From Lachnospiraceae bacterium (GTDB lineage Bacteria; Bacillota; Clostridia; Lachnospirales; Lachnospiraceae), in NCBI GenBank assembly GCA_017450485.1, contig JAFSTN010000036.1, positions 1 to 55,592 on the forward strand: 55,592 nucleotides of DNA. The letters run 5' to 3'. Shown here piece by piece: positions 1-55,592 of this stretch. The position numbers and the translations under genes were made by a program. Every line of letters begins with the position of its first letter. The first letter of the stretch is position 1. A model generated the notes under the pieces. That model saw only the letters and a list, made by a program, of their open reading frames with translations. It had not been told where the DNA came from and made no database searches.

Positions 1-114
1 ATACGGATCGATCCTCACTGCGATATACAATCCGATCAGTAAAAGCACGATGGGAAAAATGGCGATCATCTCGGTATATTGAGAGTTTATAAACTGATAT
101 AGTGCTTCTCTCAT
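1..114 (-). CDS. Partial membrane protein, N-terminus only
   Basis: This is the first 38 codons of a gene that runs off the left edge. The ATG at 114 is preceded by a purine-rich GAGGAGATGAGGAA ribosome site. The peptide starts MREALYQFINSQYTEM and continues into a hydrophobic stretch (residues about 17-33, IAIFPIVLLLIGLYIAV) followed by Arg-Ile-Asp-Pro, so it is probably a membrane segment or signal anchor. Too little is present to name a family. It is divergent from the recombinase remnant at 159-590. Confidence 0.55.
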   Translation of the reverse strand, partial: MREALYQFINSQYTEMIAIFPIVLLLIGLYIAVRIDPY

Positions 115-158
115 TTCCTCATCTCCTCATTTATATCCTAAATTGGAGTATATCATAA

Positions 159-590
159 AGACGTTTCGACTATGACGATCATAGTGAGATTGTTATAGGA
201 GAACCGAAAAACCGCAAGCATCGTCATATTCCTATCACGGAAGACATAAGAGCCTTACTTGATCAGATCCGTTCATTGAATATGGATGGTGATGGATGGG
301 TTTTCGTCAACAAGGATGGTAAGCGTCACACAGGACATGATATATCTTGTGCTGTTGACAGACGTGCAAAGGAATCCGGGCTAAAAAAATGTTCTACTCA
401 TGAGATCAGAAGAACTGTGTCATCATATTTGAACACTGTGCTTGACAGAAGAACTGTCGCCAACCTTCTGGGGCATTTACCTGAAACCAACGAGAAGTAT
501 TATGATTATGATATTTCTTCGACGCAGGATAAGCTTAGTGCCTTATCGAAATTGGCAAAGTCACAGAATGTCACGGATTTTGAAGCTTAA
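159..590 (+). pseudogene. Tyrosine recombinase/integrase, 5'-truncated remnant
   Basis: The open frame runs from just after an in-frame TAA at 156-158 to a stop at 588-590. It reads ...EIVIGEPKNRKHRHIPIT... (the Lys-bearing beta-hairpin of tyrosine recombinases), then HEIRRT (catalytic His-x-x-Arg), LLGH (Gly-His) and YYDYD (nucleophile Tyr region). The N-terminal arm- and core-binding domains and the first catalytic Arg segment are missing. It therefore cannot be a functional integrase unless the rest was lost by a very recent rearrangement. An internal TTG at 276 could start a 104-residue product, but it lacks a convincing ribosome site. It ends 66 bp before a copy of the tRNA-Met 3' sequence (657-676), the usual place of an integrase next to its attachment site. 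Confidence 0.8.
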
Positions 591-656
591 TAGGCAAAAA
601 TGAAAATCGCAGAAACCCAGTAAAATCAAGGGTTTCCGCAACTTTTAAAAGCATAT

Positions 657-676
657 CGAGAGGGGGATTTGAACCC
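657..676. repeat. 20-bp attachment-site-like copy of tRNA-Met 3' half
   Basis: These 20 bases are identical to 1470-1489, the T-arm and acceptor 3' portion of the tRNA-Met gene at 1467-1540, in the same orientation. A short direct repeat of a tRNA 3' end next to an integrase remnant is the classical footprint of an integrative element (att site). The 0.8-kb interval between the copies holds the brnT module. The flanks diverge at once (AACTCG after 676; TCGACA after 1489), so the copy is only the att core and not a second tRNA gene. The stretch 591-787 holds no gene beyond this site. Confidence 0.7.
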
Positions 677-787
677 AACTCGCAACCAAAAAACACAGTA
701 AATACGTACTTTAGAGGTGCGCTATATCATCAAAGTCATAAAAAGTCATAAATTAGCTAACCCACGGAAATCGAACAATTGGTAGCT

Positions 788-967
788 TTATGCATGCCTT
801 CTCCGATTACGTTGTATGACCGCACTCTGAAAAGCCTTCATCATTTCCGGTGAAAGTTCTTCACAGTCCTCATCAAACACGATCGGTTTCTTCTTTGCTT
901 CCTCAACCTCTCTGAGCTGTTCTTCAGTAGGTTTTTGTCCGGGTTCAATAACTAATGTTCTGATCAT
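788..967 (-). CDS. Small putative BrnT partner (antitoxin position)
   Basis: A 59-residue protein starting MIRTLVIEPGQKPTEE. The ATG at 967 is chosen over an upstream GTG at 985 because GAGGGA lies about 9 bases before it. The start overlaps the end of the BrnT-like gene by 23 bp, so translation is probably coupled. Its position matches that of BrnA antitoxins, which follow brnT, neutralise the toxin and repress the operon through a ribbon-helix-helix fold. The C-terminal half (ELSPEMMKAFQSAVIQRNRRRHA-like, basic end) is shorter than classical BrnA and I cannot confirm the DNA-binding fold. The antitoxin call rests mainly on context. Confidence 0.6.
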   Translation of the reverse strand: MIRTLVIEPGQKPTEEQLREVEEAKKKPIVFDEDCEELSPEMMKAFQSAVIQRNRRRHA

Positions 968-1223
968 AATACAAATCCCTCTCACTCTTTGTTGCCAGTC
1001 TCGCTGAAATCAGACGCACAAATTCTTCTCTTTCCGTAAAAACCACAAAAATAATGTCTCCGACTTTTCCAATGGCAATATACCGGTTCTCTTCGATACT
1101 ATGCCTAAAATCGTACATTTCTATGTAATCAGGATCATCAAAAACATGTGCTGCCGTATCAAAAGAAATCCCATGCTTTTCAATGTTACTTATGTTTTTG
1201 TCTTCATCCCATTCAAATTTCAC
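945..1223 (-). CDS. brnT: BrnT family toxin (DUF497 RNase)
   Basis: A 92-residue protein with the BrnT/DUF497 layout: KFEWDEDKN at the N-terminus, N-x-x-KHGISF, a central FDDPDY, RYIAIG, and a C-terminal VRLISARLATKSER. BrnT toxins are RelE-fold ribonucleases that stop translation. The start is the GTG at 1223 because it opens the conserved FEWDE core and has GAGGTG 8-9 bases upstream; a longer open frame back to 1319 would read through a terminator hairpin. A consensus promoter lies at 1257-1285. The toxin and partner lie between the two tRNA-derived direct repeats, consistent with arrival as cargo of the integrated element. Confidence 0.85.
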   Translation of the reverse strand: MKFEWDEDKNISNIEKHGISFDTAAHVFDDPDYIEMYDFRHSIEENRYIAIGKVGDIIFVVFTEREEFVRLISARLATKSERDLYYDQNISY

Positions 1224-1256
1224 AGAAATACACCTCAAGCCTGTTTGGATAGTCTT

Positions 1257-1285
1257 ATTATACGCTGATTGCACTTTCCTTTCAA
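1257..1285 (-). promoter_or_regulatory. Sigma-A-type promoter of the brnT unit
   Basis: On the minus strand TTGAAA (1280-1285) is followed by a 17-bp spacer and a perfect TATAAT (1257-1262). Transcription would start near 1250, about 25 nt before the GTG of brnT at 1223. BrnTA-type operons are usually autorepressed by the antitoxin near the -10; no clear operator palindrome is visible. Confidence 0.7.
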
Positions 1286-1295
1286 CGGATGCAAA

Positions 1296-1326
1296 AAACA
1301 CCCCGAATGTATCTATCATCCGGGGC
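1296..1326 (-). terminator. Rho-independent terminator upstream of brnT
   Basis: On the minus strand a CCCCGGATG...CATTCGGGG hairpin (one mismatch) is followed by TGTTTTTTG. It lies between the tRNA unit and the brnT promoter, so it acts as a second stop for tRNA read-through or as the leftover terminator of a lost gene. No gene is seen between 1327 and 1427. Confidence 0.6.
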
Positions 1327-1427
1327 GGTACTATTCTTCAATGATGTTCTTTCTTATTCAACTAAAGGTGTCGCACCAATTGTCGCCGCGGTGTCTCGTG
1401 TTACACATTCACACTCGAGCTGATTGC

Positions 1428-1462
1428 AAAAAAAGAGAATCCTTTCGGATTCTCCTTTTTTT
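1428..1462 (-). terminator. Terminator of the tRNA unit
   Basis: GGAGAATCC-GAAA-GGATTCTC forms an 8-bp stem with a GAAA tetraloop, followed on the minus strand by seven T. It starts only a few bases after the 3' end of tRNA-Met. An A-run precedes the stem, so the hairpin could also work in the opposite direction. Confidence 0.85.
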
Positions 1463-1466
1463 GCAA

Positions 1467-1540
1467 TAGCGAGAGGGGGATTTGAACCCTCGACACCGCG
1501 GGTATGAACCGCGTGCTCTAGCCAACTGAGCTATCTCGCC
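1467..1540 (-). tRNA. tRNA-Met (CAT), elongator type
   Basis: A 74-nt cloverleaf can be drawn. The acceptor GGCGAGA pairs with TCTCGCT (first pair G-T), the D-arm contains AGCTCAGTTGG, the anticodon stem CGCGG/CCGCG holds loop TTCATAC with anticodon CAT, and the T-arm contains GGGTTCAAATCCC. The GG start and this anticodon arm match Bacillus/Clostridia elongator tRNA-Met rather than initiator tRNA (no C1-A72 mismatch, no GGG/CCC anticodon stem). Modification to Ile2 cannot be fully excluded from sequence. CCA is not encoded. The 3' half was used as an integration site. Confidence 0.92.
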
Positions 1541-1613
1541 ACGTCGAAGCTCGCTACGCTGATGTCGCCACTCGTAACCTCGTGGCTCCCGGCGCTTCGC
1601 GGCTTCTCCTTTT

Positions 1614-1637
1614 CCCCACAAAGCAGGCTTTGTGGGG
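1614..1637. other. Stem-loop in the inter-tRNA spacer
   Basis: CCCCACAAAG and CTTTGTGGGG form a perfect 10-bp stem with a 4-nt loop, in the precursor RNA between tRNA-Val and tRNA-Met. On the minus strand it is followed by GAAAAGG, not a T-run, so it is not a standard terminator. The rest of the spacer (1541-1613) is GC-rich and contains further short inverted repeats. A processing signal or a small mobile-repeat remnant are the simplest explanations. Confidence 0.5.
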
Positions 1638-1644
1638 ACCCTAG

Positions 1645-1717
1645 TGGGGCCTATAGGGCTCGAACCTATGACCCTCTGCTTGTAAGGCAGATGCTCTCCC
1701 AGCTGAGCTAAGACCCC
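1645..1717 (-). tRNA. tRNA-Val (TAC)
   Basis: A 73-nt cloverleaf: acceptor GGGGTCT pairs with AGGCCCC, D-arm TAGCTCAGCTGGGAGAGCA, anticodon stem CTGC/GCAG with loop containing TAC, and T-arm GGTTCGAGCCC-type. Discriminator A; CCA is not encoded. It is the first gene of a two-tRNA transcript with tRNA-Met, driven by the promoter at about 1745-1774. Confidence 0.93.
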
Positions 1718-1744
1718 ATATTCGCTTAAGCAAGCGACTAAAAT

Positions 1745-1774
1745 AGGATACTTCTTTTTATTATCCTTGTCAAG
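1745..1774 (-). promoter_or_regulatory. Promoter of the tRNA-Val/tRNA-Met unit
   Basis: On the minus strand a consensus TTGACA is followed by a 17-bp spacer and TATCCT as -10 (coordinates good to one base). Initiation would fall about 20 nt before tRNA-Val. The 54-bp repeat array begins roughly a dozen bases upstream of the -35 box. Confidence 0.75.
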
Positions 1775-1787
1775 ACCTTATTCCGCG

Positions 1788-2255
1788 TACGCGAATATCA
1801 GTGATTATGGATGCGGTTCGCGGTATGATGGCCGTGGCCGGTACGCGAATATCAGCGATGATGGCTCCTGTTCGCGGTATGATGGCCGTGGCCGGTACGC
1901 GAATATCAGCGATTATGGCTGCGGTTCGCGGTATGGGGGCCGGGACTGGTACGCGAATATCGGCGATTATGGCCACGGTTCGCGGTATTGCAGCCGGGAC
2001 TGGTACGCGAATATCAGCGATTATGGCCACGGTTCGCGGTATTGCAGCCGGGGTTGGTACGCGAATATCAGCGATTATGGCTGCGGTTCGCGGTATGATG
2101 GCCGTGGCCGGTACGCGAATATCGGCGATTATGGCTGCGGTTCGCGGTATGATGGCCGTGGCCGGTACGCGAATATCGGCGATTATGGCTCCTGTTCGCG
2201 GTATGGGGCCGTGGTCGGTACGCGAATATCGGCGATTATGGCTCCCGTTCGCGGC
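1788..2255. repeat. 54-bp tandem repeat array, about 8.7 copies
   Basis: Each unit starts TACGCGAATATC and contains a GCGATTATGG and a TTCGCGGTAT block. Copies differ at a handful of positions: TGCGG, TCCTG or CCACGG variants in the middle, and GCCGTGGCC or GCCGGGACT variants at the end. There are no spacers. As 54 is divisible by three, frames without a stop stay open on both strands (18-residue periods such as YANISDYGCGSRYDGRGR), but none has a plausible ribosome site and two run into neighbouring features. The array fills the whole gap between the terminator at 2270-2298 and the tRNA promoter. It is GC-richer than its surroundings. I judge it non-coding. Confidence 0.9.
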
Positions 2256-2269
2256 GAGGAGCGCTGTAT

Positions 2270-2298
2270 ATAAAAGAACCCGGGCGGATCGCCCGGGT
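2270..2298 (-). terminator. Terminator after the AI-2E-family gene
   Basis: ACCCGGGCG and CGCCCGGGT form a strong GC-rich hairpin (2278-2298), followed on the minus strand by TCTTTTAT. It lies 5 bp past the stop of the gene at 2303-3454 and closes the purL-argS gene group. Confidence 0.85.
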
Positions 2299-2302
2299 CT
2301 AC

Positions 2303-3454
2303 TTACATCAATGTATCCCGATCAGGATCTATGGTCTTCTTGTGAGTTTTGTACTGAGTCCACACACCATCACCAAGAAATGTAATGATGGCTGCGAAAG
2401 GTATAGCCAGCAAGATACCTACAACACCCATCAGACGTCCGCCGATGATGATGCTGATGAGTATCAGCAGCGGGGATACGCCAAAGGAATCGCCGAAGAT
2501 ACGGGGCTTCAGGATATATCCGTCTATAGTCTGGATCACTACCGTGAAGATCAGGAAGATGAGAGCATTCACGGGATTATCAAGCAACAGCAGTATCGCT
2601 CCGATAGCCGCACCCACGATAGGGCCGAATGTAGGTGCCAGGTTGGTCACGCCTACCACGATGGAGATCAGCAGCACATAGGGCATACCGAATATAGCCA
2701 TCAGTATACCGTTTACGACACCGACTATGAACCCCTCGAGGAGGTTGCCCTTGATATAGTTCAGAAGAATGGCATCAATCCTGGTGACGATCTCACGTGC
2801 CCTGACGAAGCGTCTCTCCTTCAGTATAAGCAGGAAGAATCTGCGAGCCATCTCCTGCAGTCTCGCCTTATCCATCAGGTAGTATATAGCCAGTATGAAT
2901 GCGATCAGCACATCTACAACACCCGTGCCGACAGATGCCGATGATTCGGCTACTCCGCTGAGCATATCGGTGAAGAAATCGGTTATCTTGGAGAGTGCCG
3001 TCGGTCCCAGGCTCACTCCGCTGAACATACCTGAAACAGCAGGAGGAAGTATGGTAGAGATATCGCCCGAACTTGCATTAAGCGAAGAAAGCACATCGGC
3101 GATAGTCGATACCAGACCGGCGATACTCTTTACAAGAGGTGGAAAGACGGCCACGATCAGCAGTGCAAAAACGATCAGAACAGTGATAACAGCCAGGACT
3201 ACGCTGATCTTGCGTGCAATCCCCTGTTTCTTCATCTTGCCGAAAAGCTTCGTATTGTAGAATCTGGCGATCGGATCCATCAGATATGCGATGATGAGAC
3301 CGTACAGAAGAGGTTTGACTATCGCCCAGACTCCGGCAAAGAAACTTCCGAATATAGAGATATGTGACAACAGCATATAGAACAGGATGCCGATGCATAT
3401 CGCCACTGCCATAGAAAACCAACTCTGTTTCTTCCAGTTGTCCCACCATTTCAT
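2303..3454 (-). CDS. AI-2E/PerM (DUF20) family membrane protein
   Basis: A 383-residue polytopic membrane protein of the YdbI/PerM/TqsA (AI-2E transporter) superfamily. The family pattern is visible: two N-terminal membrane helices (about 14-34 and 38-58), the segment ending AYLMDPIARFY, a third helix (about 84-112), an amphipathic outside region (about 115-165), then a helix-rich C-terminal half containing GVTNLAPTFGPIVGA and LKPRIFGDSFGVSPLLIL, the best conserved part of the family. Members export diverse substrates or act in Na+/H+ exchange; the substrate cannot be predicted here. ATG 3454 has AAGGGG 11 bases upstream. It follows argS by 83 bp and is probably the last gene of that operon. 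Confidence 0.88.
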   Translation of the reverse strand: MKWWDNWKKQSWFSMAVAICIGILFYMLLSHISIFGSFFAGVWAIVKPLLYGLIIAYLMDPIARFYNTKLFGKMKKQGIARKISVVLAVITVLIVFALLIVAVFPPLVKSIAGLVSTIADVLSSLNASSGDISTILPPAVSGMFSGVSLGPTALSKITDFFTDMLSGVAESSASVGTGVVDVLIAFILAIYYLMDKARLQEMARRFFLLILKERRFVRAREIVTRIDAILLNYIKGNLLEGFIVGVVNGILMAIFGMPYVLLISIVVGVTNLAPTFGPIVGAAIGAILLLLDNPVNALIFLIFTVVIQTIDGYILKPRIFGDSFGVSPLLILISIIIGGRLMGVVGILLAIPFAAIITFLGDGVWTQYKTHKKTIDPDRDTLM

Positions 3455-3455
3455 A

Positions 3456-3535
3456 GTTATGTCAACCCCTTGTCATGTGTCAAAAAATACTGTTATGTAA
3501 ACCTTTTGTCGCGATAAAAAGTTGTTATGTAAACC
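3456..3535. repeat. Three GGTTTACATAAC-like direct repeats
   Basis: The argS-AI-2E gap contains three copies of a 12-mer (minus strand GGTTTACATAAC twice, GGTTGACATAAC once) at 3524-3535, 3492-3503 and 3456-3467, spaced 32 and 36 bp. The first directly follows the argS stop; the third lies between the ribosome site and the ATG of the next gene. The arrangement could be a short interspersed repeat or a set of protein sites; nothing distinguishes these. Confidence 0.6.
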
Positions 3536-3537
3536 AT

Positions 3538-5316
3538 CTACATTCTCTCCGGGATCTCGAATCCGAGCATATCCGTACAGGTCTTCAATATTTTGCCTGT
3601 AAGATCGAGCAGGGCCAGGAACGAGCCCTTAGTCTGCGCATCCTCTTCCGTCAGTATATGATTCTCGTGATAGAAGCTGTTGAATGCATTGCTGAGTCCA
3701 TATATGTATCCGCAGATCCTGTGCGGAGCGTACTCCTCGTATGCGGAAGTGATCTCTGCAGAAAATCCGCTGACAGCCTGCATGAGTGCCTTATGGGACG
3801 CGTTCACCGGTGCCTGTATCCTGCAGGCTGATACGTCCGTTCCCTGCTCTGCCGCCTTGCGCAGAATCGAGTTGATGCGTACGCAGGTGTAGAGGATGTA
3901 CGGGCCGGTATCTCCTTCAAAAGATGTAAATCTGTCCACATCGAAAATATAATCCTTGGATGCCTGATTGGACAGATCGCCGTACTTGATCGCAGCCAGT
4001 CCGACCTTGCGGGCTCTGTCGCGGGCTTCTTCATCGGAGATGTTCTCACCCTTGGCTGCCGTGTTTTCCTTGATCTTGATGAGCATGGCATCTTCGATCT
4101 CATCTATCAGGTCAGACAGCTTCGGGACCCCGCCCGAACGCGTTTTGTACGGAGATCCGTCAGCTCCGTTAACGGTACCGAAACTTAGGTGTATCAGTTC
4201 ACAGCCGTCATCGACCAGCCCTGTCTTACGTGCACATCTGAACACCTGCTCGAAGTACAGATCCTGACGTTTATCGGTCAGATAGACTATCTTGGACGGA
4301 TCATACCTGGCCACGCGGTCCTTGATAGTAGCCAGGTCAGTCGTATTATAGAGTGATGCCCCATCGGACTTGATGATGATGCAGGGAGGCATTTCCTTCG
4401 TGTCGGTCTCCTCCTTCACATCTACGACCAGGGCGCCGTCGGACTCATATGCGTAACCGCCGTCCTTCATATCCCGAACCATGCCGGGGATCAGCTCCTG
4501 CACGGTACTCTCCCCGTTCCAGAGGTCGAATTCCACATCAAGTCTGCTGTAATTACGCTTCATATCGGCAATGGATATGTTCATCATATGATTCCATAAC
4601 GCACGATATCCTCTGTGCCCCTCCTGAAGCTTCACGGTCGTCTCCATCGCATGAGCCTTGTAGTCGGCATCGGTCTTGGATTTATTCGAGGCAGCCGGAT
4701 ATATCTCCTCGAGATCGGCCACGGTAAAAGGTGCTTCCGACGGGTACTCACCGGTATAGTCGTCATCGAAATACGGCAGGTCCGGCATGCGCAGACTCGT
4801 CTCATATATAACGAGTCCCATCTGCAATCCCCAGTCACCCATGTGGATATCTCCGTATACGGTATTGCCCATGTACCTGAGGATACGTTTGATACTCTCT
4901 CCTATGACCGCACTGCGCAGGTGCCCGACATGGAGGGGCTTGGCTACATTGGGGCCGCCATAGTCTACCACCATAGTAGTGGGTGTGGGCATCTCAAGTC
5001 CGAACTTTTCATCTCCTGCCATCCGGTTTACATAATCTGCTACAAATTCATTAGTTAAATCCAGATTTAAGAATCCGGGGGCTACAGCTTCAACTTTGCC
5101 GAATACTTTACTGCCTTCAAGCTTCGCGGCTACGTCCTGGGCTATCATCAAAGGAGCCTTATGATACTGCTTGGCTCCGGCCATGGCACCGTTACACTGG
5201 TATTCGCACAGATCCGGCCTGTTAGATACGGACACGCGCCCGAGCGCCTCGTCATACCCTGCTTCCGCAAAAGCGGCCTTCACATATTCAGATATTTCTT
5301 CAAGGAATCTCTTCAT
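3538..5316 (-). CDS. argS: Arginyl-tRNA synthetase
   Basis: A 592-residue class I synthetase that charges tRNA-Arg. The ArgRS-specific N-terminal domain has the SNRPDLCEYQCNGAM block (about 31-45). The Rossmann catalytic core has the HIGH motif as HVGH (129-132) in YGGPNVAKPLHVGHLRS. A KMSKS-equivalent KTRSGG precedes the stem-contact region, and an all-alpha anticodon-binding (DALR) domain forms the last ~120 residues, ending in an IPERM C-terminus. Length is normal. ATG 5316 has GGGAGA 11 bases upstream. It lies 30 bp after the dehydrogenase gene. No T-box leader is present, as expected for an internal operon gene. Confidence 0.97.
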   Translation of the reverse strand: MKRFLEEISEYVKAAFAEAGYDEALGRVSVSNRPDLCEYQCNGAMAGAKQYHKAPLMIAQDVAAKLEGSKVFGKVEAVAPGFLNLDLTNEFVADYVNRMAGDEKFGLEMPTPTTMVVDYGGPNVAKPLHVGHLRSAVIGESIKRILRYMGNTVYGDIHMGDWGLQMGLVIYETSLRMPDLPYFDDDYTGEYPSEAPFTVADLEEIYPAASNKSKTDADYKAHAMETTVKLQEGHRGYRALWNHMMNISIADMKRNYSRLDVEFDLWNGESTVQELIPGMVRDMKDGGYAYESDGALVVDVKEETDTKEMPPCIIIKSDGASLYNTTDLATIKDRVARYDPSKIVYLTDKRQDLYFEQVFRCARKTGLVDDGCELIHLSFGTVNGADGSPYKTRSGGVPKLSDLIDEIEDAMLIKIKENTAAKGENISDEEARDRARKVGLAAIKYGDLSNQASKDYIFDVDRFTSFEGDTGPYILYTCVRINSILRKAAEQGTDVSACRIQAPVNASHKALMQAVSGFSAEITSAYEEYAPHRICGYIYGLSNAFNSFYHENHILTEEDAQTKGSFLALLDLTGKILKTCTDMLGFEIPERM

Positions 5317-5346
5317 AATAGTAATAGTCTCCCACGTCTTCTCTTG

Positions 5347-6306
5347 TCAGTTTACCACATTCCGGTCTTCACCGTTCATAAATGCCTGAAGGTTCTTATA
5401 TACCTCGCTGACACAGCGGGTTCGCGCCTCCACACTCGCCCATGCCAGATGAGGTGTGATGATCAGCTTAGTGCTGTCCTTGATACGGCCCAGCGGATCA
5501 TCAGCGGCTATAGGCTCTTTCTCGAGCACATCCAGACCGGCTCCTGCTATGATACCCTGCTCCAGTGCATCTGCAAGTGCGGCACTGTCCACTACCGGAC
5601 CTCTGGCCACATTTACGAGTATGGCTGTGGATTTCATCTGCTTGAATGCCTCGGCATCTATGAAGTATCTGCTCAGATCACTCAGCGGGCAGTGCAGAGA
5701 GATATAATCGCTCTCTCGGAGCAATGTCTCCTTGTCCACCTGCTCATATCCGCAATCATGCTTCGTCCCGGTGATGGAATGGATGATCACACGGCATCCG
5801 AAGCTCTCAGCGATCCGCGCAACACGCGATCCTATATTGCCGAAGCCGACCACGCCCCAGGTCTTGCCGTCCAGCTCCGTAAAAGGGATATCGAAATTGG
5901 AGAAACGTTTCTGTCCCGCATATTGTCCAGACTTAACGTAATTATCATAATGAACGAGCTTCTGCGATACGGCAAGTGCCAGTGCCAATGTATGCTGTGC
6001 CACCATGGCTGTGGAGTAATCCCTGACATTGACGACCTTGATGCCGCGGCTCTTACAGTATGCTATATCCACATTATCGTAGCCGGTCGCAAGCTCGGCG
6101 ATGATCTTTACATTGGGAGCGTTACGCAGTGTCTGCTCATTCAGGCGGGATTTGTTCGCTATGACCGCATCAGCATCACCGATACGTTCAATGATCTCCT
6201 CAGCAGTGACTGTATTATCATAAGCCGTGAAATCTCCCAGTTCACTCAGATACGATACATCCACATCCTCGCCTACACTGAGCCTCTCAAGCATAACTAT
6301 CTTCAT
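5347..6306 (-). CDS. D-isomer-specific 2-hydroxyacid dehydrogenase
   Basis: A 319-residue NAD(P)-dependent dehydrogenase that interconverts 2-oxoacids and D-2-hydroxyacids. The substrate-binding N-terminal lobe is followed by the Rossmann motif GFGNIGSR (154-161). The catalytic triad is visible: Arg235 in VNVARGPVV, a Glu in LEKEP (about 262-264) and His286 in ITPHLAWAS. Substrate (hydroxypyruvate, glyoxylate, phenylpyruvate or lactate-like) cannot be told from motifs. ATG 6306 has GGAAGG 6 bases upstream. It sits between queH and argS with gaps of about 30 bp, so it is probably co-transcribed; no pathway link to its neighbours is apparent. Confidence 0.92.
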   Translation of the reverse strand: MKIVMLERLSVGEDVDVSYLSELGDFTAYDNTVTAEEIIERIGDADAVIANKSRLNEQTLRNAPNVKIIAELATGYDNVDIAYCKSRGIKVVNVRDYSTAMVAQHTLALALAVSQKLVHYDNYVKSGQYAGQKRFSNFDIPFTELDGKTWGVVGFGNIGSRVARIAESFGCRVIIHSITGTKHDCGYEQVDKETLLRESDYISLHCPLSDLSRYFIDAEAFKQMKSTAILVNVARGPVVDSAALADALEQGIIAGAGLDVLEKEPIAADDPLGRIKDSTKLIITPHLAWASVEARTRCVSEVYKNLQAFMNGEDRNVVN

Positions 6307-6334
6307 ATTCTACCTTCCTTTTCTCTGACCGGGA

Positions 6335-7108
6335 TCACTCTCCGGCCGCAGCTGCCGGCCTGCTGAACACGCAACCGCAATAGTTCTGTCTGTATAATCC
6401 GTAGAGGTTAGACAGCTCAGTCGACCTTTTGAAACCTTCTTTTTTCTTAAAATCGGACGGAAGCCAGCGAACAGGTGCGTAAGCCTCCTCCAATCTCATA
6501 CCGATCCCGTTGATCCGTGCCGCATTCTTGAGCGGACTGATGGTAAGTGTGGTGGTTACATAGTCGTCACCCCGCTCCCGGGCTACACGATATGCCTCAG
6601 CGATCCTCAGTTCATAACAGATGAAGCACCTGTCTCCGCCCTCCGGACAGCTCTCATATCCGCGAACTGCCTCATAGAAGCACTCCGGCTCGTAATCCCC
6701 GCGGATTATATTTATATAACCAGTGTTATCTGTCACGACCATCGGGCGGATACCGGTACCTGAAGTCCTGTCTCCACTCAGATCCCCTGCAATGCCGCTT
6801 CCGGCCGAACCAAATGTGATCGCATCCGGCTGTTCGCCGCGTTCCCGGTATGCCGTCACCTGGTCGTTATATATCCCGATCAGCCTGACCTCTTCTTCGA
6901 GCCTCTTGCGATACTCGGGCTCCGAAGATATATTCGGATTGTAGTACAGGACCGTGATATCGAAATACTCGCGCAGATACTCCATACAATAGCTCGAGCA
7001 AGGGGCACAGCAGGAGTGAAGTAGCAGAGACGGGCGCTGTCTCTGATTGATAGCGCCCGTGATTTTATCTAATTCTTTCTGGAAATGAACCACTGACTCC
7101 GTCCCCAT
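6335..7108 (-). CDS. queH: Epoxyqueuosine reductase QueH
   Basis: QueH reduces epoxyqueuosine to queuosine in tRNA wobble position 34, using iron-sulfur chemistry. Signature cysteines are present: HSCCAPCSSY (Cys33, Cys34, Cys37), CPEGGDRCFICY (Cys154, Cys161, Cys164) and C-terminal YCGCVFS. The conserved TTTLTISPLKNA block is intact. At 257 residues it is longer than most QueH because of an insertion of about 40 residues (about 90-133, Gly/Ser-rich) before GDYEPECFYEAV. The ATG at 7108 overlaps the purL stop and lies inside a 32-bp interspersed repeat, so the first residues are repeat-derived; the GTG of Val6 after GGACGGAGTCA (about 7093) is a credible original start. Confidence 0.92.
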   Translation of the reverse strand: MGTESVVHFQKELDKITGAINQRQRPSLLLHSCCAPCSSYCMEYLREYFDITVLYYNPNISSEPEYRKRLEEEVRLIGIYNDQVTAYRERGEQPDAITFGSAGSGIAGDLSGDRTSGTGIRPMVVTDNTGYINIIRGDYEPECFYEAVRGYESCPEGGDRCFICYELRIAEAYRVARERGDDYVTTTLTISPLKNAARINGIGMRLEEAYAPVRWLPSDFKKKEGFKRSTELSNLYGLYRQNYCGCVFSRPAAAAGE

Positions 7109-7114
7109 GGGTCA
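7083..7114. repeat. 32-bp interspersed repeat, copy 1 (with 19585-19616)
   Basis: This segment matches 19585-19616 at 31 of 32 positions in the same orientation. Read on the minus strand it starts exactly with the TGA stop of purL (TGACCCATGGGGACGG...) and ends ...GGTTCATTT. Copy 2 starts with the TGA stop of the AAA+ ATPase gene. The repeat supplies the ATG and first codons assigned to queH. Confidence 0.8.
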
Positions 7115-10100
7115 TTTGAAGTATGATACGCCGGACTCGAAGATCTTCAGATCCTGCTCGCCGTATATGTTGATAGCCACATGATCACCCCGCCTCTCGG
7201 CATGAGCCATCTTGCCGTATATACGTCCGTCGGGACTCGTGATACCCTCGATGGATCTGTATGAGCCGTTGATGTTGTACTCCTCATCCATCGATACATC
7301 TCCGTCAGGCGATGCATATACCGTAGCCACCTGACCGTTCGCGATCAGCTTGTCGATCCATTCGTCAGTAGCTACGAATCTGCCCTCTCCGTGTGAAGCC
7401 GGGCTTACGTATGTAGCTCCAAGCTCCGCCCCGGCCAGCCAGGGAGACTTGTCCGATACGACTTTGGTATAGACCATCTTGGATATATGACGGCCTATGG
7501 TATTGAATGTCAGAGTAGGTGAATCGGCATCCTGAGCAGTCCTGATCTCACCGTAAGGCACCAGTCCCAGCTTGATCAATGCCTGGAATCCGTTACAGAT
7601 ACCCAGTACCAGTCCGTCCCTGTTGTTGATCAGGTCCATGACAGCCTCTTTGATATGCTCGTTTCTGAAGGCTGCGGCGAAGAACTTGGCTGATCCGTCA
7701 GGCTCGTCACCGGCTGAGAAACCGCCGGGGAACATGATGATCTGTGCCTGTCTGATCGACTGTTCAAATACATTTACGCTCTCTCTGATATCGTCGGGAG
7801 TGCGGTTCTTGAATACCCGGACATCAACATTCGCACCGGCACGTTCAAATGCCCTGGAGGAATCATACTCACAGTTGGTTCCGGGGAATACGGGAATAAA
7901 GACCGTGGGCTTAGCGACCTTTTCTTTGCATATATATATATCGGATGCATGGAATGGTGTTATGTCAACCTTGCTCTTATCATCTTTTGCCGTATAAGGG
8001 AATACCTCATCGAGAGGCTTCTTCCAAGCTTCGATGGCTTCATCAAGAGTGATTCGCGTTCTGCCGATCACGAATGCCTGCTCACTGTTCACTGTACCGA
8101 TGGTTGTGTACTCCATCTCCCGGGCATCCATTACAGCCAGCGCCGATGCGGGTACTTCGCAGATGATGTTTCCAAGGCCGTTCCTGAACAAATCCTCTGC
8201 ATCCACATCCGCTGCGATCGTCACACCCAGCCTGTTGCCGAATGCCATATGTGACAGGGCCGAAGCCACACCGTAAGAATCCACGGCATAAGCCGCACGT
8301 ACATTCCCCTCATGTATCAGTGCGGTGATTGCCTGATACAGCTCAAGTACCGACTCGTATACGGGGATATCGTACTCATCACGCTCTATCTCAAACAGTA
8401 CTATCTGATCTCCGACGGACTTAAGCTCCGGAGTGATGATATCATCCCCGAGCCCCGTATCCACTGCAAAAGAAACCAGTGTCGGAGGTACATCTATATG
8501 CTCAAAGGTGCCGGACATCGAATCCTTGCCGCCGATGGACGGTAACCCGTATCCTATCTGTGCATCATAAGCACCCAGCAGAGCGGCGAAAGGCTGGCTC
8601 CATCTGTGGGGCTCGGATGTCATCCTGCGGAAGTACTCCTGGAATGTGAATCTGATCCTGCTCACATCTCCGCCTGCAGCCACGATCTTGGCCATGGATT
8701 CGGTCACTGCGTATACGGCTCCGTGATATGGACTCCATGCCGACAGATAGGGATCAAATCCGTAGCTCATCATGGTCACGGCATCCGTCGTACCCTTGAG
8801 AACAGGCAGCTTCGCAACCATGGCCTGTGTCTCGGTGAGCTGAGTCTTGCCGCCGTAAGGCATATATACACTGCCTGCGCCGATGGATGCGTCGAACATC
8901 TCGACCAGACCCTTCTGCGAGCAGACATTCAGGTCGGAAAGCAGATTGATCCATGCTTTGTGTACGTCTCCCGCCTCAAGGGCTTCGCCTGTGCCTGCCA
9001 CGGCATACTGATTCAGATAGTTGGCGTCTTCATCAGGCACATCGACTACTACGTCGGTCTCCTGATGAGCGCCGTTGGTATTGAGGAAAGCACGACTCAA
9101 GTTAACTATGGGAGTACCTCTCCAGCTAAGTACCAGCCTGGGCTCCTCGGTCACTACTGCGACCTCTACGGCTTCCAGATTCTCCTCATCCACATAGCCC
9201 ATGAACTTCTCTACGTTCTCGGGTGCTATGACGACTGCCATACGTTCCTGTGATTCCGATATGGCCAGCTCGGTACCGTCGAGTCCCGCGTACTTCTTCG
9301 GAACCTTGTCCAGATCCACCTTAAGCCCGTCGGCCAGCTCGCCGATGGCCACAGAAACACCGCCTGCACCGAAGTCATTACACTTCTTGATGATACGGCT
9401 CACCTCCGGACGCCTGAACAGTCTCTGTATCTTGCGTTCGGTAGGAGCGTTACCTTTCTGAACCTCTGCGCCGCAGGTCTCGATGGACTCCTCGGTATGT
9501 ACCTTGGATGAGCCGGTAGCACCGCCGCAACCGTCACGGCCGGTACGTCCGCCCAGCAGTATGATGATATCGCCGGGATCGGATGTGGCTCTGATGACAT
9601 TCCTTCGGGGAGCGGCACCCATAACGGCACCTATCTCCATACGCTTGGCCACATAGTCCGGATGGTATATCTCTTTTACATATCCGGTCGCCAGACCTAT
9701 CTGGTTACCATAGGATGAATATCCGTCAGCTGCGCCTCTGACGAGCTTCTGCTGAGGGAGCTTGCCATGCAGCGTCTCGGATACGGGAACAGTCGGATCG
9801 GCCGCCCCCGTGATACACATAGCCTGATATACATACCCTCTGCCAGAGAGCGGATCGCGGATAGCACCGCCCAGACATGTGGCGGCACCGCCGAAAGGCT
9901 CTATCTCGGTAGGATGGTTATGAGTCTCGTTCTTGAAGAATACCAGCCATTCCTCACGCTCGGGTCCCTGGCCGTAATCCACGTCCACGGGAACCACGAT
10001 GGAGCAGGCATTGATCTCATCGGACACTTCCATATCCTCGAGCTTCCCCTCGGCACGGAGCTTCTTCATGGCCATGAGTGCGAGATCCATCAGACAGGGG

Positions 10101-10915
10101 AACTTATCATCCCTGCCGTCATATATCTCTGCTCTGGTATCAAGGTAACTCTGGTATGTGGTCTCGATGGGCGTACGATAATATCCGTCCTCAAACTCCA
10201 CATTCTTAAGCTCGGTAGAGAAAGTGGTATGTCTGCAGTGATCCGACCAGTAGGTATCGAGCACCCTGATCTCGGTCATCGTAGGATCGCGATGCTCCTC
10301 ATCCTCGAAGTATCTCCTGATATGCAGGAAATCCTTGAATGTCATCGCCAGCCCCAGCGACTCGTAGAGACTGCGCATATCCTCCTCGGACATCGATATG
10401 AATCCGTCGAATACCTTCACATCCTCGGGTTCATCATAATCGGTTTCAAGAGTATCCGGCTTCTCGAATCCGGTCTCGCGCGAATCCACGGGATTAATGC
10501 AATATGATCTGATCCTGGAGAATTCTTCGTCCGTGATGTCACCCATGATCATATAGGTGACGGCGGTCCTGATGATAGGTGTCTCGTCCTCATTGATGAA
10601 CTGGACACACTGTACGGCTGAATCAGCTCTCTGATCGAACTGACCGGGCAGATACTCGACTGAGAATGCCCTGGCGCCTGACGGTAAATCTATATCTTCG
10701 TGATACAGGATATCAACCGGGGGCTCCGCAAAAACCATCTTGCATGCCCTCTCAAATGTCTCGTCGGATATACCTTCCACATCATAACGGATGAATACCC
10801 TGATCTTAGTGATCGAGTGAATGCCGAGGTAGCTTGCACACTCCTCTTCAAGCTGCCTGGCGCTGACCGCGTAGGGGTCCTGCTTTTCCACGTAGATACG
10901 TTTGACTTTACCCAT
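7112..10915 (-). CDS. purL: Phosphoribosylformylglycinamidine synthase, single-chain
   Basis: A 1,267-residue FGAM synthase of the fourth step of purine synthesis, which amidates FGAR with glutamine and ATP. It is the long single-chain form used by many Clostridia in place of PurS/Q/L. Landmarks: an N-terminal PurS-like region, THNHPTEIEPFGGAATCLGG and a GGRTGRDGCGGATGSS loop in the first AIRS-like half, a GGKDSMSGTF block in the second half, and a C-terminal class I glutaminase with PGGFSAGDEP, nucleophile Cys in GICNGFQAL and His in SHGEGRF. ATG 10915 has GGAAAGGAAC upstream. It is tightly linked to queH (overlap) and lies 45 bp after the DUF6508 gene. No purine riboswitch is visible upstream. 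Confidence 0.97.
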   Translation of the reverse strand: MGKVKRIYVEKQDPYAVSARQLEEECASYLGIHSITKIRVFIRYDVEGISDETFERACKMVFAEPPVDILYHEDIDLPSGARAFSVEYLPGQFDQRADSAVQCVQFINEDETPIIRTAVTYMIMGDITDEEFSRIRSYCINPVDSRETGFEKPDTLETDYDEPEDVKVFDGFISMSEEDMRSLYESLGLAMTFKDFLHIRRYFEDEEHRDPTMTEIRVLDTYWSDHCRHTTFSTELKNVEFEDGYYRTPIETTYQSYLDTRAEIYDGRDDKFPCLMDLALMAMKKLRAEGKLEDMEVSDEINACSIVVPVDVDYGQGPEREEWLVFFKNETHNHPTEIEPFGGAATCLGGAIRDPLSGRGYVYQAMCITGAADPTVPVSETLHGKLPQQKLVRGAADGYSSYGNQIGLATGYVKEIYHPDYVAKRMEIGAVMGAAPRRNVIRATSDPGDIIILLGGRTGRDGCGGATGSSKVHTEESIETCGAEVQKGNAPTERKIQRLFRRPEVSRIIKKCNDFGAGGVSVAIGELADGLKVDLDKVPKKYAGLDGTELAISESQERMAVVIAPENVEKFMGYVDEENLEAVEVAVVTEEPRLVLSWRGTPIVNLSRAFLNTNGAHQETDVVVDVPDEDANYLNQYAVAGTGEALEAGDVHKAWINLLSDLNVCSQKGLVEMFDASIGAGSVYMPYGGKTQLTETQAMVAKLPVLKGTTDAVTMMSYGFDPYLSAWSPYHGAVYAVTESMAKIVAAGGDVSRIRFTFQEYFRRMTSEPHRWSQPFAALLGAYDAQIGYGLPSIGGKDSMSGTFEHIDVPPTLVSFAVDTGLGDDIITPELKSVGDQIVLFEIERDEYDIPVYESVLELYQAITALIHEGNVRAAYAVDSYGVASALSHMAFGNRLGVTIAADVDAEDLFRNGLGNIICEVPASALAVMDAREMEYTTIGTVNSEQAFVIGRTRITLDEAIEAWKKPLDEVFPYTAKDDKSKVDITPFHASDIYICKEKVAKPTVFIPVFPGTNCEYDSSRAFERAGANVDVRVFKNRTPDDIRESVNVFEQSIRQAQIIMFPGGFSAGDEPDGSAKFFAAAFRNEHIKEAVMDLINNRDGLVLGICNGFQALIKLGLVPYGEIRTAQDADSPTLTFNTIGRHISKMVYTKVVSDKSPWLAGAELGATYVSPASHGEGRFVATDEWIDKLIANGQVATVYASPDGDVSMDEEYNINGSYRSIEGITSPDGRIYGKMAHAERRGDHVAINIYGEQDLKIFESGVSYFK

Positions 10916-10960
10916 TTTAGTTCCTTTCCGATGCCGCTTTCTGCGGTTTACATAAAATAT

Positions 10961-11434
10961 TCAATGAATGGGAACATCCCAGAATTCAACATTTTTCTTA
11001 AGCTGGACGATGGCTTCATAGAAGATGCCGCTCGTCACGCCCTCTGTCCACATCGAGCCCTTATGCATGCCCTCGAGGACATATTTGCTCATGACCGCAC
11101 CGATGTTCGCGGTATCCTTGAGCTCGCTGTTGCGGATCAGTCTTATCTCGTCCTCGTGAGTCCTCAGACGGTTACGGGAGTACACATACACGTAGTTCCT
11201 GTCTATGAGAGGTGTACTGTTGAGCAGCTTGACCAGTGCCAGCACGGTGGAATCATATACCGGAAAAGGCATCGAATGCTCCGCTATCCCCTCACCGGTG
11301 AAGCTGTCACTCACCATGCCGCCCTTCTTCGACTCGAGCCAGGGCAGATATGTGACCAGTTTCTCAACTACAGGGCGGTACTTGTCCACCAGTTCACGGC
11401 GGTATGCCAGATCATCTCTGTTATCGGAACTCAT
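10961..11434 (-). CDS. DUF6508 family protein
   Basis: A 157-residue soluble protein with no signal peptide or membrane segment. It resembles the DUF6508 family of Firmicutes, with PWLESKKGG, a PFPVYDSTVLALVKLL block, YVYVYSRNRLRTHEDE, and a C-terminal WTEGVTSGIFYEAIVQLKKNVEFW. The function of the family is unknown; do not infer a purine role from its place before purL. ATG 11434 has a strong AGGAGGGAG ribosome site. A weak promoter candidate lies at 11462-11491, so this may be the first gene of the purL-argS group. Confidence 0.75.
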   Translation of the reverse strand: MSSDNRDDLAYRRELVDKYRPVVEKLVTYLPWLESKKGGMVSDSFTGEGIAEHSMPFPVYDSTVLALVKLLNSTPLIDRNYVYVYSRNRLRTHEDEIRLIRNSELKDTANIGAVMSKYVLEGMHKGSMWTEGVTSGIFYEAIVQLKKNVEFWDVPIH

Positions 11435-11461
11435 AGCTCTCCCTCCTGATAATCATCCTAT

Positions 11462-11491
11462 ATGATACCACATAAACAGGGACTACTCCAA
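11462..11491 (-). promoter_or_regulatory. Candidate promoter of the DUF6508-purL group
   Basis: On the minus strand TTGGAG (11486-11491, within the last codons of the acyltransferase gene) is followed by an 18-bp spacer and TATCAT (11462-11467), about 27 bp before the DUF6508 start. Matches to consensus are moderate, so this is tentative. Confidence 0.35.
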
Positions 11492-12700
11492 ATAATCGTT
11501 GACAATATTCGGAAACTCGCTCACTCCGGCTGCGGACCATACGCATACGGCCACACTTAAGATGATCACGATCGCGTACCATATGTACTTATGCCTGCCA
11601 AAGAACTCCGCACATTTCCGGACCATATATTTCTCATAGAACCAGACGGTCACAGTAGTACAGATAAATATGATCAGAGCAGTCAAATAGCACTTGGCCG
11701 GAGAGTTAATCTCTATCCCCAGTGCCAGTCCGAGCACACCCGCGGCTATATAGACGAATACGGAATGCACGCAGTAGTATCTGTTGATATTACGCGATAC
11801 AAATCTGACAGGTTCCATCGCTTTATCGGATAGTCCGGACGTAACGAGAAACCATATGCAGAGCACCAGTGTATTGATAAAGAACATGGCGAGCGCATCC
11901 GGCAGTCTCATGTAGCAGAAGCTCTTCCACTCCCTGATGGCGGTAAATACCGGCTGATCGTAACCGATAGCTATATAGTAGTAGATCACGGACACTATCA
12001 AACACGGGATGGCCGTGAGAGCATAGAATTTCTTTTTGTCCGTAACATGTGTCATAAGTTCGCCCAGAAGCATGCCGAAAGCCGGGAATATGAACCAGTT
12101 AAACAGAGGGAAATAGCTCTCCGAATTCGTAAAAATGAACATGCCGAGGAGCTGGTCAAGGGCATAGCTGCCTGTGTGTATCCGGCCGGCGAGTCCCATG
12201 CCTATGATATTTAATACGACTGAGAGTGCGAATACGTGACCCGGCTTAAGCTTCAGCTGCATGATCAGCCCCGAAAGGATCAGGAAAAGTCCCGCAAACT
12301 GCAGGATATCACTGGAGAATACCAGGAAAGAGTACGCCCTGGCCAGAGGATCTCCGGATATCGCATAGGATACACAGAAGATGAGTCCGTATCTGATGAG
12401 GTTGAGCAGCTGGCCAATGATCAGGATGTTGACACCCCTGTGAACATAGGACTTGGGTTCGGCGTGCCTAGAGTAGATCATTCCTATGCCCATACATATC
12501 ATGAATCCCTGCGCTCCGATGGTCTGGGCCAGATAGTCATTGATCAGATATGACAGAAAATGATTCTCATAACCCGGATAAAGATCATCTATGCAGTGGG
12601 TTATGATCATCATTATGATCGAAAAAGCCTTAAGGGCGTCAACTTCACGTTGACGCCCCGTATTAACCTTATCTTTGGAGATTATTTTATTTATGTCCAT
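11483..12700 (-). CDS. Acyltransferase-3-like polytopic membrane protein
   Basis: A 405-residue protein with about ten hydrophobic segments. The N-terminal RQREVDALKAFSIIMMIITH carries the Arg...Asp...Lys...His pattern at the start of acyltransferase-3/HGSNAT-like membrane acetyltransferases, which acylate surface sugars or lipids. MICMGIGMIYSR and a second conserved-looking FPAFGMLLGE block fit this fold. The acceptor is unknown. The gene overlaps the stop of the upstream surface-protein gene by 14 bp, which suggests co-expression and a possible role in modifying cell-surface glycans. A terminator-like hairpin lies inside its 5' end (12634-12658) and could reduce its expression. Confidence 0.72.
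   Translation of the reverse strand: MDINKIISKDKVNTGRQREVDALKAFSIIMMIITHCIDDLYPGYENHFLSYLINDYLAQTIGAQGFMICMGIGMIYSRHAEPKSYVHRGVNILIIGQLLNLIRYGLIFCVSYAISGDPLARAYSFLVFSSDILQFAGLFLILSGLIMQLKLKPGHVFALSVVLNIIGMGLAGRIHTGSYALDQLLGMFIFTNSESYFPLFNWFIFPAFGMLLGELMTHVTDKKKFYALTAIPCLIVSVIYYYIAIGYDQPVFTAIREWKSFCYMRLPDALAMFFINTLVLCIWFLVTSGLSDKAMEPVRFVSRNINRYYCVHSVFVYIAAGVLGLALGIEINSPAKCYLTALIIFICTTVTVWFYEKYMVRKCAEFFGRHKYIWYAIVIILSVAVCVWSAAGVSEFPNIVNDYLE
12634..12658 (-). terminator. Intragenic terminator-like hairpin
   Basis: GGGCGTCAAC and GTTGACGCCC form a perfect 10-bp stem with a 5-nt loop, followed on the minus strand by TTAAGGCTTTTTCG. It lies 29-53 bp past the stop of the surface-protein gene (12687) but inside codons about 15-22 of the overlapping acyltransferase gene. 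The T-run is 9 bases from the stem, so termination would be partial. Confidence 0.45.
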
Positions 12701-15587
12701 GTTTTCTCGCTTTTACATATTTCCTCTGGTGAGCCAGCAGGATCAGGAAGCATGTTATAGCCACACCGAATGCAAGTGCCGCTCCCGCTACAAGCCATGC
12801 TACCAGGTTATTGGCCGAAGCCACCTGCTTCGCTATGGCATATGTCGAGAATCTGTCTGTACGGAAGGTGATGGTCTTCGGATTTTCGTCCAGATCAGGC
12901 AGAACACTGAGTTCACCGTTATGGATCCTGAGTACCGAGTATGTCTTGCCTGCTTCATATACCTTATCGGGTATCTCGATCACTACCTCCATTGTGGTAG
13001 GCAGTTCTGTCACCCTTTCCGTATAGCCGTCCGCACTCTTGAGCATGGTCAGGTCGAAGTACTGTACCGGCTTCTGCCCTACCGCATTCTTCATGATGCG
13101 CTCACTGACTGCGTCTGCCTTCTCAATGCCTGACAGACTGACCGCTACGTCCACGTGTCCGCCCTTAGCGAGCTTCATGACGTCGTCTGTGCTGAGCATT
13201 CTCTGAACCACCACATCGAGATCGGGCAGACTCGGATTAATGGTATCATCTGTAGCCAGCATCAGTTCCTCTGGCGACATATTCTGATAATCCACGGAGA
13301 TCATGTTCTGAGGCTCATATGCGTTCTCTACATATGCACCCAGGCCACCTGTGTAGAATGCCGCATCCAGTACGGGCATCGTATTGCCGCTGGTGATCAT
13401 TGCGCTCACTTCATCCATGGACATACCCATCATCTGAGTCACAGCGGACGAAGGTGCTGCTACCTCCTCTACAATGCCAAGCTGCTCATCGGTAGGGATC
13501 TCGATATCGGTCAGATCCATTTCCTCAACGTATTCATCACCCGCATTACCTGCTGCCGCCTCATCGATATTCACTGTCGACTGTGCGGGAGCGGTATTGG
13601 CTTCGGTCTTGGTCACTGTCTCGACCTTGCTGGTCTGTACCGGCTTGCCTGAAGAAGCCGCTGCCTTCTGGCCTGCATCCGTCTGTACGAAGGCTGCCGA
13701 TATGGTATGAGGTCCCTGTACGTTGGTAAATGTATAGGAGCCTACCGCACCTACCTGGACGCCGTCAACCGCTACGGCCAGGACAGCGAATCCAGCCTTG
13801 GGAGTGATGGTATATGTCAGGTTGGTTCCCTGGGCAACATTGGATTTGCCGGATGGAGATATGGAACCTCCCGTGGTTGCCACACCTGAGGATATCTCAT
13901 ATACAGGTGCGTTCTTCTTGATAAATACGGCTGTAAAGTTGTAATCCTGTGTGATCTTCTCTATCTTGTATTCCGCATTGTAGCTTACGAACTGGTCATT
14001 GACCTTCCAGCCCTGGAACTCCCATCCGTCATAGGCCGATGCCTTGATGGTTGCTCCTTTGCCGAGATCATACGTTCCGCCCCCCTCAACCTTACCGGTA
14101 TCCTTGGGATATACAGCCAGTGTCACTGTACGTGAAGTCTTCTCGAATACAGCGGTGAGCTTGCGGTCTACCGTAAGGTTCGTGAGCTTGATCGATGCGT
14201 CACGGCTGACTACCGAATTGCCCTCTACCCATCCGGTAAACACATATCCGTTGTATGCCTTGGCGGAAAGAGTGGTGCTTCCGCCATAGCTGACGGTGCC
14301 GCCGCCCACTACATTACCGTAGTTGCCGTTATTGGCTACGGCTGTTACCGTGACTGACTTCTGTGCGAACTTCGCTGTCACGCCCATGTTGGACTGGACA
14401 TTGGATACGGTATAGTTGGTAGCCGTGGACACGGTCTGTCCGTTCACTACCCATCCTGCGAAATAGAAATTCTTATTGGGCACAGCCGAAAGTGTAACGC
14501 TACCTCCCTGGGATACGGCTCCGCCTCCTGTGGTATAACCGCCGTTCGACGGATCACAGGATGCACTCACCGTGAAGCTGTTCCTCTGAGGGGTTGCCGA
14601 TGCATATGCCGCGATGCTTCTGTTGACCACGCTGTTGGCCATGATCGAGATATTGGTGGAAGTCTCGTCAGAGCCTATCGTGAGAGTACACTTATTACCA
14701 TCCTGCTTAATGGTGGTTGCATTCGATCTGTTGCCGGACATGCTGAAGAGCACACCGTCATCGTAGTCACCGGTACCGTATACGACCGCATTATAGTCAT
14801 AGCTGCTGCCTACAGCCACGGAGGCATTGGCGGGATTTATGGCTATGGATGTAACCTTGGCCTCCTTGCCGGCCACAACGCCCTTGACCGTAAGTGCCGT
14901 AGCCCTCTCAAACGACGGATCTATGCTGGATGCAAATAGGTACTTGGCAGTATATGTACCCACAGGCAGATCCGAGCGCATGGTGATGGTGTACCCGGAA
15001 GATGCACCGGGCCACAGGGGCACGTCGCTCTGTGTGATCAAAGTCAGGTTAAATGCGCCGTCTGCATCGCCAATCTCGGTAGTGATGATCTTAACGTCTC
15101 CCTCACCGGTGTTGACCACATATATCTCTTTAGGATCGCGCTGCGCACCTACTTCGTTGCTGCCGAAATCAACAGACGTGATCGTCGTGGTCACATTGGT
15201 CACAGTCAGCGAATAGTTGTAGTCCGCCTCTTCCTGCTTACGCTTCCTCTCTGCCTCTTCGGCTTCCTCCTGGGCCTTCCTGGCCTCCTCTTCTTCCTTT
15301 TCCTTCTGCTCTCTGGCCTTCCTGGCAGCCTCATCATCTTCCTGCTGTTGCTGCTGTTCATTGGCATCCTGAGCCTGCTCATCGAGCCAGCGCTGATATT
15401 CCTCCTGAGCCTCCGGATTACTGTTGATCGGATCACCGCTCTGACCGTCTGCCTCGGGATCCTCATACGATTCCTCGTCCGCCACGGTCTCTTCGGCCCT
15501 GACTATCATACGTATCTGCATAACGTCAGCAACGAATATCGTCATGGACAGTATGAAGGCCAGAAGTAAAGATAAACCTTTTTTCAT
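12687..15587 (-). CDS. Secreted, membrane-anchored InlB-type repeat surface protein
   Basis: A 966-residue surface protein. The start is ATG 15587 because GAGGAGA precedes it by 8 bases and a signal peptide (MKKGLSLLLAFILSMTIF...) follows; an upstream in-frame start at 15617 is disfavoured. Order: signal peptide; acidic then Gln/Glu/Lys/Arg-rich coiled coil (about 55-125); a domain with VDFGSNEVGAQRDPK; an Ig-like region; about four 70-residue repeats of divergent InlB B/Flg_new type (pattern GGGxVxxGGSxTLSAxxxxGYxFxGW); a Pro/Glu-poor linker; a C-terminal domain ending TFRTDRFSTYAIAK; one membrane helix; and a basic tail. No LPXTG or SLH motif is present. It has its own promoter with the same operator as the injection-system operon. 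Confidence 0.8.
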   Translation of the reverse strand: MKKGLSLLLAFILSMTIFVADVMQIRMIVRAEETVADEESYEDPEADGQSGDPINSNPEAQEEYQRWLDEQAQDANEQQQQQEDDEAARKAREQKEKEEEEARKAQEEAEEAERKRKQEEADYNYSLTVTNVTTTITSVDFGSNEVGAQRDPKEIYVVNTGEGDVKIITTEIGDADGAFNLTLITQSDVPLWPGASSGYTITMRSDLPVGTYTAKYLFASSIDPSFERATALTVKGVVAGKEAKVTSIAINPANASVAVGSSYDYNAVVYGTGDYDDGVLFSMSGNRSNATTIKQDGNKCTLTIGSDETSTNISIMANSVVNRSIAAYASATPQRNSFTVSASCDPSNGGYTTGGGAVSQGGSVTLSAVPNKNFYFAGWVVNGQTVSTATNYTVSNVQSNMGVTAKFAQKSVTVTAVANNGNYGNVVGGGTVSYGGSTTLSAKAYNGYVFTGWVEGNSVVSRDASIKLTNLTVDRKLTAVFEKTSRTVTLAVYPKDTGKVEGGGTYDLGKGATIKASAYDGWEFQGWKVNDQFVSYNAEYKIEKITQDYNFTAVFIKKNAPVYEISSGVATTGGSISPSGKSNVAQGTNLTYTITPKAGFAVLAVAVDGVQVGAVGSYTFTNVQGPHTISAAFVQTDAGQKAAASSGKPVQTSKVETVTKTEANTAPAQSTVNIDEAAAGNAGDEYVEEMDLTDIEIPTDEQLGIVEEVAAPSSAVTQMMGMSMDEVSAMITSGNTMPVLDAAFYTGGLGAYVENAYEPQNMISVDYQNMSPEELMLATDDTINPSLPDLDVVVQRMLSTDDVMKLAKGGHVDVAVSLSGIEKADAVSERIMKNAVGQKPVQYFDLTMLKSADGYTERVTELPTTMEVVIEIPDKVYEAGKTYSVLRIHNGELSVLPDLDENPKTITFRTDRFSTYAIAKQVASANNLVAWLVAGAALAFGVAITCFLILLAHQRKYVKARKHGHK

Positions 15588-15640
15588 AAAACACTTCTCC
15601 TCTCTGAATAATATCAATTACTAGCGCATTGTTGAAATTG

Positions 15641-15690
15641 ATAATACAACATCTTGTATTATAACGCAATCATTCCAACAAACTTCCAAC
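15641..15690 (-). promoter_or_regulatory. Promoter with GTTGGAA direct-repeat operator (surface protein 1)
   Basis: Two GTTGGAA heptamers (minus strand; 15673-15679 and 15684-15690) are 11 bp apart. A -10 TATTAT (15641-15646) starts 26 bp downstream, with TTGCGT as a weak -35 at 17-bp spacing. A second TATAAT sits only 9 bp after the repeats. The layout matches those at 19512-19559 and 55369-55417. Confidence 0.7.
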
Positions 15691-15712
15691 AAGTTACAGA
15701 TATATGATATAA

Positions 15713-15744
15713 AAAACCGTGTCACACAAGTGTCACACGGTTTT
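15713..15744 (-). terminator. Terminator after surface-protein gene 2
   Basis: AAAACCGTGT and ACACGGTTTT form a 10-bp stem with a 12-nt loop, followed on the minus strand by TTATATC after a T-run that continues the stem. It lies about 50 bp past the stop at 15796 and isolates the next gene, which has its own promoter. Confidence 0.8.
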
Positions 15745-15795
15745 GATCTGAAAACAATGAAAAACATCCGAAATCCCGTCACGTATCCGGGGACA

Positions 15796-18700
15796 TCAGG
15801 CAGTCTCGGGACGCTGCAGACCGGGCATGAACAGGATCGCTCCACACAGGAGCGCACTGATGATAGCTACCGCGAAAAGCCATATCCTCACGGAAGCGCG
15901 GCTACCGACCGCATCATTCATAGAGAATGTACTGTATGCGACATCCAGTGCTGACGGATCTGCTCCCGTAAGTGCGGCTGCATCGGCTGCCTGTATATCG
16001 GCGTCGGGTGCCGCTCCGCCAGTCATCATCTCATCTGCCCTTAACACTATCGTATAATCGGAAGCATGATCAAAATCAAACTCCGCATATCCTGCCGCAT
16101 CAACCCTGGCTGACTGCATGAGCACCATCTCTGATGCCTCTGTATCATAATAATAGAGGTAAGCGTACATATTGCTGTTGGACTCACCGAGAGGTACACG
16201 AAGCTTGCCGGTGAATCCCAGAGGGCCGGTGTGCTTAAGCTCGATCTCGATATGGGGATATGAACCGGTAACGGCATCCAGCATATCGAGCGGTATGTTG
16301 CGTGCGCCTATCACGACACCCAGATCCAGATCAGTATCTGAAACAGCCTCTATATCACGGCCGTTGACCTCCCACTCCACGCCCTGAGGCAGCTTGAATC
16401 TGACGCTTATGTCACGTCCGCGGATAGCTCCGAGTACACTGTCAGGCACTACACTCAGGCCCGCCATATCGACTTCTATACCTGTCTCCTCCTGAGCCTC
16501 AGTCACTTCATGTGTGATCTTGTCCCAGCCGCCGGTAGCCTCTAAACCTATCTTCGTATCACCTGTTGCATCCGATATGTACGGCTTACGGTTGATCTCC
16601 CGATCCAGTGCCGAACCGGAGCCTGAGCCTGCGATGCCGTTCGCTGCGGGGGTAAGCCCGCTCTTGCCGGACTGCGCAGCCGTCCCGCCTGCGGGGGTGT
16701 TTCCGCCTCCCGATCCGGCGATACCGTTCGGTGCGGGTGCAAGCCCGCTGCCGCCGCTTCCGTTGTCTATACTGTTACCCGATACATCCTTGGATGACGC
16801 GCCCTTTCCTTGGGTGGTGATAGTCTTGATCAGGCTCTTGTTACCGAGCTTATCCACGGCCACGATGTGGAAGTTATACGTCTTATCGGAGTACAGTCCC
16901 GACAGGGGGAATGAAGCCGCAGCATTCTCTCCGTCTCTGACCTCAACTTCGGCCACTGCCCCCTTCTCGATGACTTCATCAACAGAGGGAACCTTTGAAT
17001 CACTGGTCTTCTCCTCATATACCATATAGAACTTATCAATGCCGACCAGGGTATCCTTGCCGGTGACCACGAGCAGATGCTCGGTGTTTTTGTTCTTATT
17101 CCTGTTCGACCCCGACTTATTCGCAGTGGTCAGAGTCGCCGTGGTACCCGAATTCGATGTATCAGCTGTCTGAGTGTTATCCTGCGGTTTCTCCGTAAGC
17201 ATAGCATCGGTGATGACCGGAGCCAGATTATCGTGGATCACCTTGCCTGTGGAGAGGTAGGTGTGGTCGCCGTTTGCATCGGTGATGCGTGCATAGATAT
17301 ATGATGCCTTATTGGCAGGGATCCTGGGCTTGCTCGCTTCGCTGTAGTTCTTCCATTTGATCTTGCCGTCTGTTACCGCGCCCTCTAGATCCGACGTCGA
17401 ATAATATGCATCGTCCGCCGTGGCATATTCGATCTTGCTGATGCCGACCTTTTTGTTCTCGGCCGTGATCACTATTTCCTCGAGCTCGCGGCTCATAAAT
17501 GCGGTATCGGTGGTTCCGGCTATCCCGTTGGACTTATATTCGCCCACTGCGATCGTGCCGGTGGATGTGCCGGTGGGCTTTTCGCCCTCCACTATGGTAA
17601 TATCGGTGATGAGCCTCTTCTCAGGTGTCCCCGCGAGATTATTCTTGTCGAGGAAATACAGATAAAAGCTCTGGTCAGCACCGACCTTGGTGTGAGTATA
17701 CGTGTCGTCAAACGGACCGTCCACAGATGTTCCGATCAAATAACCGTCAGCTGATATGTCAACCTTATTTGTATAACTGAGTTCCTTCTTTTCTTTGCCG
17801 TCATACTTGATAGGAAAACCTGTTATGGTAATACCGGTAAGGGTCTTCGTAATCACAACACCATCTTTATCTCTGAAGAATAGATTTATCTCCTGATTGG
17901 CTCCCACGTAATCATATATGACAGAGCTCTTAAACCCTCTCTCCGGGTTCAGGCTCACGGTATATCCCTCGGTAGCGGGCGCCAATGTCACGCTTTCTTT
18001 AAATGTTTTGTCCCATTCGGTTCCATTGTTTGCTGCCTCGCTTACATATGCTGATTCCGTTTTCCCGTTATACTTAACGTCTACCGAGGCCGTCTGAATA
18101 CCAATTGTTGTGCTTCCCGTGAAATTACCTTTTCCGTTTAATTTGACCTGATATGTTTTCCCGGATTCGGGAAAAGCCGAATACTCCCCGTCAATGTATT
18201 CTATAGTATAGTCCTTGTCCTTAACCAGGTTATAATCATTAAGCTTAAGAACAGTTACATTAGGATTCTCCAGAGCGGTAATTGCTGACGGCCCGCCGGT
18301 GGTCACCTGAGTACAGGTGTTTATATCTGCGGGCACAATTTCAACAGTATAATAAACGCCAAACTCCTGTGAAGTTGCATCTAGAGGAATCTGCTTACGC
18401 TCATATGACATTACCTGTTCCTGAATATATTTCAGATAAACAGCAATGTTGTATGTACCCACATCCTTGTTCAGAGAAACATTCCCCAGATTTTGACCCG
18501 AGACAGTGAAATCAGTTATTTCCGCTATTTTGTTTGCCGTGGTATCATTATCAAGATAGAACCTCACCGTTTCAAATTTAATTAATCTTTTAGAAGTGGT
18601 ACCGGAACTAATATCCGTTCCACCCATTTGCGTCGTTCCGCCATACATAACCTCAATCGGTTTACCTGTATATGTAAATGATTCGGCAAGCACGCGTGGG

Positions 18701-19461
18701 GCTATTGAAAAAAGGTGCTTTTCATAATAACTCCATGTCCCCCACTCACCCGATCCGGAATTTCCAAGTAAGACTATATTTTTAGCAATACGACGAAGAG
18801 AAACTGTGTCATCCGTCATTGCGTCCGCATCAGCCTGATCATATCCGCATGCCGTACACACACCATTTATGTCGTAGGTACATTCCTCACGGTCAACTGT
18901 CCGGGATTCACCGCATGCGCAGGTATATGCAGCCTGATGTGTGCCGTCTCCGTTGCTGACACAGCCGGTAAGTACCCAATTATGATCCTCGGGTATTGTC
19001 GCGCCGCACGCTTCAACCTCGCATACACGGTAATGCTGACTCTCATTATAAGGCGCATATCCAGTATATCTGCATGACGCATATTCCGTTTTTTTATCTC
19101 CGCAGACAGAGCATTCATAATACACCGCATGCTGGCCGTCTCCGTCGTAGGAACCGTATCCGGTGATCACATAATTATGGTCACCGCCGTTTGTGCACAG
19201 TCCCTGCCCGGTCACAACGTCTCCGGTCGTATCACCGCCTCCGGTCGTATCACCGCCTCCGGTCGTATCACCGGTTCCCGTGCCTGTCTGATCCTCCGGG
19301 GCTGGGGTACCCGATCCTTCGGTAATCTCATCTTCCGGCTCCGCATATGCGATAAGCGATGCCACTCCCGTACTTGTAAAGATTATGCACACGGTCATAA
19401 GGGCTACAAACACCGTTTTAGCCCATTTCTTCAATCCCTTATAATTCTTGACGATCTTCAT
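15796..19461 (-). CDS. Large secreted, membrane-anchored Cys-rich surface protein
   Basis: A 1,221-residue surface protein. ATG 19461 is preferred over upstream in-frame starts because GGAGA lies 7 bases before it. Order: basic N-terminus and signal peptide ending near SLIAYA-EPED; a Gly/Thr-rich linker with three GDTTGG copies; an N-terminal Cys-rich block of paired CxxC/CxC motifs spaced by His-Asn-Trp/Tyr segments (YECSVCG, YTCACGE, CTACGYD), probably zinc or disulfide modules; Ig/MBG-like beta domains (GKGNFTGSTT); a fibronectin-like stretch (YTHTKVGADQSFYLYF repeated theme); a Gly/Asn/Ala-rich low-complexity linker; and a C-terminal domain ending DFDHASDYTIVL, like that of the neighbouring surface protein, followed by a membrane helix. 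Own promoter and terminator. Confidence 0.8.
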   Translation of the reverse strand: MKIVKNYKGLKKWAKTVFVALMTVCIIFTSTGVASLIAYAEPEDEITEGSGTPAPEDQTGTGTGDTTGGGDTTGGGDTTGDVVTGQGLCTNGGDHNYVITGYGSYDGDGQHAVYYECSVCGDKKTEYASCRYTGYAPYNESQHYRVCEVEACGATIPEDHNWVLTGCVSNGDGTHQAAYTCACGESRTVDREECTYDINGVCTACGYDQADADAMTDDTVSLRRIAKNIVLLGNSGSGEWGTWSYYEKHLFSIAPRVLAESFTYTGKPIEVMYGGTTQMGGTDISSGTTSKRLIKFETVRFYLDNDTTANKIAEITDFTVSGQNLGNVSLNKDVGTYNIAVYLKYIQEQVMSYERKQIPLDATSQEFGVYYTVEIVPADINTCTQVTTGGPSAITALENPNVTVLKLNDYNLVKDKDYTIEYIDGEYSAFPESGKTYQVKLNGKGNFTGSTTIGIQTASVDVKYNGKTESAYVSEAANNGTEWDKTFKESVTLAPATEGYTVSLNPERGFKSSVIYDYVGANQEINLFFRDKDGVVITKTLTGITITGFPIKYDGKEKKELSYTNKVDISADGYLIGTSVDGPFDDTYTHTKVGADQSFYLYFLDKNNLAGTPEKRLITDITIVEGEKPTGTSTGTIAVGEYKSNGIAGTTDTAFMSRELEEIVITAENKKVGISKIEYATADDAYYSTSDLEGAVTDGKIKWKNYSEASKPRIPANKASYIYARITDANGDHTYLSTGKVIHDNLAPVITDAMLTEKPQDNTQTADTSNSGTTATLTTANKSGSNRNKNKNTEHLLVVTGKDTLVGIDKFYMVYEEKTSDSKVPSVDEVIEKGAVAEVEVRDGENAAASFPLSGLYSDKTYNFHIVAVDKLGNKSLIKTITTQGKGASSKDVSGNSIDNGSGGSGLAPAPNGIAGSGGGNTPAGGTAAQSGKSGLTPAANGIAGSGSGSALDREINRKPYISDATGDTKIGLEATGGWDKITHEVTEAQEETGIEVDMAGLSVVPDSVLGAIRGRDISVRFKLPQGVEWEVNGRDIEAVSDTDLDLGVVIGARNIPLDMLDAVTGSYPHIEIELKHTGPLGFTGKLRVPLGESNSNMYAYLYYYDTEASEMVLMQSARVDAAGYAEFDFDHASDYTIVLRADEMMTGGAAPDADIQAADAAALTGADPSALDVAYSTFSMNDAVGSRASVRIWLFAVAIISALLCGAILFMPGLQRPETA

Positions 19462-19511
19462 GTTCATTCTCCATACCGGCCTATGCACCGGATCAAGGAT
19501 ACAACAACACC

Positions 19512-19559
19512 ATTATAATTTATTCTACTATATCAGCCCGCTTCCAACAAACTTCCAAC
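19512..19559 (-). promoter_or_regulatory. Promoter with GTTGGAA direct-repeat operator (surface protein 2)
   Basis: GTTGGAA heptamers at 19542-19548 and 19553-19559 (minus strand) are 11 bp apart. A perfect TATAAT (19512-19517) starts 24 bp downstream; the -35 region (CGGGCT) has no similarity to consensus, which suits an activator-dependent promoter. The start codon is about 50 bp further on. Confidence 0.75.
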
Positions 19560-19584
19560 ATCGAATGCCGGCGGCAACGAGCCA

Positions 19585-19616
19585 AAATGAACCACTGACT
19601 CCGTCCCCGTGGGTCA
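19585..19616. repeat. 32-bp interspersed repeat, copy 2
   Basis: One mismatch to 7083-7114. On the minus strand it begins with the TGA stop of the AAA+ gene (TGACCCACGGGGACGG...). No clear terminator is seen between this stop and the promoter at 19512-19559, so some read-through from the injection-system operon into surface-protein gene 2 is possible. Confidence 0.8.
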
Positions 19617-22043
19617 CGCAAGTCCCACCTCTTCGGCGTAGGGTTCGAAGTCCGACTTGGTGAAGACCTTGCCGACCTTGACGAACTCGTACTTGATGGC
19701 ATTTAAGTAATGTCTCATATGCACCTCACCGTTGGCTGTCGGATCGGCGGCTGCGAGGAAGGCGGCATTCAGGATACAGTTCTTGATATTACCACCCGCA
19801 AACTCATACTTCTCGGCAAGGAATCTGATATCCACATCCTCGGCCAGCGGAGTATCCTTCGGTATGGTCGTCTTCCAGAGCATCTCTCTGGTATCGACAT
19901 CGGGGAACTGGAACTCCACGATGTACTTCATACGTCTGAAGAATGCGGGGTCTATGTTGTGCTTGTAGTTGGTGGCCAGTACGCAGACACCGTCATATGC
20001 CTCCATCTCCTGAAGGAGCAGCGCTGTCTTGTTGTTGGCTGAGGCCTGGTTGGAGCCGCCGTCATCGGAACGCTTGGCGAATATGGTATCGCACTCGTCG
20101 AAGAAGAGGACGACATTACATTTCTTCGCTTCCCTGAATATCATCGACAGTGATTTCTCGGTCTCACCGACGTATTTATCCACAACCTTGGATATATCCA
20201 CTCTGTACAGCTCCAGATTCAGCTCATGCGCGAGAACCTGTGCCATCATGGATTTACCGGTACCGGGAGCACCGAAGAGGAGTACCGTAAGTCCGCGTCC
20301 GTAAGGATACTTCCTCGTATAGTTCCATGATTCGTAGACCTGCTTCCTGTAGGTCATCTGCTCTATCGCATGCTCTATGGTCTCACGCTGGGTCGGATTC
20401 ATGACGATATCGTCGAATCCGAACTTGGCCTCAACTCTGGTGGCCTTCTGTGAGAGCTCGGAGCTCATCTGGGCATAGCAGCCCTTGAAGAGACAGGCTC
20501 TGGATATCTTATCCTCCTTCTCCATATTGGAGAGTGACTTGGCCTTGACCAGAGCATCATGTATCTTGCCCGATGTAAAGAGGAACTTGGTGGACATCTC
20601 CAGCAGATCCACGTCGTCGGCCAGCTCAAAGCCCTTGGAGAAATACTCCCAGCAGGTCAGACGCTCACCGGTGTCGGGTGTAGGCAGCTCAAGATCCGTA
20701 AACTCACTCTTGGTGACCTCACGGAAGTCAATATAGAGCTTACTCATGGCGAACACCAGCACACCCTTCTCGGTAAGCTTGGAGAAAGCCAGATCCATGT
20801 AGCCGAAGAATTTCTCCTTCTCCTCATCATGGTAGGTAAGCTCTGTCAGACAGCAGCATGACTTGGTGAGAATACACTCTCTGGTAACCGACCACAGTGC
20901 TTTCTCAACAAAGCCGTAATCATATATGAACAGCTTCTTACAGTTAATGGCAACCGCGCGAAGGCCGTTCTCACGGCAGAAATGCTTCACGAAGAACCTT
21001 CGTCCGCTGCCGTCGTCGCCGTAGTAATAGAAGATGCGGACACCGTCATCATACGATATCTTCATGGCTTCAAGACGGCTTTCATTGGCCATGACGGGAT
21101 CAAGCTCCTTATCGTCGGTCAGCATGTATATGAAGCGGTCGTAGTTCGCATCCAGTGCCAGGGGATTACGTCCGAAGAGGAAGTCGATCATACGCTTATC
21201 CGGTGATACGACAGTGCTGAAGGGCATGCTGTCATATACCTGCAGCGGCAGTACCGGGAGAAGCTGCTCGAGACATGCGGACATATCTCCGTACGCTCCG
21301 TTGATGGAGAAACCCGCCCCATAGAAAACCTTGGCTGCAGACTCTATGGTAGGTGCGGAGAGATTGGCATTCTCATTGATGATATGGAACACACCCGCGT
21401 AGTCTGTCTGTGTCGATGAGAGGATACCGCAGGCGAAGCAGAACTGGGTGAAGTACTCGAACTCCAGCCTCTTGCACAGCTCATAGAAGGGAAGTTCTAT
21501 ACCCTGCTCCACGGTGATCGCCGCACGACGGTTGATAGTCTCAAGACGCTCCACGATAGGCAGTCCGGCATCCTTGCGTATCTCATTCCATATCTCGCTG
21601 TCATCATCACCCGGCTCATCGTCGGTCGCAGCGAAGCCGGAACCGTTGCTGGCGGCGAAGTCCCCGAGCAGACCAAGGAGATCGTCGTCTATATCGTCAT
21701 CATCATCTTCACCGAGTTCATCGGAGATACCCGTATCGGTATCTTCATCGGTATCATCATCCGCAGCATCATCCTCACCCGGACCTGCTGACTCATCCTC
21801 TGCCGTATCTGACGGCATCTTGTTCTTATACGACTCGGTCAGTCTCGAGTGGCAGGTAGCCTCAGCCAGCTCGATATCCGGATACATTATGTTCTTGTAT
21901 CCGCCGTCGCCGTTCGCATATATGACCTTCAGGTGAGCGATATAGCTGTCGATGCTGGAGTTCACGCAGTCGAATACATACTGCATATACTCGCTGTAAT
22001 CCTTAAAGGGCTGATTGTTTAATTCTTCATTGAAATTTGCCAT
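19614..22043 (-). CDS. eCIS AAA+ ATPase (Afp15-like)
   Basis: An 809-residue AAA+ protein, the ATPase that accompanies nearly all eCIS loci and is thought to act in particle assembly. The N-terminal region has a very acidic stretch (about 85-135, Asp/Glu/Gly) and an alpha/beta region resembling the long N-terminal parts of eCIS ATPases. The single C-terminal AAA+ module has Walker A GAPGTGKS (591-598), Walker B LFFDE (about 646-650), sensor-like LATN and Arg-finger FFRRM (about 701-705), and ends with EFAGGNIKN-type sensor 2. ATG 22043 has GCAGGAAAC 5 bases upstream. It is the last gene of the operon, as in many eCIS clusters. Confidence 0.92.
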   Translation of the reverse strand: MANFNEELNNQPFKDYSEYMQYVFDCVNSSIDSYIAHLKVIYANGDGGYKNIMYPDIELAEATCHSRLTESYKNKMPSDTAEDESAGPGEDDAADDDTDEDTDTGISDELGEDDDDDIDDDLLGLLGDFAASNGSGFAATDDEPGDDDSEIWNEIRKDAGLPIVERLETINRRAAITVEQGIELPFYELCKRLEFEYFTQFCFACGILSSTQTDYAGVFHIINENANLSAPTIESAAKVFYGAGFSINGAYGDMSACLEQLLPVLPLQVYDSMPFSTVVSPDKRMIDFLFGRNPLALDANYDRFIYMLTDDKELDPVMANESRLEAMKISYDDGVRIFYYYGDDGSGRRFFVKHFCRENGLRAVAINCKKLFIYDYGFVEKALWSVTRECILTKSCCCLTELTYHDEEKEKFFGYMDLAFSKLTEKGVLVFAMSKLYIDFREVTKSEFTDLELPTPDTGERLTCWEYFSKGFELADDVDLLEMSTKFLFTSGKIHDALVKAKSLSNMEKEDKISRACLFKGCYAQMSSELSQKATRVEAKFGFDDIVMNPTQRETIEHAIEQMTYRKQVYESWNYTRKYPYGRGLTVLLFGAPGTGKSMMAQVLAHELNLELYRVDISKVVDKYVGETEKSLSMIFREAKKCNVVLFFDECDTIFAKRSDDGGSNQASANNKTALLLQEMEAYDGVCVLATNYKHNIDPAFFRRMKYIVEFQFPDVDTREMLWKTTIPKDTPLAEDVDIRFLAEKYEFAGGNIKNCILNAAFLAAADPTANGEVHMRHYLNAIKYEFVKVGKVFTKSDFEPYAEEVGLA

Positions 22044-22069
22044 ATCCGTTTCCTGCTATCGCAAAACAC

Positions 22070-22300
22070 TCATGAACCTGTATTGAACACCGCTCCGCGG
22101 TCGAACACGCTCTTGGCCGTATTGATCCCGGTCTGGTTCTTTATATCAAAAACCCCCGCCTCGGTGTCGTTTATGAAAGGCTGGCGTTTGCGGACATCAT
22201 ACATGTAGGTTTCTTCCTCTTCGTCGTAATATCCGCTGCCGATCTTTATATCCTTCTCGTTCTTCTCTTTATTCTTACGTATCAGTTCATCATTGATCAT
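22070..22300 (-). CDS. Small hypothetical protein in eCIS operon
   Basis: A 76-residue charged soluble protein, not recognised. It contains a Lys/Glu-rich start (LIRKNKEKNEKDIKIGSGYY), YDEEEETYMYDVRKRQPF and a C-terminal AKSVFDRGAVFNTG. Its ATG overlaps the stop of the SH3b gene in an ATGA arrangement, and it ends 26 bp before the AAA+ gene, so it is translated within the operon. No signal peptide or membrane helix. Confidence 0.6.
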   Translation of the reverse strand: MINDELIRKNKEKNEKDIKIGSGYYDEEEETYMYDVRKRQPFINDTEAGVFDIKNQTGINTAKSVFDRGAVFNTGS

Positions 22301-23034
22301 TGTGCGGCAGTCTCCGTGTCTGCAGTCCCGTCCCCAGCGGCGGACGGCTCCGTGAGTGCGTCACCCTCGGCCGGTTCCGTCTCCGATCCATCCTTTAGGA
22401 GAGTGGTGAACTGGGGCGCCGTCAGTTCCTCGGTGGGAGCTTCCACCATATCGATGAAATCCACGGGGAACGTCTCCTCTGTAAGCTCTGTGACCGCCAG
22501 ATACCGGGTGGATAGATAGCCCTCCCTGCCCGAGTTCGATACGACCTTGCACCACTCGTTGCCGGGTTCGGTGATATACCCTCCGGTGCCGGGGAAAAGC
22601 TTCGTGATGACTGAAGCGTCTTCACTCGGTCCGGTACGGAATCTCAAGTCAGGCTGTGTATTGGTCGTCCTGAATGAGAAATATCTGATTTCGAACACCT
22701 CGGGTTCGGGTTCGGGTTCCGGTTCCGGTTCAGGCTCAGGGGCAGGTTCGGCCGGCTCGGGCTCAGCCTGCTCAGGTTCGGATTCGGCCGGCTCGGGTTC
22801 CTGAACTGTCGTTGTGACATCTGTCACATCACCGGTGGGCTCTGTCGCCGCCGGTTCAGCCACCTCTGCGGACTCTCCTATCACTGTCTGTGTCAGGGCG
22901 GCCGGCTTGGCGCCGTAGGATTTACGGTCCCGGTTAAATACCGAGCTTTTGCCTCCCAGCAGTATCAGCGCAAACAGCGCCACTATTATGTAGAATACAG
23001 CTAATGCTATGAATATCCTTAAGTTCCTTTTCAT
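22297..23034 (-). CDS. Membrane-anchored SH3b-domain protein
   Basis: A 245-residue protein with a short basic N-terminus, one membrane helix (about 6-27), an extracytoplasmic linker rich in Thr/Glu/Pro with a long run of Glu-Pro/Pro-Glu dipeptides (about 75-110), and a bacterial SH3 domain (about 112-185) containing DLRFRTGPSEDASVITKLFPG and NEWCKVV...REGYLSTRYL. SH3b domains usually bind peptidoglycan or cell-wall peptides. The rigid Pro/Glu spacer would let the domain reach across the wall. An acidic tail of ~50 residues follows. Its place in the operon suggests a wall anchor or wall sensor for the injection machine, which is inference. ATG 23034 has GGTTGAGA upstream. Confidence 0.8.
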   Translation of the reverse strand: MKRNLRIFIALAVFYIIVALFALILLGGKSSVFNRDRKSYGAKPAALTQTVIGESAEVAEPAATEPTGDVTDVTTTVQEPEPAESEPEQAEPEPAEPAPEPEPEPEPEPEPEVFEIRYFSFRTTNTQPDLRFRTGPSEDASVITKLFPGTGGYITEPGNEWCKVVSNSGREGYLSTRYLAVTELTEETFPVDFIDMVEAPTEELTAPQFTTLLKDGSETEPAEGDALTEPSAAGDGTADTETAAQ

Positions 23035-23087
23035 TATACTTATCTCAACCTATACCGATCTGATCAATTCAAAACACAGCCCGCACA

Positions 23088-23975
23088 TCATGACGTGGGC
23101 AGCTGTATGTATATCCCCATGCCGCTTCCCTCGGGACTTCTTGCATAGATCGTACCGCCGTAATGCTCTACGATGGCCTTGGCCTGTGTAAGTCCCAGAC
23201 CGTTTCCGCTGATACGGTTCGATCCCTGGTAATTGAGCTCAAATATATGCTTGGTTTCGTTTTCGGGCAGACCCTTGCCGGTATCCTTGAGCACGATGAA
23301 TATATCATCCTCTATGGCGGATATGGTCACCACGAGAGTACCCTCGGTCTGCATATACTTGATGGAATTATCTATGATATTGCGGAACATGATGAGCAGA
23401 CGCTTGGCACTCGCATGTACCATCAGTTTATCGGATGCAGTAGAGATATTGACTCTGAGCCCTGCCTCTCTGGCCGCATCTGCGAGCTCGGCTATCGCAC
23501 GTCTGGCCACATCTATGATATCGACCGTGACGGCCGGATCCTCATCATCCGGAGGAAGCAGGCCCTCGACAGAGGCATCGGAGGGAGTGACCGCTGCGGC
23601 CTCCTCCGCTGCACGTACCTGCTGTTCTTCGGCAGCCTGAAGTGCAGCCTCGGTGGTACCGAGCTTGGATACCAGATCATCTATCTGCAGCTGCATCCTG
23701 CGTATGTCGGAGTTCTTCTCCTCGATGGACCGGTCACACTCAGCCCGCAGCTGCTCTTTCTCAGCCTTGAGCATACCTATCTCCTGCTGCAGATGCTCGG
23801 CTCCGGTATAGTCGTTGTGCGTCGCATAACACATATATGCAAAGGCAACCATAGAGAGTGTGAAGAGAAGAAAGAATACCAGCACATACGGCAGCGGCAT
23901 CGTAAACCCTGCCAATATGGTCAGTACATAGAATATGCTCGCTGCTATTATCGCCATTTTCTGCGAATTTCTCAT
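23088..23975 (-). CDS. Membrane HATPase protein without HisKA
   Basis: A 295-residue protein with two N-terminal membrane helices (about 8-26 and 30-48), a cytoplasmic coiled coil (about 60-122), a short acidic linker, and a histidine-kinase-type ATPase domain (about 150-295) with N box RNIIDNSIKY, G1 DTGKGLPE and G2 GNGLGL. No HisKA/HisKA_3 dimerisation helix with a phospho-acceptor His and following Glu/Asp is visible; the coiled coil takes its place. No response regulator is in the window. It may signal without its own His, or phosphorylate the nearby STAS protein as RsbW-like ATPases do, although its boxes are of histidine-kinase type. ATG 23975 has GGAGG 10 bases upstream. Confidence 0.78.
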   Translation of the reverse strand: MRNSQKMAIIAASIFYVLTILAGFTMPLPYVLVFFLLFTLSMVAFAYMCYATHNDYTGAEHLQQEIGMLKAEKEQLRAECDRSIEEKNSDIRRMQLQIDDLVSKLGTTEAALQAAEEQQVRAAEEAAAVTPSDASVEGLLPPDDEDPAVTVDIIDVARRAIAELADAAREAGLRVNISTASDKLMVHASAKRLLIMFRNIIDNSIKYMQTEGTLVVTISAIEDDIFIVLKDTGKGLPENETKHIFELNYQGSNRISGNGLGLTQAKAIVEHYGGTIYARSPEGSGMGIYIQLPTS

Positions 23976-23997
23976 TTTATGTAAACCTCCGAGTCAT

Positions 23998-24666
23998 TTA
24001 TTTTTCCCTGCTGCCTGTAAGCTCATCGAGATCTATCCTGCGTCTGTGAGCGGCTTCCGCTGCCGACAGATCGTGTGTAGCCATGATGATCGTGATCTTC
24101 TGCCTGTGTATGATATCCAGAAGTCTCAGGATCTCCGCAGTCGATACGGGATCCAGATTACCGGTGGGCTCATCGACCAGCAGAAGCTTGGGATGATTGA
24201 TCACCGCTCTCGCCAGGCACACCTTCTGCTGCTCTCCTCCTGACATCTGGCGCGGATATCTCTTATGCAGATGGTCGATCCCGAGCATGGTGAGCACATG
24301 GGTGATCTTGGTCTCGGCATCCCTGCCGCTGCCTCCGGTAGCAAGTATCGCCGCCGCGAGATTATCATACACGTTCACATCGGGGATGAGTCTGAAATCC
24401 TGAAACAGCACACCTATATCCCTGCGGTAGAAGGGGATCCTCCTCCGGGGTATGCTGCGCAGGTTTACGCCGTCCACGATGATATCTCCCGATGTCGGCT
24501 CTATCTCCTTGAGCAGCATCTTGAGAAGTGTCGTCTTGCCGCTGCCGCTCGCTCCGGTCAGTACGACGAACTCATCATCCGCTATCTCGGCGGAGAAGTC
24601 ATCGTATACCACCGGTGCCCCGTCTTCATCCTCATATGAATGACTGATATGGGAAAAGGTGATCAT
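23998..24666 (-). CDS. FtsE/LolD-like ABC ATPase, no permease partner
   Basis: A 222-residue ABC ATPase. Walker A GASGSGKTT, Q-loop VLFQDFRL, signature MSGGEQQKVCLARA, Walker B LLLVDEPTGNLDP and the H-loop ATHD are all intact, so it should hydrolyse ATP. It resembles the FtsE/LolD/MacB class, whose members work with FtsX-type membrane partners in wall-hydrolase control or lipoprotein/peptide handling. No FtsX-like gene occurs anywhere in the operon; the partner could be the two-helix HATPase protein next door or an unlinked permease. Its ATG overlaps the stop of the STAS gene (ATGA). Confidence 0.85.
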   Translation of the reverse strand: MITFSHISHSYEDEDGAPVVYDDFSAEIADDEFVVLTGASGSGKTTLLKMLLKEIEPTSGDIIVDGVNLRSIPRRRIPFYRRDIGVLFQDFRLIPDVNVYDNLAAAILATGGSGRDAETKITHVLTMLGIDHLHKRYPRQMSGGEQQKVCLARAVINHPKLLLVDEPTGNLDPVSTAEILRLLDIIHRQKITIIMATHDLSAAEAAHRRRIDLDELTGSREK

Positions 24667-24962
24667 TGGATCGCCAGTGCCTTATCAAGTCCCGTCACAC
24701 GCAGGATGTCCTTCACGGGCTCGGTCACGTTGATCACGGTGAATCGGCCGCCCTTGCTCGCCGCCGTCTTCTGCCCGATCATCAGACCTCTTAAGCCTGC
24801 GCTGGAGACGTACTGGACTCCTTCCATATTCAGGATCACATTGCCTGATTTCTGAAATCCCTTGAGTATGGCATTCTGGAATTCAGTGGCGGCTATGGCA
24901 TCGATCTTGCCGCTCACATTGAGCTGGACCATGCCCTCTCCTTTTATTTCTTCTACGTTCAT
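24663..24962 (-). CDS. STAS-domain anti-sigma-factor antagonist-like protein
   Basis: A 99-residue single STAS domain of SpoIIAA/RsbV type: LNVSGKIDAIAATEF, VILNMEGVQYVSSAGLRGL and a C-terminal helix. The serines at 53/54 occupy the usual phosphorylation position, though the preceding Asp of the common DSSG motif is Val. Such proteins switch partners depending on phosphorylation by an RsbW-like kinase. No anti-sigma kinase of classical type, PP2C phosphatase or sigma factor is in the window; the HATPase protein two genes downstream is the only candidate kinase. Overlap with the ABC gene indicates translational coupling. ATG 24962 has GGAGCGAG upstream. Confidence 0.85.
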   Translation of the reverse strand: MNVEEIKGEGMVQLNVSGKIDAIAATEFQNAILKGFQKSGNVILNMEGVQYVSSAGLRGLMIGQKTAASKGGRFTVINVTEPVKDILRVTGLDKALAIQ

Positions 24963-24978
24963 ACTCGCTCCTCTGTAC

Positions 24979-26037
24979 TTATGTCAGAACAAACGCTCCG
25001 TCATATAATGCTTCTTCATCCAGGATCATCTGCTTGTCGGCGGGGATGGCGGCATTCATATCCAGATATGAGTTGCCGTCCATGACTGCCTCGTGCTCCA
25101 TCTGCAGTATCCTGAGTTTCGTACGCAGGGGTTTGAACTGATCCACCATGAATGTCAGCTGGTGTCTGAGTTCCTCGGTCAGCTTGCGGTTCACGAGTAT
25201 CGTGATGTCAAACACTCCGCCTCCCTGCATTCTGTTCTCCAGTATCACGGGCTCCTCACCCAGTATTATCGTCAGTATCATCTCGATACCCTTGCGCGTG
25301 CCTTTGAGCTTGTTCAGCGTATAGGCTTCCCTGACTATCCTGCGCAGTACATCCTCTTCGAGGAATCCGCCCTTTAAGTCTATACCGAACCAGGAACCGT
25401 ACATCTCGAGCAGCTCGGGGGAGCAGGTATTTAAGTCAAGCATCTCATAGAGATGTTCGTTCTGCTCCGAGATATCATTATATATGCTCGAAAACACCGA
25501 CAGGTACCTGTGGAAGAAGCTGTTCCTCTCCTGATATACCTGCGGAAACGTATCCATGAAGTTATCACCCACGGCGCTTACTCTGATCCTGTCTATGGAA
25601 GCTCCTCCGTATCCCATCATCTCTATGGCGATGTAGAGGTATCTCCCCTGCAGGTCATACAGTACCGCGTCCTCACAGTTGACCAGACGCTTCGCTCCGT
25701 GCCCGGTCATAAATCCTATCTTATCATACGGACTGATATCGGGTGCGCACAGCATATCCGCTATGGAGATGAGCCCGTGCTCATCGGTACGAACCTCCGT
25801 ATGATCCGTGGCCAGGAGATATATATAGCATACCATCTCCTCGGATATATCAAGTCCGGCGCTGATGCGTCCCCACTCGGATCCGTCGTTCACACCGTCC
25901 AGCGGGCGGAAGAAGATATGATGCTCGTGCTCACTCTCATCCAGAGTGATACGCCCGTCAGTGTCGTACGTAAATCCCTGCACATATGCGCTCTTTATTC
26001 TGTTGCTTTTGATCGAATACCATATACCGTTAGCCAT
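24979..26037 (-). CDS. Phage tail protein I-like baseplate protein
   Basis: A 352-residue protein. The N-terminal half (about 1-165) is beta-rich. The C-terminal half has the tail-protein-I (P2 gpI) pattern: NFMDTFPQVYQERNSFFHRYLSVFSSIYND, LDLNTCSPELLEMYGSWFGIDL, VREAYTLNKLKGTRKGIEMIL. In P2-like tails gpI sits at the outer baseplate next to gpJ and the fibre. Here it directly follows two J-like genes, the same order as in P2 and many eCIS, which supports the call. ATG 26037 has GGAGAG 6 bases upstream. Confidence 0.85.
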   Translation of the reverse strand: MANGIWYSIKSNRIKSAYVQGFTYDTDGRITLDESEHEHHIFFRPLDGVNDGSEWGRISAGLDISEEMVCYIYLLATDHTEVRTDEHGLISIADMLCAPDISPYDKIGFMTGHGAKRLVNCEDAVLYDLQGRYLYIAIEMMGYGGASIDRIRVSAVGDNFMDTFPQVYQERNSFFHRYLSVFSSIYNDISEQNEHLYEMLDLNTCSPELLEMYGSWFGIDLKGGFLEEDVLRRIVREAYTLNKLKGTRKGIEMILTIILGEEPVILENRMQGGGVFDITILVNRKLTEELRHQLTFMVDQFKPLRTKLRILQMEHEAVMDGNSYLDMNAAIPADKQMILDEEALYDGAFVLT

Positions 26038-26056
26038 TTATCTCTCCGGTGTCATC

Positions 26057-28147
26057 TCATTTATCGGATGTAACTATCTGTATCTGAATACTGCCGGGAT
26101 AGATCAGGCAGTCATAGCGCGGTATGATGTCATACTCCTTAAGCTGGGCCAGCTTGGAGTTCTCCGTATGGAGCGACAGTTCATACACATACTCCACGCA
26201 TGGCAGCTCCTCTATCGCATGGAAGACATCCTCGAACCTGAGTGTCTCGCCTATGTTATGATCCGAATTCATATAATCGAGTCTGCTGTATATGCGTTCC
26301 TCGATCTGCTCTCTGCAGTCCGCGAAATGTCTCTTGACATACACCGTCGCCTTAACCCCTACCGGAGCATAAACGGGCTGGAGTATCCTGAACTTGGCGG
26401 TGATGAGTCTCCTCTCTTCAAGCCTCGATGATATCCTCTGTCTGTATATCTCACTGAGCTTCGGAAATCTCTCATCCGTGTCAGGCAGCACCACCACGCT
26501 CACGAGATTCTCTCTTTCATCCATCACGGCGCGTGTCTTACGGATACACAGTCCCGGTGTGGTACTTACTATCGACTCATAATCCCCGGCAGTGACTGCG
26601 GTATACGGTGTACGCATATCCCTGATGAATCTGCCTCTGACATCCTGAAGTGTCTCTCTGTAGACGCCGCCCGTGCCTTCACCCGGATTATAGAATGTCA
26701 CGGGTATATCCCCGTCATCCATGCTCACGTTATTTCCGGCGGAGATATTTCCTCTGGGACCGGATGTAACGGCCGCGCTGCCCATATACAGATCCGCCCC
26801 TATGAAGTCGCCCGCATCCTCTATGACTATACGTCCCTCGTTCTCGAGGAGGTGATAGTACAGTGCACCGGGGGATTTCTTCTCCGGTCTGACGAAGTCA
26901 TATGTATACCCCTCCTCATCCTGCCTCCTGGCTATGAGGAAGAAGCTCTCGCTCACGATATGTTCCAGAGGAAGTGCGATCTCCTGATCGTCATATCCTA
27001 TAACCGTACCGACATTGTAGCGTCTCATGATCTGCTCGTTATACAGGATGACTCTGACGCACTCCTTGCCCTTCGACGGTGCATATCCGTACTCGCGTCC
27101 GTCGAATATGAAGGTCATGCCGTCCTCTGTCTCCCTGTATCTGCAGAAGCGGCCGCGCATGCCGCCACCGGTCACCAGTTCATACCTGCGGTACGGCTCA
27201 CCGCGTCCGTCACGTCCGAAGACGAGATAGTACACATCGTGCCCTATGGGCGATCTGACCGTTACGCGATCGGCTCTCGAGAAAGCCTGTGAATATGCGT
27301 ATGTATCCTTTTGCCACACCTCAAACAGGAATCCGTAGAGATTGGTCATCTTCGGCACGATATCATAGTCCGCACGCTTAAGGACCGCCCTGAGGCAATA
27401 ACCGGTTACCGGAGTATCGCTGTATACCGTGGGCTCAGTATCGGGCAGGGATATGCGTATCTCCCCGCTGCCGCTGAATGCGCCCGTAAAATCGCGCACG
27501 CATAAGGTCTCCCAGCCGTCTGCCGTATGTATCTGCCATTCCACATCCGCGAAGATGTGCTCGGTCCGGTTCTCGGTCTGATTGCGTCTGCTGTTTATCA
27601 CCATCCTGATATACATGATGATCTCATGCAGTCCGCTCAGGTCGGCATCGAATATGATATAGAGAGCATTGTCCGCTTCCGGATGCTCACCGAATATACG
27701 TGCGGGTACGGCCAGTTCACGGTCCAGCACGAAGCTGATATCCTTATACCCGTCTTTATCCCCGGCATAGACCGCGGTTACGCGTCCGGCGCCTGCCGTC
27801 GTCTCCCTGTTGGTCTCAAAGCAGATGTCACCCAGATGGAATCTCTGTCCGGACATAAGCGTAAGCGGTGTTTCGAGTTCATCGGCCGACAGCAGAACCC
27901 TCGAGCACTTGCCTCTGGCAGGAGTGAATCCGGCCATCTTGAGCAGCGCCATACGCGCACGATAGCTTAGAGCCACGATCTCAGCACCCTGCAGGGCCGA
28001 GAAAGCGGTCAGGTTCTCCAGGATGGTGATACCGGGGTCCGAGGGATTATAATTGGTCCACTCCGAGCTTCTTAAGGGTAGTTCCCTAAGAATGTCGTCC
28101 ATCCTCTCTTCATATGTTCTGCCTTGAAGCTGTTCAACTCTGAGCAT
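26057..28147 (-). CDS. Baseplate J-like wedge protein (second)
   Basis: A 696-residue baseplate protein of the gpJ/Afp11-12 class. The N-terminus has the eCIS-typical YEERMDDIL...WTNYNPSDPGITILENLTAF; the C-terminal third has the J-domain pattern YTAVTAGDYESIVSTTPGLCIRKTRAV followed by PVGVKATVYVKRHFAD. It would form the outer wedge ring around the hub with the 1,025-residue J protein. ATG 28147 lies 40 bp after the preceding stop, with AGAGG 10-11 bases upstream. Confidence 0.88.
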   Translation of the reverse strand: MLRVEQLQGRTYEERMDDILRELPLRSSEWTNYNPSDPGITILENLTAFSALQGAEIVALSYRARMALLKMAGFTPARGKCSRVLLSADELETPLTLMSGQRFHLGDICFETNRETTAGAGRVTAVYAGDKDGYKDISFVLDRELAVPARIFGEHPEADNALYIIFDADLSGLHEIIMYIRMVINSRRNQTENRTEHIFADVEWQIHTADGWETLCVRDFTGAFSGSGEIRISLPDTEPTVYSDTPVTGYCLRAVLKRADYDIVPKMTNLYGFLFEVWQKDTYAYSQAFSRADRVTVRSPIGHDVYYLVFGRDGRGEPYRRYELVTGGGMRGRFCRYRETEDGMTFIFDGREYGYAPSKGKECVRVILYNEQIMRRYNVGTVIGYDDQEIALPLEHIVSESFFLIARRQDEEGYTYDFVRPEKKSPGALYYHLLENEGRIVIEDAGDFIGADLYMGSAAVTSGPRGNISAGNNVSMDDGDIPVTFYNPGEGTGGVYRETLQDVRGRFIRDMRTPYTAVTAGDYESIVSTTPGLCIRKTRAVMDERENLVSVVVLPDTDERFPKLSEIYRQRISSRLEERRLITAKFRILQPVYAPVGVKATVYVKRHFADCREQIEERIYSRLDYMNSDHNIGETLRFEDVFHAIEELPCVEYVYELSLHTENSKLAQLKEYDIIPRYDCLIYPGSIQIQIVTSDK

Positions 28148-28187
28148 TATTCAGTGCCTCTGTTTTCCTCCGTGACATACCCGTATG

Positions 28188-31100
28188 TCACTTGTTGGTT
28201 ATGATCACTTTATGTGAGCCGCTCCGTGTTACCATGAACGGGGTGATCTCTATGTCTTTGGTGTCAAGCTCGTGTGAGCCCGTCGTGTCCGTGTAGGTGC
28301 CTATCACGGTGATCCTCTGGATGATGGCCCGGCTTCTCAACACACTCAGTCTCATCAGGATCTGTGATTCCTTGGGCAGCACACCTATGGCCCAGCCGGA
28401 ATTGTTCTCATCGGACACGGGATTCAAGTATGAACTGAGTACGCTCTTTAACTCATTCTGAACCTCGAAGCTGTCATCCATATCCATGACAGTGGCCCAT
28501 ACGGTGACCGAGATATCCACGAATACAGGCTCCACGATGTGCAGATTGTCATCCGACACGGTCAGCTCGCAGTGCCTGAGCAGATCCTTCTTGAGCAGCG
28601 CCGATATCCTGTGGAAGGAAAAGGATCCGTCGGCGAAGTCCTTCATGAGAAGAACGATCGAGATATCCGAAGCATCGCCACCGCCGTCTATGGTCTCGCC
28701 TACCACCACACCGGTTCTCTCGATGCTGTCACTGTACTCCATGATGTAGCGTATGTAATCACCCTCGCTGACCAGCTTGCCTCTGGCATGCATGATACCC
28801 GCTCCGCGCATAAGCGCATGGTCAAGGGTCTCCAGGTTGCTGCCTCCGTGAGCACGTATCGGATTATACAGGCTGTCTATATACGGAGCATCTCCGGCAA
28901 AGGATGTGATGGCTCCCTCGGGCAGGTTGCCGTCCTCACCGTCCGTCGACCTGATGCGTGCCATAAACGCCACATTATCCGTAACTCTGGGCATATCACA
29001 GAGATTGCCGTCAGAGAACATCACTTCTCCCGTAAGCCTGTCTATGCGGTAGCATCTTCTGTCGGGAGCGTTGTAGAAATCATCCGTCTCTCTCCAGAGA
29101 ACATAGAACGCGGATATACGCCCCAGCAGATCATACTCGGCCCGGACACGCTCGGGAGTCTGTGAAAGCATCTCCTCCATTTCGTCCTTACGCAGCGATC
29201 CTGCCTCGTTGACCCATATCTCGGCATCCAGTATATTGGCCGACCCGAGTGTAAACCGCATGTTGGGCATCACTTCGTCTATGTAATAGTCGGTCTCATC
29301 ACCTGTCTGAACATTGGTCACGGTGACTGCATTCAGACACATCCTGACGATATGGGGTAGGAACACATCGCTGCCTTCATTCTTCTGTGCGGTGCTTCTG
29401 ACTATACGTATCCAGTACAGGCGGTTGCCCTCCAGAGTCATCTCCGTCATATCGGCCGGAGGCAGGAACATGATGGTGCCGGACCGTGTAAACTCCTCCG
29501 TCAGATCGGTGAATCTCATCTCCTTGAATCCGGTGGGGGATGAATACTCGAGCCTGAACCGCACACCGTTCTGGTTACTGATCTCCGAGAGCTGGAAGTA
29601 CAGACTGATCGGTCCTTCCTCAAGCTTGCGGTCGAGACCTATGTATAAAGTATCCTCGGCATATTCACTGCCGGATAATATCGTAAACGGTTTGCCCGTG
29701 CCTATCTGCTCGCTGATATCGGACTTGACCGTACCGGCTATCCTCTCGAGCTTGACCGGAGGCACATACCTGCCCTCATAGGAGTAGGTTATCTTCAGCC
29801 CCTCTATGATCGGATATGTGTGGATGGCCGGCCGCATATAGCAGTTATCGGATCTGGTGACACGCATGCGCAGCGTGCGTCCGCTGTACGGGCCGCTCTC
29901 CGAGCTCACCCAGTCCTCCGGACATGTGAAGCTCAGAGAATACCTGCCGTTCTCGGCATTGGCGAAAAGTCCCGCATATTCGGTATCACAGTTTAGTTTC
30001 TTCCAGCCTATGCCGTTGTAGTACTCTATCGTGATCTCATCCGCCTTGACGAGTGACGGATTGTCGTAGGGTATCTTCCTGGGCTTACGTTTGATGACCG
30101 TAAGCTCCGCATCCTCCTGCTCCGCGGTCAGTCTGATCTGGTTATCCTGATAGGTGACATTGAAGTCCAGGGTTATGTGGGCGCCTCTCTTGGAGAAGCA
30201 GGGATCGTGTCCTATATAGCACTCATTGTACTGTGCGAGAGTATCGGAGAAGGGTATGAATCTGCCCGGCTCCAGTTCCATCTGTCCGTCACCGACATAC
30301 TCGGGTGACCTGGATGCACCGCCGGCAGAAATGCTCACATCCTCCACCTTGAGAGACTCCGTCATCGGTTCATGTGCCTCAAGGATCACCACGGACATCT
30401 CACGTCCGCCCATGGATACATGCGCACATTCCCCTGACTTCATGAGTTCAAAGGTGATACCGTCGTCTAAGAGCTTCACGCTGTCGAAATCCGCAAATCC
30501 GCTCTGAGTCAGATACCGGAAGTCAAACTCCCGTCCGCTTATCCTGTCGGCTATATCCTCGCCGCCCGCCAGTCTGATATATATGGGTTCATTCACTCCG
30601 TCAAACAGTCTGTCGTGATATATGATGAGCACGCTCTGTCCCAGATTACTCTGCTCACCGAAGAGCACAAAAGGCGGGATAGTCTGTATCATCTCCTCGT
30701 CCAGGATATCGGAGAGTAATACGGGGATCTCAGGCTCAGCGGCCGATTCATCGTTCTCTTCGATGACAGGCTGTATGACTGCCGACTCGGGTACGATGGA
30801 GGGAACAGCGAAGTCGCCGAATACCGGAGATATGGTACCGCGCTCCATATCGGTCAGGAACACGGCCCTGATCTGTGCTTCAGTCACATAGATGTTGCGG
30901 TCGGTCTCATATATGATATAGCCGGTTTCCGATTGCGAGGATTCCGCACTGAGTCTGGTTCCCTTCGGAAGCCTGGCTCCGGGCAGTATCCCGCCGTAGA
31001 GGTTGAATATGACGAGACTGCCTGCGGGCTGTGCCGGATTCAATGTGAAGTCCAGCATGTTCACGAACTCCAGATGATACCGCTCGGGCATCAGACTCAT

Positions 31101-31265
31101 GAGGTGGTAGTTCTCCTCGGTCTGCCTGGCAAAAACCTGCGCAATGACAGAACCTATATCCGGGTTGTCGCGGTCAAAATGCCACTCCGGAATATAGGAT
31201 GCCGCCAGCTTCTCTATTTGATCTTCTATCTCCCCCGCTGTGAGGGGTTTCCAGATATTACTCAT
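28188..31265 (-). CDS. Baseplate J-like wedge protein (first, large)
   Basis: A 1,025-residue putative baseplate assembly protein of the eCIS gpJ/Afp11 class. The N-terminus reads EIEDQIEKLAASYIPEWHFD..DNPDIGSVIAQVFA, common in large J-like proteins. The C-terminal part contains the J domain: AHGGSNLETLDHALMRGAG, KLVSEGDYIRYIMEYSDSIER and the VFVDISVTVWATV beta block. It is larger than P2 gpJ because of inserted beta domains in the middle. ATG 31265 overlaps the ribosome-site region of the gp25-like gene (5-bp gap), so translation of the two wedge components is probably coupled. Confidence 0.9.
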   Translation of the reverse strand: MSNIWKPLTAGEIEDQIEKLAASYIPEWHFDRDNPDIGSVIAQVFARQTEENYHLMSLMPERYHLEFVNMLDFTLNPAQPAGSLVIFNLYGGILPGARLPKGTRLSAESSQSETGYIIYETDRNIYVTEAQIRAVFLTDMERGTISPVFGDFAVPSIVPESAVIQPVIEENDESAAEPEIPVLLSDILDEEMIQTIPPFVLFGEQSNLGQSVLIIYHDRLFDGVNEPIYIRLAGGEDIADRISGREFDFRYLTQSGFADFDSVKLLDDGITFELMKSGECAHVSMGGREMSVVILEAHEPMTESLKVEDVSISAGGASRSPEYVGDGQMELEPGRFIPFSDTLAQYNECYIGHDPCFSKRGAHITLDFNVTYQDNQIRLTAEQEDAELTVIKRKPRKIPYDNPSLVKADEITIEYYNGIGWKKLNCDTEYAGLFANAENGRYSLSFTCPEDWVSSESGPYSGRTLRMRVTRSDNCYMRPAIHTYPIIEGLKITYSYEGRYVPPVKLERIAGTVKSDISEQIGTGKPFTILSGSEYAEDTLYIGLDRKLEEGPISLYFQLSEISNQNGVRFRLEYSSPTGFKEMRFTDLTEEFTRSGTIMFLPPADMTEMTLEGNRLYWIRIVRSTAQKNEGSDVFLPHIVRMCLNAVTVTNVQTGDETDYYIDEVMPNMRFTLGSANILDAEIWVNEAGSLRKDEMEEMLSQTPERVRAEYDLLGRISAFYVLWRETDDFYNAPDRRCYRIDRLTGEVMFSDGNLCDMPRVTDNVAFMARIRSTDGEDGNLPEGAITSFAGDAPYIDSLYNPIRAHGGSNLETLDHALMRGAGIMHARGKLVSEGDYIRYIMEYSDSIERTGVVVGETIDGGGDASDISIVLLMKDFADGSFSFHRISALLKKDLLRHCELTVSDDNLHIVEPVFVDISVTVWATVMDMDDSFEVQNELKSVLSSYLNPVSDENNSGWAIGVLPKESQILMRLSVLRSRAIIQRITVIGTYTDTTGSHELDTKDIEITPFMVTRSGSHKVIITNK

Positions 31266-31270
31266 CCGTC

Positions 31271-31732
31271 TTAACCTTCACCGTACTCGTCTATATCTAT
31301 GATCTCAGGCTCGTAGTACTCCTCTTCCTCCTCGGGTACAGGCTCCGCATTCAGATAAAAGGGAAATACGAGATTGCCGAACTGATTCGTCTCCGCAACC
31401 GTATAATCTATATTGATCATGATATATCCCTGCTGTGCCTGCATATCGGTCGTGATATCCACATCGGAAACCCTGGGTTCCTGACGCAGGATGCTCTCGG
31501 TCAGATCACGCTTCATGATGGTAAGCTCAGTGAGATTCACATCCATGAAGACATACGACGCGCTGTCCGTACCGAATGACGGTCGTGTCAGACGTTCGGT
31601 GACCTGAGTCATAAGTATCAGATATATGGATTCCCTGACGCTCTGCATACCGCTGCTGGTTACGAATCTCCCCGTGGCGGGATCTATACGCGGCGGAAAC
31701 GCCATGCCTGTTCCTAAATGATCTTTTGCCAT
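31271..31732 (-). CDS. gp25-like baseplate wedge protein (Afp9-like)
   Basis: A 153-residue protein with the gp25/gpW fold pattern: GRFVTSSGMQSVRESIYLILMTQVTERLTRPSFGT, LTELTIMKRDLTESILRQEPRV and INIDYTVAETNQFGNLVFPFY. gp25 triggers and nucleates sheath polymerisation at the baseplate; the conserved EPR core (QEPRV) is present. A Glu/Tyr/Asp-rich acidic tail of about 20 residues is an addition not found in T4 gp25. ATG 31732 has AGGAAAG upstream. Confidence 0.9.
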   Translation of the reverse strand: MAKDHLGTGMAFPPRIDPATGRFVTSSGMQSVRESIYLILMTQVTERLTRPSFGTDSASYVFMDVNLTELTIMKRDLTESILRQEPRVSDVDITTDMQAQQGYIMINIDYTVAETNQFGNLVFPFYLNAEPVPEEEEEYYEPEIIDIDEYGEG

Positions 31733-31757
31733 AATACTTTCCTATAGTTGTGTTATG

Positions 31758-32570
31758 TTAACCGAGTTTGATCGGAGTTCCTTCCACCGATACCGGGCCG
31801 CTGCTCTTGAGTTTCAGCATCGAGTTGCCCGATGCGTTGACATTGCCGCCCTCTAAATTCAGTCTGCTGTTTGCCTTGATCTCCGTGCTGTCCGAAGAAG
31901 TGATCTTGACCTTGCTCGCATCTATCGATACGGTTCCGTTGGACCCGTTCATGAACACCTTGATATTGTCGCCGCACTTGATCGTAAGCTTCTGATCCGC
32001 ATTGATCTCCATCTGGCCGTTCTCGGTCTTCATCTCGATCTTGTTCTTGCCTTCCTTGTCGGAGATCAGCAGCTTCTTTTTATCGTTATCCATCTCGATC
32101 TTGAAGGCATCCTTGCCTGTCTTGATGACGATATGATCCTTCTCACCCTCGCCCTCCTTGTTATCCATGATCTCGATGAGATTACCGTTACGGGTCTGTA
32201 TCCTCTTATACTGGTTGTCCTCATCAAATGCCTTCTGGACGAAGTTTGAATTGAGCTTCGGTACGGCACCTATGATGAACGGCTTGTCGATGTTGCCCTG
32301 CTCGAATACCACGAGCACCTGGTCTCCCACCTCGGGAACGAAGTATTCGCCCCATTTCTGACCTCCGTAGGGAAATGCGATCCTCGCCCAGACAAGCTTG
32401 TTCTCCTGATAGTCTCTGGTCGTTATGTTAACCAGAACCTGCCCCTGATGATCCTTGTCATAGTTTTTGACCACCTGACATACCAATACTCCCATCAGAC
32501 GGTTGTCACCCATATCCGTTTTGTCTATCTGATGTCTGGCGACATCATCCATTATATCGAAAAAGGGCAT
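31758..32570 (-). CDS. gp5/VgrG-like spike protein
   Basis: A 270-residue spike with an N-terminal OB-fold (about 25-105; VGDQVLVVFEQGNIDKPFIIGAV) and a C-terminal beta-helix built from short alternating strands (KIEMKTENGQMEINADQKLTIKCGDN..., then TEIKANSRLNLEGGNVNASGN). It trimerises to form the piercing needle under the PAAR tip. The lysozyme domain of T4 gp5 and any C-terminal effector domain are absent. The gp27-like part, fused in VgrG/Afp8, is the separate gene upstream. ATG 32570 has a perfect AGGAGG at 5-6 bases. Confidence 0.9.
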   Translation of the reverse strand: MPFFDIMDDVARHQIDKTDMGDNRLMGVLVCQVVKNYDKDHQGQVLVNITTRDYQENKLVWARIAFPYGGQKWGEYFVPEVGDQVLVVFEQGNIDKPFIIGAVPKLNSNFVQKAFDEDNQYKRIQTRNGNLIEIMDNKEGEGEKDHIVIKTGKDAFKIEMDNDKKKLLISDKEGKNKIEMKTENGQMEINADQKLTIKCGDNIKVFMNGSNGTVSIDASKVKITSSDSTEIKANSRLNLEGGNVNASGNSMLKLKSSGPVSVEGTPIKLG

Positions 32571-32593
32571 TGAAACCTCCTAAACATAAGCAC

Positions 32594-33763
32594 CTACGGC
32601 AGCGTGGACGCCTTGCCGATGATGGTCGTATAGTATCCCGACGAATCGCTCTCATGTATCACATCGGTCAGGTAGTATTTATTGGATACACCGTCGCCGA
32701 ATCCCGTCAGGGTAATGAATCTCCCGGGCACCAGCTCAGGCATTCCGGACAGCGTCATACTCAGGCTTCCGAACCTGTATGACATGTCCTCCATGATATA
32801 TGTGGCACGGAGGTCTGCGTCGGTCTGGGTCTCCACGGACGAATCCGTATATACATATGTCTGTTTTGATACCAGAGCCTTGGCTTTGCCGGACAGTGAG
32901 AATTTGCCGGTGTTCTTTTTTTTGACCTCTATCTTCTGGGCCTTGGCTATATCTATGGTGCGGACCTTGACCTCACCTACCAGACCGGTTATGTCATAGC
33001 CTATGTCAAAGCTCTGTATGATGACCGCGGGTATGATATCTATCAGATCCTTGGTATTACCCTTAGCCGGACGGAAGGTGATGTTCCCGCCTATACTGAA
33101 GAATTCATAATTGAACTTCTTCGCCGCCCTGATCACGAAATCATAGTCACTCTCGGCAACCATTTCTATACGGTTATCGGGTGTCTCTCCCGGTGCACCG
33201 CCCGAGACTCCTCCGGGCCCGGAGGGCTTGTCCGGAGTATCACTGACAGCCAGATCGGTGATGACCTGTCTGTTGACCAGATCCTTGTAGGCTGCTCCCT
33301 CGAATATCTCCTTGACAGCATCGGAGTAGTAGTTGGCCTCCAGTCTCCTGGAGCTGTTATTGGACATCATGATGCCCTTTACATCCATAGCGGTGATACG
33401 TACCGCACCCAGCAGATCCTCATAAGGCTGATATATGAACTCAACTCTGGCTATATATCCCCTGAAGACCTCGGTAATGCTGGCGGCATGTCCCAGCAGG
33501 ATCCTGACGTCATTGCCCAGACCGATGTATTTCTTGAGTGCATCCATGTCATAGACTCCACCGGACTCATCGAAGGCTCCGGTGATATTGAATGTCGCTA
33601 TGCTTGCCTTGAAATCACTGGTCAGTTCAATGGTGTAGTCTGATACACCCAGCCTGGCTTTTTTGTCTTCCTCGGGATTCTTGCCGCCCAGATAGACTCT
33701 GCTGACCGGATGTGTGAAACCTTCATATTTTTCAAACAGTTTACTTAAATCGAACTCTGCCAT
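32594..33763 (-). CDS. gp27/gpD-like hub protein
   Basis: A 389-residue phage late control D/gp27-like hub. Features: SDYTIELTSDFKASIATFNITGAFD, LGNDVRILLGHAASITEVFRGYIARVEF, and the C-terminal LSGMPELVPGRFITLTGFGDGVSNKYYLTDVIH..., a motif set typical of the tube-adaptor domains of VgrG/gpD. It forms the trimeric hub between tube and spike. It is 23 bp upstream of the spike gene, so hub and spike are split in contrast to VgrG. A Gly/Pro loop (about 195-210) links its halves. Confidence 0.9.
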   Translation of the reverse strand: MAEFDLSKLFEKYEGFTHPVSRVYLGGKNPEEDKKARLGVSDYTIELTSDFKASIATFNITGAFDESGGVYDMDALKKYIGLGNDVRILLGHAASITEVFRGYIARVEFIYQPYEDLLGAVRITAMDVKGIMMSNNSSRRLEANYYSDAVKEIFEGAAYKDLVNRQVITDLAVSDTPDKPSGPGGVSGGAPGETPDNRIEMVAESDYDFVIRAAKKFNYEFFSIGGNITFRPAKGNTKDLIDIIPAVIIQSFDIGYDITGLVGEVKVRTIDIAKAQKIEVKKKNTGKFSLSGKAKALVSKQTYVYTDSSVETQTDADLRATYIMEDMSYRFGSLSMTLSGMPELVPGRFITLTGFGDGVSNKYYLTDVIHESDSSGYYTTIIGKASTLP

Positions 33764-33769
33764 ATCGTC

Positions 33770-34756
33770 TTAATGAACGTTCATGCTTGCGATGTTTTTT
33801 ACCAGCTGCTTCTGATCGGTCATTCCGGTATTGTTCTTGAACTTCTGTATCCAGATCCTCTTCTGATCCTCGAAGTCACTGTCCAGAAGCACCAGCCTCA
33901 GGGTGACCGTGGCTCTGCAGGGCTCACCGTTTACGTTGAACATCGTATACTCGGCATTAACACCGTTTAATATGCCCTGATAGGACATATCGCCCCAGGT
34001 GAAACTCATCAGGTGCATGTTCTTGTTACGCATTATATAGGTAAAGGCCTCCACCTCGTTCTGAACGGAATAATTACTCTCACCTTTGACCGTGTCCTTA
34101 ACCAGCTTGCCCACTCCTCTGGCTATATTGGTGGCACCCAGAGTGAACTTATCCGAGTAGAACGCATCCTGGTTATTGGTCTTGTCAAATTGGAGCGGGA
34201 TGCTCAGCTCTATATGCGAGGTCACGGCACTGATCCGGTTTGCCGGTCTACCCTTGCGTTTTCCTTCTTCTCCCTGCTGGCCTTCACCCTTCTTGTCATT
34301 TTCGGCATCCTTGTTTGTGAAGCTCTGGACCATCATCTCCTCGCCGCCGTAACCTGTCATCGTAAGCTCGGACGGATTAAACGGCACTTCGAATCTGAAT
34401 TTATGGAAGTCCTTGTTTATGTCAAAAAAAGTACCGTCGGCATTCAGCATATCCGCAGCATTATCGGCTGCCGCCTTGAGAACCCCCATGGTAGCTCCGT
34501 AGCTGGCGGCCAGGCCTTCATCGAAACCACCGAGCCCCTTCATACCTGCGCTGTGTCCCCCTCCGGGTTTGGGGGCTTCGTTTTCGCCGATTTTACGCCC
34601 GGAGAAGTCAGCTATCTCTATGACAGCCTTCTCCACATTTCCCATTGTCTGGGCTGCCATCTGGCCCAGAGTACTATTGGCTACCGATGAGGCCGCCCCT
34701 TTTACAAAGCCGGCTGCTTTACTTGCTCCGTTCCACAGAGTCGATCCAAAACCCAT
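33770..34756 (-). CDS. Afp7-like CIS tube/hub adaptor, LysM-less (copy 2)
   Basis: A 328-residue protein. After a Gly/Ala-rich N-terminal region (about 1-100) it has the CIS tube-protein N-terminal domain: FRFEVPFNPSELTMTGYGG, a charged linker (KKGEGQQGEEGKRKG), HIELSIPLQFD, and the tube-like MSFTWGDMSYQGILNGVNAEYTMFNVNGEPCRATV. In Afp/PVC this domain is joined to a LysM domain (Afp7/gp53-like), which clamps hub to wedges; no LysM is visible here. It is a paralogue of the next gene upstream (34771-35793), 14 bp away. ATG 34756 has GAGAGGA upstream. Confidence 0.85.
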   Translation of the reverse strand: MGFGSTLWNGASKAAGFVKGAASSVANSTLGQMAAQTMGNVEKAVIEIADFSGRKIGENEAPKPGGGHSAGMKGLGGFDEGLAASYGATMGVLKAAADNAADMLNADGTFFDINKDFHKFRFEVPFNPSELTMTGYGGEEMMVQSFTNKDAENDKKGEGQQGEEGKRKGRPANRISAVTSHIELSIPLQFDKTNNQDAFYSDKFTLGATNIARGVGKLVKDTVKGESNYSVQNEVEAFTYIMRNKNMHLMSFTWGDMSYQGILNGVNAEYTMFNVNGEPCRATVTLRLVLLDSDFEDQKRIWIQKFKNNTGMTDQKQLVKNIASMNVH

Positions 34757-34770
34757 ATCCGCCTATCCTC

Positions 34771-35793
34771 TCATATATTCAGGATATTATTATTGAAGAC
34801 CTTGCTGGCCATGGATGTACCGCCACCCTTGCCTTCTTTGAATGTCTTATTGAAAGAATCCTTCCACTGCTTGTTCTGATAACTGAAGTTATCGCCCTGT
34901 TTGTCGGGATCCTTCTGGTTCTCCTTGCGGTCATCCTGAGTGATCTCCAGACGCATCGTACCGCGGATTGGATTACCGCTGGTGTTAAACATATTATATG
35001 TGTTGCTGACACCGGTCACCTGACCGCGGAATACCATTTTGCCCCAGTGAAAGATCACGTGCTGGGTGATCGATGATACCAGCAGTGTCATGAATGTCTC
35101 CATGCGCGCCCTGACGCTGAAAACGTTCTGGCCGTGAGACCATACATTGGCAACCTTGCCTACAACCTTGCTCGCGTTTAAGTCAAACACTTCCTGAAGC
35201 ATGAAGGCGTCCGACAGATCCACATCATCGAATATCAGTTCAAATGACAGCTTGGTCCTGCCCGAATACTCCTGCTCATTCAACAGCTTCGCGGTATTAT
35301 TCCCCGTGTTGTTCATACTCTTGATCTTACCGTTTACGGAGTCCATCCTCATGGATGCGGGATTGAACTGCACCGGAATCCTTAAGAAATTATCGTTTTC
35401 CTTGGCTACTTCACCGACCTTATACGGATCTTTGCCGCCACCGGCCAGAGCATCTCCGATAGCTCCCTTCGCGCTCTTGGCCGCAGCAACGAAATTAGCC
35501 TTTGAACTCAACGCATTCTTAACAGCGGACCCGGCACCTTTCAGTCCCGAACCCACAGCACTCATGGAATCCTTGAATCCCATGCCCTCCGAGCTTTTTT
35601 GAATCAGTTCGTTTTCAAACTCCTGCGCGATATCGTTGAATGCCGCCAGCTTGTTCGGATCAGTCTTTCCTCTCTCATCAGGCAGATATTTATCGGGATT
35701 GGGTATAAAGATGACTGCCTTCGCGCCGGCGCCGTCGGTAAACATACCCTTGGCACTGGAGCCTAAGTTACTCATCATATTTGAAAATGCCAT
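34771..35793 (-). CDS. Afp7-like CIS tube/hub adaptor, LysM-less (copy 1)
   Basis: A 340-residue paralogue of 33770-34756 with the same layout: a variable Ala/Gly/Ser-rich N-terminal region (about 60-120), FLRIPVQFNPASMRMDSVNGK, KLSFELIFDDVDLSD, and VIFHWGKMVFRGQVTGVSNTYNMFNTSGNPIRGTM. The shared core places both at the tube-hub junction, possibly as alternating subunits. No LysM domain. ATG 35793 has a strong AAAGGAGGG ribosome site. It is 39 bp downstream of the 629-residue coiled-coil gene. Confidence 0.85.
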   Translation of the reverse strand: MAFSNMMSNLGSSAKGMFTDGAGAKAVIFIPNPDKYLPDERGKTDPNKLAAFNDIAQEFENELIQKSSEGMGFKDSMSAVGSGLKGAGSAVKNALSSKANFVAAAKSAKGAIGDALAGGGKDPYKVGEVAKENDNFLRIPVQFNPASMRMDSVNGKIKSMNNTGNNTAKLLNEQEYSGRTKLSFELIFDDVDLSDAFMLQEVFDLNASKVVGKVANVWSHGQNVFSVRARMETFMTLLVSSITQHVIFHWGKMVFRGQVTGVSNTYNMFNTSGNPIRGTMRLEITQDDRKENQKDPDKQGDNFSYQNKQWKDSFNKTFKEGKGGGTSMASKVFNNNILNI

Positions 35794-35832
35794 CTCTATC
35801 CCTCCTTTCCCTCAAGTCGATCAACAGCCGCA

Positions 35833-37722
35833 TTATATCCCGCGTCTGACCTTTTCATTACGCATCTGGGTCTCGAGCTTACGGAATACCTGATTGCTGA
35901 TCGCGGAGACCTGACTCTTCACGCCCTCGTCGATCATCCTGCGCAGCTGTCGCTCATCATAGTTTTTGACGGTCTCGGTGTTGTTGATGACTGTGGACTG
36001 CCTGGTGGTATTCAGCTGAGTCTCCGTATCATGGACCGTCTCATTACGGATCTGTCTGCTGATATCCCGGTGCATCATATCGAGATGCTCTTCAAGCTCT
36101 TCCTGAGAGAGCGACTCAGTCCTCTTATGTATCGTGGGTACCGCCTCGTATGTATGCATGACGGGTCTGCTGTGTACCGGGGCGGCTGCCTTCGACTTCT
36201 CTATCGATTCGATCAGCTCGGCTGCATCGGCGGCAGCCCTGCGGGCTTTCTCCTCCGCCGCTTCTTCGACCTCCCGCTCTGTCTGTCTGATATCGTATAT
36301 AAGCTCGCCTTCGTCGGCGGGTCTTAATATATCGCTCTGAAGTACCGCCAGAGGATTCTGCTCATATTCACCCAGCACCTCATATATCCTGACTGCCTCC
36401 TCCGGGAATATGAGTGCCATCTCACGCAGGATTTCTTTCTCACGTCCCGCCCTGACCTCTTCCTCGGCTGTGAGTTTGTTCTTAAGTTCTTCAGGTGACA
36501 TCAGTGCCAGCCTGCCGTCCTTAAGGGTCTGCTGTAATCCGCCCTCTCCGGCCTGAGCTCTCTCTCTTCGTCTGAATCTCTCGAGCATGCGTGAGTATTC
36601 CTGCCTGCGCTGCTCATTCCGGACGTTCATCTCGTTGACCGTCTGAGTGATCCTTATCAGTTCCTCCTCAGATATGCGGCCTTCGGTATCTCCCGACAGA
36701 AGTTCGATCTCACTGGAGGTCAGATAATTGTTCTCGGTGAGCATCTGCTCGCTCTCGAGTACCTGGAGACTCAGGTCGCCCTGATACTGCGTGAGCCTCT
36801 GCAGAGTACTCAATGATGCCCCGAAGAACACGTCCTCGAATCTGTAGTACTGATTGTCATTTAAATAGAATCTGTCAAAAGCGGTATGGTACAGATTCTG
36901 CAGCATATCCATGAGGACGGCTCCGTTTACCTCGTTCCTGACCCGGTTGACGGCCACATCGGTGGTCTCGAGGCTCTCCTCATAGGTGTTGGTATTCAGA
37001 TATACAAGGTTCTCGTCGGCTATGCCGGCCTGCTCTCTGAGCATCGAGAGCAGTATGTGCTGTGCCGTATAGCTCTGGCTGGCTATGGAATATTCGTTTT
37101 TCTCTACTCCCGTCTCCTCCACGGAGCGGTTGAAGTTGCTCACTATCTGATATACCGCACCGGTCTTGAGACGATCCATGATCCTCTCGTAGAGGAAGTT
37201 TTCCCTCTCGGTGACGGTCTCGGTGTTCTCTCCGGACATGGCGGTCACAAGCTCGGTCTCCATTGACTCCACCATCTCCTTGAGTTCCATACCCTTCTCC
37301 AGATACAGGTTGATCAGAGTGTTGGTGTTCCTGGTCTCCTCAGCCATACGGTAGAAGGCCTGCATGAAGCGTCTGTCATCACGTATGCCCAGCTTATACA
37401 GCGCATCCGTGATGAAGACCCTGTCCTGATAGGTCACATGAGCATCCGCCGAAAGGACTATGCGGTTAAGCACATTGTTTAAGATCTCGACCTTCTGCAG
37501 ATTGGTCTCATTACGGGTGTTGGACGTAATAACACTCGTCATCCCGCCGCCTTCCTGAACATATATCTCAGGAGGGGTCGTGCTTAAATGAAGAAGGTCT
37601 TCGGACGTGACCGGAGTCTCCATCAGGGAGTAGTTGCCGGTTATGCGCCGGTAAAACGCTTCGGGAGCTGACAGATATGTGGTTCGTGCCTTTATTTCTA
37701 TAGGAGCTTTGACAGTCAGCAT
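35833..37722 (-). CDS. Coiled-coil protein of unknown function in eCIS structural block
   Basis: A 629-residue soluble protein, not assigned to a known CIS family by me. The N-terminal ~50 residues are non-helical (TVKAPIEIKARTTYLSAPEAF). The rest is mostly charged helix with coiled-coil character (about 110-160, 330-420, 480-510) and a C-terminal basic segment (RKLETQMRNEKVRRGI). No membrane helix or signal is present, unlike many tape measures. Its position between the tube-like repeat protein and the Afp7-like adaptors, where structural genes lie back to back, suggests a particle or assembly component. A tape-measure or length-control role is possible but not supported by motifs. It starts 2 bp after the upstream stop. 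Confidence 0.65.
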   Translation of the reverse strand: MLTVKAPIEIKARTTYLSAPEAFYRRITGNYSLMETPVTSEDLLHLSTTPPEIYVQEGGGMTSVITSNTRNETNLQKVEILNNVLNRIVLSADAHVTYQDRVFITDALYKLGIRDDRRFMQAFYRMAEETRNTNTLINLYLEKGMELKEMVESMETELVTAMSGENTETVTERENFLYERIMDRLKTGAVYQIVSNFNRSVEETGVEKNEYSIASQSYTAQHILLSMLREQAGIADENLVYLNTNTYEESLETTDVAVNRVRNEVNGAVLMDMLQNLYHTAFDRFYLNDNQYYRFEDVFFGASLSTLQRLTQYQGDLSLQVLESEQMLTENNYLTSSEIELLSGDTEGRISEEELIRITQTVNEMNVRNEQRRQEYSRMLERFRRRERAQAGEGGLQQTLKDGRLALMSPEELKNKLTAEEEVRAGREKEILREMALIFPEEAVRIYEVLGEYEQNPLAVLQSDILRPADEGELIYDIRQTEREVEEAAEEKARRAAADAAELIESIEKSKAAAPVHSRPVMHTYEAVPTIHKRTESLSQEELEEHLDMMHRDISRQIRNETVHDTETQLNTTRQSTVINNTETVKNYDERQLRRMIDEGVKSQVSAISNQVFRKLETQMRNEKVRRGI

Positions 37723-37724
37723 TT

Positions 37725-39281
37725 TTATTTCTTCGAAAGTGACTCAGCCATAAGGGCACGTCTGGTCGGCGGCCATGTGACAGGTGTCTGCTTCACATCC
37801 CCGTTGGGGGCGGGCTTGGCATAGGTCGGCTTCGGGTTCTCTTTATTGGCTTTGATATCCCACGGTGTCTTCGCAGGCTGCAAGCCGTCTCCGTTTACGG
37901 CAGGCTTGGCATAGGTCGGTTTGGGATCTTTTTTATTTGCTCTTATATCCCAGGGCTTCATCACCGTCGGAGGAGTATCCCCGTTAAAGGCCGGTATGGC
38001 ATTCTCGGGTTTGGGGTCAGTCTTGTTGGCTTTGATATCCCATCTGGGTTTGGCCGTGCCGTCTGACATCTCCCAGCCACCTTCCTTGGGCTTGGGTGTA
38101 TAATGGTCATCACTAACCGCATTGGTGCTATCGGCATAAGTGGGTTTGGAGCCGTCATACTTCTCCTGCCTCTTCTTGGCGGTTATATCCGTGCTCTCCC
38201 AGCCTCCCTCTCCGGGTCCCAATGGCGTATAATGATCTGATGAAGTTTCATTACTTTGATTGGCATACTTGACCTTATCTCCGGCCTTGATTTCTTCGGC
38301 TCTGGGCTTGGCTGAAGAATCGGTCATCTTCCAGCTGCCGTCATCCTGTCTGGAATAATGCTCGGAGGCGTTCATATTGGTGCCGTTGCCCCATTTTATT
38401 TCGCCATCTTTCTTATATGAATCCTGTCTCTGTTTGGCTTCAGAGTCTACACGGGTGGTATAGCCGTCCTCACCCGTTTCATACGTGCCCATTGACCAAA
38501 GGGCTGACGTCTGATCTGCATATTGTTCGGAATGACCTTCAATACCCCGGATGGACCAAAACGGTTTATTGGTAGACTCGGAATTAGTATCAAAACTCCA
38601 TGCATCATCATTGCGTTGCCATACAGGCTTGCCGTCAAGTGCAGCATCTTCCTTCTTAACATAGATATTCTTATCGTTTGACAATGAGCCGGTATTAGCG
38701 TATTTATTCTCCGGGAAGATATGCTTCGACTTATCATGCGGGAACTCCCATGCAGGCAGTTCCTGTGAGCCCTCGAAGGGATTCGTGACTACCATCAGCT
38801 CACGATATGCTATGGTGGTGGTTTCCGTGAGGATTGCACTCTTCTCGGAATTCAGCTCTCCGTATTCCTTGGCTGTAACCACACACCCGGTGAAGGTGTA
38901 TATACGCGCAGGACTTGCAGGCGCGGCATCGATGATCTCGGATCTGGCTTTGTGTCTGTATACATAGAGCATGACGGGCAGCATAAGCTCCGTTCCGTTG
39001 GCCAGAGGATCAAGGAATCTCTCCGTGCCCACGTATCTCTCGACCTGGAATGTAAAAGGCTTCGATATGGGCTTGCGTCTCATATGAACATAGTCATTTA
39101 CACCACCCTCACGGATGTATTCGTATTCATTCTCTTTGTTGAATACCTTTACACTCTTGAGCGCCAGGAAATATACTCCTTCAACCTCGAGCACGAAATT
39201 AAAGGACGTTATGGGATTGTTGACCGGGGCATTGCGATCGGTTATGTCATCATTGCCCCATGCACTCCAGCCACTGCTCAT
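37725..39281 (-). CDS. Tube-like protein with ~340-residue repetitive tail
   Basis: A 518-residue protein. Residues about 1-175 resemble the T4 gp19-like tail tube family (NPITSFNFVLEVEGVYFLALKSV, FTFQVERYVGTERFLDPL, IAYRELMVVTNPF). The remainder is hydrophilic repeats of two types: about three to four ~40-residue units with SxxHYxx...GGW(E/K)xxDxTAKPR, then three 30-residue units with WDIKANKxDPKPTYAKPA.NGD. The tail is rich in Lys, Asp, Pro, Asn and evenly spaced Trp. The true tube protein is a separate gene (39989-40489), so this is a second, specialised tube-fold subunit, perhaps at tube base or cap, with a flexible or cargo-binding extension. ATG 39281 has CAGGAATCAGGTAG upstream. Confidence 0.78.
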   Translation of the reverse strand: MSSGWSAWGNDDITDRNAPVNNPITSFNFVLEVEGVYFLALKSVKVFNKENEYEYIREGGVNDYVHMRRKPISKPFTFQVERYVGTERFLDPLANGTELMLPVMLYVYRHKARSEIIDAAPASPARIYTFTGCVVTAKEYGELNSEKSAILTETTTIAYRELMVVTNPFEGSQELPAWEFPHDKSKHIFPENKYANTGSLSNDKNIYVKKEDAALDGKPVWQRNDDAWSFDTNSESTNKPFWSIRGIEGHSEQYADQTSALWSMGTYETGEDGYTTRVDSEAKQRQDSYKKDGEIKWGNGTNMNASEHYSRQDDGSWKMTDSSAKPRAEEIKAGDKVKYANQSNETSSDHYTPLGPGEGGWESTDITAKKRQEKYDGSKPTYADSTNAVSDDHYTPKPKEGGWEMSDGTAKPRWDIKANKTDPKPENAIPAFNGDTPPTVMKPWDIRANKKDPKPTYAKPAVNGDGLQPAKTPWDIKANKENPKPTYAKPAPNGDVKQTPVTWPPTRRALMAESLSKK

Positions 39282-39315
39282 ATACTCTACCTGATTCCTG
39301 CTTTGCCGGCGGATC

Positions 39316-39519
39316 CTATCCTCTCGTCGGCTTCATATCCAAAATGCTCTTTTCCTTCTTCTCCGAGGGATTAAGGCTCTTGTTGATCCCCGATATCTCA
39401 CTGCACCATCTGCGCCTCTCCACGTGCGGGAGACTCATCACTTCCGCTTCGCTCCAGTGGAAGTAGTATGAGATGAATGACATCTCCCGGTACAGGTCAT
39501 CACTGGGATAGAGTCTCAA
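39316..39519 (-). CDS. DUF6760 family small eCIS protein
   Basis: A 67-residue protein with the DUF6760 pattern: YPSDDLYREMSFISYYFHWS, EAEVMSLPHVERRRWCSEISGIN. DUF6760 proteins are found next to the assembly-chaperone gene in eCIS clusters; function unknown, possibly a small chaperone subunit. Its start overlaps the stop of the upstream chaperone gene by 4 bp (ATGA-type), a strong sign of coupled translation and a shared role. Confidence 0.82.
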   Translation of the reverse strand: MRLYPSDDLYREMSFISYYFHWSEAEVMSLPHVERRRWCSEISGINKSLNPSEKKEKSILDMKPTRG

Positions 39520-39878
39520 CCCTCCTGCGTAAAATTTAGCGGTACCTCAAACACCTTGCCGCAATCCGGGCATACACATTCCATCGTCGGAGGCTCTATG
39601 TCGTTGATACGCTGGTACATATCCTGCAGATATGCGAGATCAGCGGTAAAAAGCTGCTCTATCGTAGTTGCTGTGACCGACTCAATGCCCTCTAATTCAG
39701 TAATAACCTTGCTTAATATGACAATTGTCAGATACGAGGGATTGGAGAGCACTCTGGGATCACGTGTAGCGGAGATCTCATCTCCGGCCGTAGCCAGACG
39801 CATCCGGCCTCTGCGGTGCAGTTCTCCTGCCGAATCCATATATCCCTTCGGTAGTGTGAAGTCATATAAGGTATCCAT
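39516..39878 (-). CDS. eCIS tail/hub assembly chaperone-like, zinc-knuckle
   Basis: A 120-residue protein of the class annotated as T4-like baseplate hub assembly chaperone or tail assembly protein in eCIS. It begins with DFTLPKGYMDSAGELHRRGRMRLATAGDEI, typical of this group, has a helical middle, and ends with a Cys motif CVCPDCGKVFEVPL that probably binds zinc. It lies between the tube gene and DUF6760, where such chaperones usually occur. ATG 39878 has GGGAGG 9 bases upstream. A 110-bp gap with a hairpin separates it from the tube gene. Confidence 0.82.
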   Translation of the reverse strand: MDTLYDFTLPKGYMDSAGELHRRGRMRLATAGDEISATRDPRVLSNPSYLTIVILSKVITELEGIESVTATTIEQLFTADLAYLQDMYQRINDIEPPTMECVCPDCGKVFEVPLNFTQEG

Positions 39879-39948
39879 CTTCTATATCCTCCCGATATCA
39901 ATCAGTGTGTACATACCGTCCTGTAACGGTTTTGTCCGCTTACTCTGA

Positions 39949-39968
39949 GGCTCATCAAGCGATGAGCC
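39949..39968 (-). other. Stem-loop just after the tube gene
   Basis: GGCTCATC and GATGAGCC form a perfect 8-bp stem with a 4-nt loop, 20-40 bp after the tube stop, in the largest gap of the structural block (39879-39988). No T-run follows on the minus strand. It probably stabilises or partly terminates the upstream sheath-tube transcript, so raising tube and sheath amounts over later genes. Confidence 0.55.
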
Positions 39969-39988
39969 CCATATATGCAGACAAAAAA

Positions 39989-40489
39989 TCAGTTGGGAAT
40001 AATAAGTTCCTCGTACGCGATCTCCACTGACTCTATCGCTACATCAGAGTTCTTAGCGTCTAAGTCGGGAGCATTGTACTTGGTTACCCATGCATTGGTA
40101 AGTGTCCACTGTCTGGTACCTACAGGTGACTCTACCAGTGATGAAGGTGCACCGGAGTTGATGTCGATCAGCTCGATCGTAACATTGTTACGGGGCATCT
40201 GACCTCTGGACTCACTCACACACTCCATGATCCATGTCTTGAACGGGCTGGAAATGATATAGCCCATCTTCAGTGTTACATTGCCGTGCTTAACGAGTCC
40301 GGGAACCTTAACAGGTGCAAGTGAACCTGAGTTACCCTGTCTGAACTCGATAACATCGACTGTGGCTTCTATGCCGGTTACTTCGCTGAAAGCTGCTGTT
40401 CCCGCTACGGTATCAACAGTCACCAGGAAGTTCATTTTGGTCAACGGATATGCTGACCGTTTGTCATTTTCATATGCTCCAGTAGCCAT
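39989..40489 (-). CDS. CIS tail tube protein (gp19/Hcp-like)
   Basis: A 166-residue tube protein of the gp19-like (Afp1/Pvc1) family. Signature segments: YPLTKMNFLVTVDTVAGTAAFSEVTGIEATVDVIEFRQGN, VKVPGLVKHGNVTLKMGY, WTLTNAWVTKYNAPDLDAKNSDVAIESVEIAYEEL. Hexamer rings of this protein stack into the inner tube. Length is typical. ATG 40489 has a strong AAAGGAGT at 10 bases, fitting high expression. It is 50 bp after the sheath gene, the normal sheath-tube order. Confidence 0.95.
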   Translation of the reverse strand: MATGAYENDKRSAYPLTKMNFLVTVDTVAGTAAFSEVTGIEATVDVIEFRQGNSGSLAPVKVPGLVKHGNVTLKMGYIISSPFKTWIMECVSESRGQMPRNNVTIELIDINSGAPSSLVESPVGTRQWTLTNAWVTKYNAPDLDAKNSDVAIESVEIAYEELIIPN

Positions 40490-40539
40490 AATTCATGACT
40501 CCTTTCTGTAAGTTAAACTCTACGACTGTTCTCCGAAGC

Positions 40540-42246
40540 TTATTCAGAAGCTTCCTCACCGCCGCCTGCTTCCGAAGTATGCTGTGTTACTCTGAAGATC
40601 ACGAACTCAGCAGGACGGGACGGTGCGATACCTACGTTACATATCAGTCTTCCGTTCATGATATCGTCTCTGGTCATGGTAGAAGTACCGATCTCTACGA
40701 AATAGCTCTCCGAAGCGGATCCGCCTGCGAGCATTCCGTTTCTGAACAGTCCGTCCAGGAAGTTGGCGATCGTCTGGTGAACTCTCTGCCAGAGAGCGGG
40801 ATCGTTGGGCTCAAATACAACCCAGTTGGTATTGGCCTTGATGCTCTCTTCGACATAGATGAACAACCTGCGGACGTTGACATACTTGAACGCGCTGTTG
40901 CTGGATGCGGTACGTGCACCCCAGATCCTGATACCCTGTCCGGGCAGATTACGGATGAGGTTGATCCCCTCGGGATTCAGGATATCCTGCTCATCCTTGG
41001 TGTAGTTAACCGACAGACCGGTACAGAAGATGACCTCATTGGCAGGTGCCTTGTGTACGCCTCTGGCGATATCGGTTCTGGAGTATACACCCATGACTGC
41101 TCCCGACGGAGGAATGTAGTCGGACTTGTTGCTGGATCTGTCAAATACCTGGATCCAGGGATGATACATAGCACAGTAAGTGGAATCCACTATCTGCCTG
41201 TAACCGATCAGATCGGCTGTCTTGTACATCTCCTTGGGCATATCGAGTACCGCGAATCTGCTGCGGAGTCTCTCACAGTGTGCAACCAGTGCTACGACTA
41301 CTTCGGGCATCGTGATGCCGGGGATAGCGAGCATGCTTATCAGTGAGTTCTCCTCAAATGCTGCAAGTCCTGTACGCTTGCCGGGGCCGTTATCCTCGCC
41401 GATATATGTTGCGGCATTGATCTTGGCTACGGAACCGTCGGTACCTCCCTCGAGGAAGAATACGCCGTCGGTGATGTCCTTGCCGAGGATCTCGGATACG
41501 GGATTGCCGGGTGCCTTGGGCTGAGTAACCTCAACCTTGATCAGATCGCTGCCTGCGAGTTTGCTGCCGATGTATCTGGGTGATGCTGTATTGAAGCTGA
41601 GTTCAGCATAATTCTCCACATCGTCGCCGTAACGGATGGACATATCCATGGTTACGAGATACAGCAGTGACTTGGGTACGATATCCGCATCAACGGCATT
41701 CTTGGGTAATTCGCTCTCGAATGTTACCTCGTTGTCAACGATGGTCTTGATCCTGGTGTAGGTCTTCTCGAATACCACAAGGTCTCCCTCTCTGAAGCCG
41801 TCCAGAGTCTTTGCCTTATAACCCGTAGCCGTCTTCTCCACCAGCTGAAGCTTACGCTTCTTATTGGTGGCCAGGATGATCTGTACCTTGTTGCCCCAGG
41901 TACCGGGGGAAGTTGCCTGTACGGTCAATATACCTTTCTTGGCCTCGGCAGTTTTGGCATCAGCGGGTGCCACACGCATTACGAAGCATCTGGTTCCGCC
42001 GTTATCAAAGAACTGCTCAACGCTGTTGGCCAGAAAACGGTATTCACCGTAGCCGAACTCCGATAAGAATCCGCCGAACTGCTGACGGAATGAACGCATA
42101 CTTGTTACGAGAAGGGGAGCGCCCGTAAGGGGGCCTTTCTCCGCAAGTCCGATAAAGCCTGCCGTACTGGTACCGACACCTTCGATACTACGCGGCGAAT
42201 TATCATATTCCTCGACGTATACGCCCGGTGATAAATACTCTGCCAT
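40540..42246 (-). CDS. CIS contractile sheath protein
   Basis: A 568-residue sheath protein of the eCIS/phage sheath family. N-terminal YLSPGVYVEEYDNSPRSIEGVGTSTAGFIGLAEKGP and C-terminal NGMLAGGSASESYFVEIG...MTRDDIMNGRLICNVGIAPSRPAEFVIFRV are hallmark blocks; GARTASS...FKYVNVRRLFIYVEESI is the conserved core that forms the contractile mesh. The variable surface domain (about 130-240) is of moderate size. There is a single sheath gene, unlike the three in Afp/PVC. ATG 42246 has AAAGAGGT upstream. Confidence 0.97.
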   Translation of the reverse strand: MAEYLSPGVYVEEYDNSPRSIEGVGTSTAGFIGLAEKGPLTGAPLLVTSMRSFRQQFGGFLSEFGYGEYRFLANSVEQFFDNGGTRCFVMRVAPADAKTAEAKKGILTVQATSPGTWGNKVQIILATNKKRKLQLVEKTATGYKAKTLDGFREGDLVVFEKTYTRIKTIVDNEVTFESELPKNAVDADIVPKSLLYLVTMDMSIRYGDDVENYAELSFNTASPRYIGSKLAGSDLIKVEVTQPKAPGNPVSEILGKDITDGVFFLEGGTDGSVAKINAATYIGEDNGPGKRTGLAAFEENSLISMLAIPGITMPEVVVALVAHCERLRSRFAVLDMPKEMYKTADLIGYRQIVDSTYCAMYHPWIQVFDRSSNKSDYIPPSGAVMGVYSRTDIARGVHKAPANEVIFCTGLSVNYTKDEQDILNPEGINLIRNLPGQGIRIWGARTASSNSAFKYVNVRRLFIYVEESIKANTNWVVFEPNDPALWQRVHQTIANFLDGLFRNGMLAGGSASESYFVEIGTSTMTRDDIMNGRLICNVGIAPSRPAEFVIFRVTQHTSEAGGGEEASE

Positions 42247-42271
42247 ATACTTTACCTCTTTTCATTAAACT

Positions 42272-42661
42272 TCAGTTTGCTGTTACCTTAACCTGTCCCG
42301 GAAACGTGATGGATACCGAGCCTGCGTAAGCACACATCATCTTACAGTCACCTGTAAGACAGGGCTTGCCGCCTATGATCACCTTCGGTTTGGTAGGGAT
42401 CCAGGTGCCGGCCGGCATGGGCATGCACGGTTGTGGTGTAAGCACTCCCATTGCTGCCGTGGTTGCTGCCGCAACTGCCGGATTGGCCATGGATGTACAC
42501 AATCCGAAGGGGCCTATATTGGCTCCTCCCTGTGAATCCGCGATGGTTGCTGCGGGCTTGCCCTGCGCCATGACCTTAGCCTGTGATGTCACTTTGACAG
42601 GTGCGGGTGCCGTGCCCATTGTGCACATTGCGGTTCCTCCCGCTGCTACCAGTTCACTCAT
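42272..42661 (-). CDS. PAAR-like spike tip (DUF4280)
   Basis: A 129-residue DUF4280/PAAR-like protein, the sharp tip capping the spike (Afp10-like role). Features: VAAGGTAMCTMGTAPAPVKV, a PMPAGTWIPTKPKVIIGGKPCLTGDCKMMCAYAG block with clustered Cys, and a C-terminal GSVSITFPGQ. Cys residues at the tip probably bind metal. No effector domain is fused. The ATG overlaps the stop of the upstream 269-residue gene by 8 bp (ATGAGTGA), so they are coupled. Confidence 0.9.
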   Translation of the reverse strand: MSELVAAGGTAMCTMGTAPAPVKVTSQAKVMAQGKPAATIADSQGGANIGPFGLCTSMANPAVAAATTAAMGVLTPQPCMPMPAGTWIPTKPKVIIGGKPCLTGDCKMMCAYAGSVSITFPGQVKVTAN

Positions 42662-43463
42662 GATCCGTAGTTTCCTTTCCGGTATAAGGCAATACCTTGA
42701 TTGCGTTGTCCATCAAGTCGATCTCTCCGGACTCCTGGTGAAAATCGATCGGTCTGAAGTACTCATTACCGCCTGCGGTGAATCGTATCAAGTGCGGCAG
42801 TGTGCTGCCGTCATCCCTCACTTTCAGCGTGTAATCTCCTTCGGGGCCCGCTCTGCCGTATATGATACGGCATACTCTTTCACCAGGTTTGTGTTCTCCT
42901 TTGAGCGGTTCTTCAAGGACAACACGTGTCGGATTATCGCTTTCCGCGATACCGAACACTTCATAGCGCGATCCATCTTCCGATACCAATGCGTAACGCA
43001 TATTATCGATCACTACTCTTCCTCCGGATGTCAGCGGCATAAGGTTCATGTAATATACATCTCTCCTTGCCGAGGCTTCGTGGAAGACGCAGATCGGCCG
43101 TGTAACAGCTACGGCTTCGATGGATTCCAGTTTGGAAAGGTTCCCGTGGATCTCTATTACGGATCCTGCTGTGCGATTCTTCTCTGACGGCATCAGGAAT
43201 ACATCGCATATAGGGAGTTTGGGATCAAGCTTTTCGTAACGGACATCCAGATCCAGTTCGTCGTATCCCCGGGCCTTGATATGCATAGAAAAGTCTTCCC
43301 TGCTTTCGCCCGTGAATACCCAGAAGCCGTCGCCCTTAAACATGGGCCTGAGCACTTCCGCGCCGGAATCAAAGTGTATATCCGTTTCTGTCAGTTCTCT
43401 CCCTGTGGTGGTATCGATCAGGCGAAGCGCTAAAGACAGGCGTGCTCTGATCACTACACTCAA
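42654..43463 (-). CDS. Beta-rich protein of unknown function beside PAAR and cap genes
   Basis: A 269-residue soluble protein not assigned to a named family by me. The N-terminus ARLSLALRLIDTTTGRELTETDIHF resembles Ig-like/carboxypeptidase-regulatory-like beta sandwiches seen in eCIS loci; later segments (VFLMPSEKN, GRVVIDNMRYALVSEDGS, EGDYTLKVRDDG) are also beta-rich. It starts with TTG at 43463, chosen for the AGGAGAAG 3-10 bases before it. It lies directly between the cap (DUF4255) and PAAR genes, with an 8-bp overlap to the latter, so a particle component or a load-adaptor is likely by context. Confidence 0.65.
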   Translation of the reverse strand: MSVVIRARLSLALRLIDTTTGRELTETDIHFDSGAEVLRPMFKGDGFWVFTGESREDFSMHIKARGYDELDLDVRYEKLDPKLPICDVFLMPSEKNRTAGSVIEIHGNLSKLESIEAVAVTRPICVFHEASARRDVYYMNLMPLTSGGRVVIDNMRYALVSEDGSRYEVFGIAESDNPTRVVLEEPLKGEHKPGERVCRIIYGRAGPEGDYTLKVRDDGSTLPHLIRFTAGGNEYFRPIDFHQESGEIDLMDNAIKVLPYTGKETTDHE

Positions 43464-43471
43464 TTCTTCTC

Positions 43472-44062
43472 CTACCTCCTTTCCTCTCCGGTTACACTGA
43501 TCTCAAAACCGGCATCGGTTACACGAGGTGTATCGATGATCTCACCGCTTGACAGGTATACGGGTGCCGCCCGGTAGAACAGGCTGATCTGATAAGGCTT
43601 GTTGATCGCCTGCCATACCCGCACTTTTTCCTCCAGACTTATCTTCGCCTGAGACAGTACTATCGGAGGCTCCTGCGTGTCGAGCCAGTTTTGGAGTTCA
43701 TTGGGCCTGACGGAACTGTTATCGTTCACTATCTGCGCTATGCGCCCAATGATTTTCTGTATATCGGGATCCTTGAGGCCCATCTGGCCGGATCCGTTGA
43801 TAAAGACCATATAGTATAATGCATATGGTCTGGGCGGTTTGGATATCTGAGCCCGGCCTGCCTGTACATATCTGGGACCGGTCACTTCCACGTCCTCTCT
43901 GATATCATACAGATACAGACCTACGATATAGTCCACGTCCTGAGACATGGGGGACGATATCTCTATATTGTTGGGAGAAGGGATGGGCTCGGGACACATC
44001 TTCTCCCTGAGCGTCTTGATTATATATGCGCTTACATCTGATATTATCGGATAATCTGCCAT
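43472..44062 (-). CDS. DUF4255/Pvc16-like sheath terminator (cap)
   Basis: A 196-residue DUF4255 protein, the family of Afp16/Pvc16, which caps the tube and sheath at the distal end and sets particle ends. N-terminal ISDVSAYIIKTLREKMCPEPIPSPNNIEISSPMSQDVDYIVGLYLYDIREDVE and the PPRPYALYYMVFINGS segment are typical. The C-terminal domain is short. ATG 44062 has AAGGGAG 8 bases upstream; the gene starts 3 bp after the anchored coiled-coil gene, linking the membrane module to the structural module. Confidence 0.92.
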   Translation of the reverse strand: MADYPIISDVSAYIIKTLREKMCPEPIPSPNNIEISSPMSQDVDYIVGLYLYDIREDVEVTGPRYVQAGRAQISKPPRPYALYYMVFINGSGQMGLKDPDIQKIIGRIAQIVNDNSSVRPNELQNWLDTQEPPIVLSQAKISLEEKVRVWQAINKPYQISLFYRAAPVYLSSGEIIDTPRVTDAGFEISVTGEERR

Positions 44063-44065
44063 CTG

Positions 44066-46777
44066 TTATTCTCCCTTGACAAATTCGGTAAGTGCTTCCG
44101 TATATTCCTGAACCTTGGCCTGCATGGGGCCTGTCAGGCATATGGCGTAATCGGTACCGTAAGCATACTCCGCACTGCAACCGAAATACGTGCTGCCGTC
44201 ATTCTCGCCTATCATGAGTGCACCCTGTGACACCACAGCAGTGTTCATCTGCTCGGGTTTCTCGTCGGTGCTGCTCCTGTACATCAGGTCGCTGCCACGC
44301 TTAAAGATATACACCTTCGATCCCGATGTGACTGTGGCGGTAGCCTTCGTTTCATCATAGAAATATCTGTACGAGGTCACAGCGGATATGACTCTTAAGT
44401 CAATGTATTCTATGGATTTATTATCACTGTACTGTCTGTATAAGTATTTATTGCCTCCGGATATCAGCCTGTTGACCAGCTTGGAAGTAAGACTCTCCGC
44501 CGGTGCTATACCGGATCTGGCCAGTCTCGACATGACCGCCGAAGCTATGGCAAGCTCCCTGTCATTCATCTCATCGAGGCTCTTGCCGAAGAGGGATTCA
44601 AGCTGCGCCAGAAGCTCATCCTCCGAGGCCGTACTGTCGGTACTATTCGATGAATCTATCGCATTCTGTATGCCACGCAGGGTAGCTGCGCTTGCCCCGC
44701 TCGCGGCTGCCTTATCCTTGAGCTTATCAAGTGCATCATCGGCCCCCGCTGCTGCGAGTGCATCGGCTATGCCGCTCAAATCCGCATTCGCATCATCCGC
44801 CAGTTTATTCATGGCCTTGTCCGTAAGGGAATCAGCCATGGAGGCTCCTCCTCCGGCTCCTGCGATATCCTGATCCACTGCAGCTATCAATGCATCATAT
44901 GCCTTGACACCGGCCAGATCATTATTATCAAGTGCTTCATCACGCTTTTTTAACAGCTCAGACTTTCTGTCCTTCAGACGGTCAGCATCCGATTGGAGGC
45001 TCTTATCGGAATCAATGATCTTCTGGGCCTCTTCCTTGAGCCACACTATATGTGCTTCCACGGATGATTTCGCATAAGGCTTGAAATCACTGTCCGGCAG
45101 AGAGTCATTGAGTTTCTCCGCCAGATCCAGCCGCTGGTATACATACGCCAGTGCATTTGCTGCCGTATCACGCTGTCTGACACCGTCTATGAGAAACTGA
45201 AGCATCGACCGGTCGGCTTCAAGCGAGGTCTTCTGATCATCGAGGAAGGCAGTGCGTGCATTCTCACCGGTCAGCGTCGAATAGTCGGGATCGGGGCCTG
45301 ACTGTGCATGCTGTGTATATGCCGAGTCGGCCTGAGGTATCAGGCTGCTCATGAGCATATCAAGCTCGCCCGCTTTATCACTGACCTTATTATTCTTGAT
45401 ATTGACCACATGCTTCAGATATGTGACCGGTCCTCCGGTGCCGGATGCGGATGACGAATCTATGACCTGGATCGAGTAGTCGTACTCGGAATGCCCGAGG
45501 ATGTCCTTGGTATCCTCCAGGCTCTTGGACAGATGCTTGGTATAACTGTCGGAGCAGTTGGACATGCATTTACCGATAGCTTCGGTCAGTGCCGAATCCG
45601 CTGCAAATGTATTCTCCTTCGGAGTTTCATCATATACATAATCCTCATTTTCGGAATTGGCTTCCTCATGACGCTTCTTGTCATTCTCCACGCTTTCCTC
45701 GAGTATGGTCCACCATCCGTCAGAGTTACCCTTGATGCCCATCCAGCTGAACCAGGCCGACAGCCACGGAGCCTTAATTGCCAGGCTGGATGCGGAGAAA
45801 TCATGCTTGGTGGCATCCTCGAGCTCATTGATATAGTCAGGATTGGTCGCATTGTTGGCATCATTGGATGAATCCTTGAAATTACCGTATGGCGTATAAT
45901 TGGATCCTGTGGCCAGAGTATTGAGCGTATTGAGCAGGTTCGGATCCATCACCACGAGTCTGTCCATGACAAGCATACGGCGCTTGGCATCCACCTTTTC
46001 CATCAGGCCGTATACGATGGCCGCCTCTTCATCGGCCCCCTGTGCCTTGAGGTTGATATAGCAGCTGTTAAGCTTCTGCAGATCCTCGTCACACTTATTG
46101 GTCTCTGCATCCCGGATATCAAGTGCGAAGAACGTGCTCAGCAGCTGGAAATAATATACGTCAGTCCTTAAGTTGCCCGTCTGTTCGGAATTCCTGTTCT
46201 TGATGAAGTCGTCACGGGATATATCCTGTGCCTCCTCCGAATATGTATACTGCAGCCACAGAGGCTGTAGCTCCGGAAGCTTGGACAGATCGTAAGGATC
46301 GGGGATGTCAAACGTATTGACCGGAGTCATGGTCTTGGCATCACGCAGGATACCGTCGGATCCGGCATAGTATGATACATACAGAGGATCGAGCACCGCT
46401 TCATCCACGGGTACACCGTCTTTCGAAATGCCTGCCAGTCCGTTATCCACGTTGTCTGTTTCATACCACTGCCCGTTGGTGAATTCCGATTTATAGTAGA
46501 TATTGTTCTGCCCGCTGTCTGCAGCGGAAGCAGCGGCCTTTTCCTGCAAAGGGCCGGTAAGTGCCTTGATATGGATGATATATGTACCGATGAAGAGCAC
46601 GGAATCATCCACAGTGGTCTTGCTCTTGAACTCCGAATACGTGACTGCCGTGCTTGTATCGAAGATCGCATCGGCTATTATGTCTCTGCTCATGAATACA
46701 GCCACACCGGATCCTGCGATCAGGACCGCCATCAGGAAGCTCAGTATTCTTTTGTATGTCTTGGATAGTTTCTTCAA
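44066..46777 (-). CDS. Large membrane-anchored coiled-coil protein, unknown
   Basis: A 903-residue protein with a basic N-terminus and one signal-anchor helix (about 11-30), then a large extracytoplasmic region with no further membrane helix. The middle is helical; residues about 530-800 are rich in Asp/Ala/Lys/Ser coiled coil. The C-terminal ~100 residues are beta-rich (KVYIFKRGSDLMYRSS, NDGSTYFGCSAEYAYGTDYAICLTGPM). TTG start at 46777, with GAGAGAAAAG upstream. It follows the TolC-like gene by 25 bp. No family recognised. A scaffold that ties the machine to the membrane or wall is plausible from context only. Confidence 0.65.
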   Translation of the reverse strand: MKKLSKTYKRILSFLMAVLIAGSGVAVFMSRDIIADAIFDTSTAVTYSEFKSKTTVDDSVLFIGTYIIHIKALTGPLQEKAAASAADSGQNNIYYKSEFTNGQWYETDNVDNGLAGISKDGVPVDEAVLDPLYVSYYAGSDGILRDAKTMTPVNTFDIPDPYDLSKLPELQPLWLQYTYSEEAQDISRDDFIKNRNSEQTGNLRTDVYYFQLLSTFFALDIRDAETNKCDEDLQKLNSCYINLKAQGADEEAAIVYGLMEKVDAKRRMLVMDRLVVMDPNLLNTLNTLATGSNYTPYGNFKDSSNDANNATNPDYINELEDATKHDFSASSLAIKAPWLSAWFSWMGIKGNSDGWWTILEESVENDKKRHEEANSENEDYVYDETPKENTFAADSALTEAIGKCMSNCSDSYTKHLSKSLEDTKDILGHSEYDYSIQVIDSSSASGTGGPVTYLKHVVNIKNNKVSDKAGELDMLMSSLIPQADSAYTQHAQSGPDPDYSTLTGENARTAFLDDQKTSLEADRSMLQFLIDGVRQRDTAANALAYVYQRLDLAEKLNDSLPDSDFKPYAKSSVEAHIVWLKEEAQKIIDSDKSLQSDADRLKDRKSELLKKRDEALDNNDLAGVKAYDALIAAVDQDIAGAGGGASMADSLTDKAMNKLADDANADLSGIADALAAAGADDALDKLKDKAAASGASAATLRGIQNAIDSSNSTDSTASEDELLAQLESLFGKSLDEMNDRELAIASAVMSRLARSGIAPAESLTSKLVNRLISGGNKYLYRQYSDNKSIEYIDLRVISAVTSYRYFYDETKATATVTSGSKVYIFKRGSDLMYRSSTDEKPEQMNTAVVSQGALMIGENDGSTYFGCSAEYAYGTDYAICLTGPMQAKVQEYTEALTEFVKGE

Positions 46778-46802
46778 TGCTTTTCTCTCTCGTCCGTCAA
46801 AC

Positions 46803-48872
46803 TTACTCCGGAAGTTTCTTTATAAGCCCGTTCAGCGCATCAAATCTGCCTGTGTAGAGCACACCGCCGGCTTCATCATACAACTCTATCTTCAGATCAT
46901 CCATTGACTGCTGGAGCAGTGGCAGATAGGTAAATGTCTTATCGATCTCAACCTTTGTATTTCCGCCCACATAAGTGCCGTCCTTGTACAGGATACAGAA
47001 GCTCTTCACTTCTTTATCTTCGGGCATGATCTGAAGCTGTATCAGATTGGTGTCATCGAGCTCTATCGTAAATGTACCGAGGACATCTCCCTCGTTCTTC
47101 TTGATATCGAAGCCGGATGTGATGCTCAAGGGACCTGACTCCTCACTCGGATCTATGACACAATCGTCCACAAACTCATCCCCGTTATACAGTCTGATCT
47201 TGACCTCATCCAGCTTCTCCAGATCCAGACCCAGATGCCTTAAGGGCTTGTCCTTGGCGGTACGCTCCCCTACCAATGTATTATTGATCCAGAGCTCATA
47301 ATCGGTAATATCCACAGCGAAATCATCCGGTATAGTTATGTTAACCTCGAATGCCATATCCTGGATGATCCGTTCGATGGAATAGAATGCACCGTCGGCT
47401 GTGTTCTTCTCAACATAACTGGTACCCACTACCGCTGTCTGCATATCCGCATCCGTGCCTGAGAGTATAGCGCTGATACCGCCGCAGGTCAGTCTGTCAA
47501 AAGAGTACAGTGTCTGGGAGTAGAGCTTCATTGCATCCAGGAGACCGTTCTGGAGTTCCTCGTAGCTTTCCAGCTGGGAATCATACTCCTCGAAGGTCAA
47601 CTGTCCCAGGCGGTTTTTGAGCTCGGCTGCGGCCAGCTCCTCTTTTGCCTTGTCCAGATCACTGATGCTCTGCTTATATGAGTTCTTCACCGATATATAG
47701 TTGTTAAAGGTATCCGTGACAGTCTGGTCGAGTGTCTCCTTCGCGGCGTCCTTTTCCTTGGCGGCTGCCGCATAATCGAGAACATTCTGGAACAGCACAT
47801 ACGGATCATCATCTATATAGCGGGTACCGTCCATGTTGCCCTTGAACCAGAGCCTCGGGATCTTCACGAAGAGGAATATCCTGATCTTCCCCTCCCAGTA
47901 GCTGTCTATCTTGGTCAGGAAATCCTTGTAATCCTTTTTGAAGGACTTCTTGTTGATGCTGTTGCCGTTCAGTGCTGCGCTCACATATGACGCGATCATA
48001 TTGGCGTCCCTGCCGTATTTGTTCTTGACCAGCCCCCAGTTCGTATTGAGTTCGGCTCTCGCCGTGGTCTCCGCTATGCATGCCTCATAATAGGTCTCGT
48101 CACGGTCCTCGGTATATTGTATCAGAGCGTCGAGCTGGTCTCTGGATACCTCGGATTCCAGATACGGCTTCTCAAATGTGTACTGAGTGGTCACATCTAT
48201 GCCAATCATCTTGGTCAGCTTCTGCAGATCCGCCTCCAGAGTACGTCTGTCCGATGTGATCTTGTCATTGGTGCTGTCCAGTTTCTTCTGTATCTTATCC
48301 ACGTCAGCCTGCGTGGCCTGACCGGTACGGAGTCTCGCCTGATTTCTGGCCAGACCGTCCTTAAGGCTCTCGGCTCTGCGCTCGTTAAATTCAATGGTCT
48401 CCTGCAATACCACGATCTCAACGTAGAGATTGTTGACAGTCTCGCTGATCTCATAGGTCTTATCCTGCAGGTTGTGCTGGGCGACCTTGATGTCATACTG
48501 TATCGCCACGGGCTTGAACTGGAACTCCGACGCCTCCGCCATATTGGGGCTCGTGGGAAACTGGAAGTTAAGCAGCGGTGACCATCTGAACTGGCTCATG
48601 GATTCCTGCTTCAGCTTGATGGCTTTGACCGCACTCTCATATTCAGCCTGTTTGGATGCAATGGCGTCCTCTGCGTTCTCATACTCAAGTGAGTTCTGTA
48701 TGGCCAGCAGGCGACAGGCCTTGAGTGTGATCTTCTGTTCTGCGGCTGCTTCGGCTTCGATGGAACCGGTGCAGGCGATGTCAAGGACATCCCCGACGGG
48801 TGTACATATGAGTATCGCGCATGCCAGAAGTATGGCCGTTATTCTGTTTAGGATGCCGGTCAGCTGCTTCAT
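46803..48872 (-). CDS. TolC-like coiled-coil secreted protein
   Basis: A 689-residue protein with a signal peptide (hydrophobic about 8-28, ending near ...EAEAAAEQK). Residues about 45-520 show the outer-membrane-efflux (TolC) helical pattern: KITLKACRLLAIQNSLEYENAE, YVEIVVLQETIEFNERRAESLKDGLARNQARLRTGQATQADVDKIQ, and a second half with RLGQLTFEEYDSQLESYEELQNGLLDA. The C-terminal ~200 residues are beta-rich. The ATG at 48872 overlaps the MORN gene region with only 3 bp between stop and start. A TolC fold in a monoderm with no outer membrane is odd; it may form a periplasm-spanning or wall-spanning helical barrel or just reuse the hairpin fold. Confidence 0.7.
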   Translation of the reverse strand: MKQLTGILNRITAILLACAILICTPVGDVLDIACTGSIEAEAAAEQKITLKACRLLAIQNSLEYENAEDAIASKQAEYESAVKAIKLKQESMSQFRWSPLLNFQFPTSPNMAEASEFQFKPVAIQYDIKVAQHNLQDKTYEISETVNNLYVEIVVLQETIEFNERRAESLKDGLARNQARLRTGQATQADVDKIQKKLDSTNDKITSDRRTLEADLQKLTKMIGIDVTTQYTFEKPYLESEVSRDQLDALIQYTEDRDETYYEACIAETTARAELNTNWGLVKNKYGRDANMIASYVSAALNGNSINKKSFKKDYKDFLTKIDSYWEGKIRIFLFVKIPRLWFKGNMDGTRYIDDDPYVLFQNVLDYAAAAKEKDAAKETLDQTVTDTFNNYISVKNSYKQSISDLDKAKEELAAAELKNRLGQLTFEEYDSQLESYEELQNGLLDAMKLYSQTLYSFDRLTCGGISAILSGTDADMQTAVVGTSYVEKNTADGAFYSIERIIQDMAFEVNITIPDDFAVDITDYELWINNTLVGERTAKDKPLRHLGLDLEKLDEVKIRLYNGDEFVDDCVIDPSEESGPLSITSGFDIKKNEGDVLGTFTIELDDTNLIQLQIMPEDKEVKSFCILYKDGTYVGGNTKVEIDKTFTYLPLLQQSMDDLKIELYDEAGGVLYTGRFDALNGLIKKLPE

Positions 48873-48875
48873 ATA

Positions 48876-50111
48876 CTACGCTGTCTCCTCTTCGTCCTGC
48901 GAGACATAATAGAACTCGAAGTATCCCGCCCTGTTCGGGCACACGAATGAATACAACACATCTCCTCTGCGGAATGTATATATATAGACCTCATAATCTC
49001 TGTCATAAGCTTCCACCGTCGATACATCGGAGAAGCTGTCCGTAGTGACCAGATCAGCCACTCCGTCAAATGCGTTCCTGCCGGAATTGATGATGTCTAT
49101 GGCTATCGCCTCGGGCAGAACGATATCACTGAAACCCTCGTAAACGGGCGATCCCAGTACATCCTCTATATCGGGGATGGTATCCACGACTTCTCCGCCA
49201 TAGGTGAAGTAATCGTGGAGGACATAAACCTCCGTGACCTTCTCTTCGTCATCGAGAGCCTCGGCATCCCTGACTCCGTGATAGAGTGCGCCGATACCGG
49301 TCATGTACACGACCGACTCATCATCGGTCATGTAGAGATCTCTGGCTCCCTTGTAGCAGTCGGCAACTTCGGATGCGGTCTTGCCCAGCATCTCACTGTA
49401 GACGATATTATCGCTTGAAAATGATCCGATGTAGAGTTCATTCTCGCCGGAATCATACAGGATGCCCGCCCCGTTCTTCATGCCGCGGGCGAAGCTTCCC
49501 TCATACTCCTTGGTACCGTTCTCACGATAGAGAGTACCGTTGCCCTCGAACCGGTTATCATGGAACGTGCCCTGGTACATCATATTCCCGGCGGGATAGT
49601 TCAATGTGCCCTGACCCTCGTATTTATTCTGGTCAAAGGTACCGGTATATACGACATTGCCGACCGGATTGTACAGAGTACCCTCTCCGGTCACATATCC
49701 TTCCTCTACATTACCGTCGAATGCCCGGTATCCCGACTTGCCCAGGATCCTCACATGGCCCTTGGCGGTCCTGAGTCTCAATGAATTGTAGTCGTATGTC
49801 TTGACCCCGTCCTCATCGAAATGCTTAAAAAGCGATGTCTCGGTACTGATGTACCAGATGCTCACGACGCCTATGATGAGCACCAGCGCATAGACCAGGC
49901 GTCTGGATATCATCCATCGTCCTACAGTGAAGTAGTCTTCATTGTTGCGGGGCTTAAAGCCCAGCAGATTGGAGAAGAACTCCCTGATCTTGACTACGAC
50001 ACGCGTCTTGATGAAGCTCCAGCTGGTGTACATGCGGAACTTCGTCACGAATCCGGTCATCTTGGACTTGACGGTCTGTATGAGAATATTTAACAGGTTG
50101 TTACCGCCCAC
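48876..50111 (-). CDS. Membrane protein with MORN repeats
   Basis: A 411-residue protein. GTG start at 50111, supported by GGAGG 9 bases upstream. A cytoplasmic ~70-residue part is followed by one membrane helix (about 71-92, LVYALVLIIGVVSIWYI), then about five MORN repeats (about 130-250): VTGEGTLYNPVGN, YEGQGTLNYPAGN, FEGNGTLYRENGT, KNGAGILYDSGEN. A C-terminal domain (about 260-411) ends in YEVYIYTFRRGDVLYSF. MORN repeats usually bind lipids or act as rigid connectors; here they would lie outside the membrane if the N-terminus is inside. Located between sensor and TolC-like genes. Confidence 0.8.
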   Translation of the reverse strand: MGGNNLLNILIQTVKSKMTGFVTKFRMYTSWSFIKTRVVVKIREFFSNLLGFKPRNNEDYFTVGRWMISRRLVYALVLIIGVVSIWYISTETSLFKHFDEDGVKTYDYNSLRLRTAKGHVRILGKSGYRAFDGNVEEGYVTGEGTLYNPVGNVVYTGTFDQNKYEGQGTLNYPAGNMMYQGTFHDNRFEGNGTLYRENGTKEYEGSFARGMKNGAGILYDSGENELYIGSFSSDNIVYSEMLGKTASEVADCYKGARDLYMTDDESVVYMTGIGALYHGVRDAEALDDEEKVTEVYVLHDYFTYGGEVVDTIPDIEDVLGSPVYEGFSDIVLPEAIAIDIINSGRNAFDGVADLVTTDSFSDVSTVEAYDRDYEVYIYTFRRGDVLYSFVCPNRAGYFEFYYVSQDEEETA

Positions 50112-50127
50112 TTACCGTTTCCTCCGG

Positions 50128-52545
50128 TCATACATGGAGATTTCTGAAGGTTTCTTCGTCCACGCTCTCGTTCAGGTATCTGTCGCTCTCGAATACATAC
50201 CATTTCACCAGATCATCATCCGGTGTCTCCTTGAGGATATCCGAGAATAAAGTACGGGATATATAGAAGTCTTTCTCATAGAAAGAACCGAGTGCCTCAT
50301 TGAACTTGTCTGTCACAGCCAGTCTGGCCGCTCTGACTCTGGCGGGATATGCGTCAAGCACCTCGTATAGCTTGATACCGCCGTATCTGCTGCCGCATCC
50401 TATGTATCCTATGAATCTCAGGGCGCCCGTAACGCTTTCACGCTCCTTGATATCCTCGCTGATCACCAGCCCCAGATGAAGTCCGGTCACGATGCGGTTG
50501 GCTGCCGATATGAGCTTTTTGCGCTCCGCATCGGCATACGTGGTAGTCTCCTCTTCGGTTCCCGCCACGCCGAAAGAACATTTGTCATAGAACAGGGATG
50601 CCGACAGGCTTCCTCCGTTGCCATGATTATATGTGGCAAACACTTCAGTCAGGAATGAGGTAACGTTCTTCTCATAATCCTGCATGAACATCTGGATGAC
50701 ACTCATATCGGGAGACTTGCCGACGAGCATGCAGCCGTGAGTCTTCTGGAATGCGCCTATGCTTCCTATGATCCTGTCATATCCGCGCACATCCCTGATC
50801 CCGCCCGGAGGCATATTGATGGTAGCCACGGTTCCCCTGAGTGAGATATGATCTCCGTTTCTGACATCGATTATCGAGTCCTTCTGCAGGAATTTCTCGA
50901 TATTCTTGGGGGCAAATCTGTAATAAGCCTCCAGGATACGAAGCTTGCTGTACTGAAGTTCCTCCACTCTCTTGCTTATCTCGGTCATGGAATCCCACAT
51001 ATCCTTAACGTCACGTCCCATCACCACGGGTCTGTCAGGCAGTTCCTTGCCGAGAGCCGTGTCGGACAGAGCCGACTCAAGTATCAGCATATCGCGTGAA
51101 AGCAGATACCATATGCCCAGGATCAGGACCGATCCGAATGCGAACGACAGGATAAAGAGTATGATCGCGCCTCTGTTGTCCACCCACACCCCGGCTGTAT
51201 CCGAAGTGTCATTGATAATGCCCACGATAGCATAGTCGGGAACGGTATCATCATCTGCGACAGCTATGGCACGGCTTCTCTGGTTATCTATCACCATATC
51301 CTCATATGAAAATCTGTTGCCCTTGAAGAGTGATGTGCTGATCCCGTCCACCGCGTTACCGAATATCGAAGTGAGGCTCTGGAGATTGCGTCCGCTGGCG
51401 CTGGCCACTGTCACCGAGTCATGAAGCCTCACGATGAGTACATCATAGAAAATATCCGAGTTGCCCTCACGCCTGACAAAGTCCGTCAATGCATGTCTGA
51501 TGGACTGATACTGCTCCGAATCATAGAATCCCTGCGAACTGTAATCCACATAATCGGTGATGCCCGCTTCGTCCGCAAGGCTCAGCATCGATATGACGGC
51601 GAACCGTGAATGTTCGGATTTGCGTGCCTCCGAGGTTCTGGCTGTCACGGTATATACTCCCACCCCGACGATCACCAGGAGCACCGCCTCGGCGATAGCC
51701 ACGAAGTAGAACATACGGTTACGGTTGATGAACATTCTGACAAGCAGGAAAAGGATCACAAACCAGATCAGGAGTATAGCGATATATGCGAGTATGTAAT
51801 TACCGTAAAGAGAGAATATCTGTCCGGGTGACAGTCTCATGTGGTTCACGGCATACGCTACGTTTTCATCCGGTCTGAAATATCCGAAAGGCGCATCCGC
51901 ATCGGTTCTGGCGAGCATCTCGCCGTTGCCGTATCTGGCCTGAGAGAAGAATCTCCCCTCGGGAGCCACCTTCTTACGAAGGCTCTCGACAATGACCTGT
52001 GATCCTGTCAGGGAATCCGGTTCCTTAAGCTCGCTGTTATTGATGCCGTATACGCTCGCATACGACCCGTCCCCGGCCAGTGTGGTCAGATACAGCCCAC
52101 CGGACTCGGCGGAGAATCCGCTTAGGATCTCATCGCCCAGCAGAAACGTCTCAGTCTCGGAGAGGAGCCTAAGCTTGTGATCCATGAATATGATGCGGTA
52201 GAAAACGGATGACTCCGTGCCGTCATCGGTATCGGCCTGCTGGATCGTGGATAATACGGCGTACACGCCCTCATTATTCACGTCTATGAGCTCGACCCTC
52301 TCCTCGTCAGCTTCCCGTGACGAGAACATTGCTCTCACGTCTCCGTCCGCATCCATACGGAATATACGCCCGCATCCGGCCACGTTGGCGGCAAGGAATA
52401 TCTTGTCCCCGCTGTATGCACCCTGAGTGTACGCGGTATACTCAACGGTGGCACTTCTACCGTTCATAAATGACGCAAAAACGAATATCGACACGGTAAA
52501 ACTGATGATGTATAAGATTATGATGATCCTGTTACGTAATTTCAT
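50128..52545 (-). CDS. Membrane sensor with degenerate class III cyclase domain
   Basis: An 805-residue protein. Order: membrane helix (about 6-25), an extracytoplasmic sensor region to ~245, two helices (about 250-275, 280-302), a second outside region with Cache-like content (about 305-455), a helix (about 460-483), a HAMP-like stretch (RDMLILESALSDTALGKEL), then a cyclase-like domain starting YYRFAPKNIEKFLQKDSIIDVRNGDHISLRGTVATINMP (about 540). In active class III cyclases the last part reads FSDIRGFT with a metal-binding Asp; here it is TINMPPGGIRD, so that Asp is lost, and I expect no cyclase activity. A TPR-like tail ends the protein. It may be a pseudo-cyclase effector in signalling. 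Confidence 0.75.
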   Translation of the reverse strand: MKLRNRIIIILYIISFTVSIFVFASFMNGRSATVEYTAYTQGAYSGDKIFLAANVAGCGRIFRMDADGDVRAMFSSREADEERVELIDVNNEGVYAVLSTIQQADTDDGTESSVFYRIIFMDHKLRLLSETETFLLGDEILSGFSAESGGLYLTTLAGDGSYASVYGINNSELKEPDSLTGSQVIVESLRKKVAPEGRFFSQARYGNGEMLARTDADAPFGYFRPDENVAYAVNHMRLSPGQIFSLYGNYILAYIAILLIWFVILFLLVRMFINRNRMFYFVAIAEAVLLVIVGVGVYTVTARTSEARKSEHSRFAVISMLSLADEAGITDYVDYSSQGFYDSEQYQSIRHALTDFVRREGNSDIFYDVLIVRLHDSVTVASASGRNLQSLTSIFGNAVDGISTSLFKGNRFSYEDMVIDNQRSRAIAVADDDTVPDYAIVGIINDTSDTAGVWVDNRGAIILFILSFAFGSVLILGIWYLLSRDMLILESALSDTALGKELPDRPVVMGRDVKDMWDSMTEISKRVEELQYSKLRILEAYYRFAPKNIEKFLQKDSIIDVRNGDHISLRGTVATINMPPGGIRDVRGYDRIIGSIGAFQKTHGCMLVGKSPDMSVIQMFMQDYEKNVTSFLTEVFATYNHGNGGSLSASLFYDKCSFGVAGTEEETTTYADAERKKLISAANRIVTGLHLGLVISEDIKERESVTGALRFIGYIGCGSRYGGIKLYEVLDAYPARVRAARLAVTDKFNEALGSFYEKDFYISRTLFSDILKETPDDDLVKWYVFESDRYLNESVDEETFRNLHV

Positions 52546-52581
52546 CTGATCCTGTCTTTCATACGATTAAATCAACACCGT

Positions 52582-53427
52582 CTACTGGAGCAGGCTCTCT
52601 GTACCTATCTGTTTGAAAGTGTTAAACAGAAGTCTGAGCCACGAATTGCCTCCAAGGAATAACCTCGACAGCAATATGCTGAGCGCCGCGATACCGAGTA
52701 TCACACTGATCCAGAAAAGTATGCCGAGTATATTGTCCGTATTGCGGGTAAGCCATAATCTGAAGCGTCTGTACGGTGTCAGCTTCTCCGTGCTGACCGC
52801 GGCGATGGTGACGTCCCTGTACAGATCGGTAAATCTGTCATAGCTTCCGTTCGAGGTTTTCTTTTCCAGCAGATAATAGCTTGTAGCCTTCTGACCTGCT
52901 TTGGGTTCGAGCATCTTAAGCAGGAGCTTCGCACACACACCCGTGCACTCGCTCTCACCTATCTCGGGATCGAGATCGGCCAGATCCATCTCATATCCGA
53001 AGTATACCGACCTGTCATTCGCCATCTGAAGCTGATCACCGGTAAGCAGCAGATACAGTATCGGATAAGGCAGATTACAGGTGATACATGCAAGTATCGT
53101 GCTGATACACACCTCTTCGCACTGTGCGAGAGTCAGCGTTTCGCCGTTATAGAACTCCGAAAGAGGTCTTTCACGGTGATACGGAAATACCAGGATCTCC
53201 TGATCGCCGTATGCGAACTCCTCTATCAGCACCCCGTCTCCGGTGCGGTCTGACATATTAAACAGCTCGAGAATCTGGCGTACCCTCGTGTGATTGTGCA
53301 CAACGATCACCGTGTACATAATGCTCCCGCCGGAGTTTAAGTCCTTGCATATATAGCAGTCACTGACCTCACCGACACTTTTGGTGCTCACGGTCAGAAG
53401 ACGCATTTTGCCGGATTCATATATCAT
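52582..53427 (-). CDS. Pseudokinase-like single-pass membrane protein
   Basis: A 281-residue protein. Residues about 1-220 are soluble and have the order of a kinase fold: beta-rich start, LIEEFAYGDQEILVFPYHRE (hinge-like), helix, then LYLLLTGDQLQMANDRSVYFGYEMDL where HRD and DFG loops should be, but neither motif is present. A membrane helix (about 228-252) and a short outside tail follow. The layout resembles EssB/YukC of type VII secretion (pseudokinase inside, helix, outside tail), by architecture only. ATG 53427 has AAGGAG 9 bases upstream. It is the second gene of the operon. Confidence 0.55.
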   Translation of the reverse strand: MIYESGKMRLLTVSTKSVGEVSDCYICKDLNSGGSIMYTVIVVHNHTRVRQILELFNMSDRTGDGVLIEEFAYGDQEILVFPYHRERPLSEFYNGETLTLAQCEEVCISTILACITCNLPYPILYLLLTGDQLQMANDRSVYFGYEMDLADLDPEIGESECTGVCAKLLLKMLEPKAGQKATSYYLLEKKTSNGSYDRFTDLYRDVTIAAVSTEKLTPYRRFRLWLTRNTDNILGILFWISVILGIAALSILLSRLFLGGNSWLRLLFNTFKQIGTESLLQ

Positions 53428-53439
53428 CCGATGGGCTCC

Positions 53440-55293
53440 TTACAGATCGAGTTTCGGTATATCAACCATGGGTTCCGGCTTCTGCTCGGGTGTTCCGCCC
53501 GGATCCGACTCCTTGGCATCGTTCTTGACTATCGCATATGCATAGGTGCATACCATGGGCATATCGGAGCAATATATCCTGATCTCGTATACACCCTCCT
53601 TGGCCGGTGCGGTATATACTCCGTCAGTGGACACTTCACCGCTGCCGGATGCTGTCAGCTCATAGGTGATGCTGACGGGATCCATATTGTTGAACTGTAC
53701 GCCGAAGTAATAATTCTCACGAGGTCTCATGACAACAGTGGGGGTCTTGGCCGTGATGGTCTTGCCGTAATAATCCGCAGTATCGAGGTCGTCACCCGAA
53801 GGGAACCTGATGGCTACCCATCTGTATGTCAGCACAAGGAAATCAACGTCATGCAAAAGCTTGGCTGCCACAACGAAGCTGCCCTTGTCATTGAGCACCC
53901 TGACCGCGGTCTCCGCATCAACCAGCTGCTGTGACTGTCTGGAGAAAAGCTCGGGATTACCGTATACGGTACTCTTGGCATTGGCCCCGAGTGCCTGATC
54001 GGCGGAGAGGTACTCATATCCTATCGATACATATACATTGCCGCTGCCGAGCCCGTGCGTGATCTCTCCGGAATAGCGTATATCTCCGGCTCTGGCGTCC
54101 TTGCCCAGAGGGATCTCCAGTACGCCCGTAGCCACATTCTTAAGCTCGGAACCGGTGATCAGAGCGGGGGCAGTATCCGATGAAGAATTCGCATCCGCTG
54201 TTTCGGGGACGGATATATCCGCTTCCTTGACGTAATACTCCATGTATTCGGTGCGGATCGAATTCTGTGCAGGCAGATCTATATAAGCATCGGTTGCGGG
54301 ATCAATTACATCCTCGATCACATAGGCGCTGTCGGTGCGCATCAGTTTGATATCGGCCAGGCGGATCGAATCCGTACCCATACCCTGTCTCATCTCGAGG
54401 TTGAGTCTGCCGAGCTCGCGTCCGACAAGTGCTGAGGGAGAATCCTCCGAAAGTCTGACTCTTATGGCTATGCTGCTCTCGGCACCTATAGCCTTATCAT
54501 CCTCAAATGCCGTCGCGGATCCGCTCCTCAGGATCACATTGGATTCTATACCGGGCTGGCTCATGGTCTTCACCCAGTAATCCCTGTACATCACACCGCC
54601 CTCCGGCAGTTCTATATCATCCACGCAGATCTCTATCTGCTGTGTACCATCCGGTGCCGTAAATGCCGGTATATCCAGAATCCCCTTGAACGAAAGCTTC
54701 ACGTCCGCATCGGTCTTTTTGTGTATCTCAAGCCTGATCTTTACATTGCGGTCCTTGCATACGGTCGTTGGCATCACAATAAATCCGGTAAAGTTCGCTC
54801 CCGAGAACACCTGCTCCTTCGTCAGGAACTCGGACTCCAGCTCCAGCCCTTCCTCATAATCCTCGCGATCGCAGAGGAATAACTCGAAGCCCTCACTGAT
54901 ACGGTTGAATTCATAATCCTGGTCCGTATCCTTGTGGCTCACGGCATATACGGAATGTATCTCATTCTCCTTGTATCTCACGCAGAGACTTGCCAGATCG
55001 GTATGAAGAGAATCAAATCCCGATATCGTGGACAGCTTCTTGACGATGGATGAGTCAATGATAATCTCACGCCCGGTACCGTCAATGACCACACCGCTTT
55101 CAACCAGTATCGACAGATCGTCCAGATTAAACACGCCGCACCCGCATACGATACCTGATCCGTACATGAGGCTGTTCATAAACCTGAGCTTGTCAATGTG
55201 GTAGTTCTGCTCCGCCTGGAAATCAGCCGTGGTAAGCATCTTACCCGGATAATAGCGGTTCCTTTCAAACGGATATAACTGACTGTTTGGCAT
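53440..55293 (-). CDS. eCIS-associated protein with conserved DFxxEQ N-terminus
   Basis: A 617-residue soluble protein and first gene of the operon. The N-terminus YPFERNRYYPGKMLTTADF, EQNYHIDKLRFMNSLMYGSGIVCGCGV matches a widespread family found next to DUF4255/eCIS loci of various bacteria; a biochemical role is unknown to me. The middle has YVKEADISVPETADANSS and other beta segments; the C-terminal ~130 residues look like an Ig-like domain (MVSITYELTASGSGEVSTDG-type pattern, then IRIYCSDMP). No signal peptide or membrane helix. ATG 55293 has GGGGGT 9 bases upstream. A surface or adaptor component of the particle is likely from context. Confidence 0.75.
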   Translation of the reverse strand: MPNSQLYPFERNRYYPGKMLTTADFQAEQNYHIDKLRFMNSLMYGSGIVCGCGVFNLDDLSILVESGVVIDGTGREIIIDSSIVKKLSTISGFDSLHTDLASLCVRYKENEIHSVYAVSHKDTDQDYEFNRISEGFELFLCDREDYEEGLELESEFLTKEQVFSGANFTGFIVMPTTVCKDRNVKIRLEIHKKTDADVKLSFKGILDIPAFTAPDGTQQIEICVDDIELPEGGVMYRDYWVKTMSQPGIESNVILRSGSATAFEDDKAIGAESSIAIRVRLSEDSPSALVGRELGRLNLEMRQGMGTDSIRLADIKLMRTDSAYVIEDVIDPATDAYIDLPAQNSIRTEYMEYYVKEADISVPETADANSSSDTAPALITGSELKNVATGVLEIPLGKDARAGDIRYSGEITHGLGSGNVYVSIGYEYLSADQALGANAKSTVYGNPELFSRQSQQLVDAETAVRVLNDKGSFVVAAKLLHDVDFLVLTYRWVAIRFPSGDDLDTADYYGKTITAKTPTVVMRPRENYYFGVQFNNMDPVSITYELTASGSGEVSTDGVYTAPAKEGVYEIRIYCSDMPMVCTYAYAIVKNDAKESDPGGTPEQKPEPMVDIPKLDL

Positions 55294-55368
55294 TAACTTT
55301 TACCCCCGAAATAAAGTATATATAAAACGTTTGCATGCCACCTGAAGGCATAGTTACATACAGATAAC

Positions 55369-55417
55369 ATTATAGCATAAATATATGCTAACAAATGCAT
55401 TCCAACAAACTTCCAAC
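55369..55417 (-). promoter_or_regulatory. eCIS operon promoter with GTTGGAA direct-repeat operator
   Basis: GTTGGAA heptamers at 55400-55406 and 55411-55417 (minus strand) are 11 bp apart. A perfect, extended -10 (TGCTATAAT; hexamer 55369-55374) starts 25 bp downstream; the -35 position holds CATTTG, a poor match. Transcription would start about 70 bp before the ATG at 55293. A small hairpin (TGCC...GGCA, about 55334-55350) lies in the leader. The same operator layout occurs at both surface-protein promoters. Confidence 0.8.
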
Positions 55418-55535
55418 AAATAAACTCACGGCATATGAACCTTGCAGAGCTCCTGCTTACAGGTATACAGATACTCGGAAGTTTGACAGTTCATCCTTGA
55501 TCAAGTGAATAGTAAAGCAATGCTTAGCCCTTGTA

Positions 55536-55564
55536 AAGACTGGATTCCCGGTCTTTTATTTTTG
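55536..55564 (+). terminator. Plus-strand terminator at right edge
   Basis: AAGACTGG and CCGGTCTT form an 8-bp stem (one G-T pair) with loop ATTC, followed by TTATTTTT on the plus strand. The stretch 55418-55535 between the operator and this hairpin has no gene I can support; it contains a TTGACA without a good -10, a CTTGATCAAG palindrome (55496-55505) and short peptide frames without ribosome sites. The terminator may end a short plus-strand RNA from this stretch. Confidence 0.6.
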
Positions 55565-55592
55565 TCAAATTTTATGCATTTTGTTGTAGCAT

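What the first reader, a model, noticed from the sequence alone, without database searches (positions are those of the whole stretch)
19614..55293. A contractile injection system operon in a monoderm with built-in membrane and signalling modules
Sheath, tube, PAAR, spike, hub, wedge, cap and AAA+ genes define an eCIS. In the same uninterrupted minus-strand run are at least seven membrane or secreted proteins: pseudokinase-like, cyclase-like sensor, MORN, TolC-like, anchored coiled coil, HATPase and SH3b. Afp and PVC loci lack such a set, and no lysis gene is present. Membrane-attached CIS are known in cyanobacterial thylakoids and cytoplasmic CIS in Streptomyces. This gene set suggests another mode: a wall-spanning, membrane-tethered machine whose firing is gated by signals.
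Basis: partly seen in the sequence, partly recalled or inferred. Interest (0 to 1): 0.9.

Follow-up and report, generated by a model that had tools for sequence, protein, structure and literature searches.

The report
Membrane-docked injection machine in rumen bacteria
A rumen bacterium that seems to have a single membrane carries a phage-tail-like injection machine whose genes travel with a set of membrane and wall-side proteins, which suggests that it fires from the cell's own surface instead of being released.

Summary
Window 55293-19614 (minus) is one run of 27 ORFs: a full contractile injection system (CIS) core with seven membrane or exported proteins inside it. The host is a rumen Lachnospiraceae without Omp85. 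Comparison with other Clostridia splits the membrane genes into layers. (1) Next to a Cis13-like baseplate protein: a single-pass pseudokinase-fold protein and a membrane MORN protein, often with a 4-TM sensor; in both sheath clades of the family, MORN and sensor also in other families. (2) Clade A: a TolC-fold protein without modelled barrel hairpins, a large anchored protein and STAS. (3) Variable: ABC ATPase, HATPase, SH3b. In 50 of 50 named loci with enough upstream DNA the genes are collinear; in 397 genomes of the family the TolC-like protein was not strongly found without the sheath. Three ordinary eCIS loci of the class lack the set, and their fibres differ distally from Cis13 here; one genome has both kinds. 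Most likely the baseplate docks on the producer's own membrane through Cis13, pseudokinase and MORN, with sensor-gated firing. An exit through the wall via the TolC-like protein is possible but untested. New variant of a known kind; no passage seen in print describes it.

The parts
53440..55293 (-). Cis13-like baseplate-periphery protein, 617 aa; N-terminal CIS13-like part plus about 530 distal residues shared by membrane-type loci
   Evidence: NF053767 E 1.2e-25 on residues 8-147, 90.6 bits, below its 370-bit cut-off; distal part matched in 23 of 23 membrane-type proteins, 14 of them not in the profile, no match at E<=0.001 to 3 ordinary fibres
52582..53427 (-). Single-pass pseudokinase-fold membrane protein, 281 aa, TM about 233-255, conserved tail FK.IGTESL after the TM
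50128..52545 (-). Four-TM sensor-like protein, 805 aa; C-terminal part reads by eye like a degenerate class III cyclase domain
   Evidence: Hydrophobic segments at 7, 251, 279, 460; in 49 of 50 named loci; HAMP in a relative; no family or PDB match for the C-terminal part
48876..50111 (-). Membrane MORN protein, 411 aa: basic N terminus, one TM (about 72-90), MORN repeats predicted outside
   Evidence: PF02493 8.2e-9; 50 of 50 named loci; 22 of 29 loci
46803..48872 (-). TolC/OEP-fold exported protein, 689 aa, no modelled barrel hairpins, C-terminal beta-rich part
44066..46777 (-). Large exported or anchored protein, 903 aa
   Evidence: N-terminal hydrophobic segment; 49 of 50 named loci; no Pfam match
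43472..44062 (-). Cap / tail terminator (Pvc16-like)
   Evidence: PF14065 1.4e-26
42654..43463 (-). Conserved 269-aa protein of unknown role
   Evidence: 80 of 80 named loci
42272..42661 (-). PAAR-like spike tip (DUF4280)
   Evidence: PF14107 1.7e-31
40540..42246 (-). Contractile sheath, 568 aa
   Evidence: PF04984, PF17482; nearest solved sheath 9EZM E 1.2e-108
39989..40489 (-). Inner tube
   Evidence: PF06841 5.3e-31
39516..39878 (-). Tail assembly chaperone-like protein, 120 aa
   Evidence: phrog_508 2.8e-9
37725..39281 (-). Second tube-like protein with a long repetitive C-terminal tail, 518 aa
   Evidence: PF06841 1.4e-5, below cut-off
35833..37722 (-). Protein at the tape-measure position, 629 aa
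   Evidence: Position and length variation among relatives; no clear family
34771..35793 (-). CIS_tube / hub protein 1
   Evidence: PF19266 1.1e-17
33770..34756 (-). CIS_tube / hub protein 2
   Evidence: PF19266 1.6e-13
32594..33763 (-). Spike hub (VgrG/gpD-like)
   Evidence: phrog_52 5.7e-18; NF033848 4e-12, below cut-off
31758..32570 (-). Spike (Phage_base_V)
   Evidence: PF04717 1.8e-19
31271..31732 (-). gp25-like wedge
   Evidence: PF04965 1.4e-16
28188..31265 (-). Large baseplate wedge, 1025 aa
   Evidence: phrog_6 1e-11
26057..28147 (-). Baseplate J-like wedge, 696 aa
   Evidence: PF04865 5.6e-12
24979..26037 (-). Tail_P2_I-like baseplate protein
   Evidence: PF09684 3.6e-10
24663..24962 (-). 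STAS protein (anti-anti-sigma type), 99 aa
   Evidence: PF01740 2e-15; found in 10 of 10 clade-A loci with a full cluster in the fetched stretch (solo G075 and the contig-cut G052 apart), 0 of the other 17
23998..24666 (-). FtsE-like ABC ATPase without a permease beside it (variable)
   Evidence: PF00005 4e-36; variable
23088..23975 (-). HATPase_c protein with two N-terminal TM, no HisKA match (variable)
   Evidence: PF02518 3.9e-21
22297..23034 (-). Membrane SH3b protein (variable)
   Evidence: PF08239 2.8e-7
19614..22043 (-). AAA+ ATPase of CIS clusters
   Evidence: PF00004 2.8e-28

Best explanation
A CIS that works from the producer's own cytoplasmic membrane. SHOWN by sequence: full CIS core; membrane genes inside the operon, co-inherited and collinear; the Cis13 distal part differs from that of the ordinary eCIS fibres examined; predicted pseudokinase fold; predicted TolC-like fold without barrel hairpins. 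INFERRED: the particle assembles in the cytoplasm; Cis13 on the baseplate docks through its conserved distal part on the single-pass pseudokinase-fold protein encoded by the next gene, which with the membrane MORN protein forms the anchor. The 4-TM sensor and, in clade A, the STAS protein (with SpoIIE-type phosphatases or a two-component system nearby in some relatives) control assembly or firing. In clade A the TolC-like helical part and the 903-aa protein lie outside the membrane, within the wall, and may brace or line the exit. Firing drives the tube out of the cell (T6SS-like) or through its own membrane (Streptomyces-like); sequence cannot decide which.
For: Linkage: of 50 named loci with at least 9.9 kb upstream, MORN 50, TolC-like 50, 903-aa 49, sensor 49, pseudokinase 46; collinear and co-oriented in 50 of 50; their distances track those of the sheath, r 0.77-0.83 (null maximum 0.25) in the 44 loci with all genes. 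Genome survey: strong TolC-like hits in 21 of 397 genomes, all with a sheath; pseudokinase in 23 of 397, all with a sheath. Control: ordinary eCIS of the same class have the same core and no TM gene in the same-strand run (G449b, G659, G777), and G449 has both kinds. Fibre: distal Cis13 shared by 23 of 23 membrane-type proteins, 14 of them outside the profile, from five families in all, and unmatched in 3 ordinary fibres. A 278-360-aa one-TM ORF directly follows Cis13 in 18 of the 22 other membrane-type loci with a Cis13 (G271, printed twice, counted once). Nearest solved sheath is that of the membrane-attached haloarchaeal CIS. Precedents: Cis13 anchors the Anabaena CIS; CisA is needed for Streptomyces firing.
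Against: No protein contact was tested; no complex was modelled. Cis13 here has no TM of its own, unlike Anabaena. G408, G680, G449a and G748 have no recognised pseudokinase after Cis13; G133 and G339 have no sensor between Cis13 and MORN; MORN was not found in G408: no single membrane gene is universal. Two genomes keep a sheath gene alone (G075, G389). The other cluster genes (cap, PAAR, 269-aa) also track the sheath (r 0.62-0.71) and no gene outside the cluster was compared, so the correlation shows co-inheritance only. eCIS_core cargo in the clade (G028, G052, G680) would also fit ordinary eCIS toxin delivery. The fibre comparison rests on three fibres from two genomes of one genus.
Confidence: 0.5

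Rival explanations
1. Cytoplasmic CIS of the Streptomyces kind: free particles meet the membrane only under stress, the membrane module is the docking and checkpoint device (the role of CisA), and firing kills or remodels the producer.
For: Streptomyces sheath is the second nearest solved sheath (8BKY, E 2e-95); CisA is also a linked membrane protein needed for firing; the authors find T6SS firing through a thick wall hard to picture; no wall-opening enzyme family among the 27 proteins.
Against: The outside parts (MORN repeats, TolC fold, 903-aa protein, SH3b) are larger than a CisA-like adaptor needs and point to the wall; Streptomyces is filamentous and developing, these are unicellular gut bacteria (recalled).
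Confidence: 0.25
2. An ordinary released eCIS whose membrane genes serve regulation, export of cargo or envelope opening at release and do not touch the particle.
For: Core genes are eCIS-like; eCIS_core cargo occurs in the clade; STAS, SpoIIE phosphatase and two-component genes in or beside clade-A loci look regulatory.
Against: Three ordinary eCIS loci of the same class, one in a genome with both kinds, do without these genes; the fibre end that would bind a target is replaced; MORN, pseudokinase and sensor sit between Cis13 and the cap gene with gaps of 3-36 bp.
Confidence: 0.2
3. The membrane genes are hitchhikers: a separate envelope or efflux system that happens to share the operon.
For: ABC ATPase, HATPase and SH3b do come and go among relatives.
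Against: The TolC-like and pseudokinase families were not strongly found without the sheath in 397 genomes; order fixed in 50 of 50.
Confidence: 0.05

Closest known systems
Haloarchaeal T6SS-like CIS (Halogeometricum borinquense, PMC11566945; passages seen)
   Same: Closest solved sheath (9EZM); single-membrane cell; CIS core plus a conserved linked membrane protein
   Different: Its putative anchor is a 6-TM protein and the envelope has an S-layer; here pseudokinase, MORN, sensor and TolC-like proteins; the anchors were not compared by sequence
Streptomyces cytoplasmic CIS with CisA (PMC10066040, passages seen; PMC12237407, passages and the Discussion seen)
   Same: Second closest solved sheath; Gram-positive; linked single-pass membrane protein needed for firing
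   Different: One membrane protein with a solute-binding-like outside domain and no typical tail fibre, against a module of several membrane proteins plus a Cis13-like protein here
Thylakoid-anchored CIS of Anabaena (PMC8894136; passages seen)
   Same: Cis13 protein at the baseplate acting as anchor
   Different: Anabaena Cis13 carries its own TM helix; here it has none and the TM lies in the neighbouring gene product
Ordinary Clostridia eCIS (G449b, G659, G777 here)
   Same: Same core genes and similar order, AAA+, Pvc16, 120-aa chaperone-like protein
   Different: No TM gene in the run; only about 65 N-terminal residues of the Cis13-like protein shared (G659, G777)
TolC / OEP outer-membrane factors
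   Different: No barrel hairpins in the model; extra C-terminal beta part; host without Omp85 match
EssB/YukC pseudokinase of Firmicutes type VII secretion (recalled, not tested)
   Same: Cytoplasmic pseudokinase domain followed by one TM in a secretion machine (recalled)
   Different: Short outside tail here; no sequence or structure comparison with EssB was made

Membership tests
Contractile injection system (eCIS-type core) | Sheath, tube, baseplate wedges, spike, PAAR, cap and AAA+ in one locus | tested here: met
Released eCIS | Baseplate fibre with target-binding distal part | tested here: inconclusive
   Distal part unmatched in 3 ordinary Clostridia fibres and shared across membrane-type loci; its binding partner is unknown
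Released eCIS | Particles released by lysis and active outside | not testable with these tools
   No lysis family among the 27 proteins, but small ORFs were not scanned and release genes can lie elsewhere
Canonical T6SS | TssJLM membrane complex | tested here: inconclusive
   No T6SS membrane-complex Pfam family matched in the 27 ORFs; the rest of the genome was not searched
T6SS-like mode (membrane-anchored baseplate) | Particle attached to the producer's membrane | not testable with these tools
   Needs tomography
Thylakoid-type anchoring | TM helix in Cis13 | tested here: not met
   No TM segment in the 617-aa protein nor in the Cis13-like proteins of the relatives mapped (hydropathy scan)
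Streptomyces cCIS | CisA homologue | not tested
   No CisA sequence was compared
CIS13 family | NCBIfam NF053767 above its cut-off | tested here: not met
   90.6 bits against 370; only residues 8-147 match (E 1.2e-25), so Cis13-like, not an equivalog
OEP/TolC | TolC helical fold | tested here: met
OEP/TolC outer-membrane channel | Beta hairpins in each repeat that build the outer-membrane barrel (recalled) | tested here: not met
   Model: coil only at 94-110 and two 4-residue strands at 329-339 between the long helices; a prediction, pLDDT about 61 at 91-110
Protein kinase superfamily | Kinase fold | tested here: met
Active protein kinase | Catalytic Lys, HRD Asp and DFG Asp | tested here: not met
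   Read by eye from the model's strand order and alignment A2: no conserved Lys in strand 37-43, Leu and Tyr where the two Asp are expected; motifs recalled
Class III nucleotidyl cyclase (805-aa protein) | Recognisable cyclase domain | tested here: inconclusive
   Likeness by eye only; no match in Pfam, NCBIfam or PDB
Partner-switching regulation | STAS protein with HATPase kinase and PP2C phosphatase | tested here: inconclusive
   STAS and an HATPase_c protein in the window; SpoIIE phosphatase downstream of STAS in G178 and G133, none among the window's cluster genes

The most novel reading that the evidence does not exclude
A trans-wall CIS: in a monoderm the machine is anchored by a pseudokinase/MORN membrane complex and fires out through a peptidoglycan-spanning conduit or brace built from a TolC fold that has lost its outer-membrane barrel, gated by a membrane sensor and a phospho-switch. 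This would be a further anchoring mode and would answer how a tail-like machine can fire across a thick Gram-positive wall.
Probability: 0.22. Interest if true: 0.92.

Novelty: new variant of a known kind. Interest (0 to 1): 0.72.

Why it matters
[quoted passage not shown] Here is a lineage of CIS in a family of wall-bearing bacteria, found by sheath in about one in nine sampled genomes (44 strong of 397; two of the 44 are solo sheaths), with a recurrent membrane and wall-side gene set, also in strains whose record titles suggest isolates (for example Lachnospiraceae XBB2008, Butyrivibrio Su6, AE2015, FCS014). It makes the question testable by tomography and gene deletion, and G449, with an ordinary and a membrane-type CIS in one genome, shows that the two kinds can coexist.

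Tried and rejected
Rejected: outer-membrane TolC channel (no Omp85 match in a 91%-complete genome; no barrel hairpins). Rejected: prophage with head or lysis genes (no such family among the 27 proteins). Rejected: Cis13 as its own membrane anchor (no TM). Weakened: HATPase, SH3b and ABC as core parts. Led nowhere: PDB sequence search with the sensor profile, NCBIfam on its C-terminal part, PDB with the 617-aa protein, PDB with the 903-aa family (11 short local hits, best 6TRP over 58 residues E 6.9e-6, among the weak ones three chains named lysis protein over 20 residues, E 0.03-0.04; judged chance or low complexity), Pfam on 25 sensor proteins (scattered weak hits). PDB with the pseudokinase profile gave only weak hits, the best a kinase at E 0.068. 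Profile comparison of the two unrecognised clade-B TM proteins alone with the pseudokinase family was inconclusive (prob 30.5); with four recognised members added it was full-length (prob 99.8, E 1.7e-28). Rows dropped before counts: five weak TolC-like hits (E 9.6e-7 to 9.3e-4) in genomes without sheath; two weak sheath hits (G143, G302); G757 (sheath only in its 20 kb) from the ordinary set; 30 of 80 named loci with short upstream DNA; 6 of 50 from the distance comparison. EssB is not among the 50 rows listed and CisA was not compared; no conclusion is drawn. The paper search on TolC with Lachnospiraceae (27 papers, 8 listed) was not followed. One search was a self-comparison made by mistake.

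Full report
What is there. The window is contig 21 of a 2.62 Mb, 49-contig genome with one sheath gene. The closest named loci are Lachnospiraceae and Butyrivibrio records, many from ruminant samples. From 55293 down to 19614 run 27 minus-strand ORFs with gaps of -8 to 253 bp. Pfam, NCBIfam and PHROGs give a complete CIS core. Seven proteins have strong hydrophobic segments (a simple hydropathy scan, not a trained predictor; it also flags one segment in the sheath). The first gene matches the N-terminal part of the CIS13 family (E 1.2e-25, but 90.6 bits against a 370-bit cut-off, so Cis13-like only). Rfam at gathering thresholds finds two tRNAs and nothing else.

Who has it. The sheath was found in 7 of 7 genomes of the genus (own included), 11 of 61 relatives in all, and in 46 of 397 genomes of the family, two of them too weak to count. 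By identity the 44 fall into 22 at 60% or more (clade A) and 22 at about 50-57% (clade B; one of them in two pieces, 57 and 42%). At class level 25 of 391 genomes matched. The three draws overlap; by their handles they cover some 800 genomes.

Linkage. In 80 named clade-A-type loci (the best 80 of 202), 50 hold at least 9.9 kb upstream of the cap gene. Among these MORN and TolC-like are in 50, the 903-aa protein and the sensor in 49, the pseudokinase in 46; the 30 shorter loci were not used for this count. Order and strand of the genes present, from pseudokinase to sheath, are the same in 50 of 50. Distances of the membrane proteins track the sheath (r 0.77-0.83, null maximum 0.25) in the 44 loci with all genes; cap, PAAR and 269-aa proteins do so too (0.62-0.71), and no gene outside the cluster was compared. 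This shows co-inheritance, not contact. In 397 genomes the TolC-like profile gave 26 hits, 21 strong; all 21 genomes have a sheath, 20 clade A and one clade B; the two clade-A genomes without it have a 3.8 kb sheath contig (G262) or a solo sheath (G075). The pseudokinase profile hit 23 of 397, 19 clade A and 4 clade B, none without a sheath. The draws have the same size and show the same handles; I did not check them one by one.

Layers. In 29 loci examined with profiles MORN is present in 22. TolC-like, 903-aa and STAS proteins mark clade A; exceptions are G271, where a 1558-aa ORF matches both TolC-like and 903-aa profiles, and G748, with a 588-aa TolC-like protein. ABC, HATPase and SH3b are variable. 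In several clade-B loci (G339, G135, G271) Cis13, a one-TM protein, MORN and cap genes lie together at the other end of the cluster.

Control within the class. G449b, G659 and G777 are ordinary eCIS: same core, AAA+ and cap, no TM gene in the same-strand run, and long Cis13-like fibres in G659 and G777 (the G449b stretch ended before any fibre). G449 carries both an ordinary and a membrane-type locus. The MORN profile hit 6 of 20 genomes given (G640, G052, G271, G748, G680, G449), the pseudokinase profile 2 of the same 20 (G640, G052); solo-sheath G075 and G389 had neither. In a 30-row sheath tree the rows with membrane genes, plus the two solo sheaths, lie on one side of a branch with support 85/89, below the tool's strong mark; the label needs 3 changes (two are the solo sheaths) against a shuffled mean of 5.6 (2 of 500 as low), and the tool warns of long branches joining G757 and the ordinary rows. 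Support is moderate.

The Cis13 switch. Ordinary fibres share only about 65 N-terminal residues with the Cis13-like protein in a profile search. Beyond residue 70, all 23 membrane-type proteins examined match the profile, 9 of them by construction and 14 not, from five families in all; by BLAST none matches the 3 ordinary fibres at E 0.001 or better (best 0.028). So the end that in eCIS meets the target seems replaced by a conserved part. In 18 of 22 other membrane-type loci the next gene encodes 278-360 aa with one TM at 232-262, 13 of them with IGT in the last 28 residues. Clade-B versions align full-length with the clade-A family, though the two least similar alone were inconclusive.

Signals. 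The 805-aa sensor has four hydrophobic segments; its C-terminal part reads by eye like a degenerate cyclase, with no match in NCBIfam or the PDB. STAS with HATPase in the window, SpoIIE phosphatases with Cache and HAMP downstream of STAS in G178 and G133, and a response regulator with histidine kinase beside the cluster in G158 suggest regulated firing or expression; which one is not known.

Place among known systems. The nearest solved sheaths are the haloarchaeal membrane-attached CIS (9EZM) and the Streptomyces CIS (8BKY). Passages seen show that anchoring differs among CIS: Cis13 TM in Anabaena, a putative 6-TM anchor in haloarchaea, CisA in Streptomyces. No passage that I saw describes this gene set. 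Searches for contractile injection with Lachnospiraceae (1 paper, listing only), MORN (0), Butyrivibrio (0), rumen phage-tail-like (0), pseudokinase (0) and monoderm (6, listing; one of them, PMC12237407, seen in part) and term look-ups in two eCIS surveys and a review gave none. The library lacks most subscription journals and holds no bioRxiv preprints, so this is not proof of novelty.

Judgement. That the membrane module belongs to the machine is well supported. That the machine docks on its own membrane is the best reading (0.5). That it crosses the wall through the TolC-like protein is the boldest reading not excluded (0.22).

Noticed in passing
L051 (G075) and L065 (G389): Two 6.9 Mb genomes of one genus have an intact sheath ORF with no other CIS gene found in the fetched 40 kb, no Cis13 and no large wedge homologue in the genome; contamination estimates are 8 and 11%. 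Possibly a domesticated sheath.
   Followed up: partly
window 12687-19488: Two large exported surface proteins (976 aa with InlB-type repeats, 1230 aa) directly downstream of the AAA+ gene; no match next to the cluster in 20 fetched relatives.
   Followed up: no
window 37725-39281: Second tube-like protein has a long tail of repeats (WDIKANK...DPKP...NGD, by eye); outside G001 and G002 only about a third of it or less is matched.
   Followed up: no
window 35833-37722 and relatives: Protein at the tape-measure position ranges from about 430 to 1859 aa among the mapped CIS loci, suggesting very different tail lengths.
   Followed up: no
L159:7063-8943 (G680); G028:C40:9211-9405; G052:C19 and C23: eCIS_core cargo candidates in genomes of the membrane-type clade; none in 7 genomes of the window's genus.
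   Followed up: partly
L152-L155 (G449): One genome carries both an ordinary eCIS and a membrane-type CIS.
   Followed up: partly
window 52582-53427: The tail after the TM carries a conserved IGTESL-type motif in clade A and IGT, VGT, IGD, IGN or IGE in most clade-B proteins; function unknown.
   Followed up: partly
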